Assembly (NCBI RefSeq): GCF_003386095.1 | Contig: NZ_QREG01000003.1 | Location: forward strand, 62,001 to 126,000 | Length of the DNA stretch: 64,000 nt | Reading direction: 5' to 3' | From: Marinoscillum furvescens DSM 4134 | GTDB taxonomy: Bacteria; Bacteroidota; Bacteroidia; Cytophagales; Cyclobacteriaceae | In this document: positions 1-64,000 of the stretch, in pieces | How the letters are laid out: each line of letters opens with the position of its first letter | Numbering within the stretch: position 1 is the first letter of the stretch | The notes under the pieces: model-generated | What the model was told of the DNA's origin: nothing | The model's database searches: none | Seen by the model: only the letters and a program-made list of their open reading frames with translations | Translations under genes and position numbers: made by a program

Positions 1-953
1 CCAATCCATTTGCCCGTATTGCCTCCACCTCCTTTGGCACCATAAGCCTCGCCTTGAGGTTTGCCGCTAGGGTGATCCACAGACTTGATCTGGTAGCTCT
101 CCGTGGAGTGTCCATTGTCGCTGGCAAATACCACCAGCGTATTGTCCAACAATCCTAATTGCTGCAGATGGCCCATCAGACGCCCAACCTCCTCATCCAA
201 ACTGGAGATCGTTTGCGCATAGGATTTTCTGGGCTCAGGCATCTGGCCATAGTGCTCTTCGTACTCCCGGGCCGCTTCCTCGGGGTAGTGGGGAATGTTG
301 TAGCCCAAGTAAACCAGAAAAGGCTCGTCCCGATGCGTCTCGACAAATTCCATAGCCTTGTTGGTAATGAGAGATGGGAAATAATTACCGGGTTCGAAGA
401 CCTCTTTCTGGTTATGCCACAAATCATGATATCCGGGCTCGTGTAAAAAGTAATGGTTGTAGTTATCTATAAATCCATTTCGGATGCCAAAAAACTCATC
501 AAATCCCTGAGCAAGCGGACCATGCTCCATGCTGCCTCCTACATGCCATTTACCAAATAGTCCTGTATGATAGCCCAATGGCTTCACCACCTCTGCCAGA
601 GTCACTTCGCTGAGATACATGTTTCTGTCCGTAACACCTTCCCTAGGGTTGCCCTGCGTCCAGGTGTTGATATTGGCACGCTGAGGATAGCGCCCGGTGA
701 GCAATGATGCCCTGGCCGGACAGCAAACGGCATGTGCATACGCCTGGGTGAATTTTACACCCCGTGAAGCCAGCGCATCGATATGTGGAGTATATAAATC
801 CGCTGATCCAAAGGACCTCAAATCCAAAGTACCCTGATCATCGGTAAGGATGATGAGGATATTGGGCCGTTCCTGACGTGAGCTGGTATCGGTGCAGCCA
901 GTAATCAGCAGGGTTGCTGTGCAAAGAAGTGTGAGCAGACTAGCGGTTTTCAT
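1..953 (-). CDS. S1-family sulfatase lipoprotein, partial (C-terminus beyond window)
   Basis: About 317 N-terminal codons are present; the gene runs off the left edge. The start at 953 gives a lipoprotein signal with lipobox LITGC (Cys20). The alkaline-phosphatase-like sulfatase fold follows: metal-binding LTDDQ at 36-40, then the formylglycine site VCCPARASLLTGR with Cys77 in the C-x-P-x-R consensus, and further on GKWH and ASDNG. The family hydrolyses sulfate esters on glycans after Cys is matured to formylglycine by a separate enzyme, which is not in this window. A palindrome at 1028-1039 lies about 75 bp upstream and matches the PUL operator, so the gene probably belongs to the LacI regulon. 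The sulfate position it attacks cannot be told from sequence. Confidence 0.93.
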   Translation of the reverse strand, partial: MKTASLLTLLCTATLLITGCTDTSSRQERPNILIILTDDQGTLDLRSFGSADLYTPHIDALASRGVKFTQAYAHAVCCPARASLLTGRYPQRANINTWTQGNPREGVTDRNMYLSEVTLAEVVKPLGYHTGLFGKWHVGGSMEHGPLAQGFDEFFGIRNGFIDNYNHYFLHEPGYHDLWHNQKEVFEPGNYFPSLITNKAMEFVETHRDEPFLVYLGYNIPHYPEEAAREYEEHYGQMPEPRKSYAQTISSLDEEVGRLMGHLQQLGLLDNTLVVFASDNGHSTESYQIKSVDHPSGKPQGEAYGAKGGGGNTGKWI

Positions 954-1000
954 AGGCTAAAAAAATCGGTCAGCTCACATAATTAGCACATAGTAGTGAG

Positions 1001-1017
1001 AATCAAAAACTTTGATT
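1001..1017 (-). other. Small AT-rich hairpin in the sulfatase leader
   Basis: A 7-bp perfect inverted repeat (AATCAAA / TTTGATT, 3-nt loop) lies between the operator at 1028 and the sulfatase start at 953. It resembles the operator-hairpin-start layout seen at fucI and the GH5 operon. It is AT-rich and could be chance. Confidence 0.35.
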
Positions 1018-1027
1018 AAAGTATTAG

Positions 1028-1039
1028 TTAAACGTTAAA
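1028..1039. promoter_or_regulatory. Putative LacI-type operator (11 of 12 match)
   Basis: TTAAACGTTAAA differs at one base from the perfect palindrome TTAAACGTTTAA found in front of susC. It lies between the sulfatase start (953) and the stop of the convergent-side neighbour (1059), so its target is the sulfatase. Weakest of the ten sites. Confidence 0.6.
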
Positions 1040-1058
1040 CCAATTTAGTCCCTGCTGC

Positions 1059-2426
1059 TTAACGCAAAAACCTGAGAAAGGGAAATACCGTGTTGAGGGC
1101 GACCATGAGTATAACTACCAATATGACGGCACTGATGATTTTACCACCCAGGCCCATTCCCCACCCTGGCAGTAGGTTTTTGAGTCCAAAGCTACGGCTG
1201 TAAGCTTCTGGCGGATTCCACTCAGCAAGCAATTCCGACGGCAGCACTACATCCAGACTTCCCACCACAAAAAGCGGCATCAGAAACTCCAAATTGATCT
1301 GATCATCCTGTTTCTTGAGCCCTAAATTTTGTTTGCGCGATCCAAAGTTCTGGGTAATCAGTCGTGCATAGTACGGCCGATCCCATATGTTTTGCTCACT
1401 AAGTGTGCGTAGTTGGCTGAGGACCTGAGCCGTACGTGATTCGATTCCCCCTACCCATTGCGCAGTATCTGTCTGCTCAAAAGGCGTGTAGTACAGCGGA
1501 CTGGCCTTGCCGGCAAACGCATTGAAATCCACCCTACCTTCCTCCAGTGATTTTTTCTCAAAGTGCTGACAGAAAAGCCCTGCAATGGCAATCTTGGGCC
1601 TCAGTGTCTCGTTTTCCCCAGTCTTGATGTACCAGGGAGAAGCATTTGGGTTTAGCTTCAGCGCAAAAGTCAGATTGCTATACAGCCATTCCTGATATTC
1701 TTCCTTTTTTGCTCCCAGATCGTTTACACTGATGCGTCCTGGCTCAGTGCTCCCGTACCAGTAGCGAGGATAGCGCTTTCGCGAAAGCTCCTGATCCGAA
1801 AGGTTTAGATTGGGCTTATCATGGTCTGCACGGATCGTCAGCGTCACATTAAATCGGGTCAACCACAGCTCCATGGCAAACTTTTTTAGGGTCGTATTCC
1901 CAAGACTATCGGTGTGAAGCAGTTGCTTTTCGTAAGTGCGAAAGGGGCCCGTTTCCTCCTTAGCACCCATCCACTTCATAAAGTTAGCAAGGGCTCCTTG
2001 TGAGGGCTTAAAGTACTCCACCGGACTGATATCGATTTTGACGTCTGGCAATCCAAAATAGGGATGATCAGGATCGAGCTGTGCGGCATTGCAATCATAG
2101 GTGTAGCCCGGCTGTCTCGCCTTGCCATACTGCTGATCAAAAAAGCGAATACCTTCCAGCGTAACCTCAGCGCCTTCAAAATTTGACGTACGGCACGCGC
2201 TACCACCCCCCATGCCCGCCGGATCAAAAGTGAGTGAAAGATCTGAGGTAAACTCGCTTTGCATATCAGAAAGCTTTCGACGCAGGTCATCCTGATAGCT
2301 TTGCACATAATTTACATACTCCTGAGTGGGCTCGGCATTTGGATCTGGCCGGAACTCATGGATCACTTTCGCACCCAGGGCTACCAATACCACTACGGCG
2401 ATCAATAAGGCTGTGGTCTGCTTCAT
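1059..2426 (-). CDS. Hypothetical membrane-anchored protein, 455 aa
   Basis: No family recognised. One hydrophobic segment lies at the N-terminus (residues about 5-20, after a single Lys) and another near the C-terminus (about 430-450), with a roughly 400-residue soluble region between them containing many aromatic and charged residues and two cysteines around 78 and 113. The most likely layout is two membrane anchors with a periplasmic central domain. It overlaps the upstream M15 peptidase gene by 4 nt (ATGA), so the two are translationally coupled and may work together at the envelope. No PUL operator lies in front of the pair, so it is unlikely to be part of the glycan regulon. Confidence 0.75.
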   Translation of the reverse strand: MKQTTALLIAVVVLVALGAKVIHEFRPDPNAEPTQEYVNYVQSYQDDLRRKLSDMQSEFTSDLSLTFDPAGMGGGSACRTSNFEGAEVTLEGIRFFDQQYGKARQPGYTYDCNAAQLDPDHPYFGLPDVKIDISPVEYFKPSQGALANFMKWMGAKEETGPFRTYEKQLLHTDSLGNTTLKKFAMELWLTRFNVTLTIRADHDKPNLNLSDQELSRKRYPRYWYGSTEPGRISVNDLGAKKEEYQEWLYSNLTFALKLNPNASPWYIKTGENETLRPKIAIAGLFCQHFEKKSLEEGRVDFNAFAGKASPLYYTPFEQTDTAQWVGGIESRTAQVLSQLRTLSEQNIWDRPYYARLITQNFGSRKQNLGLKKQDDQINLEFLMPLFVVGSLDVVLPSELLAEWNPPEAYSRSFGLKNLLPGWGMGLGGKIISAVILVVILMVALNTVFPFLRFLR

Positions 2427-3424
2427 GATTGTGGGAGTATTACGTAGTGATCATCGGTGAGTTTACCTGCATCGTGCAGTTTGCGCAGCGCTGCAGTGGA
2501 GTGTCCAAAGGTTTTTTGGAAGTGTGGATAATCCTTGAACCGTGTCCAGTCGCCACCCCACTCCCAGCCGTAGTGCTTAAAAACTGCCACCACTTCATCC
2601 CAGTCGTGCAGCTGATCGCCATCCAGATCCAGCGTACGATCCCACGATACCTGGCGGCTACCATTTAGCAACAAGCAAAAATCTACGCCCAACCCATAGT
2701 TGTGATAGGATTCTCCGGCACGTGCATGTGTCACAATCCTACCAGGCTGAGTACGGCCTTTGGCATACAGGGCCTCCTGCTCCTCAAACGTTCGGAGTGT
2801 ATCCGTGACTCGTATGCTGATGTGACGGTCCAGCACATCCTGATAAATTTTCAGTGCCTCCTCCCGCAGATCAGGGTGAAGTTTTTGTAATCGTTTGAGT
2901 GTGTGTGGATCTTCCTTGGGCCTGGCTTTGGCTGGAGTGGTATCAGTGGCCGGCTCAGGCATCATATGCTCCAGCCCTCCTTTTTCTATTTCACGTGCGA
3001 TTTCGGTCTGTTTCAGCTTCACCTCCGCCTGCCGGGTCTGGTTTAGTGCTTTTTTGGTGTTTTTTACTTCCAGTAAAATATCCAGCAGGTCATGCCAAAA
3101 CTTACTTCCCCAGCTCAAAAAGAATCCTGTGAAAAAACAACCCCAAACGGCATTCCACGAAAATCCCCTCCATCCGAACGTGCCCCCATCAAAGATCTCA
3201 AAAAGGTTGGCCCCTGTGCCAAAAGCCACCAATTGGCCTGCCAGTAGACTCACAAGCATCACTTTGAGCTCACGACGCTTTTCGTACTGGTAACTTTCCT
3301 CCTTGTGTCTCAGGTTGCCAAACAGGCGAGAAGGTAGCAGGAGTTTAAAAATATTAGCCATCCGTTCGCTGATAAAGCTGAGCGGCAGCAATATCAGCAC
3401 GATATCGATGAGTTGTCTTTCCAT
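2423..3424 (-). CDS. Membrane-bound M15-type peptidoglycan peptidase
   Basis: 333 aa. The N-terminal ~120 residues contain two to three hydrophobic segments. A charged, probably coiled-coil linker follows at about 125-160, then a D,D-carboxypeptidase / L-Ala-D-Glu endopeptidase domain of the VanY/M15 group at about 175-320. Zinc-ligand motifs are visible: SYHNYGLGVDF (His and Asp, about 240-250) and DYPHFQ (His, about 304-309), with the family's RTFEEQEALYAKGR segment upstream. The expected substrate is peptide cross-bridges or stems of peptidoglycan on the periplasmic side. The same domain occurs in phage endolysins, but no phage genes are nearby. First gene of a two-gene unit with the 455-aa membrane protein. 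Confidence 0.85.
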   Translation of the reverse strand: MERQLIDIVLILLPLSFISERMANIFKLLLPSRLFGNLRHKEESYQYEKRRELKVMLVSLLAGQLVAFGTGANLFEIFDGGTFGWRGFSWNAVWGCFFTGFFLSWGSKFWHDLLDILLEVKNTKKALNQTRQAEVKLKQTEIAREIEKGGLEHMMPEPATDTTPAKARPKEDPHTLKRLQKLHPDLREEALKIYQDVLDRHISIRVTDTLRTFEEQEALYAKGRTQPGRIVTHARAGESYHNYGLGVDFCLLLNGSRQVSWDRTLDLDGDQLHDWDEVVAVFKHYGWEWGGDWTRFKDYPHFQKTFGHSTAALRKLHDAGKLTDDHYVILPQS

Positions 3425-3515
3425 AGGTTAGGCAAAAAACGGTTCGGTTTTTTAAGGTTGCCTGAAACTACGGATTTATACCAAAAGAGTCAACGGAGGG
3501 CCCGGAAAGATGCTT

Positions 3516-4286
3516 CTAAAACTTCAAATGCTTCACGGTTTGCGCATTGTTGATGAGCTGCTTTAGGGAATCAATACCAATTTTGATATGCTGCTCTACA
3601 AACTGTGAGCTCACTTTTTTGTCACTTTCATCAGTTTTTACTCCCTCCGGAATCATCGGAATATCCGAGACCAGTAGCAAAGCTCCTGCTGGCATCTCAT
3701 TGGCAAAGGCAGCAGTGAATACGGTAGCTGTCTCCATATCGATGGCCATGGCACGGATCTTCTTCAGGTACTTTTTAAACTTATTGTCATGCTCCCAAAC
3801 CCTACGATTGGTCGTATAGCAAGTCCCTGTCCAGTAGTCCTGGCCATACTCTCGAATGGTGGTAGAGATGGCTTTTTGCAAAGCAAAGGCAGGCAGGGCT
3901 GGCACCTCAGGTAGCATGTAGTCGTTTGACGTACCCTCGCCACGAATGGCTGCTATAGGCAGGATGAGGTCACCCACTTCATTTTTCTTTTTGAGGCCAC
4001 CGCATTTCCCTAAAAACAACACGGCTTTTAGATCAATCGCCCCGAGCAAATCCATGATCGTAGCGGCATTGGCTGAGCCCATACCGAAGTTGATGATGGT
4101 GATGCCATCGGCGGTAGCACACTGCATGGGGTGTCCCTCGCCTACGATGGGGACGTTGTGCCAACTAGCAAAAAGGTTTACGTAATTCTTAAAATTGGTC
4201 AGGAGGATGTATTTACCAAACTTATCTAATGGCAGACCGGTGTAGCGAGGTAGCCAGTTATGGATGATGTCTTCTTTTGTCTTCAT
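3516..4286 (-). CDS. amn: AMP nucleosidase (short Bacteroidota type)
   Basis: About 256 aa from the ATG at 4286; the 22-residue extension to 4352 would need a TTG start and lacks homology-like content, so 4286 is preferred. Phosphorylase/hydrolase (PNP/UDP) fold: INFGMGSANAATIMDL near 77-92, LFLGKCGG near 103-110, and MAIDMETATVF near 189-199, which carries the nucleoside-binding Met-Glu pair. Known role of the family: hydrolysis of AMP to adenine and ribose 5-phosphate in the cytoplasm. This is a housekeeping-type purine gene with no PUL operator. A non-AMP nucleosidase specificity within the same fold is possible. Confidence 0.88.
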   Translation of the reverse strand: MKTKEDIIHNWLPRYTGLPLDKFGKYILLTNFKNYVNLFASWHNVPIVGEGHPMQCATADGITIINFGMGSANAATIMDLLGAIDLKAVLFLGKCGGLKKKNEVGDLILPIAAIRGEGTSNDYMLPEVPALPAFALQKAISTTIREYGQDYWTGTCYTTNRRVWEHDNKFKKYLKKIRAMAIDMETATVFTAAFANEMPAGALLLVSDIPMIPEGVKTDESDKKVSSQFVEQHIKIGIDSLKQLINNAQTVKHLKF

Positions 4287-4436
4287 AGGTATGTCGTTTA
4301 GGGCACTTTCGTGCAAAATCTTGTGGGTATTGCGGAAAATTTCATTGTACAACGAAATAAGCCACCCGGGGTTTTGGCAAACTAAATAAATTCCCTCGAA
4401 GCATTTTTATATTTTAGCCACTAAACCTAACACTTC

Positions 4437-4781
4437 ATGGAATCAGCTATCTACGCACTGCTCGGCACCCTCGTCGGGGGCTTCATCTCTTTTTTGCTTC
4501 AGCGCCAAAAATTTCAACAAGACCTGAAGCTACGACAGCAGCAAGACAAAACGGATTTTATGGCCGAAACTACGACACACCACTTTCTCAGTCACAAATC
4601 CTTCACCGACAGATCATTCGAATCACTTCAAAAACACCTTGGTGGGTTTTCTGATGATGAGCTACGCAAAATTCTGGTGCGTGCCGGAGCTATTCGCACC
4701 TATAGAAAAGACGGCAGTGAATGGTGGAGACTACTGAGCCGAATGGACGAATACATTGAGAAAAAACGTCAAAAACAGTGA
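4437..4781 (+). CDS. Small hypothetical membrane protein, 114 aa
   Basis: One N-terminal transmembrane segment (about residues 4-21) is followed by a basic, Gln-rich helix and a charged cytoplasmic tail with FSDDELRKILVRAGA near 71-85 and WWRLLSRMDEYIEKK near 96-110, which looks like a small helical interaction domain. Function unknown. It is transcribed divergently from the AMP nucleosidase across a 150-bp gap and convergently toward the GH42 fragment, 24 bp away. Codon use and length support a real gene, and no competing ORF covers it. Confidence 0.7.
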   Translation: MESAIYALLGTLVGGFISFLLQRQKFQQDLKLRQQQDKTDFMAETTTHHFLSHKSFTDRSFESLQKHLGGFSDDELRKILVRAGAIRTYRKDGSEWWRLLSRMDEYIEKKRQKQ

Positions 4782-4805
4782 CCTCCCCCTTACTCACACG
4801 GCCAG

Positions 4806-6146
4806 CTAGTTGCTCTGCTCCAAAATCATCAAATCCCATGGAGCAATCTCCAATAGTTCACCTTTTCGGTATGAGTTTCCTGAAATGAGCTCTCGCACAA
4901 GCCTGTCTTCGCACGGAAAACTGACCGCTTCATTGGAGTAGTTTAGCAGATAAACTATGTTTTTGCCCTTTCGATTGGTGCCAGCACGTACGGTAACAGG
5001 AGCTCCCGCATGGTCGGGGCTTTTCACTGAGGCCCGCTTCATCATGCGCATAAGTAGCGAAGAGAGCAGTTCGCCAGACGGCCAGGTACCCAAATAGGTG
5101 ACCTCCCCTTTTCCATACGTATTGGACACGATAGCTGCATAGTCTCCCCAGTAGTCATGCTGGTAGGTAGCCAACACTTCGCCGTTGGTAGGTGTCAGCA
5201 GCTCCATCCAATGGTTAGCGCTACCTCCTGGAAGGATTTCCCCCGAAACCACCAAAGGCATTACTTCAATACTGTTAAATTGCTGGTAATTGGCTCCCAC
5301 TACTTCCCTCAGCACACCGGGCATCAAGTCTCTTCTGACCTGCACATTTTCATCAGTGAAGCCGGATTTAAAAGAATAAAGAATGTGCCCACCTTCAGCT
5401 ACAAAGTGATTGAGTCGTTTCAGTTCCTCATCGGAAGCGGAATAAAGCGGTGGCACGATCAACGCTTTGTATTTACGAAGCTGACTTTCCGAAACGGTAT
5501 GATCTATGAAATCACAAGGGATGTTTTGCTTGTAAAGCAGCTCATAATACTGCCTCACGATATCTCCATAGTCCAAGCCACTACTAATCGGAAAAGCCTC
5601 CAAAGCCGACAGGGATTCATTACTAAAATAGATTGCTACTTCGTTGTGTTTCTTTAAGCCAATCAGGTCATCATTGAGTCGCTTGAGCTCCTGAGAAATT
5701 CTCGCTACTTCGTGATAAGTTGGATTAGGTTGCATGTCATGCGAAAGCACTCCTTTCCAGTAAGTTTCGTAGCTGTTGTGTATCGAATGCCAATGCCAGT
5801 AACCCACCATGTTTGCTCCGGAGGCCAGATGGCTATACGCCTGCAACCTCAACTGACCGGGATAATGGAGCTTTTGTTTGTCGCTTGTCAGGATACTTTG
5901 CGCCTGTGTCTCTATAACCAGGTAGTTGTTTTGCTTCATGCTACGCGCCAGATCACCCGCCAGTGCTATGGTGACCCCATCCAGCTCGTCCTGAGTATCA
6001 TGGTAAATGTCTACTCCTGCTATGTCCAAATGACGTGCAGCTTCCATGTGATCCACATTGGACTGGATGCTATAGCTACCATCTCGCCAGCTCAAATCAA
6101 AATTTTGGGTGACAAACTGCTCAGGGAGGGCATATTCACGGACCAA
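4806..6146 (-). pseudogene. GH42 beta-galactosidase, C-terminal fragment after a frameshift
   Basis: 446 aa in a different frame from its N-terminal half (6148-6888). The open frame can be read upstream of the listed Met as FLQWQYELVREYALP, which fits directly onto the upstream fragment, so the listed ATG is not a natural start. It holds the second half of the TIM barrel with the likely nucleophile Glu127 in YETYWKGVLSHD, the beta-galactosidase trimerisation domain (about 155-370, including EVAIYFSNES and ALIVPPLYSASDEEL) and a small C-terminal beta domain. Together the two parts total about 690 residues, a normal GH42 length. Alone it lacks the acid/base residue and a signal peptide, so it should be inactive unless the reading frame is restored. 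Confidence 0.85.
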
Positions 6147-6147
6147 T

Positions 6148-6888
6148 TCATACTGCCATTGTAAAAAGGGTCACCAGCGAGCGCTGAAATTGCTTGAAAG
6201 CGGACACTAAACTACCATTGATCGAACCGGTGATAGCTGGCATATCTTCCCAGGAGTTTACGGAATTGCTCCAGTAGTGTAGCCCATAGGCATTATTCAT
6301 TGCTTCAGGATTTTTGAATTTATCCTTCAAGTACTGAAGAAAAAGTGCCTGAGCATTGGCTCCCCAGTTGTCATAATGCTTCGTTTCATTGTCTATTTGA
6401 AAACCAATAACTGCAGGGTGTTTGGATACTTTCTCCATGAGCTTACGGATCATCCTACCTGCATAGTATCGGTAAACCGGATGTGTAATGTCCATATTTT
6501 GCCTTCGACCATACAGCGCTTTGCCAGACCTGGTCTCCACCAAAATTTCCGGGTGCTTTTTGGCCAGCCATGTAGGGATGGCATAGGTTGGTGTCCCAAC
6601 AATCACCCGAATACCTGCGGCATGCAGTTTGTCCAGCACTTCATCCCAGTATTCCAGATTAAACTCCCCATCGGCAGGCTCCTGATAGCCCCAGGTAGAC
6701 TCGGCCACCCTTACCAGATTGATTCCCGCTGCTTTCATGAGGGCTATGTCCTGCTCCAGCCTTGGTTCTGGCATATACTCCGGGTAATACGCTACTCCAT
6801 AGAGTATTTGCTGCATATCATCAGCGGAAGGCTGAGCTACCGCCATCATACTGAGGAGCATGGAGCTTAAAATCAAAATTCTTTTCAT
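6148..6888 (-). pseudogene. GH42 beta-galactosidase, N-terminal fragment
   Basis: 246 aa with a signal peptide (residues 1-18, cleaved near AVAQ) and the first half of a GH42 barrel: LYGVAYYPEYMP near 29-40 and the acid/base Glu168 in GFQIDNE. The homology stops near 6165, where the frame continues into LFTMAV and a stop. Reading the +1 frame from the CCCTTTTT tract restores FLQWQYELV. Either one extra base or a two-base loss at this tract explains it. The gene sits last in the unit SGNH esterase - DASS transporter - GH42, 12 bp after the transporter start side. It may be a genuine recent pseudogene or a homopolymer error in the assembly; the sequence cannot separate these. Confidence 0.85.
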
Positions 6889-6900
6889 GTTATTATCCTT

Positions 6901-8352
6901 TTAGATTAAATCAAATAGTGGGAACACCACCAGGTAAAGCAGGAGCGTAAGGAGGACCACACTGATGAGATTCATCCAAAAGCCCACTTTTACCATCTCC
7001 GAGATGGTTATTCGATCACTTGCAAAAATCACAGTGTTGGTACCTGTAGCTGAGGGCAGCATAAATGCAAAGGAGCATGCAAAAGTGGCTGGAATCATCA
7101 GCGTCATAGGATCCATATTGGCGCGCTGAGCCACAATAGCCAGTACCGGCAGAAAAATGGTCGCTGTAGCAGTATTGGAATTGATTTCAGTGAAAAAAAT
7201 CATCGCGCAGATGATCAATAGCATGAGCCAAAAGCCAGAGGGCATCTCCAGACTCGAAAGCTGATCTGCCAAAAATGAGGCCAGGCCGGATGATTTGAAA
7301 GCCATACCTAAGGCCAACCCTCCGCCCAGAAACATCGCAACTCCCCATGGAATGTCTTTGGCCTGCTGCCAATTCATGAGCCTACCGCCCTGCTGATCGG
7401 GTAGCAGAAAAAGTAAAATAGCTGCTCCCAGTGCCACTGTGCTATCATGCACGAATGCCCCCACACCTAGCCAGGTACTCCAGCCGTGTATTTCCATAGA
7501 ACCAATCGAAAGATCTCCACGAAATACCCATGCCAGCGCCGTAAGCACAAACACCATCAGCACACTCCACTGAGCCCTTGTCATCTTCCCCTGAGCAGCA
7601 TCCGCAGCTCTCAGTAGCTGTAAGTCACCGGTGAGGTAGCCGGAGACCCGATAATACCGCACGAGAAAAATCCACAAAACGGGCAAAAAAACAACGACTA
7701 CCGGCAGTCCAATTTTCAACCAATAGGTAAAGTCAACACCCCCCCTTTCTGGAAAAAGCTGCTGCATCATTCCGGCAAACACCATGTTCGGGGGAGTGCC
7801 AATCAGCGTTGCAGTACCTCCGATGCTCGCAGCATAGGCTATGCCCAGGAGTAGCGCATTGCTAAAGTTTATTGAGTCGGGCGTTGGTTCTTGTTGGTTG
7901 AGAATCCCTAAAGCCAGCGGTAAAAGCATCAACACCACTGCCATGTTGGTAATCCACATAGAGAGTAGTGCCGTCACTAAAATGAACCCCAGCAACAAGC
8001 GACGCTTATTCCCGCCTACCCGGATCAAAATCGCAAGAGAAAGCCGCTTATGCAAATCGTGGCATTCGATGGCTTTGGCCAATAGAAATGCGCCTAGCAA
8101 CATGAGCACATAGCTATGTCCGTACATGCCAGAAAGCTCCGCTGCAGAATGAATCCCCAACAAGGGGAACAGAACGGCCGGCAAAAAAGCCGTCATATAA
8201 ATTGGGATCACCTCCCCCAACCACCAAAATACCATTAGCACGGCCACCGCGGCAGTACGCTGTGCCAATGGCGGCATTTCCGCAATCGGAAATACTAATA
8301 CCGTAAGGGCTCCAAGCACCCCAAGCCATAGAAAGACCTTCCGCTTCGTCAT
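6901..8352 (-). CDS. DASS/SLC13-family sodium-coupled anion symporter
   Basis: 483 aa with about 11-12 hydrophobic segments spread over the whole length. The family's two Ser/Asn-Thr substrate-sodium motifs are visible: ITNMAV (about residue 134) and NSNTATATIFLP (about 389), plus GGGLALGMAFKSSGLA between them. DASS members co-transport Na+ with dicarboxylates, citrate or sulfate across the inner membrane. Here it overlaps the SGNH esterase by 4 nt (ATGA) and precedes GH42 in a unit with a LacI-type operator, so its cargo is probably an anionic product of glycan breakdown, such as a short carboxylic acid, a uronate-derived acid or sulfate. That is inference. Confidence 0.88.
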   Translation of the reverse strand: MTKRKVFLWLGVLGALTVLVFPIAEMPPLAQRTAAVAVLMVFWWLGEVIPIYMTAFLPAVLFPLLGIHSAAELSGMYGHSYVLMLLGAFLLAKAIECHDLHKRLSLAILIRVGGNKRRLLLGFILVTALLSMWITNMAVVLMLLPLALGILNQQEPTPDSINFSNALLLGIAYAASIGGTATLIGTPPNMVFAGMMQQLFPERGGVDFTYWLKIGLPVVVVFLPVLWIFLVRYYRVSGYLTGDLQLLRAADAAQGKMTRAQWSVLMVFVLTALAWVFRGDLSIGSMEIHGWSTWLGVGAFVHDSTVALGAAILLFLLPDQQGGRLMNWQQAKDIPWGVAMFLGGGLALGMAFKSSGLASFLADQLSSLEMPSGFWLMLLIICAMIFFTEINSNTATATIFLPVLAIVAQRANMDPMTLMIPATFACSFAFMLPSATGTNTVIFASDRITISEMVKVGFWMNLISVVLLTLLLYLVVFPLFDLI

Positions 8353-9050
8353 TGAAGGTGGGCCTTTATGCCGTTTTTGATTAGCTCAGTCCAGAGCTGG
8401 TAGCCGGTGCGGTTTTGATGAGTATTGTCAGGCCCAAAGAGCGAAGTATCTACATCACCTTGCTCCGTCAGATAAACCTGCCGCGTAGGGATCCAATGTA
8501 CCTGCGCTTCGTCCTCACAGACTTTGCGGAGCGCTTCGTTTGCTGCATGAATTTCTTCAATCAGGTGTTGGCGTGAGGGCACATGAGTGATTTCCACTAC
8601 GAAAATGGGAGTTTCCTTACTGTGGGTTTGAGTTCTGGAAATAATGTAGCGGAGATAGTTGGCAATTTCTTCAGGTGATCGATCGCCCTCATGTCCCCAG
8701 ATATCATTGCCCGCAAAGACTACCAGCGCTACAAACTGATGCGGCATTATCAACCGATCGATGTAATAAGCGAGATCTACATAACTGGCACCGCCGTAGC
8801 CTCGCTGAATCACTGGATAAGGCGCCATATCTTCAGTAATTCGATCCCACAGCCGAATACTTGAACTCCCAACGAACAGTATGGATTCAGTTTGTGAAGG
8901 CTCCGCCTGATTCAAACTATCAAACTGCTCCATTGCTGGCTTCCATTTATCTATAATGTATTGGTAGCACTCAAAATCTACAGGCTGGGCAGCGGCTAGA
9001 TGAGACAGGAGCAGCAGCGTAAATGCATATGACAGGAAAGGTATTTTCAT
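8349..9050 (-). CDS. Secreted SGNH/GDSL-type carbohydrate esterase
   Basis: 233 aa with signal peptide (MKIPFLSYAFTLLLLSHLAA, cleaved near AAAQP). SGNH blocks are visible: nucleophile Ser in LFVGSSSIRLW (about 58-68), the block II Gly in RGYGGASYVDL, Asn in VVFAGNDIWG (about 110-119), and Asp/His in DNTHQNRTGY near the C-terminus. Members remove acetyl or other acyl groups from sugars. First gene of the minus-strand unit with the DASS transporter and GH42; the operator at 9090-9101 lies 39 bp upstream. Likely deacylates the glycan in the periplasm or outside. A second, only distantly similar SGNH protein is at 37944. Confidence 0.87.
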   Translation of the reverse strand: MKIPFLSYAFTLLLLSHLAAAQPVDFECYQYIIDKWKPAMEQFDSLNQAEPSQTESILFVGSSSIRLWDRITEDMAPYPVIQRGYGGASYVDLAYYIDRLIMPHQFVALVVFAGNDIWGHEGDRSPEEIANYLRYIISRTQTHSKETPIFVVEITHVPSRQHLIEEIHAANEALRKVCEDEAQVHWIPTRQVYLTEQGDVDTSLFGPDNTHQNRTGYQLWTELIKNGIKAHLQ

Positions 9051-9089
9051 GTGGACTTTAGTAAATATCTTTCGGCTAATATAATTTGA

Positions 9090-9101
9090 TTAATCGTTTA
9101 A
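9090..9101. promoter_or_regulatory. Putative LacI-type operator for the SGNH-DASS-GH42 unit
   Basis: TTAATCGTTTAA, a 12-bp palindrome with one mismatch, centred on CG, 39 bp upstream of the SGNH esterase start. Same sequence as the site at 9288. Confidence 0.75.
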
Positions 9102-9223
9102 TATTGCTTCAAAGAGGCATTAATTGCCAATTCATCAATAAATCATGACATTTAAGCCTATCCCATCAAATAAAGTAGCCGATTTACTACCATTTTCATG
9201 AATTTCATAATCTGAGCTTGTGT

Positions 9224-9235
9224 TTAAACGATTAA
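9224..9235. promoter_or_regulatory. Putative LacI-type operator, distal site of the GH5 operon
   Basis: TTAAACGATTAA within a longer TTTAAACGATTAAA, about 80 bp upstream of the GH5 start and 64 bp (centre to centre) from the proximal site at 9288. Identical to the fucI-proximal site at 37743. Confidence 0.75.
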
Positions 9236-9251
9236 ATTACTAGCTTGGCAT

Positions 9252-9274
9252 ACACCTTTTAAGAAGGTGTTTTT
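9252..9274 (+). terminator. Terminator-like hairpin between the two GH5 operators
   Basis: A perfect 7-bp stem (ACACCTT / AAGGTGT) with loop TTAAG is followed by TTTTT on the plus strand. There is no plus-strand gene upstream for it to terminate; the neighbour at 9050 is divergent. It could act as a leader attenuator or block stray transcription. Short stem, so termination strength is uncertain. Confidence 0.5.
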
Positions 9275-9287
9275 ATAAAACGCCTGC

Positions 9288-9299
9288 TTAATCGTTTAA
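9288..9299. promoter_or_regulatory. Putative LacI-type operator, proximal site of the GH5 operon
   Basis: TTAATCGTTTAA ends 16 bp before the GH5 start codon at 9316. Bound repressor here would block transcript elongation into the gene. Confidence 0.75.
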
Positions 9300-9315
9300 C
9301 CTAACTAAAATTGAA

Positions 9316-11013
9316 ATGTTACTACAATCCAACCACAAAATCATTTTTGCCGCTCTTCTAGTCTGGTCCACGGGACTACTAGTTGGATGCAACGACCACT
9401 TCAACGAAGTACCAAAACCATCACTAACCCAACCTGGAGTTACTCAATCGTCCACTCCTACTGGAACACTTCGGGATAAAAACGGTCAAATTATGCGTGC
9501 CACTCCAATGGTACTCAGCGGAAACAGCGAGATCACCGATGCGGCTGTAGCCGATGCCTTAAGTCTGGAGAGATGGCAATACATCAAAAGCCTTGGCTTT
9601 AACACCATTAGACTTTGTCTGGTAGATCCCTATTACGAATTGCAAACTCGGTGGAGCTACTGGACCTTACAAGAAACACTTGATGAAATCGACATCTGTG
9701 TAAACAATGCCCAAGCCGCTGGCATGAACATCATCATCAACTATCACAGTGTAGGTGAGATCGATCGTAAAGGGGAAAACATGGATCAGGCCTACGCCAA
9801 AAACTATTGGTCAGTGCTCGCGCCCAGATATGCGGATAATGACTGGGTCTACTATGAGATCTCTAATGAAACTTCATTTGAAGAGGATACTTATCACAAC
9901 CCGGTTTTTATTCAGGCCTACAAAGAACTATATGATATTGTAAGAGCTGCTGCTCCCAACAAACAAATCATAGTATTCAGCTGGAATTCCGTAAACTTCG
10001 ATTATCAAGCGATTGTCAATCATTTCGATACGCATTTCGACTGGAACTACACGACCATCGGTTACCACATCTACGGATCTTATACCTCTACTGACAAAAT
10101 ACAGGGGCTCATGCAAAACTATCGCGTGATGTGTACTGAGTGGGATTATCCTGGGTCACAATGGGTCCCAGACAACTTTGGAGGGAATTACCTGATAGCC
10201 GAAACCATGGAAGAACTCGGCAACAGCTGGGCAGACTGGAGACATTGGGGCGATACTGCTCTGGTAGAAATTCGAGATGTGCTTATTCCTGATGCTATGC
10301 AAAAAGGCTACTGGTGGGGTGCAGGAGGAAACAGCGCTCCAACAGCAAGCATCACCAGCCCACAGGATGGAGCCAGCTTCAACTCTGGAGCCTCCATCAC
10401 CCTGGACGCCTCAGCATCAGATGCAGATGGAACAGTAACTAAAATAGATTTTTATGCAAACGGGACACTGTTAGGAACGGACACTTCCGCTCCTTATAGC
10501 TACACCTGGTCGCCTGCCGACGGGTCATACAATGTGACCGCAGTGGCTACAGATGATCAACAAACTACTGGCACCTCAGCAGTGGTGCAGATTACAGTTG
10601 GCAATGCTACACCTACCAATATCGTAAACGCGGATTTTGAATTGGGTAATCTAAATGGCTGGAGCGTGACTGGTACTGCTAGTATTTCCACTGATGCACA
10701 AAGCGGTGGATCTGGAGCAACGATCACCGATAAAGACAGTAAGCTCTACCAGCAAATCAGTGTCAACCCTAATACCACCTATACGGTATCGGTGTGGTGT
10801 AAAAAGGTAGATTCTCAGAGTGGTATCAACATAGGAGTAGAAAACTATGGTGGCAGCACTGTGAGCACTCAAAGCTGGTCTTCAAGCTGGGAACAAGTAT
10901 CGGTAACATTTACCACAGGTCCGACGGATACCTCGGCGACAATTTTCGCTTCTCCACAACGCAAAAACAGAACACATCTGGTAGATAACTGGACCATTTC
11001 GATAAGCAACTAA
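9316..11013 (+). CDS. GH5-family endo-glycosidase lipoprotein with Ig-like and CBM domains
   Basis: 565 aa. Lipobox LLVGC (Cys25) predicts an outer-membrane lipoprotein. A GH5/clan GH-A barrel spans about 50-340: INYHSVGE near 141-148, acid/base Glu185 in YYEISNET (canonical NEP replaced by NET) and nucleophile Glu275 in VMCTEWDYPGS. A Bacterial-Ig/PKD-like domain follows at about 341-430 (SAPTASITSPQDG), then a CBM4/9-like jelly roll at about 435-565 (NADFELGNLNGWSV). Its barrel is clearly paralogous to the C-terminal barrel of the 1861-aa protein at 38941, sharing VMCTEWDYPGS and the NGYWWG/KGYWWG end. Family role: endo-hydrolysis of beta-linked backbones; the substrate is unknown. First gene of a plus-strand unit behind two operators, followed by two GH11-like genes. 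Confidence 0.88.
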   Translation: MLLQSNHKIIFAALLVWSTGLLVGCNDHFNEVPKPSLTQPGVTQSSTPTGTLRDKNGQIMRATPMVLSGNSEITDAAVADALSLERWQYIKSLGFNTIRLCLVDPYYELQTRWSYWTLQETLDEIDICVNNAQAAGMNIIINYHSVGEIDRKGENMDQAYAKNYWSVLAPRYADNDWVYYEISNETSFEEDTYHNPVFIQAYKELYDIVRAAAPNKQIIVFSWNSVNFDYQAIVNHFDTHFDWNYTTIGYHIYGSYTSTDKIQGLMQNYRVMCTEWDYPGSQWVPDNFGGNYLIAETMEELGNSWADWRHWGDTALVEIRDVLIPDAMQKGYWWGAGGNSAPTASITSPQDGASFNSGASITLDASASDADGTVTKIDFYANGTLLGTDTSAPYSYTWSPADGSYNVTAVATDDQQTTGTSAVVQITVGNATPTNIVNADFELGNLNGWSVTGTASISTDAQSGGSGATITDKDSKLYQQISVNPNTTYTVSVWCKKVDSQSGINIGVENYGGSTVSTQSWSSSWEQVSVTFTTGPTDTSATIFASPQRKNRTHLVDNWTISISN

Positions 11014-11023
11014 TTTTCTAATC

Positions 11024-11045
11024 TTCCTCTCCGAATGGAGAGGAA
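11024..11045 (+). other. Intercistronic hairpin between GH5 and GH11-like genes
   Basis: A perfect 9-bp stem (TTCCTCTCC / GGAGAGGAA) with a GAAT tetraloop lies just after the GH5 stop. No T-run follows, so it is more likely an mRNA-stability or processing element than a terminator. Confidence 0.6.
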
Positions 11046-11074
11046 CAACCTTCAACCAATAAACTAAAACTATT

Positions 11075-12511
11075 ATGAAAAAACTATTCCAAATGTTCGT
11101 CCTTTCGCTAGCAGTAGCCTGGAGCTACATGCCAGCACAAGCACAAAATGGCTGGTGTGGTCAGTCCAAAAAAGAAGACTGTGGTGATTGGGTGGTGCAG
11201 ATGAACCTCTTTAATGGTGGATCTTTTGGCAACGATGACTGTGTATCCTATAGTGGCTGCGTATCCTCAGCTCAGTGGGACTGGAGTGATCCGGGTGCCT
11301 GGTCACAGCTATTGCTAGAAAAGGAGGGATTCTGCGGAGTAAACAACCGAATTTCCAACACAAAAAACTTCAATGTATCGTACAATGGAGGCTTTAGCAA
11401 TGCCTATGGCAACCACCGTATGGCGATCGTATCGTGGGGTAAAACCGCGGACAATTGCAACTGGACCACCAACAACCTCTACGAGCTCTACCTTCATGAA
11501 AAGTCTTACAATGAGACGAATGATTACGCGAGCTGGTGTACCTATGTGGGTGAGTCCTCTTCTTGTTCAGGCTCTACCTACAAGCTATACGATTGTGGCT
11601 ATCAAATCATCGGTCGCTCACTGAGAGGCTGGAGAAACAACCCACGTACTTCAGGTACTACTGATGTAGATTGTCTGTGGGAAAACTTCAAAGCACTAGG
11701 CCTTGCTCCTGACGTATACTACTACTTCACCGAAGTAGGAGCTGAGGTAGGTCCAAACTCAGGAGGTACGTTCAACATGTATAGCCAAAACATGTGGAGA
11801 GATGCAGAGCCTGCTGGCAGCAACATCACTAATAATGGTGTTTACAGACTCAAGTGCAACTGGGGCAACAAGTACCTGGCGGTAGATCACGGTGGCTCTT
11901 GGCCAAACGTAGAAGTAGCTAACTCTAACAGCTCTGACAATAAGCAAAAGTGGGTTTTGGAAAAATACCAAAACAATACGTTCCGTCTGCGCAACCTGGC
12001 TAACAACCAGTACCTACACGCAAGTGGCACAGCCAACAATGCCAATGTACAAGCCGGCACACTCAACACTGGCTGGGGCAGCCAGAGATGGCACCTCAAG
12101 CAATACAGCGGCAGCACTTACTGGCTGGAAACTGAGTATGGCAACAATGACCTGTCTGGTAGCAATGTGAACGGCGGCAATGTAACCGTACATGATGAAA
12201 ACGCCACCTGGGGATCACAGCGCTGGACACTCGAGTACACTGGAACTACGGCTAGATCTGCTGAAGTGGCTGAAGCTGCTGCAGCCATCAGTATCTACCC
12301 TAACCCAGTAACTGATGTGCTGAGAGTGAATGCTCCAGAGGATTTCTCACTAACATTGTTGAGCCTGGACGGTCGCACTGTACTAACGCATGATTTGCTT
12401 AAATCTCAGGAAGCTATTGATTTGGAAGGACTGGCAAACGGTCTGTACGTAGCTAAAATAGTTACAATCTCTGGTCAGGAACTTTCTCAGAAAATCCAAA
12501 TCTCTAAATAA
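11075..12511 (+). CDS. GH11-like secreted glycosidase with ricin-type lectin and T9SS domain
   Basis: 478 aa; signal peptide 1-24 (PAQAQ). Residues 25-235 resemble a distant GH11/clan GH-C jelly roll. NLYELYLHEKS aligns with the GH11 nucleophile signature xLxEYYxxE (Glu137), SGSTYKLYD with the following strand, and YYYFTEVGAEVGPNSGG with the acid/base block (Glu220). Ten cysteines, shared with the neighbour at 12596, suggest disulfides and extracellular work; classical GH11 enzymes are cysteine-poor. Residues 255-390 form a beta-trefoil lectin (CBM13/ricin type) with three QKW/QRW repeats. Residues 405-478 are a T9SS type-A sorting domain (ISIYPNPVTDVL). Probably surface-bound or released. 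Exact family and substrate are unknown; standard xylanase activity should not be assumed. Confidence 0.75.
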   Translation: MKKLFQMFVLSLAVAWSYMPAQAQNGWCGQSKKEDCGDWVVQMNLFNGGSFGNDDCVSYSGCVSSAQWDWSDPGAWSQLLLEKEGFCGVNNRISNTKNFNVSYNGGFSNAYGNHRMAIVSWGKTADNCNWTTNNLYELYLHEKSYNETNDYASWCTYVGESSSCSGSTYKLYDCGYQIIGRSLRGWRNNPRTSGTTDVDCLWENFKALGLAPDVYYYFTEVGAEVGPNSGGTFNMYSQNMWRDAEPAGSNITNNGVYRLKCNWGNKYLAVDHGGSWPNVEVANSNSSDNKQKWVLEKYQNNTFRLRNLANNQYLHASGTANNANVQAGTLNTGWGSQRWHLKQYSGSTYWLETEYGNNDLSGSNVNGGNVTVHDENATWGSQRWTLEYTGTTARSAEVAEAAAAISIYPNPVTDVLRVNAPEDFSLTLLSLDGRTVLTHDLLKSQEAIDLEGLANGLYVAKIVTISGQELSQKIQISK

Positions 12512-12537
12512 ACAATCGTTTCTTACTCTATACCATT

Positions 12538-12575
12538 CACCGCTCAGTTTTACTGGGCGGTGTTTTTTATTTTTA
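12538..12575 (+). terminator. Rho-independent terminator after the first GH11-like gene
   Basis: A 10-bp stem (CACCGCTCAG / CTGGGCGGTG, one G-T pair), loop TTTTA, followed by TTTTTTATTTTT. It sits 21 bp before the second GH11-like start, so that gene is either read through at lower level or has its own promoter within the hairpin region. Confidence 0.85.
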
Positions 12576-12595
12576 ACAGCTAACCATTTTTTCAC

Positions 12596-13333
12596 ATGAA
12601 CGTCTCCCGACATATCTCCATCTTCCTTTTGCATATACTCATCTGTACTTCTGCCATCGCCCAGCAAAACGGATGGTGCGGTACTTCCAAAAAAGAACAC
12701 TGTGGAGACTGGGTGGTGCAGATGAACCTGTTTCGTGGTGGGCAGTTTGGTGAGGATGACTGTGTGGAATACACCGACTGTGTAAAAGATGCCAAATGGA
12801 CCTGGTCTGACCCAGGTGTCTGGACCCAGCTCTTACTCGAAAAAACCGGATTTTGTGGCAAAGGCTATCACTTGTCCAACACGGAATCCTTCGATGTGAG
12901 CTACAATGCCCATTTTGAAAACGACTATGGCCATCGGCGAGTTGCTATCGTCTCCTGGGCCAAAACCACTGACAACTGCGACTGGACCACTGACAATCTC
13001 TATGAACTTTACCTGCATGAGCAGTCCTATGGTGAAGAAGACAACTACGATAGCTGGTGCACCTATGTGGGCGAATCACCAACCTGCTCCGGCTCCACTT
13101 ACAAACTGTATGACTGTGGCTATCAGATCATCGGTAGGTCACTCCGCGGCTGGCGAAACGAACCCCGCACAACAGGAACCACGGATGTCAATTGCCTCTG
13201 GGAAGCCTGGCGATCGCTTGGATACGCACCAGATGTCTATTACTACTTCACAGAAGTAGGTGCAGAGGTTGGCCCCAAATCTGGCGGTGAGTTTTACCTC
13301 ACTGATCAGGACATGGTAAGATTCGGGAAATAA
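12596..13333 (+). CDS. GH11-like secreted glycosidase, single-domain paralog
   Basis: 245 aa; signal peptide 1-22 (SAIAQ). It is the stand-alone version of the catalytic domain of the preceding gene, with near-identical stretches (CGDWVVQMNLF, GSTYKLYDCGYQIIGRSLRG, YYYFTEVGAEVGP) and the same candidate catalytic positions, Glu137 and Glu220. All ten cysteines are conserved. It has no lectin and no T9SS tail, so it should stay periplasmic or be exported by another route. This is a tandem duplication with divergence in location. It follows a strong terminator, which suggests lower or separate expression. The next gene region on the opposite strand is the toxin-antitoxin pair. Confidence 0.75.
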   Translation: MNVSRHISIFLLHILICTSAIAQQNGWCGTSKKEHCGDWVVQMNLFRGGQFGEDDCVEYTDCVKDAKWTWSDPGVWTQLLLEKTGFCGKGYHLSNTESFDVSYNAHFENDYGHRRVAIVSWAKTTDNCDWTTDNLYELYLHEQSYGEEDNYDSWCTYVGESPTCSGSTYKLYDCGYQIIGRSLRGWRNEPRTTGTTDVNCLWEAWRSLGYAPDVYYYFTEVGAEVGPKSGGEFYLTDQDMVRFGK

Positions 13334-13389
13334 GTTGCTGCCGTGCAGCCAGTCCTTTCAGAGAATGGCTTTGTTGATAATTGAGCTAT

Positions 13390-13902
13390 TCAACCTGCTG
13401 AAGGTCCATACAGCTTGGATACCGTTTTCATCGGGATGAACATTTTGCCGCTTGTTGGGAGGTTTATAAAGCCGTACTTAGCATAGAACTGAACAGCTAT
13501 ACCATCGATTGGATCTACCACGATCGCCATAGAAGCAACCGTTTTTGTGGCGTCATAACTTCTCTTTAGCGCATCAAGTAACAAAAGCTCACCAATCCCT
13601 TCACCTTTATTCTTTTCATTTCTTGCTAACCTCCCCAACAAAGTAACAGGTAGGTTTTCATATGAAGGAGGGAGAATTTTTACGATCTCTTCCGGCAACT
13701 CACCTTTATCTATGCTTGAACTTGATAAGGTATAATATCCTTTAACAAATCCCGATTCATCGGCAAGAACAAAGCACGCCGATAACTTTCGCTTGACGTC
13801 CTGGCCTGCTTGTTTGTGCAAGTAATTATCTAGTAATAAGTTCCCACAAGAGAAATCGGACTTTTTGTGAGATTTAGCTAATGGCTGAGTGAAGTACCTC
13901 AT
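13390..13902 (-). CDS. TacT-type GNAT acetyltransferase toxin
   Basis: 170 aa. GNAT fold with the acetyl-CoA-binding segment NKGEGIGELLLLDAL (about 101-115) preceded by LGRLARNE, and VQFYAKYGF near the end, all typical of the TacT/AtaT toxin group. Characterised members acetylate aminoacyl-tRNA and stop translation. It overlaps the antitoxin gene by 4 nt (ATGA), the normal order antitoxin then toxin. It converges on the GH11-like gene, 56 bp away. Unrelated to glycan breakdown in content; likely a mobile addiction module lodged in the PUL. Confidence 0.88.
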   Translation of the reverse strand: MRYFTQPLAKSHKKSDFSCGNLLLDNYLHKQAGQDVKRKLSACFVLADESGFVKGYYTLSSSSIDKGELPEEIVKILPPSYENLPVTLLGRLARNEKNKGEGIGELLLLDALKRSYDATKTVASMAIVVDPIDGIAVQFYAKYGFINLPTSGKMFIPMKTVSKLYGPSAG

Positions 13903-14177
13903 TTATTACTCAGCTCTTCCTTGTATTTCTTGGCTGCCGACATTAACGCCTCATTAGGCTCCGACTCACCAAGTAAGGCATCAAAAAAAACTTCTTTGTC
14001 CTTATCTGATGAGACTATCCTTTCATGCTCATCAATAATTTGCTTGGCTTTATCCTGAACGGAATAAATGACAAACTCTGTGAGCGTACGATACCCCCCA
14101 AGTACCGCTGCCCGCTCAAAAAATTCTTTTTGCTTTTTAGATAGCCTTGTATCAAATCTTGCTTCTGAAGTTTTCAT
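13899..14177 (-). CDS. DUF1778 / TacA-type antitoxin
   Basis: 92 aa from the ATG at 14177; the longer form to 14195 needs a GTG start. The N-terminal ribbon-helix-helix (SEARFDTRLSKKQKEFFERA and the following helix YRTLTEFVIYSV) binds DNA. The C-terminal part, ending KKYKEELSNK, is the toxin-neutralising tail typical of DUF1778 proteins. Partner of the downstream GNAT toxin; likely autorepresses through repeats at 14200-14255. Confidence 0.87.
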   Translation of the reverse strand: MKTSEARFDTRLSKKQKEFFERAAVLGGYRTLTEFVIYSVQDKAKQIIDEHERIVSSDKDKEVFFDALLGESEPNEALMSAAKKYKEELSNK

Positions 14178-14199
14178 ATGCTCACGCTTTAGCACTACT

Positions 14200-14255
14200 A
14201 ACGTACGTACTATATCCGTACATTACAAACTAATATACGTTTGATACCCGTACAT
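14200..14255. promoter_or_regulatory. Putative antitoxin operator repeats
   Basis: Upstream of the antitoxin start are a perfect palindrome GTACGTAC (14203-14210 region) and two direct copies of CCGTACAT (14216-14223 and 14248-14255) spaced 32 bp apart, about three helical turns. All share a GTAC core, as expected for ribbon-helix-helix autoregulation. Confidence 0.55.
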
Positions 14256-14298
14256 AGTTCTATTATACTTGAAAGTCACTCAAAATCTTGATCGCAGC

Positions 14299-16404
14299 TT
14301 ATTGGAGAGCAAATACCACTTGAGCATACATATCTAGCTGGTCGAGCGTGATCAAGTAATCCTCAGTGGTTTCCTCCATAGTATAGCCCGTGCTGGAGCC
14401 AAAAATCTTTGGCTTGTCGTTTTTTACCAATTGCTTGCTCACTCGTAGTGTGAGATCATAGAGCGGCACTTCGTCTTCCACCTGATTCGTCTCTTTGTGC
14501 AAGAAATAATTGACCAGGTTGATTACCAGGTTACCGTCCTTTTGTCTGAGGTACATCTCCACACTTTGTGGAGCATCTAGCACTTCTACATCCCGCGTCA
14601 CATCCATGTGCTTCAGCAGGTTGTCAGCTACACCTTTGAGGTACCACTGATCCTCCGCCAGATACACCCTGAAAATGGGTGCGGCCGCATAAACTACCTG
14701 GCCTTCTCCATACCGATGGCTCACAATGCCAGCCGATGACGATTTCTTGCCTGGCGGGGACAATTGCGCATTTCTGAAAAAGAACAACTCCTCGGCCTTA
14801 GGCTCAATCAATGGATACACATGATCGCCCAGGCTTTGAGCTCCTTCTTTTGGGGTAACCTCAAAAAACTTACCCGGAGTTAAGAGCAAAGACTTTCGCA
14901 ACCCATCAGAGATTTCCTCCTTGAGATCCAAATAACCTACGCTGTATGGACTCATACCCTGGAAATTGACACCCATCACGTCCGCCAGTTCGAAGGTTTG
15001 TTTTTGAGGGTCAAAAGTAGAGTTGCCGGTAACCAAAAGCTTGCCGCCTTGCGCTACGTACGCTCGCAATGCCTCTTGTGAGCTTGGAGATATTGCTCCT
15101 ACATCGGGCAGCACAATCGCTTTGAACTGTGACAGTTCGGGCAAGTTGCCTTCGAGTATCAAGTCAAAATGCCAACCCCGATCCACCAATGCTTTAGCAG
15201 CACCCATGTAGGCATCAAGCTGTCCGGGGTTCGGTCCGTATATGGCGTAAATATCAAAAGGAGTCGCAAATAATCCGACTTGCGGATAGGATGTGGCACC
15301 AATGGATTGTGATTCCATCTTTTCGATGTACTGAAACACATCTCCTATTTTTCGATAGATCTCCCCATCCAACTCTCCGGAAGGATAGGTCTGGTCACCG
15401 AGATTTATCACGCCTCCATGTGCCGCAATCCTACTCGCCACGGCCAACATATTTTCAGTAGTCTGATCATCCCAACCTCCCCAGCCATGGATAAACCGGC
15501 TTGTAGTAGACTCCCAGGGTTTATCGTACTGCTCTAAATACTTCATGGTCAGCAGCGAGTGTGTCCAGGCCTCCTGGTGCCACGTGGCTCCGGGGTGCGT
15601 TTCGATCGAGCAAAAGTCTACGAGAGGAACCAGCCGAGGATCCCTGCCCGCGGTATTGTAACTGATCAGTACCTCAGGCTTGATCTCCTTGACCGTGTTG
15701 ATCATTTTTGAAACCGCCTCGTAGCGTGTATCGCTTGCCAAAAGTCGGGCCTCCTCATGTGAAGCATAGGGCCTTCCATTTTGTTCTTCAAATTTGGCGC
15801 GACACCACTGGCAGTAGCAGGCATTGTTTTCTATAATATCTATCCAAACCGCATCGATCGCGTAGTTAGAGGTGATTTCTTTTAGTTCTGGCAACACCAT
15901 TTCTTCCAGATAGGGACTATTAAGGCATATTTGATTCCACCCAGTTTCATTGAGAGAGCCGCTCGTACCCATTTTCCGGCCTAGCGTGTCTCGCTCCATC
16001 CACTCCGGCTGATTTAGCTCGATCGGTGTAAGCCAACCTACCGAGTAATAGGCAAGGATTTTCATTCCCTGCTTTTGCCCTTCTTCCACAATCTCCCCAA
16101 GCATATCGGTCTCAGCTGGTAGTCCGCTGTGCTTATGGCCTATTTGGGTGTTGTAGTAGCAGTTGCCATGGTGGCCTTTGGCAAAAGTCACGAGTGAATT
16201 CACCTCAGCATCCCGCAGTGTTTGAATGTATCTTTTCGCATCAAAGCTTTTGATGGCTACTTCCGGAGCCACTTCCAACGTGTGAAAATCCATGTGAATC
16301 CGCCGGATGTTCTCCCCAAACCAATTGTTTGATGATTGGGCGTTCGCCAAAAAGGCCAGGGCGAGCACGACAATGGTCAATCCATTTTTGATAAGCTGCT
16401 TCAT
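14299..16404 (-). CDS. GH151/GHL6-like glycosidase, putative alpha-L-fucosidase
   Basis: 701 aa; signal peptide 1-22 (FLANAQ). The N-terminal barrel begins IHMDFHT (36-42) and contains FAKGHHGNCYYNTQ and AVWIDIIENNACYCQWC, where Asp189 is a candidate catalytic residue. A GH42-type trimerisation domain follows at about 375-560 (VLPDVGAISPSSQEAL), then a small C-terminal beta domain. This architecture is that of the GHL6 plus GH42M group that I associate with alpha-L-fucosidase family GH151. The fucI/fucP genes nearby support fucose release, but family assignment needs a profile search. Last gene of the ~18.5 kb operon. Paralog of the protein at 23328; this one has a cleavable signal, the other a lipobox. 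Confidence 0.72.
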   Translation of the reverse strand: MKQLIKNGLTIVVLALAFLANAQSSNNWFGENIRRIHMDFHTLEVAPEVAIKSFDAKRYIQTLRDAEVNSLVTFAKGHHGNCYYNTQIGHKHSGLPAETDMLGEIVEEGQKQGMKILAYYSVGWLTPIELNQPEWMERDTLGRKMGTSGSLNETGWNQICLNSPYLEEMVLPELKEITSNYAIDAVWIDIIENNACYCQWCRAKFEEQNGRPYASHEEARLLASDTRYEAVSKMINTVKEIKPEVLISYNTAGRDPRLVPLVDFCSIETHPGATWHQEAWTHSLLTMKYLEQYDKPWESTTSRFIHGWGGWDDQTTENMLAVASRIAAHGGVINLGDQTYPSGELDGEIYRKIGDVFQYIEKMESQSIGATSYPQVGLFATPFDIYAIYGPNPGQLDAYMGAAKALVDRGWHFDLILEGNLPELSQFKAIVLPDVGAISPSSQEALRAYVAQGGKLLVTGNSTFDPQKQTFELADVMGVNFQGMSPYSVGYLDLKEEISDGLRKSLLLTPGKFFEVTPKEGAQSLGDHVYPLIEPKAEELFFFRNAQLSPPGKKSSSAGIVSHRYGEGQVVYAAAPIFRVYLAEDQWYLKGVADNLLKHMDVTRDVEVLDAPQSVEMYLRQKDGNLVINLVNYFLHKETNQVEDEVPLYDLTLRVSKQLVKNDKPKIFGSSTGYTMEETTEDYLITLDQLDMYAQVVFALQ

Positions 16405-16432
16405 AGGTATTTCACTTTTCTTATTCGTTCAA

Positions 16433-17335
16433 TTATTCCTCTGGAAGCTGCTGCAGCACCTCACGAATCGAGGCGTACATATCTTCCATCATGGCTTCTT
16501 TTTCTATAGTCTTGTAAAGCCAAACATTCGGGTTTTCAAAACTGGTAGCCTTTACCTCACTCGCCAGCGAGGGTTTGGCGATGGCTTCCACCAGGGCTAC
16601 ATCCCACAACACTCGCTCGTAGCGACCATCATCCAGGTGCGTGCGCCACCGATTTACGAGGTAGGCTCCCAGGGGATGTTCTTGCTCCAGTTCTTGCTGT
16701 GCGGTAGCGAATCGGGTGGTCATGGGCGCCACCACATTGATCGGCATGATGTGAAGCTCCACAGGTGTGGTAAGCATCAGGTCTACCGCCTGCGGATCCA
16801 TCAAGGCATTAAAATCCAACTTCTTACATTGCATTTTTTCGAAATCATAAGTCGTGCCCAACCAATACACGCTGAGTTTGGGAGCATTCTCCGGCGCGAT
16901 GTAGAGTGCAGAGGCCACATTAGTCAGTGCGCCCATAGCGACTACAGTGAGCTTATCACCCTCAGGTAGGGCTTTGGCCTGGGAGATTATTTCATAGGCT
17001 GCGGCGGAGTGTTGAGCCTGGTCGCCCCAGTCATACATTCTTTTATACCCACCTCGTCTCAGCTTAGTGGTTGCTATGGGCTTTAGGTATCCGGTCAGGA
17101 TCATATTGAGCCGATGACTTTCTTCCATGGCTTCTGCCGGAGCCCACTGGCTAGCCTGCCATTGGGTTGCGTTGAGGGCAGTGATCTCCCACTGCGGCAC
17201 ACCAAAAGCACGAACGATGGCGTATAAGTCATCCACCTCGTTGGCAGTGTCTGCATCGAGGATTACCGGGATCTTCTCCTCTGCCTGCGGTACGTCAGCG
17301 AGGAGGAATGCGAAAAGTAGCGTAAGTAAAATCAT
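16433..17335 (-). CDS. Secreted nucleoside-hydrolase-like protein (IUNH fold), copy 1
   Basis: About 300 aa from the ATG at 17335 (the extension to 17362 needs TTG); signal peptide cleaved near ADVPQAEE. The IUNH calcium/ribose-binding start motif appears as DADTANEVDD instead of the usual DTDPGxDD. The second motif, DFNALMDPQAV, matches the family's N-x-x-x-D-x-x-A block, and VVAMGALTNVA is typical. Known members hydrolyse N-glycosidic bonds of nucleosides in the cytoplasm. A secreted pair inside a PUL operon suggests action on a furanosyl or other glycosidic substrate instead, which is inference. 22 to 50 bp from its neighbours in the operon. Confidence 0.8.
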   Translation of the reverse strand: MILLTLLFAFLLADVPQAEEKIPVILDADTANEVDDLYAIVRAFGVPQWEITALNATQWQASQWAPAEAMEESHRLNMILTGYLKPIATTKLRRGGYKRMYDWGDQAQHSAAAYEIISQAKALPEGDKLTVVAMGALTNVASALYIAPENAPKLSVYWLGTTYDFEKMQCKKLDFNALMDPQAVDLMLTTPVELHIMPINVVAPMTTRFATAQQELEQEHPLGAYLVNRWRTHLDDGRYERVLWDVALVEAIAKPSLASEVKATSFENPNVWLYKTIEKEAMMEDMYASIREVLQQLPEE

Positions 17336-17384
17336 AGAGCAATTAACACATTTTGCACACAATGCCTATCCAGCATTACCCGAA

Positions 17385-18425
17385 TCACTTGCGCTGATGC
17401 TGCGGTGTTGTCAATAAAAGCGGTTCGATCACTTCACGAGCATATTGCTGCGGATCCATTTTTGGCACCACATACGAATGCTCCTTATCGGGTTCGCTTC
17501 GCCAGTAGTTGACTCCCACCTGGTCTACTTCATTGTATCCCTGATCTACTACCGTAAAATAGTCTGCCACCCCGGTTACCGCCAGTTGCACGGTTATAAT
17601 GTCCCATATTGACCAGGGCTCCACTTTGGCACTAGACTCCATCCCGGTCCAGTCGGGGGGATTGGTGAAAAAATACTGATATCCACTTCGCAACAAGTGT
17701 GAGGCTGGCAGCTCGTTAATTCGGCTTCCCGTTCCATATCCTTCATTGATATGGCCAATTTTCCCACCATTGAAAATCATAGGTCGCGGGCAATTGGCAA
17801 TCACATATTGACTAACTCCTGGTCCGCCCCAATGGAAATTGGCCTCTTTTCCGCCATCTCCTGGGTATCTACCTCCCATGATATAGCATGCTTTCACTTT
17901 TTGGCCTACCAGCTCCAGCCCAGACAAGTCAGAGTGCTCATCCGCCGTACTTTTAAACAAATAGTAAAGGTTGCTCAGCCGCCCAGTCACCACAATGGTG
18001 ATACTGGTATCAGCACTGCTCGCCAACAACTGCCGATAAAGACTCGTAGCGTCTGGCGCTTCGTCATAGGAAAGGTCTTGTGGGTAGTTGGTGGCGAGGT
18101 GCCAGGTATATTCTTCTTTGGCAAATGGCTCCTCATTTTTATACGCCCCTACCGGCAAGTCACCCCTACCAAAATACGTATTTACTGCATCAATGCCAGA
18201 CACATGATGCTCCATAGACCAGGATGACATCACCGCCTCGATGGAGCAAAGCCCACGATCGGCATAGACATGCAAAGCATATAATGCGCCCAGATCATCA
18301 ATATCTCCGCCTATATCGGTATCGAGAATGATCTTCGGAGGGCTTTGCTCCATATGCTCTGGAATGAACAGGCATCCTGCCAACAAGAGCGCAAGACTCA
18401 GCGATTTTGCAACGAGGGCCGGCAT
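17385..18425 (-). CDS. Secreted nucleoside-hydrolase-like protein, copy 2
   Basis: 346 aa; N-terminal hydrophobic segment ending LLLAGC (lipobox, Cys18), so probably a lipoprotein. The IUNH start motif is DTDIGGDIDD (about 36-45), closer to the canonical form than copy 1, followed by VVTGRLSNLYYLF and FNGGKIGHINEGYGTG. The start codon overlaps the stop of the upstream beta-helix gene by one base (TGATG), so translation is coupled. Differs from copy 1 in length and in most of the sequence, so the two are likely complementary rather than redundant. Substrate unknown. Confidence 0.8.
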   Translation of the reverse strand: MPALVAKSLSLALLLAGCLFIPEHMEQSPPKIILDTDIGGDIDDLGALYALHVYADRGLCSIEAVMSSWSMEHHVSGIDAVNTYFGRGDLPVGAYKNEEPFAKEEYTWHLATNYPQDLSYDEAPDATSLYRQLLASSADTSITIVVTGRLSNLYYLFKSTADEHSDLSGLELVGQKVKACYIMGGRYPGDGGKEANFHWGGPGVSQYVIANCPRPMIFNGGKIGHINEGYGTGSRINELPASHLLRSGYQYFFTNPPDWTGMESSAKVEPWSIWDIITVQLAVTGVADYFTVVDQGYNEVDQVGVNYWRSEPDKEHSYVVPKMDPQQYAREVIEPLLLTTPQHQRK

Positions 18426-20014
18426 CAGTTCAGTACAAGACGTTTCACAAACTGCGCACCATCTACATACAGGTGTAGTAGGTATACTCCTGAGTCAATA
18501 CCGGTGAGGTCGAGACGTTTAAATTCATTTCCGGCGCCTGTTCTGATTTCACTACCCGACAGGTCATACAGTTTGTACGTGTACGTTCTGGCTCCCAGCA
18601 CCTGCACTTTACCGTTCGCTGGATTAGGGTACAAAGAGATGTTCTGCCTGATGCTTGCACCGAGGGTGCGCTCTACTACTTCGGGATATTCGTAGCAGCC
18701 CATGTCTGGCTCAGCGGCTACCGGTCGTGCCAAACCATTAATGTCTATTTCAGCGAAGTTTTCTGTATTTCCTCTGTTGATAGCTGGACTGTTGGCTTCC
18801 AGCCCGAAATAGCTTTCAAAATCTGCTCTACTGGTAAACTGATCGGGGCGTTGTGGGTTTTTGAACCTGGGATACTCCTGTCTATTGCGCGCATAAAACA
18901 CATTTGCTGCCATGGCCGGATCCACCGAACCAATGTCTCTATCTCCAACAACCAGATTGTTTTTCACTTCTGAAGTAGCGCTCGTATTGTACAATCTCAG
19001 GGCATACGTATACAGGTCTGGATCTTCTACGAAGATGTTATTGTAAATCTTCACATTTTGAGCTGTGTAGCCCTCCAGATCGCCTTTTTCGTGCCCATAG
19101 TCGTTGAGCACGTACAAGTTGTGCCAAAGGGTATTGTTTCGGACCGTCACATTGTCAGAGTTAAACATATGGATGCCACGTCCGCCATTCATGAAGCTCA
19201 GGTTGTTTTCAATAAGCGTTTCGGAGTAGTATCCGCCCGTTTGGCCCTCAGGATTGTTACGTGTATTTCGAAATAAATCGAGGATAATTCCATTGCCATC
19301 GGTAGGCACATCATGCCCCCCTGGAGTAAATGGTAGTCTACATTCGTTACCAAAAGCGATGTTGCGGCGGATGATGAAATGAAAACCGGGTTTCTGATCA
19401 TGTTCTACAGGCAAGTAGTAGCTTATCCCACTACAGTTGTATTCACTGCGCTTGGCATTGTCCTGCACGATATTATCCTCGACCGTCACATAATCACTTC
19501 CTCTTGCGGAGATTCCATTGCATCCACAGTCATGCACGTAGTTTTTTCTAAATACAATATGATGACTCCTTTTACTGGCCTGCAGGCCGGTACCCTTCGT
19601 CGGGTTTTTCTGATAAAGCTCCAGCCCTTCTACTACCAAATAAGAAGACGTTTGGATCTCGACCAAATTACCCCAGGTCGGTGCTCCTTTCAAGGTGATT
19701 TTCGCACCCCATTCATTGATTGCAGCAATCATGGTAGGATCATCCGCAGTGGCATGAAGTGAGTCTACCACGATAGGATCAACATAGTAAGTGCCGTCAG
19801 CTATCCAGAGTGTATCTCCTGCCTCGAGCTGATCAATGGCATGATTGACAGTCTCCCAGGCGTGCGGTGCATCATTGGCTAATCCATCGTTGGAGTCATT
19901 ACCATCTGTGCGCACAAAGTAGGTAGAGCTATAGGCTTCTAAGCAATAGCAATAGGCAGTAATGGCGATTAGCAGCCGTGCACAGGTCGTAAAATAGCTT
20001 TTTGATTTTGTCAT
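18425..20014 (-). CDS. Right-handed beta-helix protein with T9SS sorting domain
   Basis: 529 aa; signal peptide near 1-30. Parallel beta-helix repeats run over about 40-440, starting FVRTDGNDSNDG, a DUF1565-like entry. The core blocks YVHDCGCNGI, DGNGIILDLFRNT and NNLSFMNGGRGIHMF hold Asn ladders and an Asp/Asn cluster that may bind Ca2+. Residues about 450-529 are a T9SS tail (ISLYPNPANGKVQVLG, ending KRLVLN). Such helices are found in polysaccharide lyases and some glycosidases; no catalytic set can be named here. It is a close paralog of the protein at 25451, which lacks the tail. Likely a surface glycan-active enzyme or binder. Member of the 32819-14299 operon. Confidence 0.8.
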   Translation of the reverse strand: MTKSKSYFTTCARLLIAITAYCYCLEAYSSTYFVRTDGNDSNDGLANDAPHAWETVNHAIDQLEAGDTLWIADGTYYVDPIVVDSLHATADDPTMIAAINEWGAKITLKGAPTWGNLVEIQTSSYLVVEGLELYQKNPTKGTGLQASKRSHHIVFRKNYVHDCGCNGISARGSDYVTVEDNIVQDNAKRSEYNCSGISYYLPVEHDQKPGFHFIIRRNIAFGNECRLPFTPGGHDVPTDGNGIILDLFRNTRNNPEGQTGGYYSETLIENNLSFMNGGRGIHMFNSDNVTVRNNTLWHNLYVLNDYGHEKGDLEGYTAQNVKIYNNIFVEDPDLYTYALRLYNTSATSEVKNNLVVGDRDIGSVDPAMAANVFYARNRQEYPRFKNPQRPDQFTSRADFESYFGLEANSPAINRGNTENFAEIDINGLARPVAAEPDMGCYEYPEVVERTLGASIRQNISLYPNPANGKVQVLGARTYTYKLYDLSGSEIRTGAGNEFKRLDLTGIDSGVYLLHLYVDGAQFVKRLVLN

Positions 20015-20061
20015 AAGATTTCGAGTTTATCTGCGAAGCTTTTTTCCGGCAATTGAACCGG

Positions 20062-23000
20062 TTATTTCATTAAAATAATATCTGAGTACACCCCAGGGTT
20101 TTTCCAGGGCTCACCTCCTTCAGTATTCATTAAGGCTGTTTCCCGCTGCTCATGATCAGCATCATTGACCATAATCGCCATACCGAATACACTGCCCGAC
20201 TTGAGGCTCAACGGACGGAGATTGGAAGTAGGGATGCGTAGCTCATAAGTAGTGATATCCTCATCTCGTACCACCGCGAGGGCCACATCATCCGAAAGCC
20301 CCTGCTTTAAAAATGCTGTTTGCCAGGAGGGCACATAGGCTTTGAAAGCTTGAGGCCCAGCGGGCGTCAGTGACAGTGACCAGGCATAGTCGTCTTCCAG
20401 ATTTGGCGCCTCTGGCGTGCCATTGTTTTCCATGTCGAAAAACAACTGAATACCGTCGTTTTGATAGACCGCATTGCCTTCAAACTGCTGCAGGTGGATG
20501 TCGTCACGCACTTTTACAGCCAAATAAAAATGCTCATCATCCCAACTAGTGTACCATTTTACTGAAAGGTCGTCCGCCCCGTGGTATTGGTTTTTCTGGA
20601 AACTAAAGTGATCATCGGGCCCAAGCTCACCGGCCGATATTCCCGACCAGTCATCCAGCCTTCCATCAATTGTCAGCGGTTTTTTCAGGTGCTGACTCAA
20701 GACAATCTGTGAGTTTAGCTCTTTGGAGCTGAGTAAAACGCCTTGATTATCATATACCGAGACATTGGCATTTACGCCCAGTGTTGCGCCGGAATGCTCA
20801 GGTGCCTGTTGAAATCCAAGTGAAAATGTTTTTGCTTGCTGACTGGACAGCTCATATTTCTGACGAGATTTCTCTCCGTTGATGACGATTTCCAGATAGC
20901 CGTTGAGGGTTTCGTGGTATTGGTTGAATAGCTCCAAATCAAGGGTTTGCTCGTCGGCCAATTCGAAGGCAATCTCCAGCGCCTCCTTTTTTTCGTAGCG
21001 AATGTAGCTTTTCGCTAAAGCGGATTTTAGGGTAGCTAAATCTTCCGCTTCGAGCAGTTGTGGCATGTAGCTCAACTCCAGTAGGTCAAAGCCATGCTCA
21101 CGAGATGTACGAAGTGCTCCTCCAAAAATGTTGGTAGCCTCCACATGCTCCTCCGGGTTAAAAACCTGCAATGTGAGCGGCTGACGATTACCCAGTGCCA
21201 GCTGACGATCAAAGTCCCACAAGGCGGCCATCGCCTGTCCTGAAGGGTCTTCAAACAGGTAGCATTTTATGGTTTTGCCCAGGCTTATTTCTTCCACGAA
21301 GCTGCTATTTCCAAGCTTCCGCGCTAAGCCATGATAGACCATAGCATGAGCCCTGGGCATCATACTTAGTGTCTCAAATCCAAGGTTTGGCAGCTGCCAT
21401 TCGGTATTGGCACGGATACGTGCGGCATGCTTGAGTACAATCAGGGTAGTCCGTGCTCCCAGCGCAAGCCCCACAGGATATCCACTCAAATCTTCTGTGA
21501 AGGGAGGCATTTTGGAGTCAAAATGGCCTTCAAAAATGGTGGCATCAAACTCAAATGGAGGAAAATGCTGTTCCAGATAATGTCCACCTTCCGTAAGCCA
21601 CAGCTCACCAGCAAAGCCGTAGCGATTGGCCATCCGTTCTAGTTTGGTCAGCGATTTGTCCAATGAAGGCAGCTCAGGGGTTTTCTGATAGGTATGAATC
21701 GCCAGCACATCAAAATAGTCCCCTCCGCCCAATCGCAGAACTTCTTCTACCCAGTCTAACGAGCCCTGGCTAATGTTGGCAAGGTCTGGAGAAACCACCA
21801 CCGCGCCGGGTATGACCTCTTTGATCAAAGGATAGAGCCGCTCCATGTAGCGTACCAGCTGAGGCGGGTCATACATAAACGAGTGCTTCCACTTGTGCTC
21901 AGGCTCATTCACAATTTTCCAGTACTTGATGTGGCGGTATTGTGCCAGATAGTCACGCATACCAGCCATCACTGTATCGAGTGCAGCATCAGAAATCTCG
22001 GCTATCTCACGAAGCTTGAGGTAGTGTGGGTACCGCTTCATGATCGGGTATAGCACGGGCGCATTGATGGTCTCCCAAAGCGCTACATGGTCCGGATCCA
22101 TGTGATTGTGACTGTTGTTGAGCATGATGCCCAGCCCTAGTCTTTTGTACAAGTCTACAGTTTGTTTATGATTGGCATTGAGCGTGCTTCCGTAGCCAAA
22201 CAAGGCCTGATGCTTGAGGTCCTGAACCCCGGATTCGTCGATTACGGCATATCGAAATACCTCTACATCATCGAAATCATCGCCTTGCACATACAGCTCC
22301 AGCGTGTAGTAGCCTACCTCTTTGACGAAACTATTTAGGTCAGCTGACAATATCTCGCTGGAGCCAGCTGCCAGCTTCTTTTGGGCAAAAGCCTTTTCGT
22401 AGACTTTCTCTTTGAAAAAATGCCTCACTACCAGTCTGCAACGTACTGATTGACTGTTACTACTGATGTTAGTAAGGCTAAATGAAATGCTTTTGGGCTC
22501 ACTGATGTCCACTACTCGCTCAAAAGAGTCCAGGCTCGCCACCACAGGCTTTAGTTCGAAAGGACCAGGTACCGTTCCCGCCTCCAGCTGAATGGCATCT
22601 ACCCAGTAAAATGACTTGGTCGGCAAATCTTCATCCCATGGGGCCATCCAGTCTTGTCCAAAAAGCAGGGTAACGTATTCGTCCTTTGCTTCGAACTGAA
22701 ACTCATACCGCTTCCACTCATCGGTTAGTGACTCTTTGGTCCCCTGACTCCAGTCTGCGTAGCGGGAAGCCGCATGAAAAATAATCTCAGCACCAGGCAC
22801 CTCTGCTTTGGCATAAAAACTCACCGTATAAGTCTCGCCTATGCTTACTGGCACATAGTAACTGATAATGAATGGATGCACATAATTGGGCCACTGCCCT
22901 TTGGCCTTTAGCTGCGCGAGCAGTTCCTGCTGCCACTGATCGTGCTGTATGAGGTGATTCTGTTTTCGGTTGTCCCAAAGCGCTAGTCTGGCGCTATAGC

Positions 23001-23289
23001 GGCCATGCGCCGAAGTGGTAGAGTCTATCAGAAACCACTCCTGGTCATGATCGAGGTTTACAATTCGGGAATTGCCAGTGGATACTGTCGACCACAGGTG
23101 AGTCCCTTGCTCAAAACTCGGGTTTGGAAGCAAATTGACTTCTGATCCACTTTGCGGCATGAGCACCTTATTGAGTGCAGCATAGCTTTCCGGATCCTGG
23201 GCTTGATCTTGAGCCGTACCCGATCTCCCCATTAGCAAGAAGCCAACGAAAAAGACACTCAATATCCGAACCATTTGTTTCTTTTTCAT
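20062..23289 (-). CDS. Large clan GH-A (GH39-like) glycosidase with N- and C-terminal CBM-like domains
   Basis: About 1075 aa from ATG 23289, which gives a normal signal peptide (MKKKQMVRILSVFF to GTAQ). An in-frame ATG at 23328 overlaps the previous stop (TAATG) and would lengthen it by 13 residues. Numbering from 23328: CBM4/9-like jelly roll about 63-255 (LLPNPSFEQG), linker/Ig-like 260-370, barrel about 375-690 with acid/base Glu475 in KIVNEPEH and nucleophile Glu580 in LWLTEGG, a beta domain 700-880, and a CBM9-like domain 881-1088 (PLTIDGRLDDWSG). The NEP/TEGG pair suggests a retaining clan GH-A enzyme resembling GH39; exact family not certain. Probably periplasmic; acts in the operon with GH151-like and beta-helix proteins. 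Confidence 0.78.
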   Translation of the reverse strand: MKKKQMVRILSVFFVGFLLMGRSGTAQDQAQDPESYAALNKVLMPQSGSEVNLLPNPSFEQGTHLWSTVSTGNSRIVNLDHDQEWFLIDSTTSAHGRYSARLALWDNRKQNHLIQHDQWQQELLAQLKAKGQWPNYVHPFIISYYVPVSIGETYTVSFYAKAEVPGAEIIFHAASRYADWSQGTKESLTDEWKRYEFQFEAKDEYVTLLFGQDWMAPWDEDLPTKSFYWVDAIQLEAGTVPGPFELKPVVASLDSFERVVDISEPKSISFSLTNISSNSQSVRCRLVVRHFFKEKVYEKAFAQKKLAAGSSEILSADLNSFVKEVGYYTLELYVQGDDFDDVEVFRYAVIDESGVQDLKHQALFGYGSTLNANHKQTVDLYKRLGLGIMLNNSHNHMDPDHVALWETINAPVLYPIMKRYPHYLKLREIAEISDAALDTVMAGMRDYLAQYRHIKYWKIVNEPEHKWKHSFMYDPPQLVRYMERLYPLIKEVIPGAVVVSPDLANISQGSLDWVEEVLRLGGGDYFDVLAIHTYQKTPELPSLDKSLTKLERMANRYGFAGELWLTEGGHYLEQHFPPFEFDATIFEGHFDSKMPPFTEDLSGYPVGLALGARTTLIVLKHAARIRANTEWQLPNLGFETLSMMPRAHAMVYHGLARKLGNSSFVEEISLGKTIKCYLFEDPSGQAMAALWDFDRQLALGNRQPLTLQVFNPEEHVEATNIFGGALRTSREHGFDLLELSYMPQLLEAEDLATLKSALAKSYIRYEKKEALEIAFELADEQTLDLELFNQYHETLNGYLEIVINGEKSRQKYELSSQQAKTFSLGFQQAPEHSGATLGVNANVSVYDNQGVLLSSKELNSQIVLSQHLKKPLTIDGRLDDWSGISAGELGPDDHFSFQKNQYHGADDLSVKWYTSWDDEHFYLAVKVRDDIHLQQFEGNAVYQNDGIQLFFDMENNGTPEAPNLEDDYAWSLSLTPAGPQAFKAYVPSWQTAFLKQGLSDDVALAVVRDEDITTYELRIPTSNLRPLSLKSGSVFGMAIMVNDADHEQRETALMNTEGGEPWKNPGVYSDIILMK

Positions 23290-23327
23290 TTTTTGAAAAC
23301 CCATTTCTACCAGAGCTTCAAATCCCA

Positions 23328-25406
23328 TTAATACTCAAACACCACGGCCGTATGGCACGTCAATTCGGGCACAACAACCTCCAGCCTGCCTGCATTGGTC
23401 TGAGGCGTCAATAGCTCACCTGAAGGCACCAAATAGGCGCGCTTGATGGTCTCAGGAAAATCCACAGATACAGGAATATCATAGACGGTAGGCAGATCTT
23501 CGATCACCCGCACTTTGCCCCGCTGAATAGGCGATGCATAAAGCAGGTGCACCACATATCGGTTTTTGTCTGGCTGATGCAGGAGGTTTACCCGTCCCAT
23601 GCTCTGCATCGATACTTTCACAAAAGCCTTAGTTTGAAGCAGCTGAAATGCATTGTGAAACAGGTCTCGGTGGAGCTGAAGCCCCATTTCTTTAAACTGC
23701 TTGTCCAGGTCATGCGCAAAGTAGATCACATTGCCATTTCGGATGACCGCCGGATGTGGCGCATCTTCTAGTCTAAAGGGTGTGTTTTGATGCGACGAAA
23801 AATGACTTAAGGTACGCGAAAAGTAAGGTTCTCTCAGTCTAGCCAAAACCTCCGTGCCCTCACTAGGTTTCACGCGTACGGCCGGGTTGTAATTGAGGAA
23901 TGGCGAGCGCACAAGATTTTCGGCTATCTGGTCATTCACCACGGTATAGTCTACGTCATAGTTAGCTTCTCCGAGATATGTCGCACCAATAGGCAGGATT
24001 GACTTACCATCACGAAAGGCCCCTTTCCCAAAAGCAATGACTTTCCCTCCACGAGCCACAAAATCGTCGAGGCGTTGCTGGTCTCTTTCCAAAATACCAT
24101 CACTTGTCAGAACCAGCACCTCGATATCCGACCAGTCGTCCAGCAGGTTGACCACATTGAAGTTGATCTGATTTTGCACGAGCATGGCTACTGCTCCCTC
24201 CAGCGCCGGCTTGTCTCCACCCACATAGAGTCCAGTGGTAGCCAGGTGTTGAGCGCCTACTCCATAGCTCTCTATTTTTTTAGCATACTCAAAGGCATAC
24301 CCAATATTTTCATAAGTGCTCATGTCCATCTCGCCAGATGGGTGTAGCTGATCCCCAATGTTGATATTTGCACCGTAAGCCACCATAGATGCCACCTCGT
24401 AGCGCAACGCATCTTTGGATTTAAAACCGCCAAATTCTCCCCATGCCGTATGAAACTTCCCACTCATGGCTACTATGTCTTTGCCCGTAGCAGCAAAATA
24501 CTTGGACCTCCATGGAAACACATCATAGCCAAACCATGCGGTGGGCAGGTCTTCCAAATCCAGTTTGGTATTGAACCGGAACATTTTGTATTTGAAGTCC
24601 GCCAGCATTTTGCTATTAAACTCTGCGGTGGTACCATTCCAAAAAACCGAAATACCAGGCTTGTGCTTTTGGACGATTTCGAGCGTCTTCTGATAAAACG
24701 TCTCATAGCGCTCGATGGTACGTTGGTAAACAGCCTCCTCATCATTGATGTCTATTCCTTGCGCCTTATAATCAGCCCGGGCAGCAGCGTTGTAGTTGAC
24801 CCTCCAGGGGGTATGTATATCAAACCAAATCCCATCAATGTCATAGTTTTTTACAATCTCCTCCGTTTGCAGATATATCTTCTCCGCATACGCTCCCATA
24901 GGCTCCAGGTAATGCCACCCGTCAAACGAATCATTTGGCCCTACATCTTTAATGCCGTCTAAAAACTGGCTCGATCCATCCTTGTTTTTCTGTACCCATT
25001 CCGGGTAGGCTTTTGCTTCCCAATCAGAATAGCCTACGGTAAAATAAATCTTGACCTTAACCCCAATTTCTCTGCATGCCTCTATTTGTGCTTTCATCAG
25101 GTCAAAATCCAAATGCGGGTGCATTTTGCCTACCTTGGTGTCATAATAGGACCATCCATGATGCCCTTTAGCGAAAATGTTGATAGCATTGACATTGCCC
25201 ACTTTTAAGGCTTCCTGAAACTGCTCTTTGCTAAACTCCGCAGCTATGTCTTCGATGTGCTCAGAGGTATGAAAATCCAGGTGAATCTGTCTGGTGCCTT
25301 CCTGATTTTCGAGGGTGGTTTCGAGCTCCACAGTTGCTGTGTCTTTTGAAGGAGTACAACTCAACAGGAGAGAAAAAATGCAGATGGTAACTAACAGGTT
25401 TTTCAT
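23328..25406 (-). CDS. GH151/GHL6-like lipoprotein glycosidase, putative alpha-L-fucosidase
   Basis: 692 aa from ATG 25406, which gives a clean lipoprotein signal (MKNLLVTICIFSLLLSC). The ATG at 25454 overlaps the upstream gene by 4 nt but would put 16 non-signal residues in front. The barrel starts IHLDFHTSEH with FAKGHHGWSYYDTKVGK and GIWFDIHTPW; the Asp in this last motif is equivalent to Asp189 of the paralog at 14299. A trimerisation-like domain (VLVLTSDGILERDQQ) and a C-terminal beta domain follow. The lipobox puts it on a membrane, while the paralog is soluble, so the two may act at different stages. GH151 fucosidase assignment is inferred from architecture and the fucose genes nearby. 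Confidence 0.72.
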   Translation of the reverse strand: MKNLLVTICIFSLLLSCTPSKDTATVELETTLENQEGTRQIHLDFHTSEHIEDIAAEFSKEQFQEALKVGNVNAINIFAKGHHGWSYYDTKVGKMHPHLDFDLMKAQIEACREIGVKVKIYFTVGYSDWEAKAYPEWVQKNKDGSSQFLDGIKDVGPNDSFDGWHYLEPMGAYAEKIYLQTEEIVKNYDIDGIWFDIHTPWRVNYNAAARADYKAQGIDINDEEAVYQRTIERYETFYQKTLEIVQKHKPGISVFWNGTTAEFNSKMLADFKYKMFRFNTKLDLEDLPTAWFGYDVFPWRSKYFAATGKDIVAMSGKFHTAWGEFGGFKSKDALRYEVASMVAYGANINIGDQLHPSGEMDMSTYENIGYAFEYAKKIESYGVGAQHLATTGLYVGGDKPALEGAVAMLVQNQINFNVVNLLDDWSDIEVLVLTSDGILERDQQRLDDFVARGGKVIAFGKGAFRDGKSILPIGATYLGEANYDVDYTVVNDQIAENLVRSPFLNYNPAVRVKPSEGTEVLARLREPYFSRTLSHFSSHQNTPFRLEDAPHPAVIRNGNVIYFAHDLDKQFKEMGLQLHRDLFHNAFQLLQTKAFVKVSMQSMGRVNLLHQPDKNRYVVHLLYASPIQRGKVRVIEDLPTVYDIPVSVDFPETIKRAYLVPSGELLTPQTNAGRLEVVVPELTCHTAVVFEY

Positions 25407-25450
25407 ATCACTCAGGGTAAAAAATTGATCAATAGACAAAAGATTAGAAC

Positions 25451-26770
25451 TCATGGATTTGGTCGAATAATGGCTTCAAAACATCCAATAGCAACACCTG
25501 CCTGCACGGTACGAGGATATCCTCCCAGGTCTTTGGCAGGTATGTCTCCAGTATAACCACTCCGAGCTGCCGGGCTGTCCCGGTTTATCCCAAACCAGGC
25601 ACGAAGTGCAGCTGGAGTGACTGCTGGCGGAGTTTTATTCGGATTGGCCAGGCCGGCATAGCTTTGAGCTTCTACTGGATGCAATTGATTGTCTTTTACA
25701 AAAAGAGATTGCCCACAAAAGTCTACCGGACCAACGACCAGGTTGTTAAACACGCGGGTATTGGTGCTGTCATTGTCATAGCACCTCAGTGCTTTGGTTG
25801 GTAGCTCAGGATTTTTAACGATCAGGTTATTGTATATCTGAGAACCAGTAGAGTTGTCCAGGCTGATATCGCCGGGAAAATCCATATAATTGGAAAGCAC
25901 ATACAGATTATGAAAGCTCGTATTGTTGCGGATAGTCACATTGTCTGACTTGTATACAGCAATGCCCCGGCCGCCATTATTAAATGCGAGGTTATTTTCT
26001 ACCAGCACAGCTGCATGATAGCCTCCTTCCTGACCACCACCCTGGGTATTGCGAAAATCATCGATGATGATGCCATTACCATCCGTCGGGTTCTTATGGC
26101 CATGAGGGCTAAACGCCAAATCACATTCGTTTTCAAACGCTACATTGTTTCTGATCTCGATGTGATAGCCCGGCTTTTGATCGTGCTCAATAGGGTGCCA
26201 TACCGTGATACCGCTGCAATTCCACTTATTTCGTTTGGCATTTCCTCTGACCACATTGCCCTCAAAAATGAGGTAGTCGCTGGTGCGCGAGGCGATTCCA
26301 TTGCATCCGCAGTCGTGTACATAGTTGTGACGGATGGTCACGTGGTGGGAGCCATCACGCACGTCTATGCCCACACCTGTATCTATGAGGTCAAAAATCT
26401 CAAAGCCTTCGATCACCACATAGGATGAATTGGTCACGTTGATCACAGCCAGGTCCTGATCAGCTGTGGTTTGCTGGGTGATAGCTGCCTGCCACCGGTT
26501 ATTTGCAGATATGATGGTGACTTGCTCCGGTGATCCGTGCAGATTTTCGATTTTGAGCTCTTTGGTCACATACAGCCCATCTCCTACGTGCAGGTGATCC
26601 CCGGGCTCCAACTGAGCTACCGCATGGTCCAGTGTCTGCCAGGCGCCTGCTGGCGTATCACTTGTGCCAGGGTTGAGGTCATTGCCGTCTATGCGCACGT
26701 ACAGATCTCGGGCACTTAGCTGTATAGCTAAAAGACTGACGGTGAGCAGGTACATGTATTTTTTCATCAT
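25451..26770 (-). CDS. Right-handed beta-helix protein without T9SS tail
   Basis: 439 aa; signal peptide MMKKYMYLLTVSLLAIQLSA. It has the same core as the 18425 protein: YVRIDGNDLNPG, YVHDCGCNGI, DGNGIIIDDFRNT, NNLAFNNGGRGIAVY. It ends at residue 439 without the YPNP sorting domain, so it should be periplasmic while its paralog goes to the surface. It shares a 4-nt overlap (ATGA) with the next gene downstream, GH151-like 23328. Possible lyase, glycosidase or binding function; catalytic residues cannot be assigned from sequence alone. Confidence 0.78.
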   Translation of the reverse strand: MMKKYMYLLTVSLLAIQLSARDLYVRIDGNDLNPGTSDTPAGAWQTLDHAVAQLEPGDHLHVGDGLYVTKELKIENLHGSPEQVTIISANNRWQAAITQQTTADQDLAVINVTNSSYVVIEGFEIFDLIDTGVGIDVRDGSHHVTIRHNYVHDCGCNGIASRTSDYLIFEGNVVRGNAKRNKWNCSGITVWHPIEHDQKPGYHIEIRNNVAFENECDLAFSPHGHKNPTDGNGIIIDDFRNTQGGGQEGGYHAAVLVENNLAFNNGGRGIAVYKSDNVTIRNNTSFHNLYVLSNYMDFPGDISLDNSTGSQIYNNLIVKNPELPTKALRCYDNDSTNTRVFNNLVVGPVDFCGQSLFVKDNQLHPVEAQSYAGLANPNKTPPAVTPAALRAWFGINRDSPAARSGYTGDIPAKDLGGYPRTVQAGVAIGCFEAIIRPNP

Positions 26771-26792
26771 TTTGGTGTTTAGCAGTCTCGTA

Positions 26793-27962
26793 TCAGGCGG
26801 CCACCAGTTCTTGTTTTCGCTTCAGCACTACCCAGTTGTACACAGCCAGTAGCAAGGGCACGATGTGAATGAATGCCGAAACAATAAATAGCTTGGCTGC
26901 ACTGCCATAGTAGTCATAGAGGTAGCCCATGAGCATGATGCCCACATACTGTCCGATACCGTAGGTCATGGTATAAAAGATCGTCTGGCCTGTGGTGACC
27001 AACTTTTTAGGCACATTGTCTGTCACGAAAGACACACAGGCAAGCGTAAAGAGGGCGATTTCGGAGTGGAGCACCTGGATGCCCACCAGCACAAATTCAC
27101 TGCTGGTATTGGCAATGATCACCCAGCGGATCATACTCATGACAATGGAGAAAATAATGAGCAGGTGGATGCCAAACCATTTTTTGAGCTTATCAAAAAA
27201 GTACATGAATACGACCTCTGAAAGCGTACCTACACCCACACTGAGCCCTACTACTGAAGGTGATAGCCCCAGCGACTCCACCAACGGACCGTAGTACACC
27301 CAGTAGGCAGCGATGCCCATGATGTTGATCATGGCCATGATGTAAAATAACACGAGGTGGCTCTTTTTGAAAAGTGCCTTGATCTCATCCCAACCCGGAC
27401 GGTCCTGTTTTTCTGCAGTGGTTTTCGGCAGACCAAGGGAGTTGAGAAACATCAACCCAAAACTTACCACAATCGCCACAATGACCGACACGTCGTTCCA
27501 CGTTTTACCGCTAAGGTCTATGTAATATCCCAGGCACACAGAGCCTAAAAACCATCCTGCTGGCGCAAAAAGCCGCAGCTTTCCAAAATCGAGCCCGTGC
27601 TCTTTGGCACGAGTAGACGTCACTGCATCGAGGATGCCCATGATCCCGATTGAACAAAAAGAGTAAATGAAAAAAGAGCCAAATATGAACCAGTAATCCT
27701 TTAGGAACAGGAGCGGCACACTTCCTACGAATGTTCCAAACGAAAGAATCTTCAGGATGAGCTGTGGCTTCTGGATGCGATCGGAAATCCACCCCCATAG
27801 CAGAGGCACTCCTATCAGCCCGCAGAAAGCTCCAAGCGAAATAATAAAACTGATTTCTTTACCAGAAAACCCTTCTGTTTTGAGGTAGGTAGGCAAAAAG
27901 GCGCCCACACAGCCCAACCCCACGTGAAACAGGAAATAAAATGCCCGGATTACATTGTTCAT
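26793..27962 (-). CDS. MFS sugar/oligosaccharide transporter
   Basis: 389 aa from ATG 27962 (MNNVIRAFYFLFHVG); a longer start at 27998 adds 12 residues. Twelve hydrophobic segments; the loop motif LLWGWISDRIQKP after TM2 is the MFS signature. The overall pattern resembles the MFS_1-like/nucleoside-H+ or LacY-like group. Inner-membrane proton symport of a sugar or short oligosaccharide is expected. It sits directly after the cytoplasmic GH130 gene and before the periplasmic enzymes, so it most likely brings in the oligosaccharide that GH130 and the GH141-like protein process. Cargo unknown. Confidence 0.85.
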   Translation of the reverse strand: MNNVIRAFYFLFHVGLGCVGAFLPTYLKTEGFSGKEISFIISLGAFCGLIGVPLLWGWISDRIQKPQLILKILSFGTFVGSVPLLFLKDYWFIFGSFFIYSFCSIGIMGILDAVTSTRAKEHGLDFGKLRLFAPAGWFLGSVCLGYYIDLSGKTWNDVSVIVAIVVSFGLMFLNSLGLPKTTAEKQDRPGWDEIKALFKKSHLVLFYIMAMINIMGIAAYWVYYGPLVESLGLSPSVVGLSVGVGTLSEVVFMYFFDKLKKWFGIHLLIIFSIVMSMIRWVIIANTSSEFVLVGIQVLHSEIALFTLACVSFVTDNVPKKLVTTGQTIFYTMTYGIGQYVGIMLMGYLYDYYGSAAKLFIVSAFIHIVPLLLAVYNWVVLKRKQELVAA

Positions 27963-28022
27963 AATATGGAATAGGTTAGAAAAATTCGGGATGAGCATAC
28001 ACTCACCCCGAGCACAAAAAAA

Positions 28023-29102
28023 TTATTTCAAATCATCGAGAATATCCTGAAGTGCCACTTCAGCATAGCCGATGTAAGTGTCTGCTGCGCCGTAGTAGAT
28101 TTTCACGATCCCGTCTTCTACCAGCACGCCACAGTTAAAGATCACATTGCCAAAGAACCCATTGATCTCATAGTCTTCCTCAGGAAGCATGATGGGGTTT
28201 TCAGATCTGGAAATGATTTTGGATGGATCCTCCAGGTCATACAGCACACCTCCCAGACAGTATACATTGTCCTTAGAAGCGCCGTGGTAGATTTCCAGCC
28301 AGCCTTCCTCCGTACGGAAAGGTACAGCACTACAGCCGATGCGGCCATCATCCCAGTAGCCTTCACGCGTACTCATGGAAAAATTATGATTTCCCCAGCA
28401 GATCAGGTCTGGAGATTCAGAAATCCAGATGTCTTTGAGTTTGTACTCCGCAGAGATCGGTCTACACAGCGCATAGTATTTGCCATTGATCTTTTCTGGG
28501 AAAATAGCCACGTCCTTGTTGTCAGGTGTGAAAATCACTCCCTTCTTTTCGAAAGTTTTAAAGTCTTTGGTAGTAGCCAGGCAGGTAGTCACGCCACCTA
28601 TGGTGGAGCACGCGCTGTAGTTGATGTAATAGGTATCGTCTATCAGGGTGATGCGTGGATCTTCTATGCCATACATTTCGTACACATTGCTCGGCATCAT
28701 GCACGGCTGCTCATCGATCTCAAAATCAATTCCGTTTTTACTCCTGGCTATACGGAAATGGGACATAGACGACAAGAAAATACGCTCCGGCGTGTAGATG
28801 TATCGAGAGTCGTGCAGACCGATACCCGGCATGTTTTTATCGAATGACTTTACGGTGATTTCATCCGTCTCGTGATCAAAATAAACGGTTCGCACCTCAT
28901 CGTCATGACGAGCCTTTGGACGCTCAGCTACACGAAGCATTAGGAGCACGTCACCTTCGTAGCGAATCACCCCACAGTTAAACACGCATACTACTTCGAA
29001 ATCCTCTCTGGAAGGCTTTACATCTTTTGGTGCGATGATCGGGTTTTTCTCCGATCGCTTCACGTTTAGTCGTGACGTGAGTGTTTTCTCAGCTGTAATC
29101 AT
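28023..29102 (-). CDS. GH130 beta-mannoside phosphorylase or mannosidase
   Basis: 359 aa, no signal peptide, so cytoplasmic. Five-bladed beta-propeller typical of GH130: NPIIAPKDV near 20-28, the catalytic Asp in MYGIEDPRIT (about 143-152), and FGNVIFNCGV and KIYYGAADTYIGYA at the end. Family members split beta-1,2- or beta-1,4-mannosides, either by phosphorolysis to mannose 1-phosphate or by hydrolysis. The phosphate-binding residues that separate the two could not be placed with confidence. It implies a mannosyl linkage in the imported oligosaccharide, or an untested specificity. Operon neighbours are the GH141-like protein (18 bp upstream) and the MFS transporter. Confidence 0.9.
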   Translation of the reverse strand: MITAEKTLTSRLNVKRSEKNPIIAPKDVKPSREDFEVVCVFNCGVIRYEGDVLLMLRVAERPKARHDDEVRTVYFDHETDEITVKSFDKNMPGIGLHDSRYIYTPERIFLSSMSHFRIARSKNGIDFEIDEQPCMMPSNVYEMYGIEDPRITLIDDTYYINYSACSTIGGVTTCLATTKDFKTFEKKGVIFTPDNKDVAIFPEKINGKYYALCRPISAEYKLKDIWISESPDLICWGNHNFSMSTREGYWDDGRIGCSAVPFRTEEGWLEIYHGASKDNVYCLGGVLYDLEDPSKIISRSENPIMLPEEDYEINGFFGNVIFNCGVLVEDGIVKIYYGAADTYIGYAEVALQDILDDLK

Positions 29103-29120
29103 TTGCTTTAAAATTTTATC

Positions 29121-30971
29121 TTAATTAATTACTAGTTCTTCTTTGATCAACCCGGCATCTGAAACGTCAATGGGTTTGATACCCAGTCGCTCAGCTGGTG
29201 AGCCTGCGGCAAAAACTACTTTGCCATCACGGTAGCTCTCCAGCATCGGGTCTTCGTTGGTATTGCCATCCTTCAGATCGATTTCGTAGGTCTTCATCAC
29301 CTCATATTTGTTGAGATCTTTGGTGATTAGTTTTCCCTTACCGGAAAAGAGGATGTTGTCTTTCAACGTACTCACGGCAGCCAGATCAAACAGCTCAAAA
29401 CCATCTCCGGCTACTACCACGTTTTTCTCGAAGGTATAGCCCTCACTACGCTCCATAGAAAACCATCCCTTGCCTTCTATGATGAAGTAGTTGTTGCGGA
29501 AAGTATTGTTCCTGGAAATATGGTTGTGACTTGGTCGAGGCACATTGATTTCCATGTTTTCCTCCACGAGACAGTCTATGGCTTTTTCGTCCAGATAATA
29601 CGCCGAAGTACCTGCACCAGGGGAGTCCTTGATGTCCTTAATAAAGTTGTGCTTCACCAATGCATTGTTGCAGAAAGTGATGTAAATACCTGCTCCGTCG
29701 TAAAGATCCTGCATGGCTCTGTAGATCAGGTTTTTGGTAATCTTCAGGTTTTTGCCACCGGCACAAATGGCCGCATAGGGCACATCGTGGAGTTCGTTGT
29801 GCTGGATTTCACAGTCGGTGTAGGCCTGCCCTGGCACCCATTCCTCGGGTACATTAGGATCTGTAGCGCCCACATACAGAGCAATGGCACTTGGGAATGT
29901 ACGCCCGATGTGATGGATGTGATTGTTGTAAACCACTCCGCGTGAACCTACCAGCCTGATGGCCCCTGCCCCAGCGTGATGGAGGTGGCAAGACGATATC
30001 TTGATGTTGTCCCCCGATGCTTTGATGCAATGAGCACCTACATTGTATAGGCTAAGGTTTTCCAATGTAACATTGTGGACATTGCGCAGGGAAATAGCAC
30101 CATCAAATAGCTTAGCCCCAAATGCCCCACTCATAAGGGGGGCATTAGTACCTGATAGTGATAGATTCGCGATGGTAATGCCTGTAGTAACGTCTCCTTG
30201 ATTATCCCCCACAATCAGCAGGTTTTCTACCATAGGAGCAATTACCTCCACTTCGTTCATATCTTCGTCTGGCAGTGGCCAATAGACCACTTCACCATTG
30301 GCTCTGTCCAGAAACCACTGACCAGGCTGAGTCATCCCTTCGATGGTGTTCCATACGATGTAGCGCTTTTCAAAATTGTAGGCTTTGGCAAAAGCTCCCG
30401 GAGGCCACCCCGATGGGTTAGAAAACGTAAGCGTTCGTGAGTCCCGATCGATGCCTTTGATACCTACAAGCGACTCGTCCCACATGTGAAAAATGGTGAG
30501 TTCGGCATTTGCCGGCTCAAAGTGCTCAGTCAAGTCTCCGTCTTTATATTTCAGTGTGGTAAGCTCTTCGTAAGTAGGCTTCCGCTCAAAGCCCCCTTCA
30601 TAGGTGCTGAGCCAGGTCACATCAAAATCTGTCTCGTGAATCAGAAATCCCTCCTCTGGATAACGCGCTCTACTCGCATAGCGGTCATTGACAATCAGCA
30701 TGCGAAAATCCCAGGAGCCATCTTTCACTTCAGGCACCTTTGCACTCCAAAGGTTTTCAGACTTTTGCTGCCAGCCATTAATTCGCTTGCCGCCAAACAA
30801 TCTGGCGCCTTCTTCTCCACTAATCTTGAGGCCAGCATCCTCCGCACCCAGCACAATGGGCTCATCTAAAAAGTGGTCGCCTGCACCGAATGTGATGTTA
30901 CGGTCTCCGGATTTTCTAGCTTCAGCCACAGCTGCAATGATGTTATCTCCTGCCTGTATGTGTATAGCCAT
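29121..30971 (-). CDS. GH141-like beta-helix glycosidase, no signal peptide
   Basis: 616 aa. It starts directly with the helix cap (MAIHIQAGDNIIAAVAEA); an in-frame stop lies just upstream of the ATG, so no export signal is hidden. Then GGKRINGW, LIVNDRYASRARYPEEG, QWFLDRANGEVVYWPLPDED and Asn-rich helix rungs follow (residues about 250-560). This order of blocks is that of the GH141 group, whose studied members include an alpha-L-fucosidase acting on rhamnogalacturonan II and xylan-active enzymes. Cytoplasmic location is unusual for this fold and fits with GH130 next door. Family call is from pattern only. Confidence 0.7.
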   Translation of the reverse strand: MAIHIQAGDNIIAAVAEARKSGDRNITFGAGDHFLDEPIVLGAEDAGLKISGEEGARLFGGKRINGWQQKSENLWSAKVPEVKDGSWDFRMLIVNDRYASRARYPEEGFLIHETDFDVTWLSTYEGGFERKPTYEELTTLKYKDGDLTEHFEPANAELTIFHMWDESLVGIKGIDRDSRTLTFSNPSGWPPGAFAKAYNFEKRYIVWNTIEGMTQPGQWFLDRANGEVVYWPLPDEDMNEVEVIAPMVENLLIVGDNQGDVTTGITIANLSLSGTNAPLMSGAFGAKLFDGAISLRNVHNVTLENLSLYNVGAHCIKASGDNIKISSCHLHHAGAGAIRLVGSRGVVYNNHIHHIGRTFPSAIALYVGATDPNVPEEWVPGQAYTDCEIQHNELHDVPYAAICAGGKNLKITKNLIYRAMQDLYDGAGIYITFCNNALVKHNFIKDIKDSPGAGTSAYYLDEKAIDCLVEENMEINVPRPSHNHISRNNTFRNNYFIIEGKGWFSMERSEGYTFEKNVVVAGDGFELFDLAAVSTLKDNILFSGKGKLITKDLNKYEVMKTYEIDLKDGNTNEDPMLESYRDGKVVFAAGSPAERLGIKPIDVSDAGLIKEELVIN

Positions 30972-30992
30972 TTCTTGTTATTCCTTAATTGC

Positions 30993-32819
30993 TTAAAAAT
31001 ATGTTTCGTCTAAAGCTGTCTTCTTTGACAGCACGATTTCTTTTAGTTCGATAGATTCCGTCCCGGTGATTTCCAGGGTCTCCATTTTCAATGATACAGG
31101 TCCTGCGGGCAGCGTAATAGTACCGGCATAGTGTACTGCCCAATGCCGCTCTGGTGCCTCTTCTCCGCGAGGAGCCCGATCCGGCGAGGGAAGTGGATCC
31201 ACATGAAATGCTTTAGTCACTACTGTCTCCAATGCTGCTGCTCCAGCCGAAAGCCGTAACTTGCAGCCGGTATTTTCCTTAGCCAGGTTGTACTTAAAGT
31301 ACACGTGGTACGTAGCAGAATCCATGACCTCCACAGGCCAGCTAAAAAATGCTTCGGTCTGGGTCCAGTGATCGATCCAATCATGAGCCCAGCCGTACTG
31401 CGCATAGTACGCTATGCCGGTATGCTTTCGATCTTCTCGCTGAGGAAACGGCGGATAGAGCTCAGCCTCATGTGCCGGCAAAATATTTACCGGATAGGCA
31501 TCATATCCCACGGGTATCGGATTGATTTTCTGGTCCGCAGCTAAATTCAGCGAGGCTTTCCATTGCGTGTGCATGCCTTCCAGTTTCGCCATCAGCTGCA
31601 CCGAGTCCTTTGAAATATCGTTTTGCTGTCCGGGATCTTGCCGGATGTCATACAATTCATTATTGACTAACAGGTAATCTGGAGTACGTACCCTTCGTCT
31701 GTCCCACCATGCTTCGTACAGCGCATCATGCACTTCACCGTCGGCCTTTCCCTTCAGACGGGCGGACAGGTCTTTACCATCCAATGCCTTATCAAACGCA
31801 TAGCTTATGCCGGTGAGCGACTGTATGGTAGGCAACAAATCGATGTGCGCCGAAAGGGCCTCCACGGTGTGTCCGGCCGGCAATTTTCCTGGCCAATAAA
31901 ACAGGCATGGCACTTTCACGCCACCTTCGTCTACACTGGCTTTTTTCCCTTTCAGCCCCGCATTGTAGCGATAGTTTACTGGTCCATTGTCAGAAAAGAA
32001 GACTACCAGTGTCTCATTTTCGATGCCCTTGGTTGCTAGCGAAGCAAGCAATTTCCCGATGTTTTCATCGATGTTTTCGCACATGCCATACATGGCGGCA
32101 TTGAAATCATCGAGCCCTTTGGCCTTGTACTTATCAAAATAGCGGTCTGGCACCTGAGCCGGAGTATGCGGCGTGTTATAGGGCACATAGCAGAAAAAAG
32201 GCTTGTCAGCAGCTACAGCCTCTCCAATAAAATCAATGGCGGCATCTGTGATGACGTTGGACAAGTATCCTTCAAAATCCACCACACGTCCATTGCGTTC
32301 TATTTTGGAGTCGAAGTAATTGGTGTAATGTCCACTGGCAAATCCCACAAACTGATCAAAACCTCTGCCCATCGGGTGGTAAGGGTAGTGAGCTCCATTG
32401 TGCCACTTGCCAAAGCAGCCTGTGGCGTAATCATTTGCTTTGAATGCCTGAGCGATGGTCTGCTCATCCAGCGACATGTTTTCCCTTCCGCGTGTAACGC
32501 CCGTCACGCCGGTGCGCTGGTGGTAGCGACCTGTCAGAAAACTTGCGCGTGTAGGTGCACAAACCGGACTCACATAAAAATTGGTGAGGTGAACCCCCTC
32601 GCGTACCAGCCGATCTAGTACTGGTGTTTCCAACCACTCATTTCCCATAAAACCAAAATCACCGGCACCCTGATCATCCGTCAGGATCACCAACACGTTG
32701 GGCTGACGAACCTGTTGTTCGCTACTCGTGCAAGAAATCAGGAGTCCACACACCTGCATGAGCAGTATGTATGCTAGCGACCTCTGATAAACCTTCCATC
32801 TGTACTGCGAACTTTTCAT
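30993..32819 (-). CDS. S1-family sulfatase lipoprotein with C-terminal beta-sandwich
   Basis: 608 aa; lipobox LLISC (Cys30). Sulfatase fold with LTDDQG (46-51), formylglycine site VCAPTRASFLTGR (Cys87), GKWH and FFSDNGP. After the catalytic domain (ends about 470) there is an extra region of about 130 residues resembling a beta-sandwich carbohydrate-binding module (SATYHVYFKYNL, ESIELKEIVL). First gene of the ~18.5 kb operon; the perfect operator at 32857-32868 is 37 bp upstream of its start. Together with the sulfatase at the left edge it shows that the target glycan is sulfated at more than one kind of position or stage. Confidence 0.93.
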   Translation of the reverse strand: MKSSQYRWKVYQRSLAYILLMQVCGLLISCTSSEQQVRQPNVLVILTDDQGAGDFGFMGNEWLETPVLDRLVREGVHLTNFYVSPVCAPTRASFLTGRYHQRTGVTGVTRGRENMSLDEQTIAQAFKANDYATGCFGKWHNGAHYPYHPMGRGFDQFVGFASGHYTNYFDSKIERNGRVVDFEGYLSNVITDAAIDFIGEAVAADKPFFCYVPYNTPHTPAQVPDRYFDKYKAKGLDDFNAAMYGMCENIDENIGKLLASLATKGIENETLVVFFSDNGPVNYRYNAGLKGKKASVDEGGVKVPCLFYWPGKLPAGHTVEALSAHIDLLPTIQSLTGISYAFDKALDGKDLSARLKGKADGEVHDALYEAWWDRRRVRTPDYLLVNNELYDIRQDPGQQNDISKDSVQLMAKLEGMHTQWKASLNLAADQKINPIPVGYDAYPVNILPAHEAELYPPFPQREDRKHTGIAYYAQYGWAHDWIDHWTQTEAFFSWPVEVMDSATYHVYFKYNLAKENTGCKLRLSAGAAALETVVTKAFHVDPLPSPDRAPRGEEAPERHWAVHYAGTITLPAGPVSLKMETLEITGTESIELKEIVLSKKTALDETYF

Positions 32820-32856
32820 TGATCTGTGTTTTAGCGAAATCTGGAATTGAAATAGG

Positions 32857-32868
32857 TTAAACGTTTAA
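32857..32868. promoter_or_regulatory. Putative LacI-type operator of the sulfatase-GH151 operon
   Basis: Perfect palindrome TTAAACGTTTAA, 37 bp upstream of the sulfatase start and downstream of the kinase stop. Same sequence as the susC and fucI-distal sites. Confidence 0.82.
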
Positions 32869-32962
32869 ATGAGCCCTAAAAGTACTTTTTTTGTTTTATG
32901 TGACCAAATAATCCGCGAGAAAAAAAGGTATGTCCACGCTTACAAACAACTGCCCCAGTGTC

Positions 32963-34606
32963 TTACGCATCGGCAGAAATAGCCTCACCCAATCGGAGGT
33001 AATTCTGATAGCGCTCAGCGTAAATTGCCCCTCGGGAAGGGTTAGGCTCATAGTTTTTGTCAAAACCATTACCCATATGCTGCATGGCTTCCAGTACATC
33101 AGGATATACACCCGCTACAGTAGCTGCAAACATGGAAGCACCATGTGCACAGGTCTGATCTGCTCGATGCACACGAATCGGCATCTGCAGGATGTCGGCG
33201 AGCATTTGGAGGATAAACGGCGACTTACGTGCTACGCCCCCTACTGTCACGATTCCCTTTACAGGGATACCCTCACTGACGAACCGGTCCACGATCGCTT
33301 TGGCACCAAAGCAGGTAGCTTCTGCAAGTGCCCGATAAACTCTGGGCGCATTGCTGCCTAGTGATAGCCCCATGAGCACACCTTTAAGTTGTAGGTTGGT
33401 ATCGGGAGTTCTTCTACCGTTTAGCCAATCCACTGCAAGTTCCAGGTCGGTAGTGAGGGGTATTTGATCTGCTGCTTCGTTGAGTCGTCTCAAGATGCCA
33501 TCTGTCAGTTCCTGTTTGGTAGCCTCGGACAAACCACCTCCCAATTCAGCGATAGGCCAGGCAATTAGTTCCTTAAACCAGGCATACACATCACCAAAGG
33601 CAGATTGACCTGCTTCCAGTCCGATCATTCCCGGAATGATACTACCATTTACTTGTCCACAAATGCCTTTAATGAGCTTATCTCCCAATTCTGCAGCTGG
33701 TACTGCCAACATATCGCATGTAGAAGTCCCCATTACTTTACTTAAAAAGTACGGTTCAATCTGACCGCCTACTGCGCCCATGTGTGCATCTAGTGCACCT
33801 ACTCCCACTTGTACCGTCTTTGGTAACCCCAATTTTTGAGCCCACTCTGTACTGATCACTCCAGCTGACTGATCTGAGGTGTACGTTTCCTGATATAAAC
33901 GATCTCTAAATCCTGACAACAGCGGATCCAACGTGGATAGAAAACTTTCTGAAGGCAATCCCCCAAACTCCGCAGCCCACATGGCCTTATGACCTGCCGC
34001 ACAAACGGAGCGTTTCATTTGAGCTACGTCGGTACCGCCGGTGAGCAAAAAGGGCATCCAATCACAATGCTCTACCCAGGAATGGCATTCGGCCCGCACG
34101 GCATCATCCACACGCAGGATGTGTAGCAGTTTGGACCAAAACCACTCCGAGGAATAGATGCCTCCTGAATATTTTAAATAGTCTACATCACTTTTTGTGA
34201 CATGTGCATTGATCTCCTCAGCTTCCTGAGCCGCTGTATGGTCTTTCCACAAGACAAACATGGCATTTAAATTTTCGGCAAATTGAGGCTTTAACGCAAG
34301 CGGAACTCCCGCCTGGTCTACTGCTACTGGTGTAGAGCCTGTGGTGTCTATGGATATGGCTTTGATAGCATTTCTCACGTCTGCTGATACCTGCTGCAAG
34401 GCGCCTTTTACCGTAGCTTCGAGGCCCTCCAGGTAGTCAAGAGGGTGCTGGCGAAACTGGTTTTTGGCAGCATCTACATACTTGCCGGCTTTGAAGCGCG
34501 GGTACTCAAACTCACTTGAGGCTTGCTCCTTGCCATTGGCAGTATCTACCACAACTGCTCGCACGGAACTCGTGCCAAAATCGATACCGATTACATAATC
34601 ACTCAT
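32963..34606 (-). CDS. FGGY-family ribulokinase-like sugar kinase (AraB type)
   Basis: 547 aa from ATG 34606. N-terminal phosphate-binding IGIDFGTSSVRAVVVD, then VLWKDHTA, YSSEWFWSKLLHIL, GVGALDAHMGAVG, MGTSTCDMLA and GLEAGQSAFGDVYAWF. This set and the length are typical of AraB-type ribulokinases rather than the ~480-aa FucK or RhaB. AraB enzymes phosphorylate ketopentoses; D-ribulose formed from D-arabinose by FucI, or L-fuculose from L-fucose, would both be plausible here. Third gene of fucI-fucP-kinase. No fuculose-phosphate aldolase is in the window. Substrate assignment is inference. Confidence 0.85.
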   Translation of the reverse strand: MSDYVIGIDFGTSSVRAVVVDTANGKEQASSEFEYPRFKAGKYVDAAKNQFRQHPLDYLEGLEATVKGALQQVSADVRNAIKAISIDTTGSTPVAVDQAGVPLALKPQFAENLNAMFVLWKDHTAAQEAEEINAHVTKSDVDYLKYSGGIYSSEWFWSKLLHILRVDDAVRAECHSWVEHCDWMPFLLTGGTDVAQMKRSVCAAGHKAMWAAEFGGLPSESFLSTLDPLLSGFRDRLYQETYTSDQSAGVISTEWAQKLGLPKTVQVGVGALDAHMGAVGGQIEPYFLSKVMGTSTCDMLAVPAAELGDKLIKGICGQVNGSIIPGMIGLEAGQSAFGDVYAWFKELIAWPIAELGGGLSEATKQELTDGILRRLNEAADQIPLTTDLELAVDWLNGRRTPDTNLQLKGVLMGLSLGSNAPRVYRALAEATCFGAKAIVDRFVSEGIPVKGIVTVGGVARKSPFILQMLADILQMPIRVHRADQTCAHGASMFAATVAGVYPDVLEAMQHMGNGFDKNYEPNPSRGAIYAERYQNYLRLGEAISADA

Positions 34607-34639
34607 AGTCACTTGTATTTGAGGTGAGAGTAGCTTAGC

Positions 34640-35911
34640 CTAGTTTGTAGGCTGCAATTTCTTTTGTGAAAGGGCGTAATATCCTACTACCACAAAACAG
34701 ATCATTGGTACCAAAAAGGCCAGTTTGATACTGCCTGTCTGATCCGAAACCTGCCCTTGTACAGCAGTGAGTACCGCTCCACCCAGAATGGCCATAATAA
34801 GCCCTGAGCCACCTATTTTAGTGTCTTTTCCGAGCCCGGTCATCCCCAAACCGTATATGGTAGGAAACATCAATGACATAAAACCAGAAATACCGACGAG
34901 TGCATACACAGCTGGAATTCCTGCTCCAAAAATTACAACCAATGTACAAAGTACTGCTCCAGTAGCACTTACCAGAAGTAGCTGCTGTGGAGAGAAAAAG
35001 CGCATCAGACCTGTAAATACAAAACGGGCTACAGCAAACAAGACCAATGCTGCCATGTAGTAATTGGCTGCAAGATCTTCCGTGAGACCAAGCTCCTGCA
35101 TCACGTAGCGGATGGTAAAGGACCAAACTCCAATCTGGGCTCCCACGTAGAAAAATTGTGCAATCACCGCCCAGCGATAGTTGGCCACTTTTACCAGGCG
35201 CTTCACACTAGGCATGAGATCGAGCTTTTCTCCGGCATCAGAAGCTTTTGGCATGTTGCTAAATCTGACCAGCAGCCAGATGACAACTAAAAAACCCGCC
35301 ACCCCGACGTAAGGTCCCATCACAGACACCAACTCCTCCGCCTGAATGGCTTTCAGCTCAGCTGCATCCATGCTGGCACGCTCCTCGGCAGTGGAAAGGT
35401 TGAGATTAGAGAGGATAAAAATTTTGCTCAGCAATACACCCGCCATAGAACCGATGGGATTAAACGACTGAGCCAGATTAAGACGCTGAGTAGCTGTATC
35501 AGCTGATCCCATAGCCAGGATGTATGGATTGGCGGCAGTTTCTAATATGGACAGCCCCCCTGCCAAAATGAACAACGCCGCTAAAAAATGTCCATACACC
35601 ATGGTAATGCTTGCCGGATAAAACAACACTGAGCCCAGGATAAATAGCGACAGACCAAAAAGAACACCCGTCTTATAGGTGTACTTTTTGATCAGAATGG
35701 CAGCTGGCAAAGCCAGCGCAAAATAAGACCCGTAAAAGGCTATCTGAATCCAGGAGGTCTGCAGATCGGTCATGCTCATAATGCGCTTGAAAGCTGCGAG
35801 CAAGGTATCGGTCATGTTATTGGCGAGACCCCACAGAAAAAACAGGCTGGTGACCAAAATGAATGGCCATAAGTTTCCTGCTTTGATCAGTTTCTCAGAT
35901 GTTGTTGCCAT
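34640..35911 (-). CDS. fucP: FucP-type fucose:H+ symporter
   Basis: 423 aa, twelve transmembrane segments, no cleavable signal. FucP-family marks: LFFLWGLANNMTDTLLAAFK (the conserved Asp of TM1), GGLSILETAANPYILAMG (the conserved Glu of TM4) and LNLAQSFNPIG. FucP imports L-fucose, and also L-galactose and D-arabinose, with protons. It lies between fucI and the kinase with short gaps, giving a complete uptake and first-steps unit. The cargo is therefore a sugar with the L-fuco (D-arabino) configuration. Confidence 0.92.
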   Translation of the reverse strand: MATTSEKLIKAGNLWPFILVTSLFFLWGLANNMTDTLLAAFKRIMSMTDLQTSWIQIAFYGSYFALALPAAILIKKYTYKTGVLFGLSLFILGSVLFYPASITMVYGHFLAALFILAGGLSILETAANPYILAMGSADTATQRLNLAQSFNPIGSMAGVLLSKIFILSNLNLSTAEERASMDAAELKAIQAEELVSVMGPYVGVAGFLVVIWLLVRFSNMPKASDAGEKLDLMPSVKRLVKVANYRWAVIAQFFYVGAQIGVWSFTIRYVMQELGLTEDLAANYYMAALVLFAVARFVFTGLMRFFSPQQLLLVSATGAVLCTLVVIFGAGIPAVYALVGISGFMSLMFPTIYGLGMTGLGKDTKIGGSGLIMAILGGAVLTAVQGQVSDQTGSIKLAFLVPMICFVVVGYYALSQKKLQPTN

Positions 35912-35941
35912 ATGCTCGGTGGTATATCCTGAATGTTGCAG

Positions 35942-37711
35942 TTAGTACAATGGTCCGTAAGTGCTACAAGCTCTGTAGTCGGCACCTTCCTTGTCCATAC
36001 CGAAGGCATTCCAGGCAGATGGGCGGAAGATTTTTTGATCACTGACATTGTGCATGCATACAGGTATACGCAGCATGGATGCCAGTGTCATGAGGTCTGC
36101 GCCTATGTGGCCGTAGCTGATAGCACCGTGGTTCGCACCCCAGCTGTTCATCACGGAGTATACATCCGTAAATGGTCCACTTCCTGTGAGATTGGGTACA
36201 AACCAGGTGGTCGGCCAGGTTCTGTCTGTGCGCTCGTCGAGTGCGCTGTGCACATGATCCGGCAGATCGATGGTCCATCCCTCAGCGATTTGCAAAGTAG
36301 GGCCAAGTCCTTTGGATAGGTTGATTCGACACATCGTTACGGGCATACCGCCAGTAGTGAGGTAGTTGGAGGAGTAGCCACCCCCGCGGAAGTAACCCAG
36401 ATTGGCCGGATACCAGGTGGTAGCGTCCAGACAGTCTTGTTTTTCAGCCTCGCTGATTTCCCAGAAAGGCTTCATGACTGGCTTACCATCTATTTTTTGT
36501 CTTCCACTACCGTCCAGCGTAGCAGATCCGGAGTTGATCAGGTGGATAAAACCATTGGCAGCTTGTCCTTCAGGTTTCCAATCTGTTACACGCTCTACAG
36601 CATCTGGACTCCAGTAAGTCCGCACATCAGCAAAAATCTGAGCGGTATTGGTGAGTAAGTAATTAAAAAGCATCGAAACGCCATTGAGCGAATCATTCTC
36701 GGTAGCGACCATATAAGGCGCTCGGATACCATTCCAATCAAATGACGAATTGAGGATAGCCTCCGAAAAGTCTCCATTTGGTAGGAAATCGGTCCACTGA
36801 CGCTGCCCCTGAAAACCGGAAACCAGTGCATCGTGCCCTTGTGCTTCCTCTCCATAGCCCATTTCTGCGAGCTTAGGATTTCCCTCCATCAGGTCTCTGA
36901 TGATCAGGGTCATTTTCACCACAAACTCCCAACCCTGATCTTTTTGATCCCTGGAACGCTGGATTTTTTCTTCGTTATAATCTTTGCCTTCAGCGCAGTT
37001 TTCTTTGGTCCATTTGAGTGCTTTTTCATACTCATCCTTATCGTAGATGCCCTGCTCGATTCGGCGAAGCACTTCTGTGCTGTCTACGTATTCATTGCGC
37101 ATGCCAAGGTAAGATTGGAAAAAATCAGAACTGACTTCTGACCCTGCGATACCCATCGAGACACTACCAATCGCCAGGTAGGATCGACCTTTCATAAGCG
37201 CTACAGCCATTCCCGCACGAGCGAAACTCAAGAGTTTTTCGCGTACGTCAGCAGGAACAGTTCGATCTGTAATGTCTTGCACATCCCTTCCATAAATCCC
37301 AAATGATGGCAGTCCTTTTTGGTTGTGACCGGCGAGTGTGGCTGCCAGGTATACAGCTCCTGGTCTTTCAGTACCATTAAAACCCCAAATAGCTTTAGGA
37401 ATGGCAGGATCCATATCCATGGTCTCGGTACCGTAGCACCAGCATGGGGTCACCGAAAGCGAGACACCTACATTTTCCCTTTGAAATTTCCGAGCGCAAT
37501 CAGTTGCCTCTTTTACTCCGCCAATACAGGAGTCTGCAATGACACACTGCATGGGTGTTCCGTCAGGGTATTTTAATTCGGAAGTGAACAATTCAGCCAC
37601 AGTTTTGGCCATATTCATGGTCGTTTCTTCTAGCGACTCTCTCACACCTCCCAGTCGTCCATCGATGATCGGACGTATTCCAATTTTTGGATATTGATAT
37701 TGATCTGCCAT
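35942..37711 (-). CDS. fucI: L-fucose / D-arabinose isomerase
   Basis: 589 aa from ATG 37711; the extension to 37732 needs a TTG start, and 589 matches the usual ~590. Family blocks: [50 protein letters not shown] and, near the end, [15 protein letters not shown] and [20 protein letters not shown]. The Mn2+-dependent enzyme interconverts L-fucose/L-fuculose, D-arabinose/D-ribulose and L-galactose/L-tagatose in the cytoplasm. First gene of fucI-fucP-kinase, behind two operators at 37743 and 37895. Confidence 0.95.
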
Positions 37712-37742
37712 ATTTCTTTCGTTTAGGGGCAACCTATTTTAT

Positions 37743-37754
37743 TTAAACGATTAA
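37743..37754. promoter_or_regulatory. Putative LacI-type operator, proximal fucI site
   Basis: TTAAACGATTAA, 31 bp upstream of the fucI start. The distal partner at 37895 is 152 bp away centre to centre, a spacing compatible with a repression loop. Confidence 0.75.
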
Positions 37755-37766
37755 ACTATTTCGTAA

Positions 37767-37792
37767 AAATGAAGGCACTCGATTAGTGCCTT
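37767..37792 (-). terminator. Hairpin between SGNH gene and fucI (terminator-like)
   Basis: Perfect 8-bp stem (AAGGCACT / AGTGCCTT) with 5-nt loop; on the minus strand it is followed by CATTTTTAC. It could end the susC-to-SGNH transcript before fucI or lie within the fucI leader, since it sits between the two fucI operators. Confidence 0.6.
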
Positions 37793-37894
37793 ATCTCGAT
37801 TGTGATTTATTCAAAATCAGATTTGTACCTGACATTCAAAAAGCAAGACTTTGCTAGAATTAACCAACTCGAAACAAGTTCAACAAATATATGG

Positions 37895-37906
37895 TTAAAC
37901 GTTTAA
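37895..37906. promoter_or_regulatory. Putative LacI-type operator, distal fucI site
   Basis: Perfect palindrome TTAAACGTTTAA 38 bp downstream of the SGNH gene stop and about 184 bp upstream of the fucI start. The context ATGGTTAAACGTTTAATCTTT matches the second susC site over more than the 12-bp core. Confidence 0.8.
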
Positions 37907-37943
37907 TCTTTACTTTTTTTAAGCACTTTTTTAACCTGTTTTT

Positions 37944-38630
37944 TTACTTCAGCTTTGCCAACTCGCTGGAAATGACCGGTAAAACAATGTTTTCCATCAC
38001 CTGATAGCCTGCTACATTTGGATGCACACCATCTTCTCCGTATTTCACCGGAAGTCCTCCACCTTTATTGGTGAGTGCAGCATGATAATCCACCAGGGCC
38101 AGGCCCTGTGCCTCGGCATATTGCTTAATGAGCTGATTGAGGGCAATGATAGTTTCTGCGGGTGTAAGCTCAGGTCGCCAGCTGAAACGATCTGCAGGCA
38201 GCACGGTACACAAAACAGGCGTGATCCCATTGGCTTGCGCCAGCTCCACCATAGACTTAATGTTAGCAAGCGATTCCTCAATGGTCATCGGCCCGGTATT
38301 TTGAGCTACGTCATTGGTACCAGCTAGTATCACTACAGCCTTTGGCTGCAGGTCTATCACATCCTGTCGGAATCTCAACAACATCTGAGGGGTTGTCTGG
38401 CCACTGATGCCTCGACCGATAAACCCATTTTCACTAAAAAACTCAGGTCGCTGACTAATCCAGGCTTCTGTAATGGAGTTGCCCATAAAAACCACCTTCC
38501 GGTTTTCCTTTGGAAGTAATTTGGCTTCTTTATTAGCACTACGATATTTCTGTAGGTCAGGCCAGTCTTGAGCCTCTGCTGCTGATAGCCCTAAAAACAT
38601 GAGAATTGCTGCTAGTTTTTGTTTCATCAT
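37944..38630 (-). CDS. Secreted SGNH/GDSL esterase (rhamnogalacturonan-acetylesterase-like)
   Basis: 229 aa from the ATG at 38630; the longer form to 38666 needs GTG. Signal peptide MMKQKLAAILMFLGLSAAEA. SGNH blocks: VVFMGNSITEAW (nucleophile Ser), GRGISGQTTPQML, ILAGTNDVAQ (block III Asn) and YGEDGVHPNVAGY (Asp and His). Likely removes acetyl or other acyl esters from sugars. It follows the giant GH5 gene after 310 bp holding two inverted repeats, so it may be the last gene of the susC operon or have its own promoter. No operator palindrome was found directly in front of it. Confidence 0.88.
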   Translation of the reverse strand: MMKQKLAAILMFLGLSAAEAQDWPDLQKYRSANKEAKLLPKENRKVVFMGNSITEAWISQRPEFFSENGFIGRGISGQTTPQMLLRFRQDVIDLQPKAVVILAGTNDVAQNTGPMTIEESLANIKSMVELAQANGITPVLCTVLPADRFSWRPELTPAETIIALNQLIKQYAEAQGLALVDYHAALTNKGGGLPVKYGEDGVHPNVAGYQVMENIVLPVISSELAKLK

Positions 38631-38829
38631 ACCATATAAAACATTAAATGTAAGCATAGGTAACACATCCTAAAAAGTCCAATTGAAATATAGGCATTCA
38701 TAGACTTAGCTACCTCCGTTTTCGGAATCTCTTGAGCTAAAAAAGCACCTGACTCTTCACATCCGTGCTCCATTTGATGTGACTAGCCAGGCGCCTGATT
38801 ATAAAACACCCCAAAGAGGTACTTTAAGG

Positions 38830-38879
38830 TTTAAATCCGGCATTGTCATTAATCTCTCAATTGACAATTTCGGATTAAA
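38830..38879. repeat. Stem-loop inverted repeat upstream of the SGNH gene
   Basis: Nested arms: ATTGTCA (38842-38848) pairs with TGACAAT (38862-38868), and outside these TTTAAATCCG pairs with CGGATTAAA with one bulged A. Part of the 310-bp gene-free stretch 38631-38940, which also holds a perfect 10-bp palindrome CAGGCGCCTG (38788-38797) but no ORF. Confidence 0.55.
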
Positions 38880-38936
38880 CTGCCAGGTTGGGTTGCTTTG
38901 CACGCATAATCTATATGACCGTACCAACCTGGGCAG
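38880..38936. repeat. Long-loop inverted repeat just after the giant GH5 gene
   Basis: CTGCCAGGTTGG (38880-38891) pairs with CCAACCTGGGCAG (38924-38936), one bulge, 32-nt loop, starting 4 nt after the GH5 stop codon. No T-run follows, so it is not a classical terminator; it may protect the 3' end of the mRNA. Confidence 0.6.
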
Positions 38937-38940
38937 TATA

Positions 38941-41900
38941 TCATTTGTCGTGTTTCACGATCTTGATTGATTTACTACTTCCATCCACAAAATCGATGGC
39001 TAGCACATAGACTCCTCCGGCTAGTTGCCCTACGGCCACTTCCATTTCCGTCAATGCCACACCTGCTTTTGTCAGCACTACCTGACCAGTAAGTGAAACT
39101 ACTTTTACACTGCTGATCGCGCTGCTTTCTGCTGCAATGGTCAGGTACGAATCAAATGGATTTGGATATACATGCACCTTGTGCTCAGCCACTCCCAGTG
39201 TGGTGTTGCCATCACCCCACCAGTAGCCATTGGCCTTGGCATCAGGAATCAAGATGTCATCCATCTGATCCAGGCTGGTATCTCCCCAGCCATTTTCTCT
39301 CCAGTCGGTCCAGCTACTACCTATGGCCTCCAGTGTACGCGCACCCAATGCGAAACCATCCACATCGATCACATAATCGTAGCTCCCCGGATAGTCCCAC
39401 TCGGTACACATCACACGGTAGTCTTTCATCCACTTTTGCACGGTAGCAGTAGTAGGTGTGCTGTAGAGGTGATAGGCAATGGTGGTGTAGTTCCAGTCCA
39501 GATCATTGGCATAGCTCGTTATCACCTGCTCATTGGTCTCATCACAGTTGTTGAAACTAAAAATCAACATTTCACGCTTGGGTGCTTTAGTACGGATGGT
39601 TTTATAGACCTTCAACAATTCTGCTTTAAAATTGGTAGCGATATACTTCGCTCCATCTCCAAATGCAGGCTCATTGAGAGGCTCGTAATACACATACTCG
39701 TTGTGCTGGTAGCGGTCGGCTACTATTTCCCAAAATGCATTGATTTGGGACATGTCTGCTGAGGCATAATTATCCGTAAACTGGCCCACCGTATGGTAGT
39801 TGATGATGATATTCATACCAGCTGCGGTGGCTCTGGCCACACTGTAGTCGATGTATGGAAGTGCTTCTTCCAATGTCCAGTAGTCATAGTTTTCAAGTTC
39901 GTACCAAGGATCGACCCAACCGAGTCTTACGGTGTTAAGGCTTCTTTCTTTGATATCCTCATAAGTACTCTGCTCAGTAGCATAGGCCGTTGCACTTTCG
40001 AGTTTCTTACCAATTGTCACAGGTGTACCTCTCATGCGCTCACCTTTGCTATCCACCAGCGTCCCTACTCCAGCGCTTGCAGCATCAATCATTTGCTGAT
40101 TGCTAATGGTAAACTGTTTTTCTGCTACGACTCCACTACCATCCGTAGCGTTTGCTTGCACGGTGACAGTACCATCGCTGATAGCCACCAGCAACCCATC
40201 TCTCGTCACCAATGCGTGCTTAGCACCCGCTGCAATGCTCCAGGAAATGGATGTATCCTGTGCATCTGAAGGCGTAATGGTCGCGCTTAGTTGCATCATG
40301 CCATTGTCTTCACTGATCCCATCAGCAGCTGCTGAAATCTCCAGGGCTGTGATCGGATTTTCGTTTGGAGTTCCTTTATATCGGATATTGTCCAGGTAGA
40401 TCTCCTTTGTTCCTTGCGGGAAAAACGCTATTTGACGGTATTCTTCTGGCTCCAGGCCAGTCAGGTCATACTCCAGCGTGACCCAGGTATTACCAACAGG
40501 TACCTCGAGTGTTGTCTCAATGTTGGCCGGCAAGCTGCTATCGATAGGCTCATTGATATTCATTTTGACAGAAGCGCCCGATCCGGGCACATAGACATCC
40601 ACCCATACCGCAGTTATCTCCTCGGTAAACGGACTTGCATCATACCATTTATTCACTGCTTCCCAATCTCCAGTGAAGGTCAGGTGCAGCACATTATCAG
40701 AAGTATTGAGCCCAGAAGCGTCTGGATTAGCCACTTGCATGAGCGTACCTCCATTCCATACTCCCCATGAACTCAGTCCATTTTCAAAGTCATAAAAGGT
40801 CACATCTTTGATAATCTCATCCGTTTGCCCTGATATGGTGTAAGTCTTTTCTGCGAACACATCGGAGCCATCTACCGCCTTGGCGCGAACGGTTACCTCA
40901 CCATTGCTCATAGCAGTAAGCAGTCCTGTCTCACTCACGGCAGCCACCTCAAATCCAGCAGTCACTGACCACTCCACTGTCTTATCTGTGGCATCCTCCG
41001 GCAATACCTCAGCTGTCAGCTGCAAGGTGCCTTCAGGCTCAGAAATCGTTGTAGTTCCATTATCCTTGATTTCTACGGAGGTGACAAGTACTACCTGCCC
41101 GGAAATCACATATTTTTTTTCAGCGAAAACTCCAGATCCATCATTGGCCATCGCTTTGACTTTGATTTGCCCATTGGCAACAGCCGTCAAAAGACCTGTA
41201 TCATCGATGGTGGCAAATGCTTCTCCTTCCGAAATACTCCAGGAAACAGTCTGATCAGTGGCATCATCCGGGCTCACTTTAGTGCTAAGCTGCAACGTGC
41301 CACCATCTTCAGAAATTCCTTCTTTCCCTTGATCTTCTATTTCGATAGCCGTAACCAGCACCGGTTGTCCAGAAATGGTGTATTGTTTCTCAGCAAAAAC
41401 TCCAGATCCATCTTTGGCCATCGCTTTTACAGTCACTTCACCATCTGCCTGGGCGGTGAGTACTCCTTCATCGCTGATACTCGCGAAAGTCTCCCCAGCA
41501 GATATACTCCATGCCACTGATTGGTCGGTTGCATCTTCTGGTGAAACCGTAACGGATAGTGCTAAAGTACCGCCAGGCTCATCAATGCCTGTAGCTCCAT
41601 TATCGTCGATAGTGATTGCCGTTACCAACACAACTTGTCCAGAAATCACATATTCTTTTTCATCAAATGCTCCATAACCATCTCCAGCTGTAGCTTTTAC
41701 CTTCACGGTACCATTAGCTGTAGCCGTAAGTAATCCCGTTTCGCTGATGGTAGCAAATGCTTCTCCTTCTGTAATGCTCCAAATCACTGACTGATCAGTA
41801 GCTGTATCTGGTTTTACAGACGCTGAAAGCTGCAGGGTTCCCTGATCTTCGGAAATTCCGGTAGCTCCACCATCTTCGATGGTTATACTGGTAACTTTTA

Positions 41901-44526
41901 CCGGCTGACCTGAAATGGTGTAACTGGATTCTGCAAATACGCCCGAGCCATCTTTAGCCAATGCACGAACGGTAACTGTCCCATTCGCTGTGGCAGTTAG
42001 TAGCCCTGACTCATTAATAGTAGCAAACGCTTCGCCATCAGTAATGCTCCAGGTCACATTTTTATTGGTAGCATCTTCTGGCAGCACACTTGCACTTAGC
42101 TGCAGCGTACCACCTTCCGTGGAAATACCTGTTTCACCACCATCTTCTATGGAAACGTCGGTCACGAGTATAGTTCCAGACTGATTGGAAATGGTGTAGG
42201 TCTTCTGTGCGGTAACACCACTGGCATCGTTGGCCGCAGCCTGTACAGTGACCTCTCCATCAAACTGAGCTGTAAGCAATCCTTCCTGAGAAATAGAAGC
42301 TATCTCACTACCCGCTACAAGACTCCAGGTTACCGAAGCATCCGTAGCGTTTTCTGGTGAAACCACGGCCGAGAGCTGAAGAGTACCTTTATCTGTATCT
42401 ATCCCTGTAGCTCCTCCATCTTCTATAGTGATTCCTGTGACCAATATCGGTTGATTGGAAATCGTAAACGTTTCTTCACCAAACACTTCACTGCCATCAT
42501 TAGCGGTAGCACGTACAGTGACCTCACCATTAGCAGTTGCAGTCAACAGTCCTGTTTCAGAGAGAGTTGCGAAGGATTCTCCAGATGTAATGGTCCAGGT
42601 GACTGATTGGTCCGTAGCATCTTCAGGGCTCACTACGGCCTGTAGCTGTAAAGTACCTCCTTCGGTATCAATTCCTGTGGCACCGTCAGCATTAATACTA
42701 ATTGCTGTGACAGGAACTACCTGATTACTGATCGTAATGATCTTTTCTCCAAAAACTCCACTTGTATCTTGTGCTGTCGCACGAACAGTGACCTCACCAT
42801 TCGCTTTCGCAGTGAGTAAACCTGCAGCTGAAATTTGTGCCAGCTCGGAACCCGCCACTATGGACCAGTCTACATCTGTAGTATCCGCATTGGATGGAGT
42901 TACCTCAGCAGTAAGCTGAAGCGTTCCTCCGTTTTCAGTGATTTCAGTTACATCATTGGGTGTATTTACCACAATAGATGTGACTTTTATTCCTTGATTA
43001 GAGGTGCTGATAGTCAACTGGCTACTGAGAGCTGTATTGTGCTGAGAGGTGACTTTCACGACAACTTCTCCGTTACTTTTCGCTACCAGTTTACCGTCGC
43101 TTAGAAGATCAGCATATTCAGTTCCTGAAACCAACTCCCAGGTCACATCCTGATACCACGTATCTGAAGGTGTAAAAACCGCTTGTAGCTGCAGCGTATC
43201 TCCCATCTGATCTATAGTGGTGACCTCATCGCTGATAGCCACAGCCTCAAGCTCTACCGGAATACCCATGAAGTGGACATTGTCTACATAGAGTTCTTGA
43301 AAATAGTTGGGAGCCACTACAAAGCTCGTATAGCCGTATGGTGTAATTCCATGCGCGATCAGGTCGACCTTTAGCGTCACCCATTCATCTTGAGTAGTCA
43401 TAGGGATGACGATATCATGTATCTCTTGAAGCGTATCACTAACCCGTTGATCGATTCGGATTTTCACTTTAGATGTGACGTTGGGTACGTACACATCCAC
43501 CCATACTTCCTCCACGCCATTCACGTAGGGAGATTCTCCAAAATAATAAGCAGCAGGCTCATAGGAACTTGGCGCGGTTACTTTAATGACTTTGGCTGAA
43601 GTATTGATCCCTGTTGCGTCTGGGTTGTTGGCGATCTCCACGGTACCATTGTCCCAGGACTGCCAACCAGACAGGTCTTCATCCTCCAGATCGAAGGTAA
43701 GGTAAGACTCCAGCTGAGCCTGACCGGTGATGGTAAACGTTGCTTCACCATAGACTCCACTGTTATCCGTAGCGCTCGCTCTCACAGTAATGCTGCCATT
43801 GTTCCGGGCAGTGAGCAGCCCGTCTTCATTGATGTAGCCAAAATCAGTTCCTGATTCTATCGTCCATTCTACGCGTGTGCTATCAGCGTTCTCTGGCGTA
43901 ATGCTTGCGGTAAGCTGCAGCGTGCCTTTATCAGTAGCTATTCCTGTGGCACCTCCCTCAGCTGATACTGAAATGGCCGTCACAGGAGTTCCAGGGTCTG
44001 TACTGGTTTTTTTGAAAGTTAGGTTATCAAAGAATACGGAATCTACACTTGGGTTGAATCCAAAGTTTTTATACTGACCGGGAGTTACATCCGTCAGATC
44101 AAATTTCAAAGTTACCCAGGTGTCTGCTGTGGCTACTGTTTGGGTCTGCTCGGTCCCTGCAGTGCTATTGGCACTGTTATCGAATCCAATTCGCAGGCTA
44201 CCGGTGCTACCTACATAATAGGCATCCACCCAAAATTCATCATAATCACTGTATGTAGTAGGGTCATCTATCCAAAGGCCACCGCCTCCCCAGTCTCCGT
44301 AATAGACCATTTTCAAGGCCTTAGAGGAAGTGTTGATACCCGAAGCATCTGGATTGTCTACATTTTCTAGTTTGGTAGGATCCACTCCACCAGGTTGCCA
44401 CCCGCCCGAATAGAAAGGAGAGATGGCTCCGCCCTCAAAATCTCCCAGAACGAAATCGCTTTGGGCAAAGGATGTCCCACACACTGCCATGCACCACAGC
44501 AGTAGAAGTATAGTTCTTTTCATCAT
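38941..44526 (-). CDS. Giant modular GH5 protein: 3 CBM-like, 11 BIg2-like repeats, GH5 barrel, T9SS tail
   Basis: 1861 aa; signal peptide 1-22. Order: CBM-like 24-178; BIg2 182-269; CBM-like 272-425; nine BIg2 427-1234; CBM-like 1236-1390; BIg2 1392-1477; GH5 1480-1775; T9SS tail 1780-1861 (VYPNPFDSYL). The three CBM-like domains share NPDA(S/T)G(I/L)NTS and VTL(K/E)(F/V/Y)DL. Each BIg2 unit has GTLQL, a VTWSI-type strand and GLLTA-x-x-NGEVTV. The barrel has acid/base Glu1619 in YYEPLNEP and nucleophile Glu1709 in VMCTEWDYPGS, and is a paralog of the GH5 at 9316. A surface-attached endo-enzyme reaching far from the cell is likely. It follows susC-susD-SGBP and is their probable partner in the outer membrane. 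Confidence 0.9.
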   Translation of the reverse strand: MMKRTILLLLWCMAVCGTSFAQSDFVLGDFEGGAISPFYSGGWQPGGVDPTKLENVDNPDASGINTSSKALKMVYYGDWGGGGLWIDDPTTYSDYDEFWVDAYYVGSTGSLRIGFDNSANSTAGTEQTQTVATADTWVTLKFDLTDVTPGQYKNFGFNPSVDSVFFDNLTFKKTSTDPGTPVTAISVSAEGGATGIATDKGTLQLTASITPENADSTRVEWTIESGTDFGYINEDGLLTARNNGSITVRASATDNSGVYGEATFTITGQAQLESYLTFDLEDEDLSGWQSWDNGTVEIANNPDATGINTSAKVIKVTAPSSYEPAAYYFGESPYVNGVEEVWVDVYVPNVTSKVKIRIDQRVSDTLQEIHDIVIPMTTQDEWVTLKVDLIAHGITPYGYTSFVVAPNYFQELYVDNVHFMGIPVELEAVAISDEVTTIDQMGDTLQLQAVFTPSDTWYQDVTWELVSGTEYADLLSDGKLVAKSNGEVVVKVTSQHNTALSSQLTISTSNQGIKVTSIVVNTPNDVTEITENGGTLQLTAEVTPSNADTTDVDWSIVAGSELAQISAAGLLTAKANGEVTVRATAQDTSGVFGEKIITISNQVVPVTAISINADGATGIDTEGGTLQLQAVVSPEDATDQSVTWTITSGESFATLSETGLLTATANGEVTVRATANDGSEVFGEETFTISNQPILVTGITIEDGGATGIDTDKGTLQLSAVVSPENATDASVTWSLVAGSEIASISQEGLLTAQFDGEVTVQAAANDASGVTAQKTYTISNQSGTILVTDVSIEDGGETGISTEGGTLQLSASVLPEDATNKNVTWSITDGEAFATINESGLLTATANGTVTVRALAKDGSGVFAESSYTISGQPVKVTSITIEDGGATGISEDQGTLQLSASVKPDTATDQSVIWSITEGEAFATISETGLLTATANGTVKVKATAGDGYGAFDEKEYVISGQVVLVTAITIDDNGATGIDEPGGTLALSVTVSPEDATDQSVAWSISAGETFASISDEGVLTAQADGEVTVKAMAKDGSGVFAEKQYTISGQPVLVTAIEIEDQGKEGISEDGGTLQLSTKVSPDDATDQTVSWSISEGEAFATIDDTGLLTAVANGQIKVKAMANDGSGVFAEKKYVISGQVVLVTSVEIKDNGTTTISEPEGTLQLTAEVLPEDATDKTVEWSVTAGFEVAAVSETGLLTAMSNGEVTVRAKAVDGSDVFAEKTYTISGQTDEIIKDVTFYDFENGLSSWGVWNGGTLMQVANPDASGLNTSDNVLHLTFTGDWEAVNKWYDASPFTEEITAVWVDVYVPGSGASVKMNINEPIDSSLPANIETTLEVPVGNTWVTLEYDLTGLEPEEYRQIAFFPQGTKEIYLDNIRYKGTPNENPITALEISAAADGISEDNGMMQLSATITPSDAQDTSISWSIAAGAKHALVTRDGLLVAISDGTVTVQANATDGSGVVAEKQFTISNQQMIDAASAGVGTLVDSKGERMRGTPVTIGKKLESATAYATEQSTYEDIKERSLNTVRLGWVDPWYELENYDYWTLEEALPYIDYSVARATAAGMNIIINYHTVGQFTDNYASADMSQINAFWEIVADRYQHNEYVYYEPLNEPAFGDGAKYIATNFKAELLKVYKTIRTKAPKREMLIFSFNNCDETNEQVITSYANDLDWNYTTIAYHLYSTPTTATVQKWMKDYRVMCTEWDYPGSYDYVIDVDGFALGARTLEAIGSSWTDWRENGWGDTSLDQMDDILIPDAKANGYWWGDGNTTLGVAEHKVHVYPNPFDSYLTIAAESSAISSVKVVSLTGQVVLTKAGVALTEMEVAVGQLAGGVYVLAIDFVDGSSKSIKIVKHDK
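40825..43248 (-). repeat. Nine tandem BIg2-like repeats (about 90 codons each)
   Basis: Encodes residues 427-1234 of the giant GH5. Units end in ITISNQ or YTISGQ and restart with xVTxIxIxDxGATGI. Units 4-10 are more alike than units 2-3, which suggests recent duplication within the array. Confidence 0.85.
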
Positions 44527-44551
44527 TTTTTAGTTGTTTGGTTTGGTGATA

Positions 44552-44581
44552 AAGCATCCCTGGTGCTTCACCGGGATGCTT
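44552..44581 (-). other. Intercistronic hairpin between SGBP and giant GH5
   Basis: AAGCATCCC pairs with GGGATGCTT, extended by GGT/ACC past one bulged T, loop GCTTC. No T-run follows. Probably sets the relative stability of susCD-SGBP versus enzyme mRNA. Confidence 0.65.
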
Positions 44582-44590
44582 ATTTGATGG

Positions 44591-45754
44591 TTAGTCTTTT
44601 TCTAGAAAACGTACATTATCTAGTCTAAAGATCATTGGGTTTTCAGGAGAATACCCGGTATTCACCGAAGTGTTGAATTCAAAACCTACACGACCTACGG
44701 TAGATGGATCCAACGGTTCATCTGTAGCGTCTCTGGCGGTAAAATCGGACAATGGAATAGATACCAACTCCCAACTATCGGTACCCTCTATTTCATATAC
44801 CCAGTGGATGCCGCCATCTGTACGCAATACCACATCTGGCTTAGCACCAGTGCCTGCACCGGTCACATAAGCCTGGAAAAACACCTTAGAAGGATCCGTT
44901 TGCTGAATACCAAAATCTTCGCTTTGGTTGGTAGAGCCACCGAGGTAGTAATTTTCCAACGTGCCATCCCAGGTATACTGGTAATAGCTACCATCTACAG
45001 GGTTTTCATCGTTTTCCCCACCGCTTGTCAGGTCACCCCAGGTCCACCATTGTCCTCCGTCATCTCCATTGGGATGGGTGCCATTGTCATCAAAATCTGA
45101 CACCAGGTAAAATGTACCCAAATCCAGCTCCAACCGACCTGACGAAAGGGTATCGCCAGCGGTAGTAACTACCCGGACATTAGCACCCTCTACAGCATCT
45201 TCTGGTACTTTGGCCTGAATGGTAGTAGAGGTGCTAGCTACCACTTCCATGGGCAAATCCCCAAAGAAAACCGCTTGAAGGTTTTGGAACCACTGACCAA
45301 TAATCCCAACCACATCACCAGGTTCTGCTACTTGCACACTAAACTCTTCGATGAATGGGTCTGGCTGCAAAATGGTAAAATCAATAGTAGTGAATTCCCC
45401 TTCACTATTGTAAATCTTCACCGTTTGTGGTCCCAGCTCGCTACCGGCCTCTTCATCAAAAGGCACATTGACCATCAGTGTGATATCCGACTGTACAGCG
45501 GGGTTATACACCGCATTCACCTCGGTTTCAGTAGCTACGGAAGTAAAGGTGATTCTAGAAACATCAGAGAACCCAGCTCCATCGATAAAAATCAAGTCAC
45601 CGGGAAACCCTTCTTCTCCAGATAAAGAGTCTCGGGTGTTGATCACTTCCTGAATTTCAGGCATGGCCATCTCTTCATTACAGGCCATCAGCAAAGGCAG
45701 CGCAATTGCTAGCAGCAAGCCTTTCCATCTATTGTTATGTTTTTGCATTTTCAT
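44591..45754 (-). CDS. Surface glycan-binding lipoprotein (SusE/SGBP-like, IPT/TIG domains)
   Basis: 387 aa; lipobox LLMAC (Cys25). Two IPT/TIG-type Ig domains lie at about 45-120 and 125-205 (GDLIFIDGAGFSDVSRITF; GDVVGIIGQWFQNLQAVFFG). A C-terminal beta-sandwich at about 210-387 with many Trp (GGQWWTWGDL, WVYEIEGTDSWE) is the likely glycan-binding platform. Genes of this build placed third after susC and susD bind the polysaccharide at the cell surface and feed the SusCD importer. 12 bp downstream of susD. Confidence 0.9.
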   Translation of the reverse strand: MKMQKHNNRWKGLLLAIALPLLMACNEEMAMPEIQEVINTRDSLSGEEGFPGDLIFIDGAGFSDVSRITFTSVATETEVNAVYNPAVQSDITLMVNVPFDEEAGSELGPQTVKIYNSEGEFTTIDFTILQPDPFIEEFSVQVAEPGDVVGIIGQWFQNLQAVFFGDLPMEVVASTSTTIQAKVPEDAVEGANVRVVTTAGDTLSSGRLELDLGTFYLVSDFDDNGTHPNGDDGGQWWTWGDLTSGGENDENPVDGSYYQYTWDGTLENYYLGGSTNQSEDFGIQQTDPSKVFFQAYVTGAGTGAKPDVVLRTDGGIHWVYEIEGTDSWELVSIPLSDFTARDATDEPLDPSTVGRVGFEFNTSVNTGYSPENPMIFRLDNVRFLEKD

Positions 45755-45766
45755 GAGCTTGAGGGT

Positions 45767-47284
45767 CTATTGGTTACCAAAATCATAAGGAACAGGTGCT
45801 TCATCAGGCGCTAGCATAGGGTTTTTGTCCACGTCGGCCTGAGGAATTGGCAGAATAAACTGACTATCATTGATGGAGGCCAGCTGATAAGGATTTTCTA
45901 TCGTGCCACGTTGCTGCGCCAACAAAATTGACTTGGCACGATCCTTATCCATGAGCCTTTTCAGGTCGAAAAAGTACTGACCTTCGTAAGCAAACTCTAC
46001 TCGTCGCTCGTGCAGGAGATCCGCTTTGGTAATAGAAGTTTTGGCTTCTAAACCTGCCCGCTCACGAACCTGATTAAACGAAGCAAGAGCAGCTGCATCA
46101 GTAGTTACCCCATTGGTACCCAGGATAGCCTCAGCATGCATCAGCAATACGTCTGCATATCGCATTAAGTATGTGTTATTTCCTGTACTCATGAAGCATA
46201 CATTGCCTTCAGCTGGACTTCCCGACACGTACTTTCTAAAGTGCGGCACGGTGCCATTGTAAGTATACCCACCTTCTTCAGACTTCAGATCAGGATAGTA
46301 GTTTCCGTTTTCCATGATGGTGTGATACTTGCGACCATCACCCTCTTCATAAGCATCGATCAGGTCTTGAGAAGGCTTATAGCTCCCCCAGCCATCTCCT
46401 ACTGTGGTGATATTTTCACCGAATGGTGCGGTCCATGCCTGGGTAGTGTTTCCTTGTCCCCAGCCCTGACATGCTACCCATTGCAGTGCAAAGACGGACT
46501 CAGAGTTGTTATCGAACTCTTCTTTGTACAAGTTGCCGTACTCCGGCAGCAGCGCAAACTGGCCACTAGAGATTACCTCGTCCAAAAGAGTCAGCGCTTC
46601 ATTGTGATTGCCAAGTGTTAGATGAACTTTAGCCAGAAAAGCATTGGCTACCTGCTCTGACAGTCTACCGTTTTCCTGTCTGCTAGAAGGCAGCATCTCA
46701 GAAGCGGCTGACAGATCTTGGATGATGAACTGATAAACATCCGCTACCGGGTTTTTAGGCAGTAGTGTGTTGGCCGCATAGTCCTCCATATTGGCATCCA
46801 GGATAGGTATATCCCCAAAAAGCTGTACCAGTTGGAAATATGCAATCGCACGCATGGCCATTGCTTCTCCTTTCACACGCTGTACGCCTTCTTCCGTGAC
46901 ATCTGGCCCAAGCCGATTTTCAAGGTTGTCTAGTACGGTATTGGCCGTAGCCACCACCCACCACAGGGAAAAGTAACCTTCGTGCACGAAATCATTGGTG
47001 GCATTGAGGTTCCAGTTTCGAAACTGAGCAAATGAACCACCTGTAGATGATGCATTGCCAGCGTAGATGTCTCCAGCACACGCCAGCAAGTGATAGTTGT
47101 AGTAAAACCATGGCGTATGGTACATAGCAGCACCTGCCGCTAAAAGCTGATCGTCATTATTGAAAAAGTTGTCAATAGTAAGGTTGCTTCTGGGGGGCTG
47201 ATCAAGGAATGATTCCTCCGCACACCCCATCAACAACACTACTAGCGTGATCAGTCGAATCTTTGATTTGAATATTTTTAGCAT
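45767..47284 (-). CDS. susD: SusD/RagB-family outer-membrane glycan-binding lipoprotein
   Basis: 505 aa; lipobox LLMGC (Cys21), then the family's SFLDQPPRSNLTIDNFF start. Tetratricopeptide-like helices follow (AMRAIAYFQLVQLFGDIPIL near 143-162) and the C-terminal block LLHERRVEFAYEGQYFFDLKR. Forms the lid of the SusC channel and captures oligosaccharide on the cell surface. 11 bp from susC and 12 bp from the SGBP gene. The label susD names the family, not starch specificity. Confidence 0.95.
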   Translation of the reverse strand: MLKIFKSKIRLITLVVLLMGCAEESFLDQPPRSNLTIDNFFNNDDQLLAAGAAMYHTPWFYYNYHLLACAGDIYAGNASSTGGSFAQFRNWNLNATNDFVHEGYFSLWWVVATANTVLDNLENRLGPDVTEEGVQRVKGEAMAMRAIAYFQLVQLFGDIPILDANMEDYAANTLLPKNPVADVYQFIIQDLSAASEMLPSSRQENGRLSEQVANAFLAKVHLTLGNHNEALTLLDEVISSGQFALLPEYGNLYKEEFDNNSESVFALQWVACQGWGQGNTTQAWTAPFGENITTVGDGWGSYKPSQDLIDAYEEGDGRKYHTIMENGNYYPDLKSEEGGYTYNGTVPHFRKYVSGSPAEGNVCFMSTGNNTYLMRYADVLLMHAEAILGTNGVTTDAAALASFNQVRERAGLEAKTSITKADLLHERRVEFAYEGQYFFDLKRLMDKDRAKSILLAQQRGTIENPYQLASINDSQFILPIPQADVDKNPMLAPDEAPVPYDFGNQ

Positions 47285-47295
47285 GACAATTCAGA

Positions 47296-50200
47296 TTAAA
47301 AGTTCAAGTTGAGACCTAATTGCATGATGCGAGGCACAGGATAGCGCCCGGGATCTAGCCCAGTGAGTCGGGCATTCTGATTGTAAGATCCAATGGCAGG
47401 ATCAAACCCTGAGTACCTGGTAAAGGTGTAAAGGTTTTGGAACGTCGCATAGACTCTCAGTCGGGTGATGTTTAGCCTGTTGATCACAGGAGCTGGGAGC
47501 GTGTACCCAATGGTGACATTTTGAATGCGTAGGTATGAGCCATCCTCTACAAAGCGATCGGATATTTCTGTAGCGTTGCCATTAGGGTCACCTTGCACAT
47601 ATCTGGGGACGTTCGTATCAGTATTCTCTGCAGTATAGCGATCTTTTACCACGGTAGACACATTGGAAATCACCTGAGCCATCCCTTCTGTGTAGTGCCT
47701 GTTCCAGTTGTAGATGTCGTTGCCATACGAGCCGTTTACAAATATTGACAAATCAAAATTTCTGAATTTCACGTCATTGCCAAAACCAAAAGTAAAGAGC
47801 GGATGCGGATTACCGATATAGGTCTTGTCTTCGCCATTGATAACCGAATCACCATTGATGTTTTGCCATTTGATATCTCCCATCCAGGTACCTTCTGGCC
47901 CTACTTCGCCCTGATAGGGTGCATTGCGTACCTCTTCTTCACTGGTAAAGAGTTTGTCTACCTTATAACCCCAGAACTGTCCCAAAGGCTGGCCCACATC
48001 GGTTTGGGTGAGCACGTTGCTCCACTCAAATGTTTCTTTGATGGAGGCCACACCATTTGGCATACTGGTGAGCTCGTTGCGGTAGTGTGAAAAAACCACA
48101 TTAGTATTCCAGCGTAGCCCATTTTTATCGATGTTTACGGTCTTCAGCGAGAGGTCTACTCCCTGGTTTTGCATTTCGCCAGCGTTGATGGTGGCAGGGT
48201 TTAGCCCCAGCCAGTCGAATGGGCTAATAGCTCCATAATAGTCCATAGAAGGCACCACAAGCAAAAAGTCACTTGATACTTTCTTAAAAAGATCCACGTC
48301 GAGTTTTAGTCGGTCATTCAAAAAACCCAGCTCTACACCCAGGTTGTAAGACACCATGGTCTCCCAGCTTAAGTTGGGATTTGGAATGTTGTCTTGCAAC
48401 AATGCTGGCCCATACGAAGACGGAATGTTTCGCAGGAGTGCACCGTAAGCATATCCCCCTACGTTTTGGTTACCTGTCTCACCATATCCAGCACGAATTT
48501 TCATCCAGTTAAAGGCTCCATTGCTCGGGAAGAAGTTTTCTTCACTAAGCACCCAACCTGCTGAAAACGAAGGAAAAACACCCCATTTATTGCCAATATC
48601 GAAGTTGGAAGAGCCATCTGCACGGACAGTTCCTGTAAACAGATAGCGATTTTTGAAGGTATAATTTACTCTGCCAAAATAAGACATCATGCCCCAGTAG
48701 GCTACTCCCCCACCATTGGTAGCGGTGGTCTGGTCTCCAGCTGATAATTCCTGAATGTCATTGGTGAGGTGTCCACGAACAGTACCATCGATCCAGCGGT
48801 ATTCGTTTTGCTGCATTTCGTGACCACCCATCACGGTGAGTTTGTGCTGACCAAACTGCTGATCGTAAGTCAGGTAGTTTTTCAGCTGCCAGTATGTATT
48901 ATTAACAGACTTTCTAATGGAAGTAGCTATTTCATTTCCGTTGCCTATCTCGTGCATTGGGTTAAAAACCCCGGAATTGTTCACATTGAAATCATAGCCC
49001 AACTCTGATCTCCATTTGAGGCCTTTTAGAATATTAATTTCCGCATAGGTATTCCCCAGGATTTTTTTACGATCAAAGGTGGTATTTCGAATTTCAGACC
49101 AGGCTACGGGGTTATTGATGCCTCCGGTACCTTCTACGATGGTGGGTCCACCCCAGCCACCATCTGAGTAGGCTACAGGAATGTCTGGTGCGGCACGGAG
49201 CGCCCCGGCAATAATTCCATCCGAAGCGTCTGTGAGCGTTACGTGCTCCTTAGACTTACTGATGTTTACGGAGTTCCCGATTTTGAACCAGTCGTTTACT
49301 TTATGGCTTACATTGATCCGGAATGAAAACCGCTGAAAATCTGTGTTCAATACGATTCCATCCTGATCGAAAAAGTTCATGGAAGAATAATAAGTAGTAG
49401 ATTCATTTCCCCCCGAAACGCTAATCTGGTGGCTTTGCACAGGAGCCACACGGAAGATTTCCTCTTGCCAGTTGGTACCCTCACCTAATCGCTCAGGTCT
49501 GGAATGTTCTAGCGATGGATCCCAACCCACCTGCGGACGAATGTCGTTTTGATACTCTGCATATTCACGCAGGTTCATCATATCCAGCATTTTGGAAGTC
49601 TGCTGAACGCCATAGTAGCCTTCATAGCTGATCTTTGACTGCCCCTGCTTTCCTTTTTTGGTGGTGATCAGCACTACGCCATTTGCTGCACGCGAACCAT
49701 AAATGGCTGCTGCAGATGCGTCCTTGAGTACTTCGATCGATTCGATATCTGACGGGTTGAGTGTGGATAGTGCAGATACACGCGTCTGTCCACTTCCTCC
49801 GCCCAGGTTACTAAAGTTGGCTGTCTCGTTGTTTTGGTTAGCCTCTAGTGGCACACCATCCACTACGTAGAGTGGTTCATTATTACCATTCAGCGATGTA
49901 ATACCTCGAATACGTACAGAGATACCACCACCTGGTTGTCCGGAGTTTTGGCGCACCACCACTCCTGACAAGCGGCCCTCAAGTGCCTGCTCCAGTGATG
50001 CTAGTGGTTTATCCTCTATCGCTTTGGCGTCTATAGAGGATATGGCCCCAGTGAGGTCTCTTCGGGTTTGCGTACCATACCCTACCACCACCACTTCACC
50101 AAGTGTCTGAAGATCCTGACTCAACTCCACGTTGATAACTGATTTACTTCCTACTGGAATCTCTTTGTTTTGAAATCCCACGAAAGAAATTACCAATACC

Positions 50201-50415
50201 TGATCACCTGATGAAACGTTTAACTTGTAGTTCCCATCAATGTCAGTAACGGTTCCGGTCCCAGTTCCTTTGATCTGGACCGCTGCCCCAGGGAGTTCAT
50301 TGCCCTGGTCATCTGTGACTGTACCTGTTAGCATTCGCTCCTGCGCAATGACACACATGCTGTACATCATTCCCACGAGCAGTACGCCAAACCTTAAGGT
50401 TGCTTTCATAATCAT
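47296..50415 (-). CDS. susC: SusC/RagA-family TonB-dependent oligosaccharide importer
   Basis: 1039 aa; signal peptide to about 26 (CVIAQ). CarboxypepD-regulatory-like domain (LTGTVTDDQGNELPGAAV), TonB-box/plug start GEVVVVGYGTQTRRDLTGAI, plug domain with PLYVVDGVPL, and a beta barrel ending in MQLGLNLNF. Imports oligosaccharides across the outer membrane with energy from TonB-ExbBD. There is no N-terminal sigma-interaction (STN) domain, consistent with control by LacI rather than an ECF sigma/anti-sigma pair. First gene of its operon; two perfect operators lie 120-155 bp upstream. Confidence 0.95.
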   Translation of the reverse strand: MIMKATLRFGVLLVGMMYSMCVIAQERMLTGTVTDDQGNELPGAAVQIKGTGTGTVTDIDGNYKLNVSSGDQVLVISFVGFQNKEIPVGSKSVINVELSQDLQTLGEVVVVGYGTQTRRDLTGAISSIDAKAIEDKPLASLEQALEGRLSGVVVRQNSGQPGGGISVRIRGITSLNGNNEPLYVVDGVPLEANQNNETANFSNLGGGSGQTRVSALSTLNPSDIESIEVLKDASAAAIYGSRAANGVVLITTKKGKQGQSKISYEGYYGVQQTSKMLDMMNLREYAEYQNDIRPQVGWDPSLEHSRPERLGEGTNWQEEIFRVAPVQSHQISVSGGNESTTYYSSMNFFDQDGIVLNTDFQRFSFRINVSHKVNDWFKIGNSVNISKSKEHVTLTDASDGIIAGALRAAPDIPVAYSDGGWGGPTIVEGTGGINNPVAWSEIRNTTFDRKKILGNTYAEINILKGLKWRSELGYDFNVNNSGVFNPMHEIGNGNEIATSIRKSVNNTYWQLKNYLTYDQQFGQHKLTVMGGHEMQQNEYRWIDGTVRGHLTNDIQELSAGDQTTATNGGGVAYWGMMSYFGRVNYTFKNRYLFTGTVRADGSSNFDIGNKWGVFPSFSAGWVLSEENFFPSNGAFNWMKIRAGYGETGNQNVGGYAYGALLRNIPSSYGPALLQDNIPNPNLSWETMVSYNLGVELGFLNDRLKLDVDLFKKVSSDFLLVVPSMDYYGAISPFDWLGLNPATINAGEMQNQGVDLSLKTVNIDKNGLRWNTNVVFSHYRNELTSMPNGVASIKETFEWSNVLTQTDVGQPLGQFWGYKVDKLFTSEEEVRNAPYQGEVGPEGTWMGDIKWQNINGDSVINGEDKTYIGNPHPLFTFGFGNDVKFRNFDLSIFVNGSYGNDIYNWNRHYTEGMAQVISNVSTVVKDRYTAENTDTNVPRYVQGDPNGNATEISDRFVEDGSYLRIQNVTIGYTLPAPVINRLNITRLRVYATFQNLYTFTRYSGFDPAIGSYNQNARLTGLDPGRYPVPRIMQLGLNLNF

Positions 50416-50535
50416 CTGTTTATTAGGTTAGATTTTACCAAAACGAGCGTGTAGCCTTTCTTTTGCTTTCAAAAAAATGTAACAGAAAAAGGAGCACTTT
50501 CTCCGCCAAATCCTACCACATCCACATCGTTATGT

Positions 50536-50547
50536 TTAAACGTTTAA
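50536..50547. promoter_or_regulatory. Putative LacI-type operator, susC proximal site
   Basis: Perfect palindrome TTAAACGTTTAA, 120 bp upstream of the susC start, centre 22 bp (about two helical turns) from the next site, so two dimers could sit on the same face. Confidence 0.85.
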
Positions 50548-50557
50548 TTGATTATGG

Positions 50558-50569
50558 TTAAACGTTTAA
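50558..50569. promoter_or_regulatory. Putative LacI-type operator, susC distal site
   Basis: Second perfect TTAAACGTTTAA in the 258-bp gap between susC and lacI. The rest of that gap is AT-rich and holds no ORF. Confidence 0.85.
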
Positions 50570-50673
50570 TCTTTAAAACAAAACTGGCTACAATGTAGTA
50601 ATAATTTGTTATTAAATCCAAAACATTAAATTGGAAAAATTAACAAAAAGGTATCACAAACTAACGGTGACCG

Positions 50674-51714
50674 TTAGTTTTTATCGGCCATCAGGCGCCC
50701 ACTGCACGATTTACCAATTACAAGTTCTGCTTGTAAGCTCTTTTGCACTTTTGGCAAAGAAGGGTCGTCTATTTGGCTAATGAGAATGCGCACAGCTTCC
50801 TCACTCATGGTCACCAATGGCTGCTTCACATATGTGAGTGGACAATAGTAAAAATCAAAAGCATCACCCTGGTCAAAACACACAATCGAGATGTCATCTG
50901 GCACACGGACATTAAGCTTATCAAGGTATTTGAGCCCTTCCACAGCCAGTGTGTTGGTTGCAAAAAATATGGCATCAATGGGCTTGGGGCCATTGAGCAA
51001 ATCATCAATCCCAGCCCTAACACCTTCTTTTACCTGATCAAAGTTCACTGCCTTCAACCAGCTGTTATCAAAAGAAATGCCATGGTTTTGTAAGGCCATG
51101 CGATATCCGCTAACACGATCTCTCATATGCTGTAGGCCATTGGAATAGGCGATCATCCCTATACGCTCATTACCCGTATCGATCAGTCGCTTCACTGCCT
51201 GATAGGCTACTTCATGGTTGTCGATGACCACATAATTGGACTCGCGCTCGGGCAATCTACGGTCAATCAGCACATAGGGCTTGTTGTGATCTTCGAGGTA
51301 CTGAATCTGATCATTGGAACCTTCGCTTGGCACTATGATAAACCCATCCACTTGCCGATTCATCAAAAACTTAATCAACCCCCATGACTTATCGGCTTTC
51401 TCGTCTGAACTACCAAAAATCACCGTATAGTCCAATTTGGCTGCTTCATCTTCCACAATACGGGCGATGTGTGCGAAAAATGGGTTGGAAATATCCGCCA
51501 CGATCAATCCGATGGTATGTGTCTTACCACTTTTAAGGCTTTTGGCTATTTGGTTAGGCTGATAATTGAGCTCTTTGGCTACTTTTTTGATCTTCTCAGA
51601 CATTTCCACACTTACCCGGCTATTCGCTCCTTTGGAGAGTACATAAGATACCGTAGCTATGGAAACACCTACTTCTTTAGCAATGTCTTTGAGGGATGTT
51701 TTTTTCTTTTTCAT
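50674..51714 (-). CDS. LacI-family transcriptional regulator of the PUL
   Basis: 346 aa from ATG 51714 (MKKKKTSLKDIAKEVG); the ATG at 51765 would add 17 residues with no role. Helix-turn-helix with recognition part VSIATVSYVLS, hinge helix NQIAKSLKSG, and periplasmic-binding-protein-like effector domain (IGLIVADISNPFF, DGFIIVPSEG, PDDISIVCFDQGD). In the family the hinge Leu pries open a central CG step, and the palindromes here are all centred on CG. It sits beside susC, has its own site at 51866, and is the only transcription regulator in the window besides the antitoxin. Probably a repressor released by an imported sugar or derivative; the ligand is unknown. Confidence 0.93.
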   Translation of the reverse strand: MKKKKTSLKDIAKEVGVSIATVSYVLSKGANSRVSVEMSEKIKKVAKELNYQPNQIAKSLKSGKTHTIGLIVADISNPFFAHIARIVEDEAAKLDYTVIFGSSDEKADKSWGLIKFLMNRQVDGFIIVPSEGSNDQIQYLEDHNKPYVLIDRRLPERESNYVVIDNHEVAYQAVKRLIDTGNERIGMIAYSNGLQHMRDRVSGYRMALQNHGISFDNSWLKAVNFDQVKEGVRAGIDDLLNGPKPIDAIFFATNTLAVEGLKYLDKLNVRVPDDISIVCFDQGDAFDFYYCPLTYVKQPLVTMSEEAVRILISQIDDPSLPKVQKSLQAELVIGKSCSGRLMADKN

Positions 51715-51826
51715 GAATGAATATTTACCAATAGGGTTAGCAGTACTATTCGCAGCCACCTGCATTCAAACCTTTTTGGTATTGCAAGCGCTCTGGATAA
51801 AAAGGAGCACGAAAGGATTTTGTTTC

Positions 51827-51849
51827 AAGAGAAACCGTCGGTATCTCTT
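51827..51849 (-). other. Hairpin in the lacI leader
   Basis: AAGAGA pairs with TCTCTT and, past one mismatch, ACC pairs with GGT. It lies between the operator at 51866 and the lacI start. Confidence 0.4.
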
Positions 51850-51865
51850 CCAAACAAAGATATGC

Positions 51866-51877
51866 TTAATCGATTAA
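51866..51877. promoter_or_regulatory. Putative autoregulatory LacI-type operator
   Basis: Perfect palindrome TTAATCGATTAA, 151 bp upstream of the lacI start. It differs from the susC form by symmetric A to T changes next to the central CG. Confidence 0.78.
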
Positions 51878-51942
51878 TAATAAAAACAACTCTGCACCTC
51901 CGAATCCCGCCAACCTTAAATTAATGCGCTATTTCTAGCTAT

Positions 51943-51974
51943 AAAAAAAGCCCCAACCAAATCTGGCCAGGGCT
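51943..51974 (-). terminator. Rho-independent terminator after the Gfo/Idh gene
   Basis: On the minus strand AGCCCTGGCC pairs with GGTTGGGGCT (three G-T pairs), followed by seven T. It lies 27 bp after the stop at 52001, so it ends the 53203-52001 transcript before lacI. Confidence 0.88.
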
Positions 51975-52000
51975 CACGAATTATGCTCAAAGTGAATTTA

Positions 52001-53203
52001 TCAACCAAAATTCAACTCTGGATAGTCTTTCCAGTATTTGATTTTTTCCTCGTAGAGTGCGTCTAGCGAAATCTGCACACACTTGGAAGTGAGTGCGCCT
52101 GTTTCCAGACTGGAGATGACCGGTTTGCCTTCCGTGATGGATTCATAAAACTGCCTCAAAGCATCCAGAGTAGGATCATTCCCAGGTGCTTCGATAGGCA
52201 CGGCCTCTCCGCGTTGCCAGGCATCCATAGTGGCTCCAGACACTCCATCCACCATACCTTTGAGTGCTTCGCCTTTGCGCTCGCTATAGATCACTCCTTT
52301 GGTATAGTCCAAAATCATCGTCCCTTTTTTGCCCAAAACCTTTATCTGGTAATCTTCAAAACCATTGGTGGTGGTGCACTCAAAAGAAGCGTCTAGTCCT
52401 GAAGGGTACTCAAATAGCAGGTGTACATTGTCAAAAGTTTCTCTACCGTCTTTCCAATGATCTATGCCACCAAACCCGGTGATTTTTGCCGGGTGGCTTT
52501 CGGTCACCCAGTTGATAAAATCTATCTGATGCGACATAAGCTCCGCAACTAACCCTCCGCTGTATTCTCTATACATGCGCCAGTTGATCATCCGCTCCCA
52601 CTTAGGGTCTGGCACTGATCGGCGCCAGTTACCGTTTCTGTTCCACTGACATTCGTATGCCGTAATTTCTCCCAGGTACCCTGAGCGAATGATCTCCAGT
52701 GCACGATTGTATAGCGGGCTGCTATGGTACTGATGCCCGGTCTGAAAAACTTTATCTGTTGCCTTGGCTTTGGTAATTACCGCCTGTGTTTCGGCGATAC
52801 CTTTTACCATGGTTTTTTCACAATACACATGTTTATCGGCATCCAGGGCTGCCAGTGCTATTTCGTCATGCGTACTCAGCGGAGTAGCAATGATCACCGC
52901 ATCCACTTTTTTATTTTCTAGCAACCCCTCATGCGAAGCATAACCTTTGGCACCAGGAGCTAGTTTGAGCGCATGCTCCAATCTAAACGGAATCACATCT
53001 GCACACGCTACCACATCCAAACCTTCGATTTTGTTGGCCAAATTGATGAGCCCTGTACCGCGCTGCCCAGTACCAATAACTCCTAGTCGTACACGCTCCT
53101 TCCCAAAAGACATGGCTGAAAGCATAGAAGGCAAAGCCATGGCGCCTCCAGCAGCCAGTACCCCAGTTTTCAGAAATGTCCGTCTCGCTTTTTGATTTTT
53201 CAT
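52001..53203 (-). CDS. Tat-exported Gfo/Idh/MocA-family oxidoreductase
   Basis: 400 aa from ATG 53203; the longer form needs GTG. Twin-arginine signal ARRTFLKTGVLAAGGAMALP. Rossmann NAD(P) site RLGVIGTGQRGTGL (about 40-53), the substrate-pocket Lys in HVYCEKTMVKG, then the C-terminal alpha/beta domain with GGLVAELMSHQIDF. Such periplasmic enzymes carry a tightly bound cofactor and oxidise or reduce sugars, often through 3-keto intermediates. Downstream of a DUF1080 gene, a frequent partner in 3-keto-sugar chemistry. No PUL operator was found; a 76-bp inverted repeat separates it from that gene. Confidence 0.88.
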   Translation of the reverse strand: MKNQKARRTFLKTGVLAAGGAMALPSMLSAMSFGKERVRLGVIGTGQRGTGLINLANKIEGLDVVACADVIPFRLEHALKLAPGAKGYASHEGLLENKKVDAVIIATPLSTHDEIALAALDADKHVYCEKTMVKGIAETQAVITKAKATDKVFQTGHQYHSSPLYNRALEIIRSGYLGEITAYECQWNRNGNWRRSVPDPKWERMINWRMYREYSGGLVAELMSHQIDFINWVTESHPAKITGFGGIDHWKDGRETFDNVHLLFEYPSGLDASFECTTTNGFEDYQIKVLGKKGTMILDYTKGVIYSERKGEALKGMVDGVSGATMDAWQRGEAVPIEAPGNDPTLDALRQFYESITEGKPVISSLETGALTSKCVQISLDALYEEKIKYWKDYPELNFG

Positions 53204-53240
53204 GTGTATATAATTGATTTTCAAAGGCACATGGAATTCA

Positions 53241-53316
53241 CATGATCCTTTTATTCATCCCCACCTGCCTGCCGGCAAAGGCAGGGTTGGTGATTATTTT
53301 GAATAAAATGATCATG
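53241..53316. repeat. 76-bp nested inverted repeat
   Basis: Outer arms 53241-53257 and 53300-53316 match at 16 of 17 positions (CATGATC-x-TTTTATTCA). Inside them CCTGCCT (53264-53270) pairs with AGGCAGG (53279-53285) around GCCGGC. It fills nearly the whole gap between the Gfo/Idh start and the DUF1080 stop. It could be a bidirectional terminator or a dispersed palindromic repeat. Confidence 0.75.
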
Positions 53317-53329
53317 CTCATTTCATGTT

Positions 53330-54712
53330 TTAGTTCAATTCTCGAATTTTAATACTACGGTAGCTTACCTCGTTACCATGATCCTGTAGGAGGATGCAGC
53401 CTTCTGGCCATCTGCCAAAATTCTCCCATTTGGCATATTTGCTATAGGCCACCAGGGCCTCAAACATCTGAGAGAAACGGTCGTACTCCACTACCAATTG
53501 GTTGTTTAGCCAATGCTGTACTTTGCCGTCTTTGGCCACAATACGTGCCTTATTCCACTGCCCGATGCCTTTAAATTGCTTTTGACGACCTGTTACTATA
53601 CGGTCTTCGGCACGAATCAGGTCATACAATGAACCCACCGTACGGTTTCCATTCACTCCTTTTTTTGCGTCAGGGTGTTTTTTATCATCCAATATCTGAA
53701 ACTCACAACCTATGGCCGAGCCCGACCCTTTGTTGAGAGATGGATCCACATAGTACTTGATCCCACTATTGGCTCCTTCTGTAATTTTAAATTCCAGCTC
53801 TAACTCAAAATTGGCGTACTTGTCTTTGGTGACGATATCTCCAGGACCCGTAGACTCCCCTCCATCAGTCGCCAGCACGGTCAACTCTCCATTTTCCATT
53901 ACCCAACCACTTTGCGGAAAATCATCCAGCTTGGCTCCGCGCCAGCCTGCATTGGTCTCACCGTCCCACAGCAGCCGAAAGCCATTGCGTTTTTCCCACT
54001 CCGTTAGCTCGTTTTTCAGGTAGCTAATCTCATCCACCTGTGGATCCGGAGCTTTACGATTACTTTCCAGGTTGGAAGTAAGGATACGAATGTTTCGCCA
54101 TTTCATCTGTGCACCTTCCAGGTGGTCCTTCCAGATACTATGCACCTGCAAGCCGATGTGGCCTTCTGCAGTCATATTATCTACAAGTCTGGCACATTGC
54201 ACTCCATTAATCCAGGTATAGATGGTATTGCCTATCGCTTCAATGCGTACCTTGTTCCAGTCTGCAAGCTTTAGGGCGGTTCGTGCCTTTTCATTTCTCC
54301 CAAGCGGATACAGCCACCCACGACGTTGCTCATCGTAAATACCCCCTGAATACCCGCGATCTGAAGGGTCAATCTCAACCTGATATCCATGAAAAACACC
54401 ATCTCGGTAGGCCTTGTCTATGTTGGACCTGATCTGAATGCCCGAGTTTAACTGACTACTGACATGTACTTCCAGTTCGAGGATAAAATCACCATATTTT
54501 TTATCTGTGATCAAAAAACTGTTTGGAGTATTGGGAACTGCCGTGCCTACAATCACTCCCCCCTCCACGGTGTAGTTGGCCTGTCCTCCGACCTGTTTCC
54601 AGCCTTTGAGGTTTTCTCCGTTAAACAGCTCTTTCCACTGTGCATTGATCGAAAGGGTCAATCCTAGCACTAGCGCGCCAACTAAAAATATCCTGGTTGA
54701 AATGGTTCTCAT
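53330..54712 (-). CDS. Secreted double-DUF1080 protein (3-keto-glycoside hydrolase-like)
   Basis: 460 aa from ATG 54712; signal peptide to about SINAQ. Two concanavalin-like DUF1080 domains: WKELFNGENLKGWKQVGG to about residue 215, and FRLLWDGETNAGWRGAKLDD to the end. Each has the N-SGI-x-(I/Y) strand (LNSGIQIRSN; ANSGIKYYVD). The family is annotated as 3-keto-disaccharide hydrolase. Next to a Gfo/Idh oxidoreductase, it suggests a path in which a glycoside is oxidised at C3 and then split. Two DUF1080 units in one chain is a known but less common form. Confidence 0.85.
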   Translation of the reverse strand: MRTISTRIFLVGALVLGLTLSINAQWKELFNGENLKGWKQVGGQANYTVEGGVIVGTAVPNTPNSFLITDKKYGDFILELEVHVSSQLNSGIQIRSNIDKAYRDGVFHGYQVEIDPSDRGYSGGIYDEQRRGWLYPLGRNEKARTALKLADWNKVRIEAIGNTIYTWINGVQCARLVDNMTAEGHIGLQVHSIWKDHLEGAQMKWRNIRILTSNLESNRKAPDPQVDEISYLKNELTEWEKRNGFRLLWDGETNAGWRGAKLDDFPQSGWVMENGELTVLATDGGESTGPGDIVTKDKYANFELELEFKITEGANSGIKYYVDPSLNKGSGSAIGCEFQILDDKKHPDAKKGVNGNRTVGSLYDLIRAEDRIVTGRQKQFKGIGQWNKARIVAKDGKVQHWLNNQLVVEYDRFSQMFEALVAYSKYAKWENFGRWPEGCILLQDHGNEVSYRSIKIRELN

Positions 54713-54875
54713 CAAATGTCGGGTTTGAATTTTCTGAATAATAACACTTTTAAAATTATGTATTTTCTACACAGAAAATGATGAATCAAACAAAAACCAG
54801 GCCGTGAAATCACGCTTCATGGCAAAATAGATAATACGACCAGTGTTTTGATGAGATAATCCATACTCAAAATCT

Positions 54876-54904
54876 AAAAAGCCAGCGTACTCTGGCACGC
54901 TGGC
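54876..54904 (-). terminator. Rho-independent terminator after the aldo/keto reductase
   Basis: GCCAGCGT pairs with ACGCTGGC (perfect 8 bp), followed on the minus strand by TTTTTAGATTTT, 28 bp after the reductase stop. The rest of the 220-bp gap to DUF1080 holds no gene. Confidence 0.88.
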
Positions 54905-54932
54905 ATTCTAGTGTAATTAATAAGTTTTGTAA

Positions 54933-55949
54933 TCAGGCTTCCAGTACCTTTCTGATGGCCTGCAGTTCATCAGCGCTAAACTCCAGGTTGGTAAGCCCAT
55001 TGACATTGGCCTTGAGCTGATCGGGTGTGCTTACTCCCACGAGTACGGATGTGAGACGTTGGTCTTTTAGCAGCCACGCAATAGCCATCTCACTCAGCGA
55101 CTGGCCACGATCTGAGGCGACCTGATGAAGTGCTTTGATTGCTTCAAGCTTTTGCTCCACCGCTTCACGCTGTAAGTAGGTCATACCTTTGGCAGCTCTG
55201 CTGTCCTCTGGAATCCCATGGACGTATTTATTGGTGAGCATGCCTTGCTCTAGCGGACTAAACGCTATACAGCCAACGCCATACTGATCGAGCACATCCA
55301 GCAATCCATCCTCTACCCACCGGTCAAACATGGAATAGCGTGCCTGATGTATGAGACAAGGAGTTCCCAGCTCATTTAGAATTTTGATAGCTTTCTCAGC
55401 CAAATCCGCTGGATAATTGGAGATTCCCACATACAGTGCCTTTCCCGATCTTACGATATGGTCTAGCGCTCCCATAGTCTCTTCTAGCGGTGTATCTGGG
55501 TCTGGTCTATGGTGGTAAAAAAGATCCACATAGTCCAGATTCATTCGTTTGAGGCTCTGATCTAGGCTAGAGATGAGGTACTTACGGGAACCCAGATTGC
55601 CATAAGGGCCGGGCCACATATCGTAGCCTGCTTTGGAAGAAATAAAGAGTTCGTCTCGGTACGGCAAAAAGTCTTCATTGAAAAGTCGACCGAAGTTGGT
55701 TTCTGCTGCGCCAAAAGGGGGGCCGTAGTTATTGGCCAGATCAAAATGCACTACGCCCAAATCGAAAGCAGTACGGAGTATGTTTTGTGCTTTGAGCAGG
55801 TCATCTGCATGGCCGAAGTTGTGCCAAAGGCCCAGCGAAATCATGGGTAGCTGGATGCCACTGTGCCCACAGCGCTTGAAGGGCACCTGCTCATAGCGAT
55901 CCTCCGCTGCATAGTATTTCTTATATCCTGATTTGTCGTTGATTTGCAT
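54933..55949 (-). CDS. Aldo/keto reductase (YghZ/Gpr-like)
   Basis: 338 aa, cytoplasmic. Catalytic tetrad visible: Asp and Tyr in HFDLANNYG, Lys in FISSKAGYDM, His in FYHHRPDPD; NADPH-binding end SVLVGVSTPDQLKANV. The long N-terminal part and MWPGPYGNLGSRKYL loop match the L-glyceraldehyde-3-phosphate reductase group. Broad reduction of small aldehydes or sugar aldehydes is expected. Last gene of the unit that starts with the FG-GAP lipoproteins, 30 bp after the previous stop region. Confidence 0.88.
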   Translation of the reverse strand: MQINDKSGYKKYYAAEDRYEQVPFKRCGHSGIQLPMISLGLWHNFGHADDLLKAQNILRTAFDLGVVHFDLANNYGPPFGAAETNFGRLFNEDFLPYRDELFISSKAGYDMWPGPYGNLGSRKYLISSLDQSLKRMNLDYVDLFYHHRPDPDTPLEETMGALDHIVRSGKALYVGISNYPADLAEKAIKILNELGTPCLIHQARYSMFDRWVEDGLLDVLDQYGVGCIAFSPLEQGMLTNKYVHGIPEDSRAAKGMTYLQREAVEQKLEAIKALHQVASDRGQSLSEMAIAWLLKDQRLTSVLVGVSTPDQLKANVNGLTNLEFSADELQAIRKVLEA

Positions 55950-55979
55950 TGATGTGGTATTTCAAGTAAAAATTAAACC

Positions 55980-58900
55980 TTAATTCGATTGATAAACAGA
56001 GATTGGCTTATCGTTTACTCCAAAAATTAGGGTGACCTTGTTATTCAGAGTGATAGGAACAATACTCCGCACATCCCCAAAAATAGATATACCACTTTTA
56101 TCTGGAGGTAATACTGTAAAGTTCCCAAGACCGTCACCAAAAGCTACCTCTCCATAACTGGCATCATGGGCTCCGAAGTAAGTATGCATATGTGTTTGAT
56201 TACCACCACCGACAATATCAACAAACTTGTCTCCATTAATATCTAGTAAAGCAAAATCATACATCGGTGCTTTTTGAAATGCATTTGGCAAAGGCAAAAC
56301 ATCAAAAGCTAATCCTCCTTGGTTTATAAGGACCAATGATCTAAGCTCCGTTAGTTCATACTGTTTACTGTTTTGCAATGCCTCTTCTCCAAAAATTTCT
56401 TGCACGGTCTTACCAGCAAACTCTTGGTAGCTGGTGTACTTCTTTTTGATAATGGGCATCTGTGCCGCTAACTCATCCTTATTGTTAATAGGGTACTCCA
56501 CTCCTTTCTTTTGGTAAGTTATGATTTGATCGAGAAAATCATTTCCATCAAAATCCGCAACATACATTCGTACGGGACTATCAGGTGTAGCTGTAAGTTT
56601 CGTATTAAGTCCAAGATTGCCCAAAACCAAATCAAGGTCACCATCTCCATCCAGATCTGCTGATTCCACTTGATTCCACCAACCTTTCAACTCCTCAAGA
56701 ATTGGGATATTCAAAGCTTTCAGCTTACCGTTTTCTACTGTGAAAACTTGAGGACTTCCCCAGTCCTGCGACACTACCAACTCAGATACCCCATTTCCAT
56801 TCAAATCAAGAACCTTGGCGTCTGTTACCATGCCATGACTACAGGCCTGCGAACTAAAATATCCACTACCGTCATTGATCAACAGGTAACTTTCAGGTGG
56901 CTTGCCATACTGTCCGGCAATCACGCGCCCTCCCACGTATACATCCTGATCTCCATCCTGATCATAATCAAATGCCACCGCAGCAGATCCATGCTGGTAC
57001 AGCTTTGGCAAACGCTCATCGGCCTGTTCAAATACGCCTGACACATTGAGATAAAAATGATCCAGCAATTTTGGGTTAGCTCCAATCTCACGGTTGCCAG
57101 CAGTGACTTCATACAAATCCAGGTCCCCATCATTATCAGCATCAAAAAAAATAGCATCTACAGCTTCACTGCTAATCGATGCTGTCAAGTCAGAATGATA
57201 GATCAGCTTGCCATCTCTTTGTAAATAAATAGAGGAAGCTTGTCCTGCAGCTCCGCCGATATAGGCATCCATTAAGTTGTCTCCGTTGATGTCGGCTACA
57301 GTTATGGCCGGCCCCTCGCGTGACACCATGTGTGGAATAAGTGCCTGATAATTGAAATCCACAAATTGATTTTCAGCGTGAACAAAAGAACTATCAAAAT
57401 CTATTTTCTGAAACATTGGAGACTTTACCGGACTCGACAAAGGAAGATTGTCTGCTTGATCATAATATACCGTAAGTTCCTTCCTATCAATATCACGAAT
57501 CACCTGAGTCTTACCTCCAGGCCACCATACCCGCAAAGAATCTATTCCTAGAGAGTCAAAACCAACAATCAGTCTAGTTGTCCCTCTGGATAAAAACCCC
57601 CTGTCAGGTACGTTTTCTAAGTACTGTATTTCGTTCTGTTGATAAACCTGCAATCGTGCGCCGATTCCCTCAGGATTTCCCTTGGGACCTTCGAATTTGA
57701 TGGTTAGACTTTCCCTATTGGTGTTGTTTTTAAGAATTGACGCCTGAGCGTTGATATTATTAACAATCAAATCAAGGTCGCCATCCAAATCAAGGTCTGC
57801 ATAAGCGGCTCCACTAGAATAGCCAGCGCGCTCACTTGACCAAATTACGGGCTCAAAACCAGCTGAACCATTATTTCTAAAAAATCGGTTTAACACTGGT
57901 CCTTCGGGCATTTGCGAAATTAAGTCCTGGTCTCCGGACTCTGTATTGGTGAGCTGGTTGTCCGATAGATATTTTATGTAATCTAAATCGTTTGGGCGCT
58001 TGACGATTCCATTTGTGATATAAAGATCCTTTTGGCCATCCAGATTAAAATCTGCAAACAGCACTGACCAGCTCCAGTCTGTAGCTGCAAGCTGATGCAT
58101 GAATGCAACATCCGAAAACGTGCCGTTCCCATTATTAATTTGCAAGGTGTTTCGCGCAAACTGAGGCATAAACCCAAAGTCCAATTTTAATTTGTAAATC
58201 TCGTAAGGATCCTCCCCAGCAGATTTTTTAAGAACCAACTCTTCATCTGGCAACATATCTAATGTCATGATATCTGGATGCCCATCATTGTTCACATCAG
58301 CAATATCATTCCCCATCGAAAAACGACTAGAATGCCTGAGCCACTGCTCACCATGCTCCACGAATGTTCCGTTACCCTGATTAAGGTACAAGTAGTCATT
58401 TTCATGAAAGTCATTGGATACCAGGATGTCCATATATCCATCTTTATTGACATCAGAAATCCCCAAACCAAGACCATATCCTATTGGCGAACTGAAAATA
58501 CCAGCCGATTTGGTGACATCAGTAAAACGGCCTCCATCATTACGCAGCAGTTTATCCCCTGCTTTTTGATCCTCGTCTAACCTCAATGAAGATTTCCCAT
58601 AGCTCCGAATCGTGTGAACTGCATGATTTAATAGGTATACATCAAGGTCATTGTCATTGTCATAATCAAAAAACGCGGCTTGAGTGGAAAATCCAGAAAA
58701 GTCTAAATCAAAATCCGAAGCTTTTTCACTGAATGTACTATCTCCATTATTAATATAGAGCTCATTGTTCCCCTTGATGTCCTTGTATGCCCCCACGCGA
58801 CATACGTAAATATCTAGCAAACCGTCGGCATTTACATCTGCCATGGTCACCCCTGTTTTCCATGCACCGGGAGACGCCACTCCTGCTGGCTCGGTAATAT

Positions 58901-59189
58901 CCTCAAATTTGAAATTTCCTTGATTGAGGTAAAGTTTGTTATCACCAGTATTTGATGAAAAGTACAAATCCTCTAAGCCATCATTATTTATGTCTCCAAC
59001 AGCTACTCCTCCACCATTATAAAAATAGAGGTAGTCAATGATGTTCAAATTTTCATCGTGAGGCAGGTCGTTGCGAAAGCTCACGCCAGTAAACTCCCCA
59101 GGCAAAAGAGAAAACAGCACATCCTGTTCCTCTTGAGTACACCCCAGAATGCAAAACAGTGCAATGATTCCAATCTGCCGATACCCCAT
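55980..59189 (-). CDS. CRTAC1-type FG-GAP/VCBS + ASPIC/UnbV lipoprotein, copy 1
   Basis: 1069 aa; lipobox CILGC (Cys17). A seven-bladed propeller of FG-GAP/VCBS repeats covers about 50-480, with many Ca2+ loops such as DINNDGLEDL, DYDNDNDLDV and DLDLDGDLDL. An ASPIC/UnbV domain lies at about 510-590 (EGIGARLQVY, RGFLSRGTTRL) and a second propeller after it. Role is not established; these lipoproteins often accompany SusCD systems and are thought to bind carbohydrate or protein at the surface. The start overlaps the previous stop (TAATG). Confidence 0.85.
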   Translation of the reverse strand: MGYRQIGIIALFCILGCTQEEQDVLFSLLPGEFTGVSFRNDLPHDENLNIIDYLYFYNGGGVAVGDINNDGLEDLYFSSNTGDNKLYLNQGNFKFEDITEPAGVASPGAWKTGVTMADVNADGLLDIYVCRVGAYKDIKGNNELYINNGDSTFSEKASDFDLDFSGFSTQAAFFDYDNDNDLDVYLLNHAVHTIRSYGKSSLRLDEDQKAGDKLLRNDGGRFTDVTKSAGIFSSPIGYGLGLGISDVNKDGYMDILVSNDFHENDYLYLNQGNGTFVEHGEQWLRHSSRFSMGNDIADVNNDGHPDIMTLDMLPDEELVLKKSAGEDPYEIYKLKLDFGFMPQFARNTLQINNGNGTFSDVAFMHQLAATDWSWSVLFADFNLDGQKDLYITNGIVKRPNDLDYIKYLSDNQLTNTESGDQDLISQMPEGPVLNRFFRNNGSAGFEPVIWSSERAGYSSGAAYADLDLDGDLDLIVNNINAQASILKNNTNRESLTIKFEGPKGNPEGIGARLQVYQQNEIQYLENVPDRGFLSRGTTRLIVGFDSLGIDSLRVWWPGGKTQVIRDIDRKELTVYYDQADNLPLSSPVKSPMFQKIDFDSSFVHAENQFVDFNYQALIPHMVSREGPAITVADINGDNLMDAYIGGAAGQASSIYLQRDGKLIYHSDLTASISSEAVDAIFFDADNDGDLDLYEVTAGNREIGANPKLLDHFYLNVSGVFEQADERLPKLYQHGSAAVAFDYDQDGDQDVYVGGRVIAGQYGKPPESYLLINDGSGYFSSQACSHGMVTDAKVLDLNGNGVSELVVSQDWGSPQVFTVENGKLKALNIPILEELKGWWNQVESADLDGDGDLDLVLGNLGLNTKLTATPDSPVRMYVADFDGNDFLDQIITYQKKGVEYPINNKDELAAQMPIIKKKYTSYQEFAGKTVQEIFGEEALQNSKQYELTELRSLVLINQGGLAFDVLPLPNAFQKAPMYDFALLDINGDKFVDIVGGGNQTHMHTYFGAHDASYGEVAFGDGLGNFTVLPPDKSGISIFGDVRSIVPITLNNKVTLIFGVNDKPISVYQSN

Positions 59190-62100
59190 TATTTTTGACT
59201 GTAATTGAAAAGTACAAGCTCATCACTATTGCGAGCTACCATAACTTCAGTTCCCACTACTCGAATGTCCCTAATCTCCCCTCTCACTTTAAAGCCATGC
59301 CCATCAGGATATGTAGTAAACGTGGCGGGTCCTTGATTTTCCAGATATGCTCCATAGCTGGCATCATACCTACCCACTTCTGGTTTGGTTCCATATAAGT
59401 TTCCTCCGAGCAGCACGTCCATATCACCGTCTGCATCAAAATCATGTGCCAAAATAGCAAAAACCGGTGCTACTTGCGCCTGATCAGGCAATGATCTAGG
59501 CGAGAAGCTAAAGTTTCCGTCATTGAGAAGCAGCATAGACTCCAGCGTATTCACTTCCAATACGCTCGCTGCACTTAAACTTTCAGAAGAGAATATCTGA
59601 TCAATAGAGGCGTCTTTGAACGACTCGTAGTTCGGAAATTTCTTTTTGAGTCCCTTCATCTGATCGATGAGGTTATGTCGCAACGCAAAAGGAAACTCAC
59701 GCCCTGAAGGTGCTGTTTGTACCAATACCGGATCAAGTGAACCGTTTTGGTCAAAATCCTGAATGTAGAGTTTGATCGGTTGCTCTTCACTAGCCCGAAA
59801 GCGGCTGTTTAGTCCATGATTTCCGGCCAGTATATCCAGGTCACCGTCACCGTCCATATCCACAAGATGAAGTGCGCTCCACCAACCTTTTAGAACGTCT
59901 GTTTGAGCCTTAGAACTTTTCAAAGTTCCATTTTCGTTGGTAAAAACCAAGATTCCCATATACTCTCCAGTCACCACCAAATCCGGATCTCCATCTCCAT
60001 CCAAATCCCCAAAAGCACTAGACCGAATCATGCCCAAATCCGGAAATTCTGTAGTCTTAAAAGTGCCTGCCCCGTCATTAAGCAATAGGTATCCACTCCC
60101 AGGAAGGCCGTAGTTCAATGGCTTTAAACGCTCTCCAACAAACAAGTCAATGTCTCCATCCATATCCACATCTGCTGCTGATACTGTAGATGAACTAACA
60201 TAGGCACCCGAAACCGGCAAAAGCTGTTTTGATAGGACGAATTTACCACTGCCCTGATTGATGTAGAGCCTATCCGCTAGTGCACTGCTAGATGAAGAAA
60301 ACTCCGTACCCCCACTGCATACATACAGGTCTTGATCCCCATCCTCATCTGCATCGAAGAAAATACTCTCCGCATCTTCTGAAATGGCTTCCTCCTCAAA
60401 TGTCATTCCAAGCTTGAAGCCACCGTCGGCAGTTCCCATTAGCAATCTACCCGCTATGCCTTTGGCTCCTGCCAGATACAAATCTTCATAACCATCTCCG
60501 TCCACATCGGCTGTAGCCATTTTAGGACCTTCGGTACTGTTCATATGATAGAGTAATCTGTCTCTATGAAAATCTACAAATTCATTCTCTTCATGGCGGT
60601 AGTCAATTTCAGCGTCAACTCTTTGGAATAATTTTCGTTTGTCGCCTTTAGTATCCACACTCCCAGCTGTGGCATCTGCCTCTTTCAACGTGTGACTTTG
60701 ATTTGCGACAAGTCTATCAAAGGTGCTAACCTGACCACTTGGCCATGTCACGGTGACCTGCACAGGCTCAGCAGTCGCCAATCCCAGGTGCGGCCTGGGG
60801 TCTACACTGGACTGAAAGCCACGAATGGGTTGCTGCTCTACATAGTAAGTAACCCCTCCCTGTCGCACAGTGATTTTTGCACCCACGGCATTGGTATTTT
60901 TGGCTTTACCTTTGAGGTCAAACTGAATATAGTTGCCTTCCTCAGACTGATTTTGGTAGATAAAAGACTCCATATTCACATTATTCACCACCAGATCCAA
61001 ATCTCCGTCATTATCCAGGTCTCCGTATGCAGATCCATTGGAGAAACTTGGGGTAGCAAGCCCAAGCTCCTCCGTCTTTTCATCAAATTTCAGTGAGCCA
61101 TTGTTAAGATAGGCCTGATTTGGAATGGGGTTGGAAGGTATAAGTTCTACGAGTTTCTGGTAGTTGACCTCATTGTTTGAGACAATAGACTTGACCACCT
61201 CCTCATTAGAAATATACTGGAGATAATCCTGGTCAGTAAGGTCCTGATATATCCCATTTGCTACAAACAGGTCTTTGAATCCGTCATTGTTCATATCAAA
61301 AAATAAGGCTCCCCAACTCCAGTCGCTGGCTTCTACTCCAGCCATACGCCCCAGTTCACTGAAGGAACCATCTCCATTATTCACCTGAAAAGTATTTCGT
61401 GTAAATTGATGGTAGTAGCCATTTTCAAGGCTATAGTTGTAGCGGTTCCAATCCTCAAAGGTGGTGACGGATTTTAGTCTTTTGTAATCAGAGGGGAGCA
61501 TTTCGGTGACAAACAGATCATTGTACCCGTCATTGTTGACATCAGCCAGGTCCGCTCCCATGGATGCCCCAGAGATGGAATTCATTTGCTCGGTCAGAAC
61601 TTCTTCGAAACCGCCATTCTGCGTGTTCAAATAAAGGTAGTCTCTTTCAAAGAAGTCGTTGGAAACATAGATATCGTCCCAGCCGTCACGATTCACATCG
61701 CCCACCGTGACTCCAAGACCAAAACCAATAATACTGCCGTATATACCTGCCTCCTCGCTTACATCCACAAACATTCCTTCGTCGTTTCGAAGGAGCTTAT
61801 CCCCTCCAAGGGAGTCCCGTTTGGGACGTTCGTTTCTGCGAAGGTCAAAAGAGCCAATGGCTTGATATGAGTTATTAAGAATGTAAGCGTCCAAATCTCC
61901 ATCCTTGTCATAATCAAAAAAGGAGGCATGCGTGGAATAGCCTTTATCGGCTAAACCATAGGCTTCAGCAGATTCCGTGAAAGTGAGGTCTCCCTTATTG
62001 ATAAACAGTTCATTTTGTTTGTTATCACCTTTTACATCACCTGAGTTGCACACATAGATATCCAAAAAGCCATCTCCATTCACATCGGCCATAGTCACTC

Positions 62101-62440
62101 CGGTAGACCAGGCTTTTTGACCTCCAACACCAGCTTGCTCTGTGACATCCTCAAACTTCCAATCGCCTTTATTTAAGAAAAGCTTGTTGCTTTTGAGGTT
62201 GGCCGTGAGGTAGATGTCTGCTAACCCATCATTATTTACATCTCCTATAGAGACCCCACCCCCATTGTAAAAATTACGGTAGGTATAGACATTGAATTCC
62301 TTGTCAAAGGAAAGTTCATTGATGAACGATACGCCAATCTCCTCTGCGGGCATAAGTCTAAATGTCGGCTTCTCCTTTTGGTCAATCTCACAAGAAAAAA
62401 GCATCATCAGAATGAGTATTTTGAGGCAGTTTTTTTGCAT
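59189..62440 (-). CDS. CRTAC1-type FG-GAP/VCBS + ASPIC/UnbV lipoprotein, copy 2
   Basis: 1083 aa; lipobox MLFSC (Cys17). Same build as the downstream copy: FYNGGGVSIGDVNNDGLAD at the first blade, DKDGDLDAY and DLDNDGDLDL loops, UnbV domain with AVGAKITVRQ and RGFQSSVDPRPHLGL, then the second propeller. Similar over the full length to copy 1, so a tandem duplication. Two bases separate it from the small lipoprotein gene upstream. Confidence 0.85.
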   Translation of the reverse strand: MQKNCLKILILMMLFSCEIDQKEKPTFRLMPAEEIGVSFINELSFDKEFNVYTYRNFYNGGGVSIGDVNNDGLADIYLTANLKSNKLFLNKGDWKFEDVTEQAGVGGQKAWSTGVTMADVNGDGFLDIYVCNSGDVKGDNKQNELFINKGDLTFTESAEAYGLADKGYSTHASFFDYDKDGDLDAYILNNSYQAIGSFDLRRNERPKRDSLGGDKLLRNDEGMFVDVSEEAGIYGSIIGFGLGVTVGDVNRDGWDDIYVSNDFFERDYLYLNTQNGGFEEVLTEQMNSISGASMGADLADVNNDGYNDLFVTEMLPSDYKRLKSVTTFEDWNRYNYSLENGYYHQFTRNTFQVNNGDGSFSELGRMAGVEASDWSWGALFFDMNNDGFKDLFVANGIYQDLTDQDYLQYISNEEVVKSIVSNNEVNYQKLVELIPSNPIPNQAYLNNGSLKFDEKTEELGLATPSFSNGSAYGDLDNDGDLDLVVNNVNMESFIYQNQSEEGNYIQFDLKGKAKNTNAVGAKITVRQGGVTYYVEQQPIRGFQSSVDPRPHLGLATAEPVQVTVTWPSGQVSTFDRLVANQSHTLKEADATAGSVDTKGDKRKLFQRVDAEIDYRHEENEFVDFHRDRLLYHMNSTEGPKMATADVDGDGYEDLYLAGAKGIAGRLLMGTADGGFKLGMTFEEEAISEDAESIFFDADEDGDQDLYVCSGGTEFSSSSSALADRLYINQGSGKFVLSKQLLPVSGAYVSSSTVSAADVDMDGDIDLFVGERLKPLNYGLPGSGYLLLNDGAGTFKTTEFPDLGMIRSSAFGDLDGDGDPDLVVTGEYMGILVFTNENGTLKSSKAQTDVLKGWWSALHLVDMDGDGDLDILAGNHGLNSRFRASEEQPIKLYIQDFDQNGSLDPVLVQTAPSGREFPFALRHNLIDQMKGLKKKFPNYESFKDASIDQIFSSESLSAASVLEVNTLESMLLLNDGNFSFSPRSLPDQAQVAPVFAILAHDFDADGDMDVLLGGNLYGTKPEVGRYDASYGAYLENQGPATFTTYPDGHGFKVRGEIRDIRVVGTEVMVARNSDELVLFNYSQK

Positions 62441-62442
62441 CT

Positions 62443-63045
62443 CTACTTCAGTTTGTTTTTGTCCAATATGTCGTCATGCAGCAGGTCAGAAATTTTACCA
62501 GCCACCACTCGTTCATTTTTCTTGTAAATTACCACTCGCCTATTCCCATCTACCTTAGCCCAAAGCGGTTTATCGCCTTCGTTTTTGGGCTCTACCAGTA
62601 CAAACGGATTTCCTCCATACCAATTCATCAAGGTATCTTTTACGGCTACCAACAGCGAATCCGACCCAAATCGCGCACTCCAGGGTGACCAGCCCTCATA
62701 ATCAAAAGCCACTCTCATTTCTTTAATTTTATCATTCCCATCAAAGTGAGGGTAGAATAAGAATCGGATAGGAAACTGAGTACTGTCTGCGGCTGATATC
62801 CTGTACTGAACATTCTTATTCTCCGGTCCTTGCATCACTAATCCCTGTTTGTTTAGCTTCCAGCCTTTATCGAAAAAAGTCTTCCTTGTCTCGCCAAAGC
62901 GAAATCCCAAAAACAATGAATCATACCTGATTCCAGAATTTAACTCTGCTCTCACTGTTTGCTCGTAGGCTGAGGTGTGGCAACTTGCCAGCACCAGCAT
63001 CCACATCAGGCAGCTACTCCAACTCAATAATCTCAAGTGCTTCAT
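62443..63045 (-). CDS. Small hypothetical lipoprotein, 200 aa
   Basis: Lipobox LVLASC (Cys22) after MKHLRLLSWSSCLMW. The mature part is beta-rich, with LGFRFGETRKTFF and KPLWAKVDGNRRVVIYKKNE; no family recognised. It overlaps the end of the upstream FG-GAP gene by 32 bp and is followed after 2 bp by the next, so it belongs to that system. It may be an accessory subunit of the FG-GAP proteins, which is inference. Confidence 0.75.
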   Translation of the reverse strand: MKHLRLLSWSSCLMWMLVLASCHTSAYEQTVRAELNSGIRYDSLFLGFRFGETRKTFFDKGWKLNKQGLVMQGPENKNVQYRISAADSTQFPIRFLFYPHFDGNDKIKEMRVAFDYEGWSPWSARFGSDSLLVAVKDTLMNWYGGNPFVLVEPKNEGDKPLWAKVDGNRRVVIYKKNERVVAGKISDLLHDDILDKNKLK

Positions 63046-64000
63046 TATTCTTTGCTACAATTAAGTGGGTCTTGTCTTGAATAGTAATCGGGGACATAGC
63101 TCTCACTTGTCCAAAAATATTTGTCTGGTGGATAGTTTGTGTTTGAGACTCATAGAATGTCACAGGAAGTGCATCATACCGTCCAAACTGAGGCTTTACC
63201 AGATGCTGATTCCCGCCAAAAACAAGCTGGCCATCTGCAAGGGTAGTAATCGCATATATAGGCGCTAGTTGTAAGCTGGATGGCAGTGGCTCTACAGCGA
63301 ATCGATCACCCTCATTAACGAATATCATAGATGCTAAATCCGCCGCTTCTAACACTTTGGCCGCCGCGATTGCCTCCGCCCCAAATAGGTCTTCTACAGT
63401 TAATTTCGCATAATCTCGGTAATACAATATGCGTTTTTTTAGTCCAGGAAGTTGTTGCGCCATCTCATCACGGTCTGCTACAGGATAGTAGCGGCCATCC
63501 TGAGGTATAGCCCAAATGTAATCGTCAGAGCCATTGGCATCAAAATCATGAATGTAAAGACGCGTGTGATCAGGAAAGAAGGTATTACGGCCGTGATTTC
63601 CAACCACTATGTCTTGATCACCATCGGCATCTAAATCTGCTATCTCCAAGCTGCTCCACCAGCCTGTATGTGAGGCCAGGCCGAGGCGCTCTGTGGCATT
63701 TACCAGGTGGCCTTGTTGGTTTTCAAACACCATTACCGGCCCCCAATCCGCACATAGAATCAGTTCCGGGTAACCATTTCCGCTCAAATCAGCCCATCGC
63801 GCATCGGTCAGCATGGCAAGCTCTTGAAGTGCAGAAGCCCGCTGGGAGGTGACATTCGTAAAGACGCCTGTCCCATCATTTTCCAATAAAAAACCACTTA
63901 CCTTATCCCCATATCGAAACGGGTGAAAACGCTCCCCTACAAAAAGATCCAAGTCACCATCTCCGTCATAATCAGCTACAGCTACAGCGCCGGTACTGAA
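63014..64000 (-). CDS. CRTAC1-type FG-GAP/VCBS protein, copy 3, partial
   Basis: The C-terminal 328 codons are present; the reading frame stays open to the right edge, so the TTG near 63952 is not the start. Ca2+ loops DYDGDGDLDL and DLDADGDQDI, the GWWSSLEIADL strand, and the terminal GQVRAMSPITIQ block match copies 1 and 2 in their second propeller. Three paralogs with a small lipoprotein form one minus-strand set. Confidence 0.82.
   Translation of the reverse strand, partial: FSTGAVAVADYDGDGDLDLFVGERFHPFRYGDKVSGFLLENDGTGVFTNVTSQRASALQELAMLTDARWADLSGNGYPELILCADWGPVMVFENQQGHLVNATERLGLASHTGWWSSLEIADLDADGDQDIVVGNHGRNTFFPDHTRLYIHDFDANGSDDYIWAIPQDGRYYPVADRDEMAQQLPGLKKRILYYRDYAKLTVEDLFGAEAIAAAKVLEAADLASMIFVNEGDRFAVEPLPSSLQLAPIYAITTLADGQLVFGGNQHLVKPQFGRYDALPVTFYESQTQTIHQTNIFGQVRAMSPITIQDKTHLIVAKNNEALEIIELE

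What the first reader, a model, noticed from the sequence alone, without database searches (positions are those of the whole stretch)
1..51900. Ten CG-centred palindromes tie seven transcription units into one LacI-type PUL regulon
Sites at 1028, 9090, 9224, 9288, 32857, 37743, 37895, 50536, 50558 and 51866 all fit TTAAWCGWTTAA (one has a mismatch). I found them only in leader regions of the sulfatase, SGNH-DASS-GH42, GH5-GH11, sulfatase-GH151, fucI, susC and lacI units, and none in the gaps of 1059-4781 or 52001-64000. The only LacI protein sits among them. Large marine PULs are more often under HTCS or ECF control, so this defines both the regulator's motif and the extent of the locus.
Basis: partly seen in the sequence, partly recalled or inferred. 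Interest (0 to 1): 0.85.

Follow-up and report, generated by a model that had tools for sequence, protein, structure and literature searches.

The report
Fucose-linked LacI repressor's PUL regulon
A bacterium seems to switch a roughly 60-kb gene cluster for breaking down a fucose-rich, sulfated sugar polymer with one repressor protein that recognises a short DNA word in front of seven gene units; related regulators in other bacteria carry the same word beside them.

Summary
TTAAWCGWTTAA occurs 9 times exactly in the window, plus 1028 and an unmentioned susC-internal 50212 with one mismatch each; shuffles average 0.65. All nine are intergenic, and the 6-Mb genome holds only 12 exact copies. The link to this LacI is supported: among 80 lacI relatives, the motif lies within 350 bp of lacI in 32 of 39 that share the window protein's recognition-helix tyrosine, against 2 of 41 without it. 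Of 12 LacI-type proteins in the genome only this one has the tyrosine. In 20 of 83 relatives' sites, and in the window's fucI and lacI leaders, a -7 box (TAnnTTTG) starts exactly 15 bp from the site start, so the operator fills the promoter spacer: this argues for repression. The nearest orthologues mostly sit beside fucI, permease and kinase genes, so the effector is probably L-fucose or an early product. Corrections: GH11 is not supported; the left unit continues outside the window into a fucosidase-like gene; two loci elsewhere are candidate extra targets. New member of a known kind; the residue-operator correlation is the most novel part.

The parts
50674..51714 (-). LacI-family regulator (HTH plus periplasmic-binding-protein-like sensor). 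Start taken at the Met before KKKKTSLKDIA, as in orthologues; the longest ORF starts at 51765. Recognition helix SIATVSYVL: Tyr where the paralogues have Arg or Lys
   Evidence: Pfam PF00356/PF13377; alignment; paralogues
51866..51877 (.). operator TTAATCGATTAA in the lacI leader; TATCTTTG (-7 box) starts 15 bp from the site start
50558..50569 (.). operator TTAAACGTTTAA, susC leader (distal of a pair 22 bp apart)
50536..50547 (.). operator TTAAACGTTTAA, susC leader (proximal)
50212..50223 (.). one-mismatch match TGAAACGTTTAA inside susC coding sequence; probably background
37944..50415 (-). susC-susD-TIG protein-GH5/Big2 1861-aa protein-SGNH esterase unit
   Evidence: co-transcription inferred from order
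37895..37906 (.). operator TTAAACGTTTAA, fucI leader; TATATTTG starts 15 bp from the site start
37743..37754 (.). second operator in the fucI leader, 152 bp downstream of the first
32963..37732 (-). fucI (L-fucose isomerase)-fucP-like MFS permease-FGGY kinase
   Evidence: the same genes beside lacI in relatives
32857..32868 (.). operator TTAAACGTTTAA; far end 49 bp upstream of the sulfatase start
14299..32819 (-). eleven genes: sulfatase-GH141 domain-GH130-MFS-beta helix-GH151-like-CBM9-beta helix-two IU nucleoside hydrolase-like-GH151-like
   Evidence: the GH151 name is recalled, Pfam gives GHL6/Alpha_L_fucos; co-transcription inferred
9288..9299 (.). operator TTAATCGTTTAA; far end 28 bp upstream of the GH5 start
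9224..9235 (.). operator TTAAACGATTAA in the divergent SGNH/GH5 gap
9090..9101 (.). operator TTAATCGTTTAA; far end 51 bp upstream of the SGNH start
9316..13333 (+). GH5-ricin-B-lectin protein-related 245-aa protein (no GH11 match)
4806..9050 (-). SGNH-DASS transporter-GH42; GH42 is split between two frames (6148-6888 and 4806-6146)
1028..1039 (.). one-mismatch operator TTAAACGTTAAA; far end 86 bp upstream of the sulfatase start at 953
3..953 (-). sulfatase (N-terminal part), continuing left of the window, followed there by a GH151-like gene (contig C3:59448-61529)

Best explanation
The sites are operators of the LacI-family protein encoded at 50674-51714. Shown by comparison: the motif travels with this regulator's Tyr-type relatives across Bacteroidota. 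Inferred: the dimer places a tyrosine-bearing recognition helix on each TTAA half-site and sits in the spacer between the -33 region and the -7 box of the lacI, fucI and related promoters, keeping polymerase off when no sugar is present; second operators in several leaders add to the block. L-fucose or an early product, released once a fucose-rich sulfated glycan is degraded, is bound by the sensor domain and frees the promoters, so that sulfatases, fucosidase-like enzymes, SusCD uptake and the fucI-fucP-kinase pathway switch on together; lacI itself is autoregulated. Two loci elsewhere (a SusCD-FG-GAP operon and a permease-PfkB-sulfatase operon) are candidate trans targets.
For: Density: 9 exact sites, all intergenic, 9 of the genome's 12. 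Footprint: 32 of 39 Tyr-type lacI relatives have the exact motif within 350 bp of lacI against 2 of 41 others (Fisher p 4e-13, not corrected for relatedness); seven control patterns give 0 of 39 in the Tyr set. Window-family loci: 5 of 6 Tyr-type loci have exact sites in the 12-20 kb fetched, the one Leu-type has none (the sites of one of the five had been seen before). Paralogues: of 12 LacI HTHs in the genome only this one has Tyr; 10 have Arg, 1 Lys; 2 of 7 paralogues whose upstream DNA was scanned have CAAACGTTTG palindromes. Geometry: TAnnTTTG at +15 in 20 of 83 sites of Tyr-type loci, at most 2 at any other offset or on the other strand; also +15 at window fucI and lacI. The -7 box at -12 to -5 is stated in PMC9723704 (passages read), which places the operator at about -27 to -16. 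Effector: fucI adjoins lacI in most of the nearest relatives; the window protein falls in an 8-row set (SH-aLRT 98) of which 7 rows, the window included, are fucI-linked.
Against: No binding, expression or growth data. A perfect -7 box at +15 is seen at only 2 of the window's 10 sites. One-mismatch sites such as 1028 are not above background genome-wide. The genome of the Leu-type family relative (G079) still has 17 exact sites elsewhere, and a genome with no close orthologue has 29, so the word also occurs for other reasons. L031, in the window protein's 8-row set, shows no fucI on its 4.1-kb contig. A sister group keeps the motif beside galactonate-type genes, so the motif alone does not fix the effector. 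Seven Tyr-type loci lack a site within 350 bp: six have two exact sites elsewhere in the fetched DNA, L103 has none. L151 (Tyr-type) has none in 11.9 kb.
Confidence: 0.8

Rival explanations
1. The sites bind a different LacI paralogue, or several, and the adjacent LacI is incidental.
For: The genome has 12 LacI-type proteins, one of them 7 kb beyond the right edge of the window.
Against: None of the other 11 has the Tyr helix; 2 of the 7 whose upstream DNA was scanned have CAAACGTTTG palindromes there and none of the 7 has the TTAA word; the motif tracks Tyr-type relatives of this LacI across genomes.
Confidence: 0.05
2. The LacI protein is an activator that binds next to promoters, as claimed for some catabolite regulators (recalled).
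For: At susC no -7-like sequence of the forms scanned stands at +15 from either site, so the polymerase position there is unknown.
Against: The +15 spacing puts the operator between -33 and -7, where activators rarely sit (the rarity is recalled); in L029, L030 and L033 the lacI site ends one or two bases before the start codon.
Confidence: 0.1
3. The effector is not fucose but another monomer of the glycan or an oligosaccharide; fucI linkage is a by-product of co-localisation.
For: The same motif and a related LacI sit beside MR_MLE dehydratase, DGOK and KDPG-type aldolase genes in Adhaeribacter (L038, Pfam) and beside an MR_MLE dehydratase in Larkinella (L039, Pfam); in B. luti beside a PfkB kinase and a FucP-like permease.
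Against: fucI adjoins lacI in several families and in one member of the window's own family (L149).
Confidence: 0.25
4. The palindromes are chance AT-rich words or a mobile repeat.
For: The word occurs 0-29 times per genome in 118 family genomes, and one genome without a close orthologue has 11 copies clustered where no LacI was recognised.
Against: Shuffles give 0.65 against 11; all exact window sites are intergenic; their flanks differ; control patterns are absent near Tyr-type lacI.
Confidence: 0.02

Closest known systems
Local LacI-family sugar regulons (Ravcheev et al. 2014, PMC4052901; passages read)
   Same: Even palindrome with central CG; most sites 30-140 bp upstream of starts; autoregulation in 72% of studied TFs; sugar catabolic targets
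   Different: The word fucose does not occur in its main text (its supplements were not seen); the conserved core here is 12 bp with AT-only half-sites rather than 16-22 bp; targets are a whole PUL with SusCD and sulfatases
Bacteroides FucR (BT1272), fucose regulon (PMC3878776, passages read)
   Same: Controls L-fucose catabolism in a member of Bacteroidota
   Different: FucR is listed as GntR family with a single target operon; here a LacI protein with seven units
Bacteroides KdgR, UxaR, UxuR, UxmR LacI regulators (PMC3878776)
   Same: LacI family in Bacteroidota controlling sugar-acid catabolism
   Different: Other sugars; listed there under monosaccharide pathways rather than as PUL regulators
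lacI in the Gramella flava JLT2011 xylan PUL (PMC5306329, passages read)
   Same: LacI gene named in a marine Bacteroidota PUL with isomerase, kinase and transporter genes
   Different: Xylose genes; no operator or regulon in the passages read

Membership tests
LacI-family transcription regulator | N-terminal LacI HTH followed by a periplasmic-binding-protein-like sensor | tested here: met
   PF00356 57 bits, PF13377 90 bits; best solved relatives CcpA, ribose repressor, PurR
LacI-family transcription regulator | Even palindromic operator with central CG | tested here: met
   9 exact sites; found beside Tyr-type relatives
LacI-family transcription regulator | Sugar-responsive DNA binding | not testable with these tools
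   needs purified protein
Autoregulated local LacI regulon | Operator in front of lacI itself | tested here: met
   51866, 15 bp before a TATCTTTG box; also just upstream of lacI in many relatives
Repressor-type LacI regulon | Operators overlap core promoters | tested here: inconclusive
   TAnnTTTG at +15 in 20 of 83 relatives' sites but at only 2 of 10 window sites; promoters are predicted, not mapped
L-fucose regulon | Co-regulated fucI, permease and kinase, conserved with the regulator | tested here: met
   window sites 37743/37895; neighbours in relatives
L-fucose regulon | Response to L-fucose or a pathway intermediate | not testable with these tools
   needs binding or expression assay
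GntR-type FucR (Bacteroides) | GntR HTH | tested here: not met
   LacI HTH instead
HTCS- or ECF-controlled PUL | HTCS or ECF sigma/anti-sigma gene in the PUL | tested here: not met
   no such Pfam match in the 38 (of 48 listed) window ORFs of at least 150 aa that were scanned; the other 10 overlap these on the opposite strand or frame

The most novel reading that the evidence does not exclude
One residue of the LacI recognition helix sets one operator base pair in this branch of the family. Tyr, His or Trp goes with T at half-site position 5 (TTAA-WCG); Phe, Leu, Met or Gln goes with A (TAAA-WCG); Arg goes with neither word. Even Tyr to Phe, the loss of one hydroxyl, would swap the operator. 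The branch moved between fucose and galactonate-type regulons while keeping its operator and its -27/-16 promoter geometry. Against: in E. coli LacI, residues 17 and 18 are reported as the main specificity residues for base pairs 4 and 5 (PMC1464816, passage read), and those residues vary here too; L076 (Tyr with V-T at 17-18, TTAA) and L079/L081 (Met with S-A, TAAA) argue for the later residue, but independent contrasts are only 3 to 0.
Probability: 0.4. Interest if true: 0.6.

Novelty: new member of a known kind. Interest (0 to 1): 0.47.

Why it matters
It gives an operator, a regulator, a probable inducer and a boundary for a large PUL from sequence alone. The motif can be used to find PUL genes outside the cluster (two candidate loci here). 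It also offers a one-residue test of LacI operator specificity, and suggests that fucose control in some Bacteroidota is by a LacI protein rather than the GntR-type FucR of Bacteroides.

Tried and rejected
Rejected: GH11 for 11075-12511 and 12596-13333 (no Pfam GH11 match for either; no PDB sequence match for the first at E 0.001; the second was not searched in the PDB). Rejected: one-mismatch sites as evidence genome-wide (41 matches at up to 1 mismatch against 70 for the backward control). Considered: site count per genome as a test of the LacI link. The nine orthologue-bearing genomes of the 118 sampled have 2, 2, 2, 2, 5, 7, 7, 12 and 17 exact sites, but many genomes without a close orthologue also have several and one has 29; I relied on position near lacI instead. 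The independent-pairs test of residue class against motif is 3 to 0 on starred branches, 4 pairs on all branches: too few for significance; with Tyr against all the rest it is 1 pair. A first script to read the paralogue HTHs returned nothing because of a bad regular expression; the next read 8 of 12 and the rest were read. Upstream palindromes were scanned for those 8 only. Literature: the listings showed no paper on this regulon as far as titles, abstract starts and the passages I opened tell; TTAAACGTTTAA as a string gave one unrelated paper; only the held open-access library was searched, and no supplement was opened. Papers opened in passages only: PMC3878776, PMC4052901, PMC12125979, PMC10766802, PMC1464816, PMC9723704, PMC5306329. 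Not used: structure prediction, fold search, RNA models, Rfam, phage/plasmid/E. coli collections, PADLOC, NCBIfam, PHROGs.
Full report
The observation. Dinucleotide shuffles give a mean of 0.65 and a largest of 2 at up to one mismatch. The nine exact sites and 1028 are intergenic, although the ORFs I used cover 94.7% of the window. In the whole genome (5,963,384 bases, 62 contigs; the window is contig C3:62001-126000) there are 12 exact sites, 9 of them in the window; the same pattern read backwards occurs once. At one mismatch there are 29 more. Of these 27 lie outside the window, 11 between ORFs and 16 in ORFs by a mechanical call, and that level is not above the backward control (41 against 70 at up to one mismatch). 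So the exact motif is specific, and one-mismatch sites need other support. The 20 kb on either side of the window hold none.

Units. Sites precede seven units: (1) the sulfatase starting at 953, continuing left of the window to a GH151-like gene; (2) SGNH-DASS-GH42; (3) GH5-lectin-related protein; (4) sulfatase to GH151-like, eleven genes; (5) fucI-fucP-kinase; (6) susC-susD-TIG-GH5/Big2-SGNH; (7) lacI. Annotation is from Pfam; that genes of a unit are transcribed together is inferred from order and spacing. GH151 is a recalled name for the GHL6/alpha-L-fucosidase-like architecture. GH11 was not found by Pfam or, for the first of the two proteins, by sequence search of the PDB. GH42 is split between two frames.

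Which regulator. The genome encodes 12 LacI-type HTHs, so proximity alone is not enough. Their recognition helices show Tyr in the window's protein at the position I number 22 after E. coli LacI (numbering recalled); the other eleven have Arg (10) or Lys (1). Of the seven paralogues whose upstream 400 bp were scanned, two have CAAACGTTTG-type palindromes, one of them the regulator just right of the window. Within 350 bp of the lacI gene, TTAAWCGWTTAA occurs in 32 of 39 Tyr-type relatives, 1 of 3 His-type, 1 of 2 Trp-type and 0 of 36 others. Seven control patterns give 0 of 39 in the Tyr set. Six of the seven Tyr-type loci without a nearby site have two exact sites elsewhere in the fetched DNA; L103 has none. 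Outside the lacI flanks, the 39 Tyr-type loci (699,967 bases) hold 32 further exact sites against 0 to 2 for the control patterns. Among loci of the window's own family fetched afterwards, 5 of 6 Tyr-type lacI loci have exact sites in the 12-20 kb read (in L148 and L150 some kilobases from lacI, before susC), L151 has none, and the one Leu-type, L145, has none; the sites of L149 had been seen earlier in its 3-kb form, and L139 was read only as 3 kb, without a site. The genome of L145 (G079) nevertheless holds 17 exact sites elsewhere, and another without a close orthologue holds 29, so the word has other sources too. Relatedness inflates all these counts.

How it works. In 20 of 83 exact sites in 38 Tyr-type loci (sites within 70 bp of a locus end left out) the Bacteroidota -7 box TAnnTTTG starts exactly 15 bp from the site start on the lacI strand; no other offset on either strand has more than 2. 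Collapsing identical flanks leaves 19. The window's fucI (37895) and lacI (51866) leaders have it at the same offset; the C8 and C7 sites have weaker forms at 15 and 16. PMC9723704 places this box at -12 to -5 (passages read), so the operator covers about -27 to -16, between the two promoter elements. That is the place of a repressor. Pairs of sites 22 to 229 bp apart (250 bp was the cut-off) recur in the window, at C8 and in relatives, which suggests a second, helping operator. For eight of the ten window sites no perfect -7 box stands at 15 bp, so for them this is inference.

Effector. By tblastn with the window's proteins, fucI, a FucP-like permease and the FGGY kinase lie within 10 kb of lacI in L028, L029, L030, L032, L033, L034, L035, L036, L058 and L061 (the permease only 32-41% identical in L034, L035, L058 and L061); L037 has fucI and a permease; L063 has short fucI and kinase matches and a permease; L076 and L149 have fucI. 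A quick tree made from the part after the HTH (for L148 and L150 the hinge was not found and 60 residues were cut instead) puts the window protein in an 8-row set with SH-aLRT 98; seven rows, the window included, are fucI-linked, and the eighth, L031, is on a 4.1-kb contig. A sister group of 21 rows keeps the motif but stands beside a mandelate-racemase-type dehydratase. Pfam was run on L038 (dehydratase, 2-keto-3-deoxy-galactonokinase, KDPG-type aldolase) and L039 (dehydratase); L044, L146, L147, L148 and L150 were judged by the N-terminus of a neighbouring ORF; the other 14 were labelled by genus and not inspected. So L-fucose or an early product is the best guess for this regulator, and the operator seems older than the effector.

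Trans targets. C8:128890 and 129096 flank the start of a susC-susD-FG-GAP operon, the second lying 22 bp into the predicted susC; C7:11540 starts 49 bp before a permease-PfkB-sulfatase operon (the mechanical call put C7:11540 in an 82-aa ORF that I do not take for a gene). One to a few exact sites per genome are usual in the family, so the single C7 site could be chance; the C8 pair is less likely to be.

Specificity. Where a row has either word near lacI, Tyr/His/Trp always goes with TTAA and Phe/Leu/Met/Gln always with TAAA: 49 of 49 rows, the window included; 32 of the 81 rows had neither word and were not counted. Independent contrasts on the tree are only 3 to 0, so the correlation is suggestive. 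In E. coli LacI, residues 17 and 18 are reported as the main ones for base pairs 4 and 5 (PMC1464816, passage read), and they vary here too. L076 (Tyr with V-T, TTAA) and L079/L081 (Met with S-A, TAAA) separate the two to some degree. The Met-type rows group among Tyr-type rows on an unstarred branch.

Verdict. The finding is right in its main claims. It is a LacI regulon of known kind with an unusual AT-only half-site, applied to a whole fucose-related PUL. No experiment stands behind it.

Noticed in passing
window 4806-6888: GH42 is broken into two adjacent ORFs in different frames (N part 6148-6888, C part 4806-6146): a frameshift in the gene or an assembly error.
   Followed up: no
window 13390-13902: 170-aa ORF without a Pfam match at E 0.001, GNAT-like by eye (recalled), sitting between PUL units without an operator.
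   Followed up: no
window 11075-13333: Two proteins with similar N-termini (NGWCG.SKKE.CGDWVVQMNLF) without a catalytic-family match, one with a ricin-B-type lectin domain and T9SS tail; possibly an undescribed enzyme or binding family.
   Followed up: partly
window 16433-18425: Two nucleoside-hydrolase-like proteins inside a polysaccharide operon; their role there is unclear.
   Followed up: no
window 52001-64000 and L109 1-8102: The neighbouring cluster (FG-GAP/ASPIC proteins, then SusD- and SusC-like ORFs by their N-termini) ends at another LacI gene (Arg-type) with a TTACAAACGTTTGCAA palindrome upstream: probably a separate LacI-controlled locus.
   Followed up: partly
L144 6184-17034 (G040:C17): Eleven exact TTAAWCGWTTAA copies clustered in about 11 kb, partly beside ORFs that look like surface-polysaccharide genes by their N-termini, with no LacI recognised there; origin unknown.
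   Followed up: partly
L038, L039, L044, L146, L147, L148, L150: Related LacI group beside an MR_MLE-type dehydratase (and in L038 a DGOK kinase and KDPG-type aldolase by Pfam), keeping the same operator with different metabolism.
   Followed up: partly
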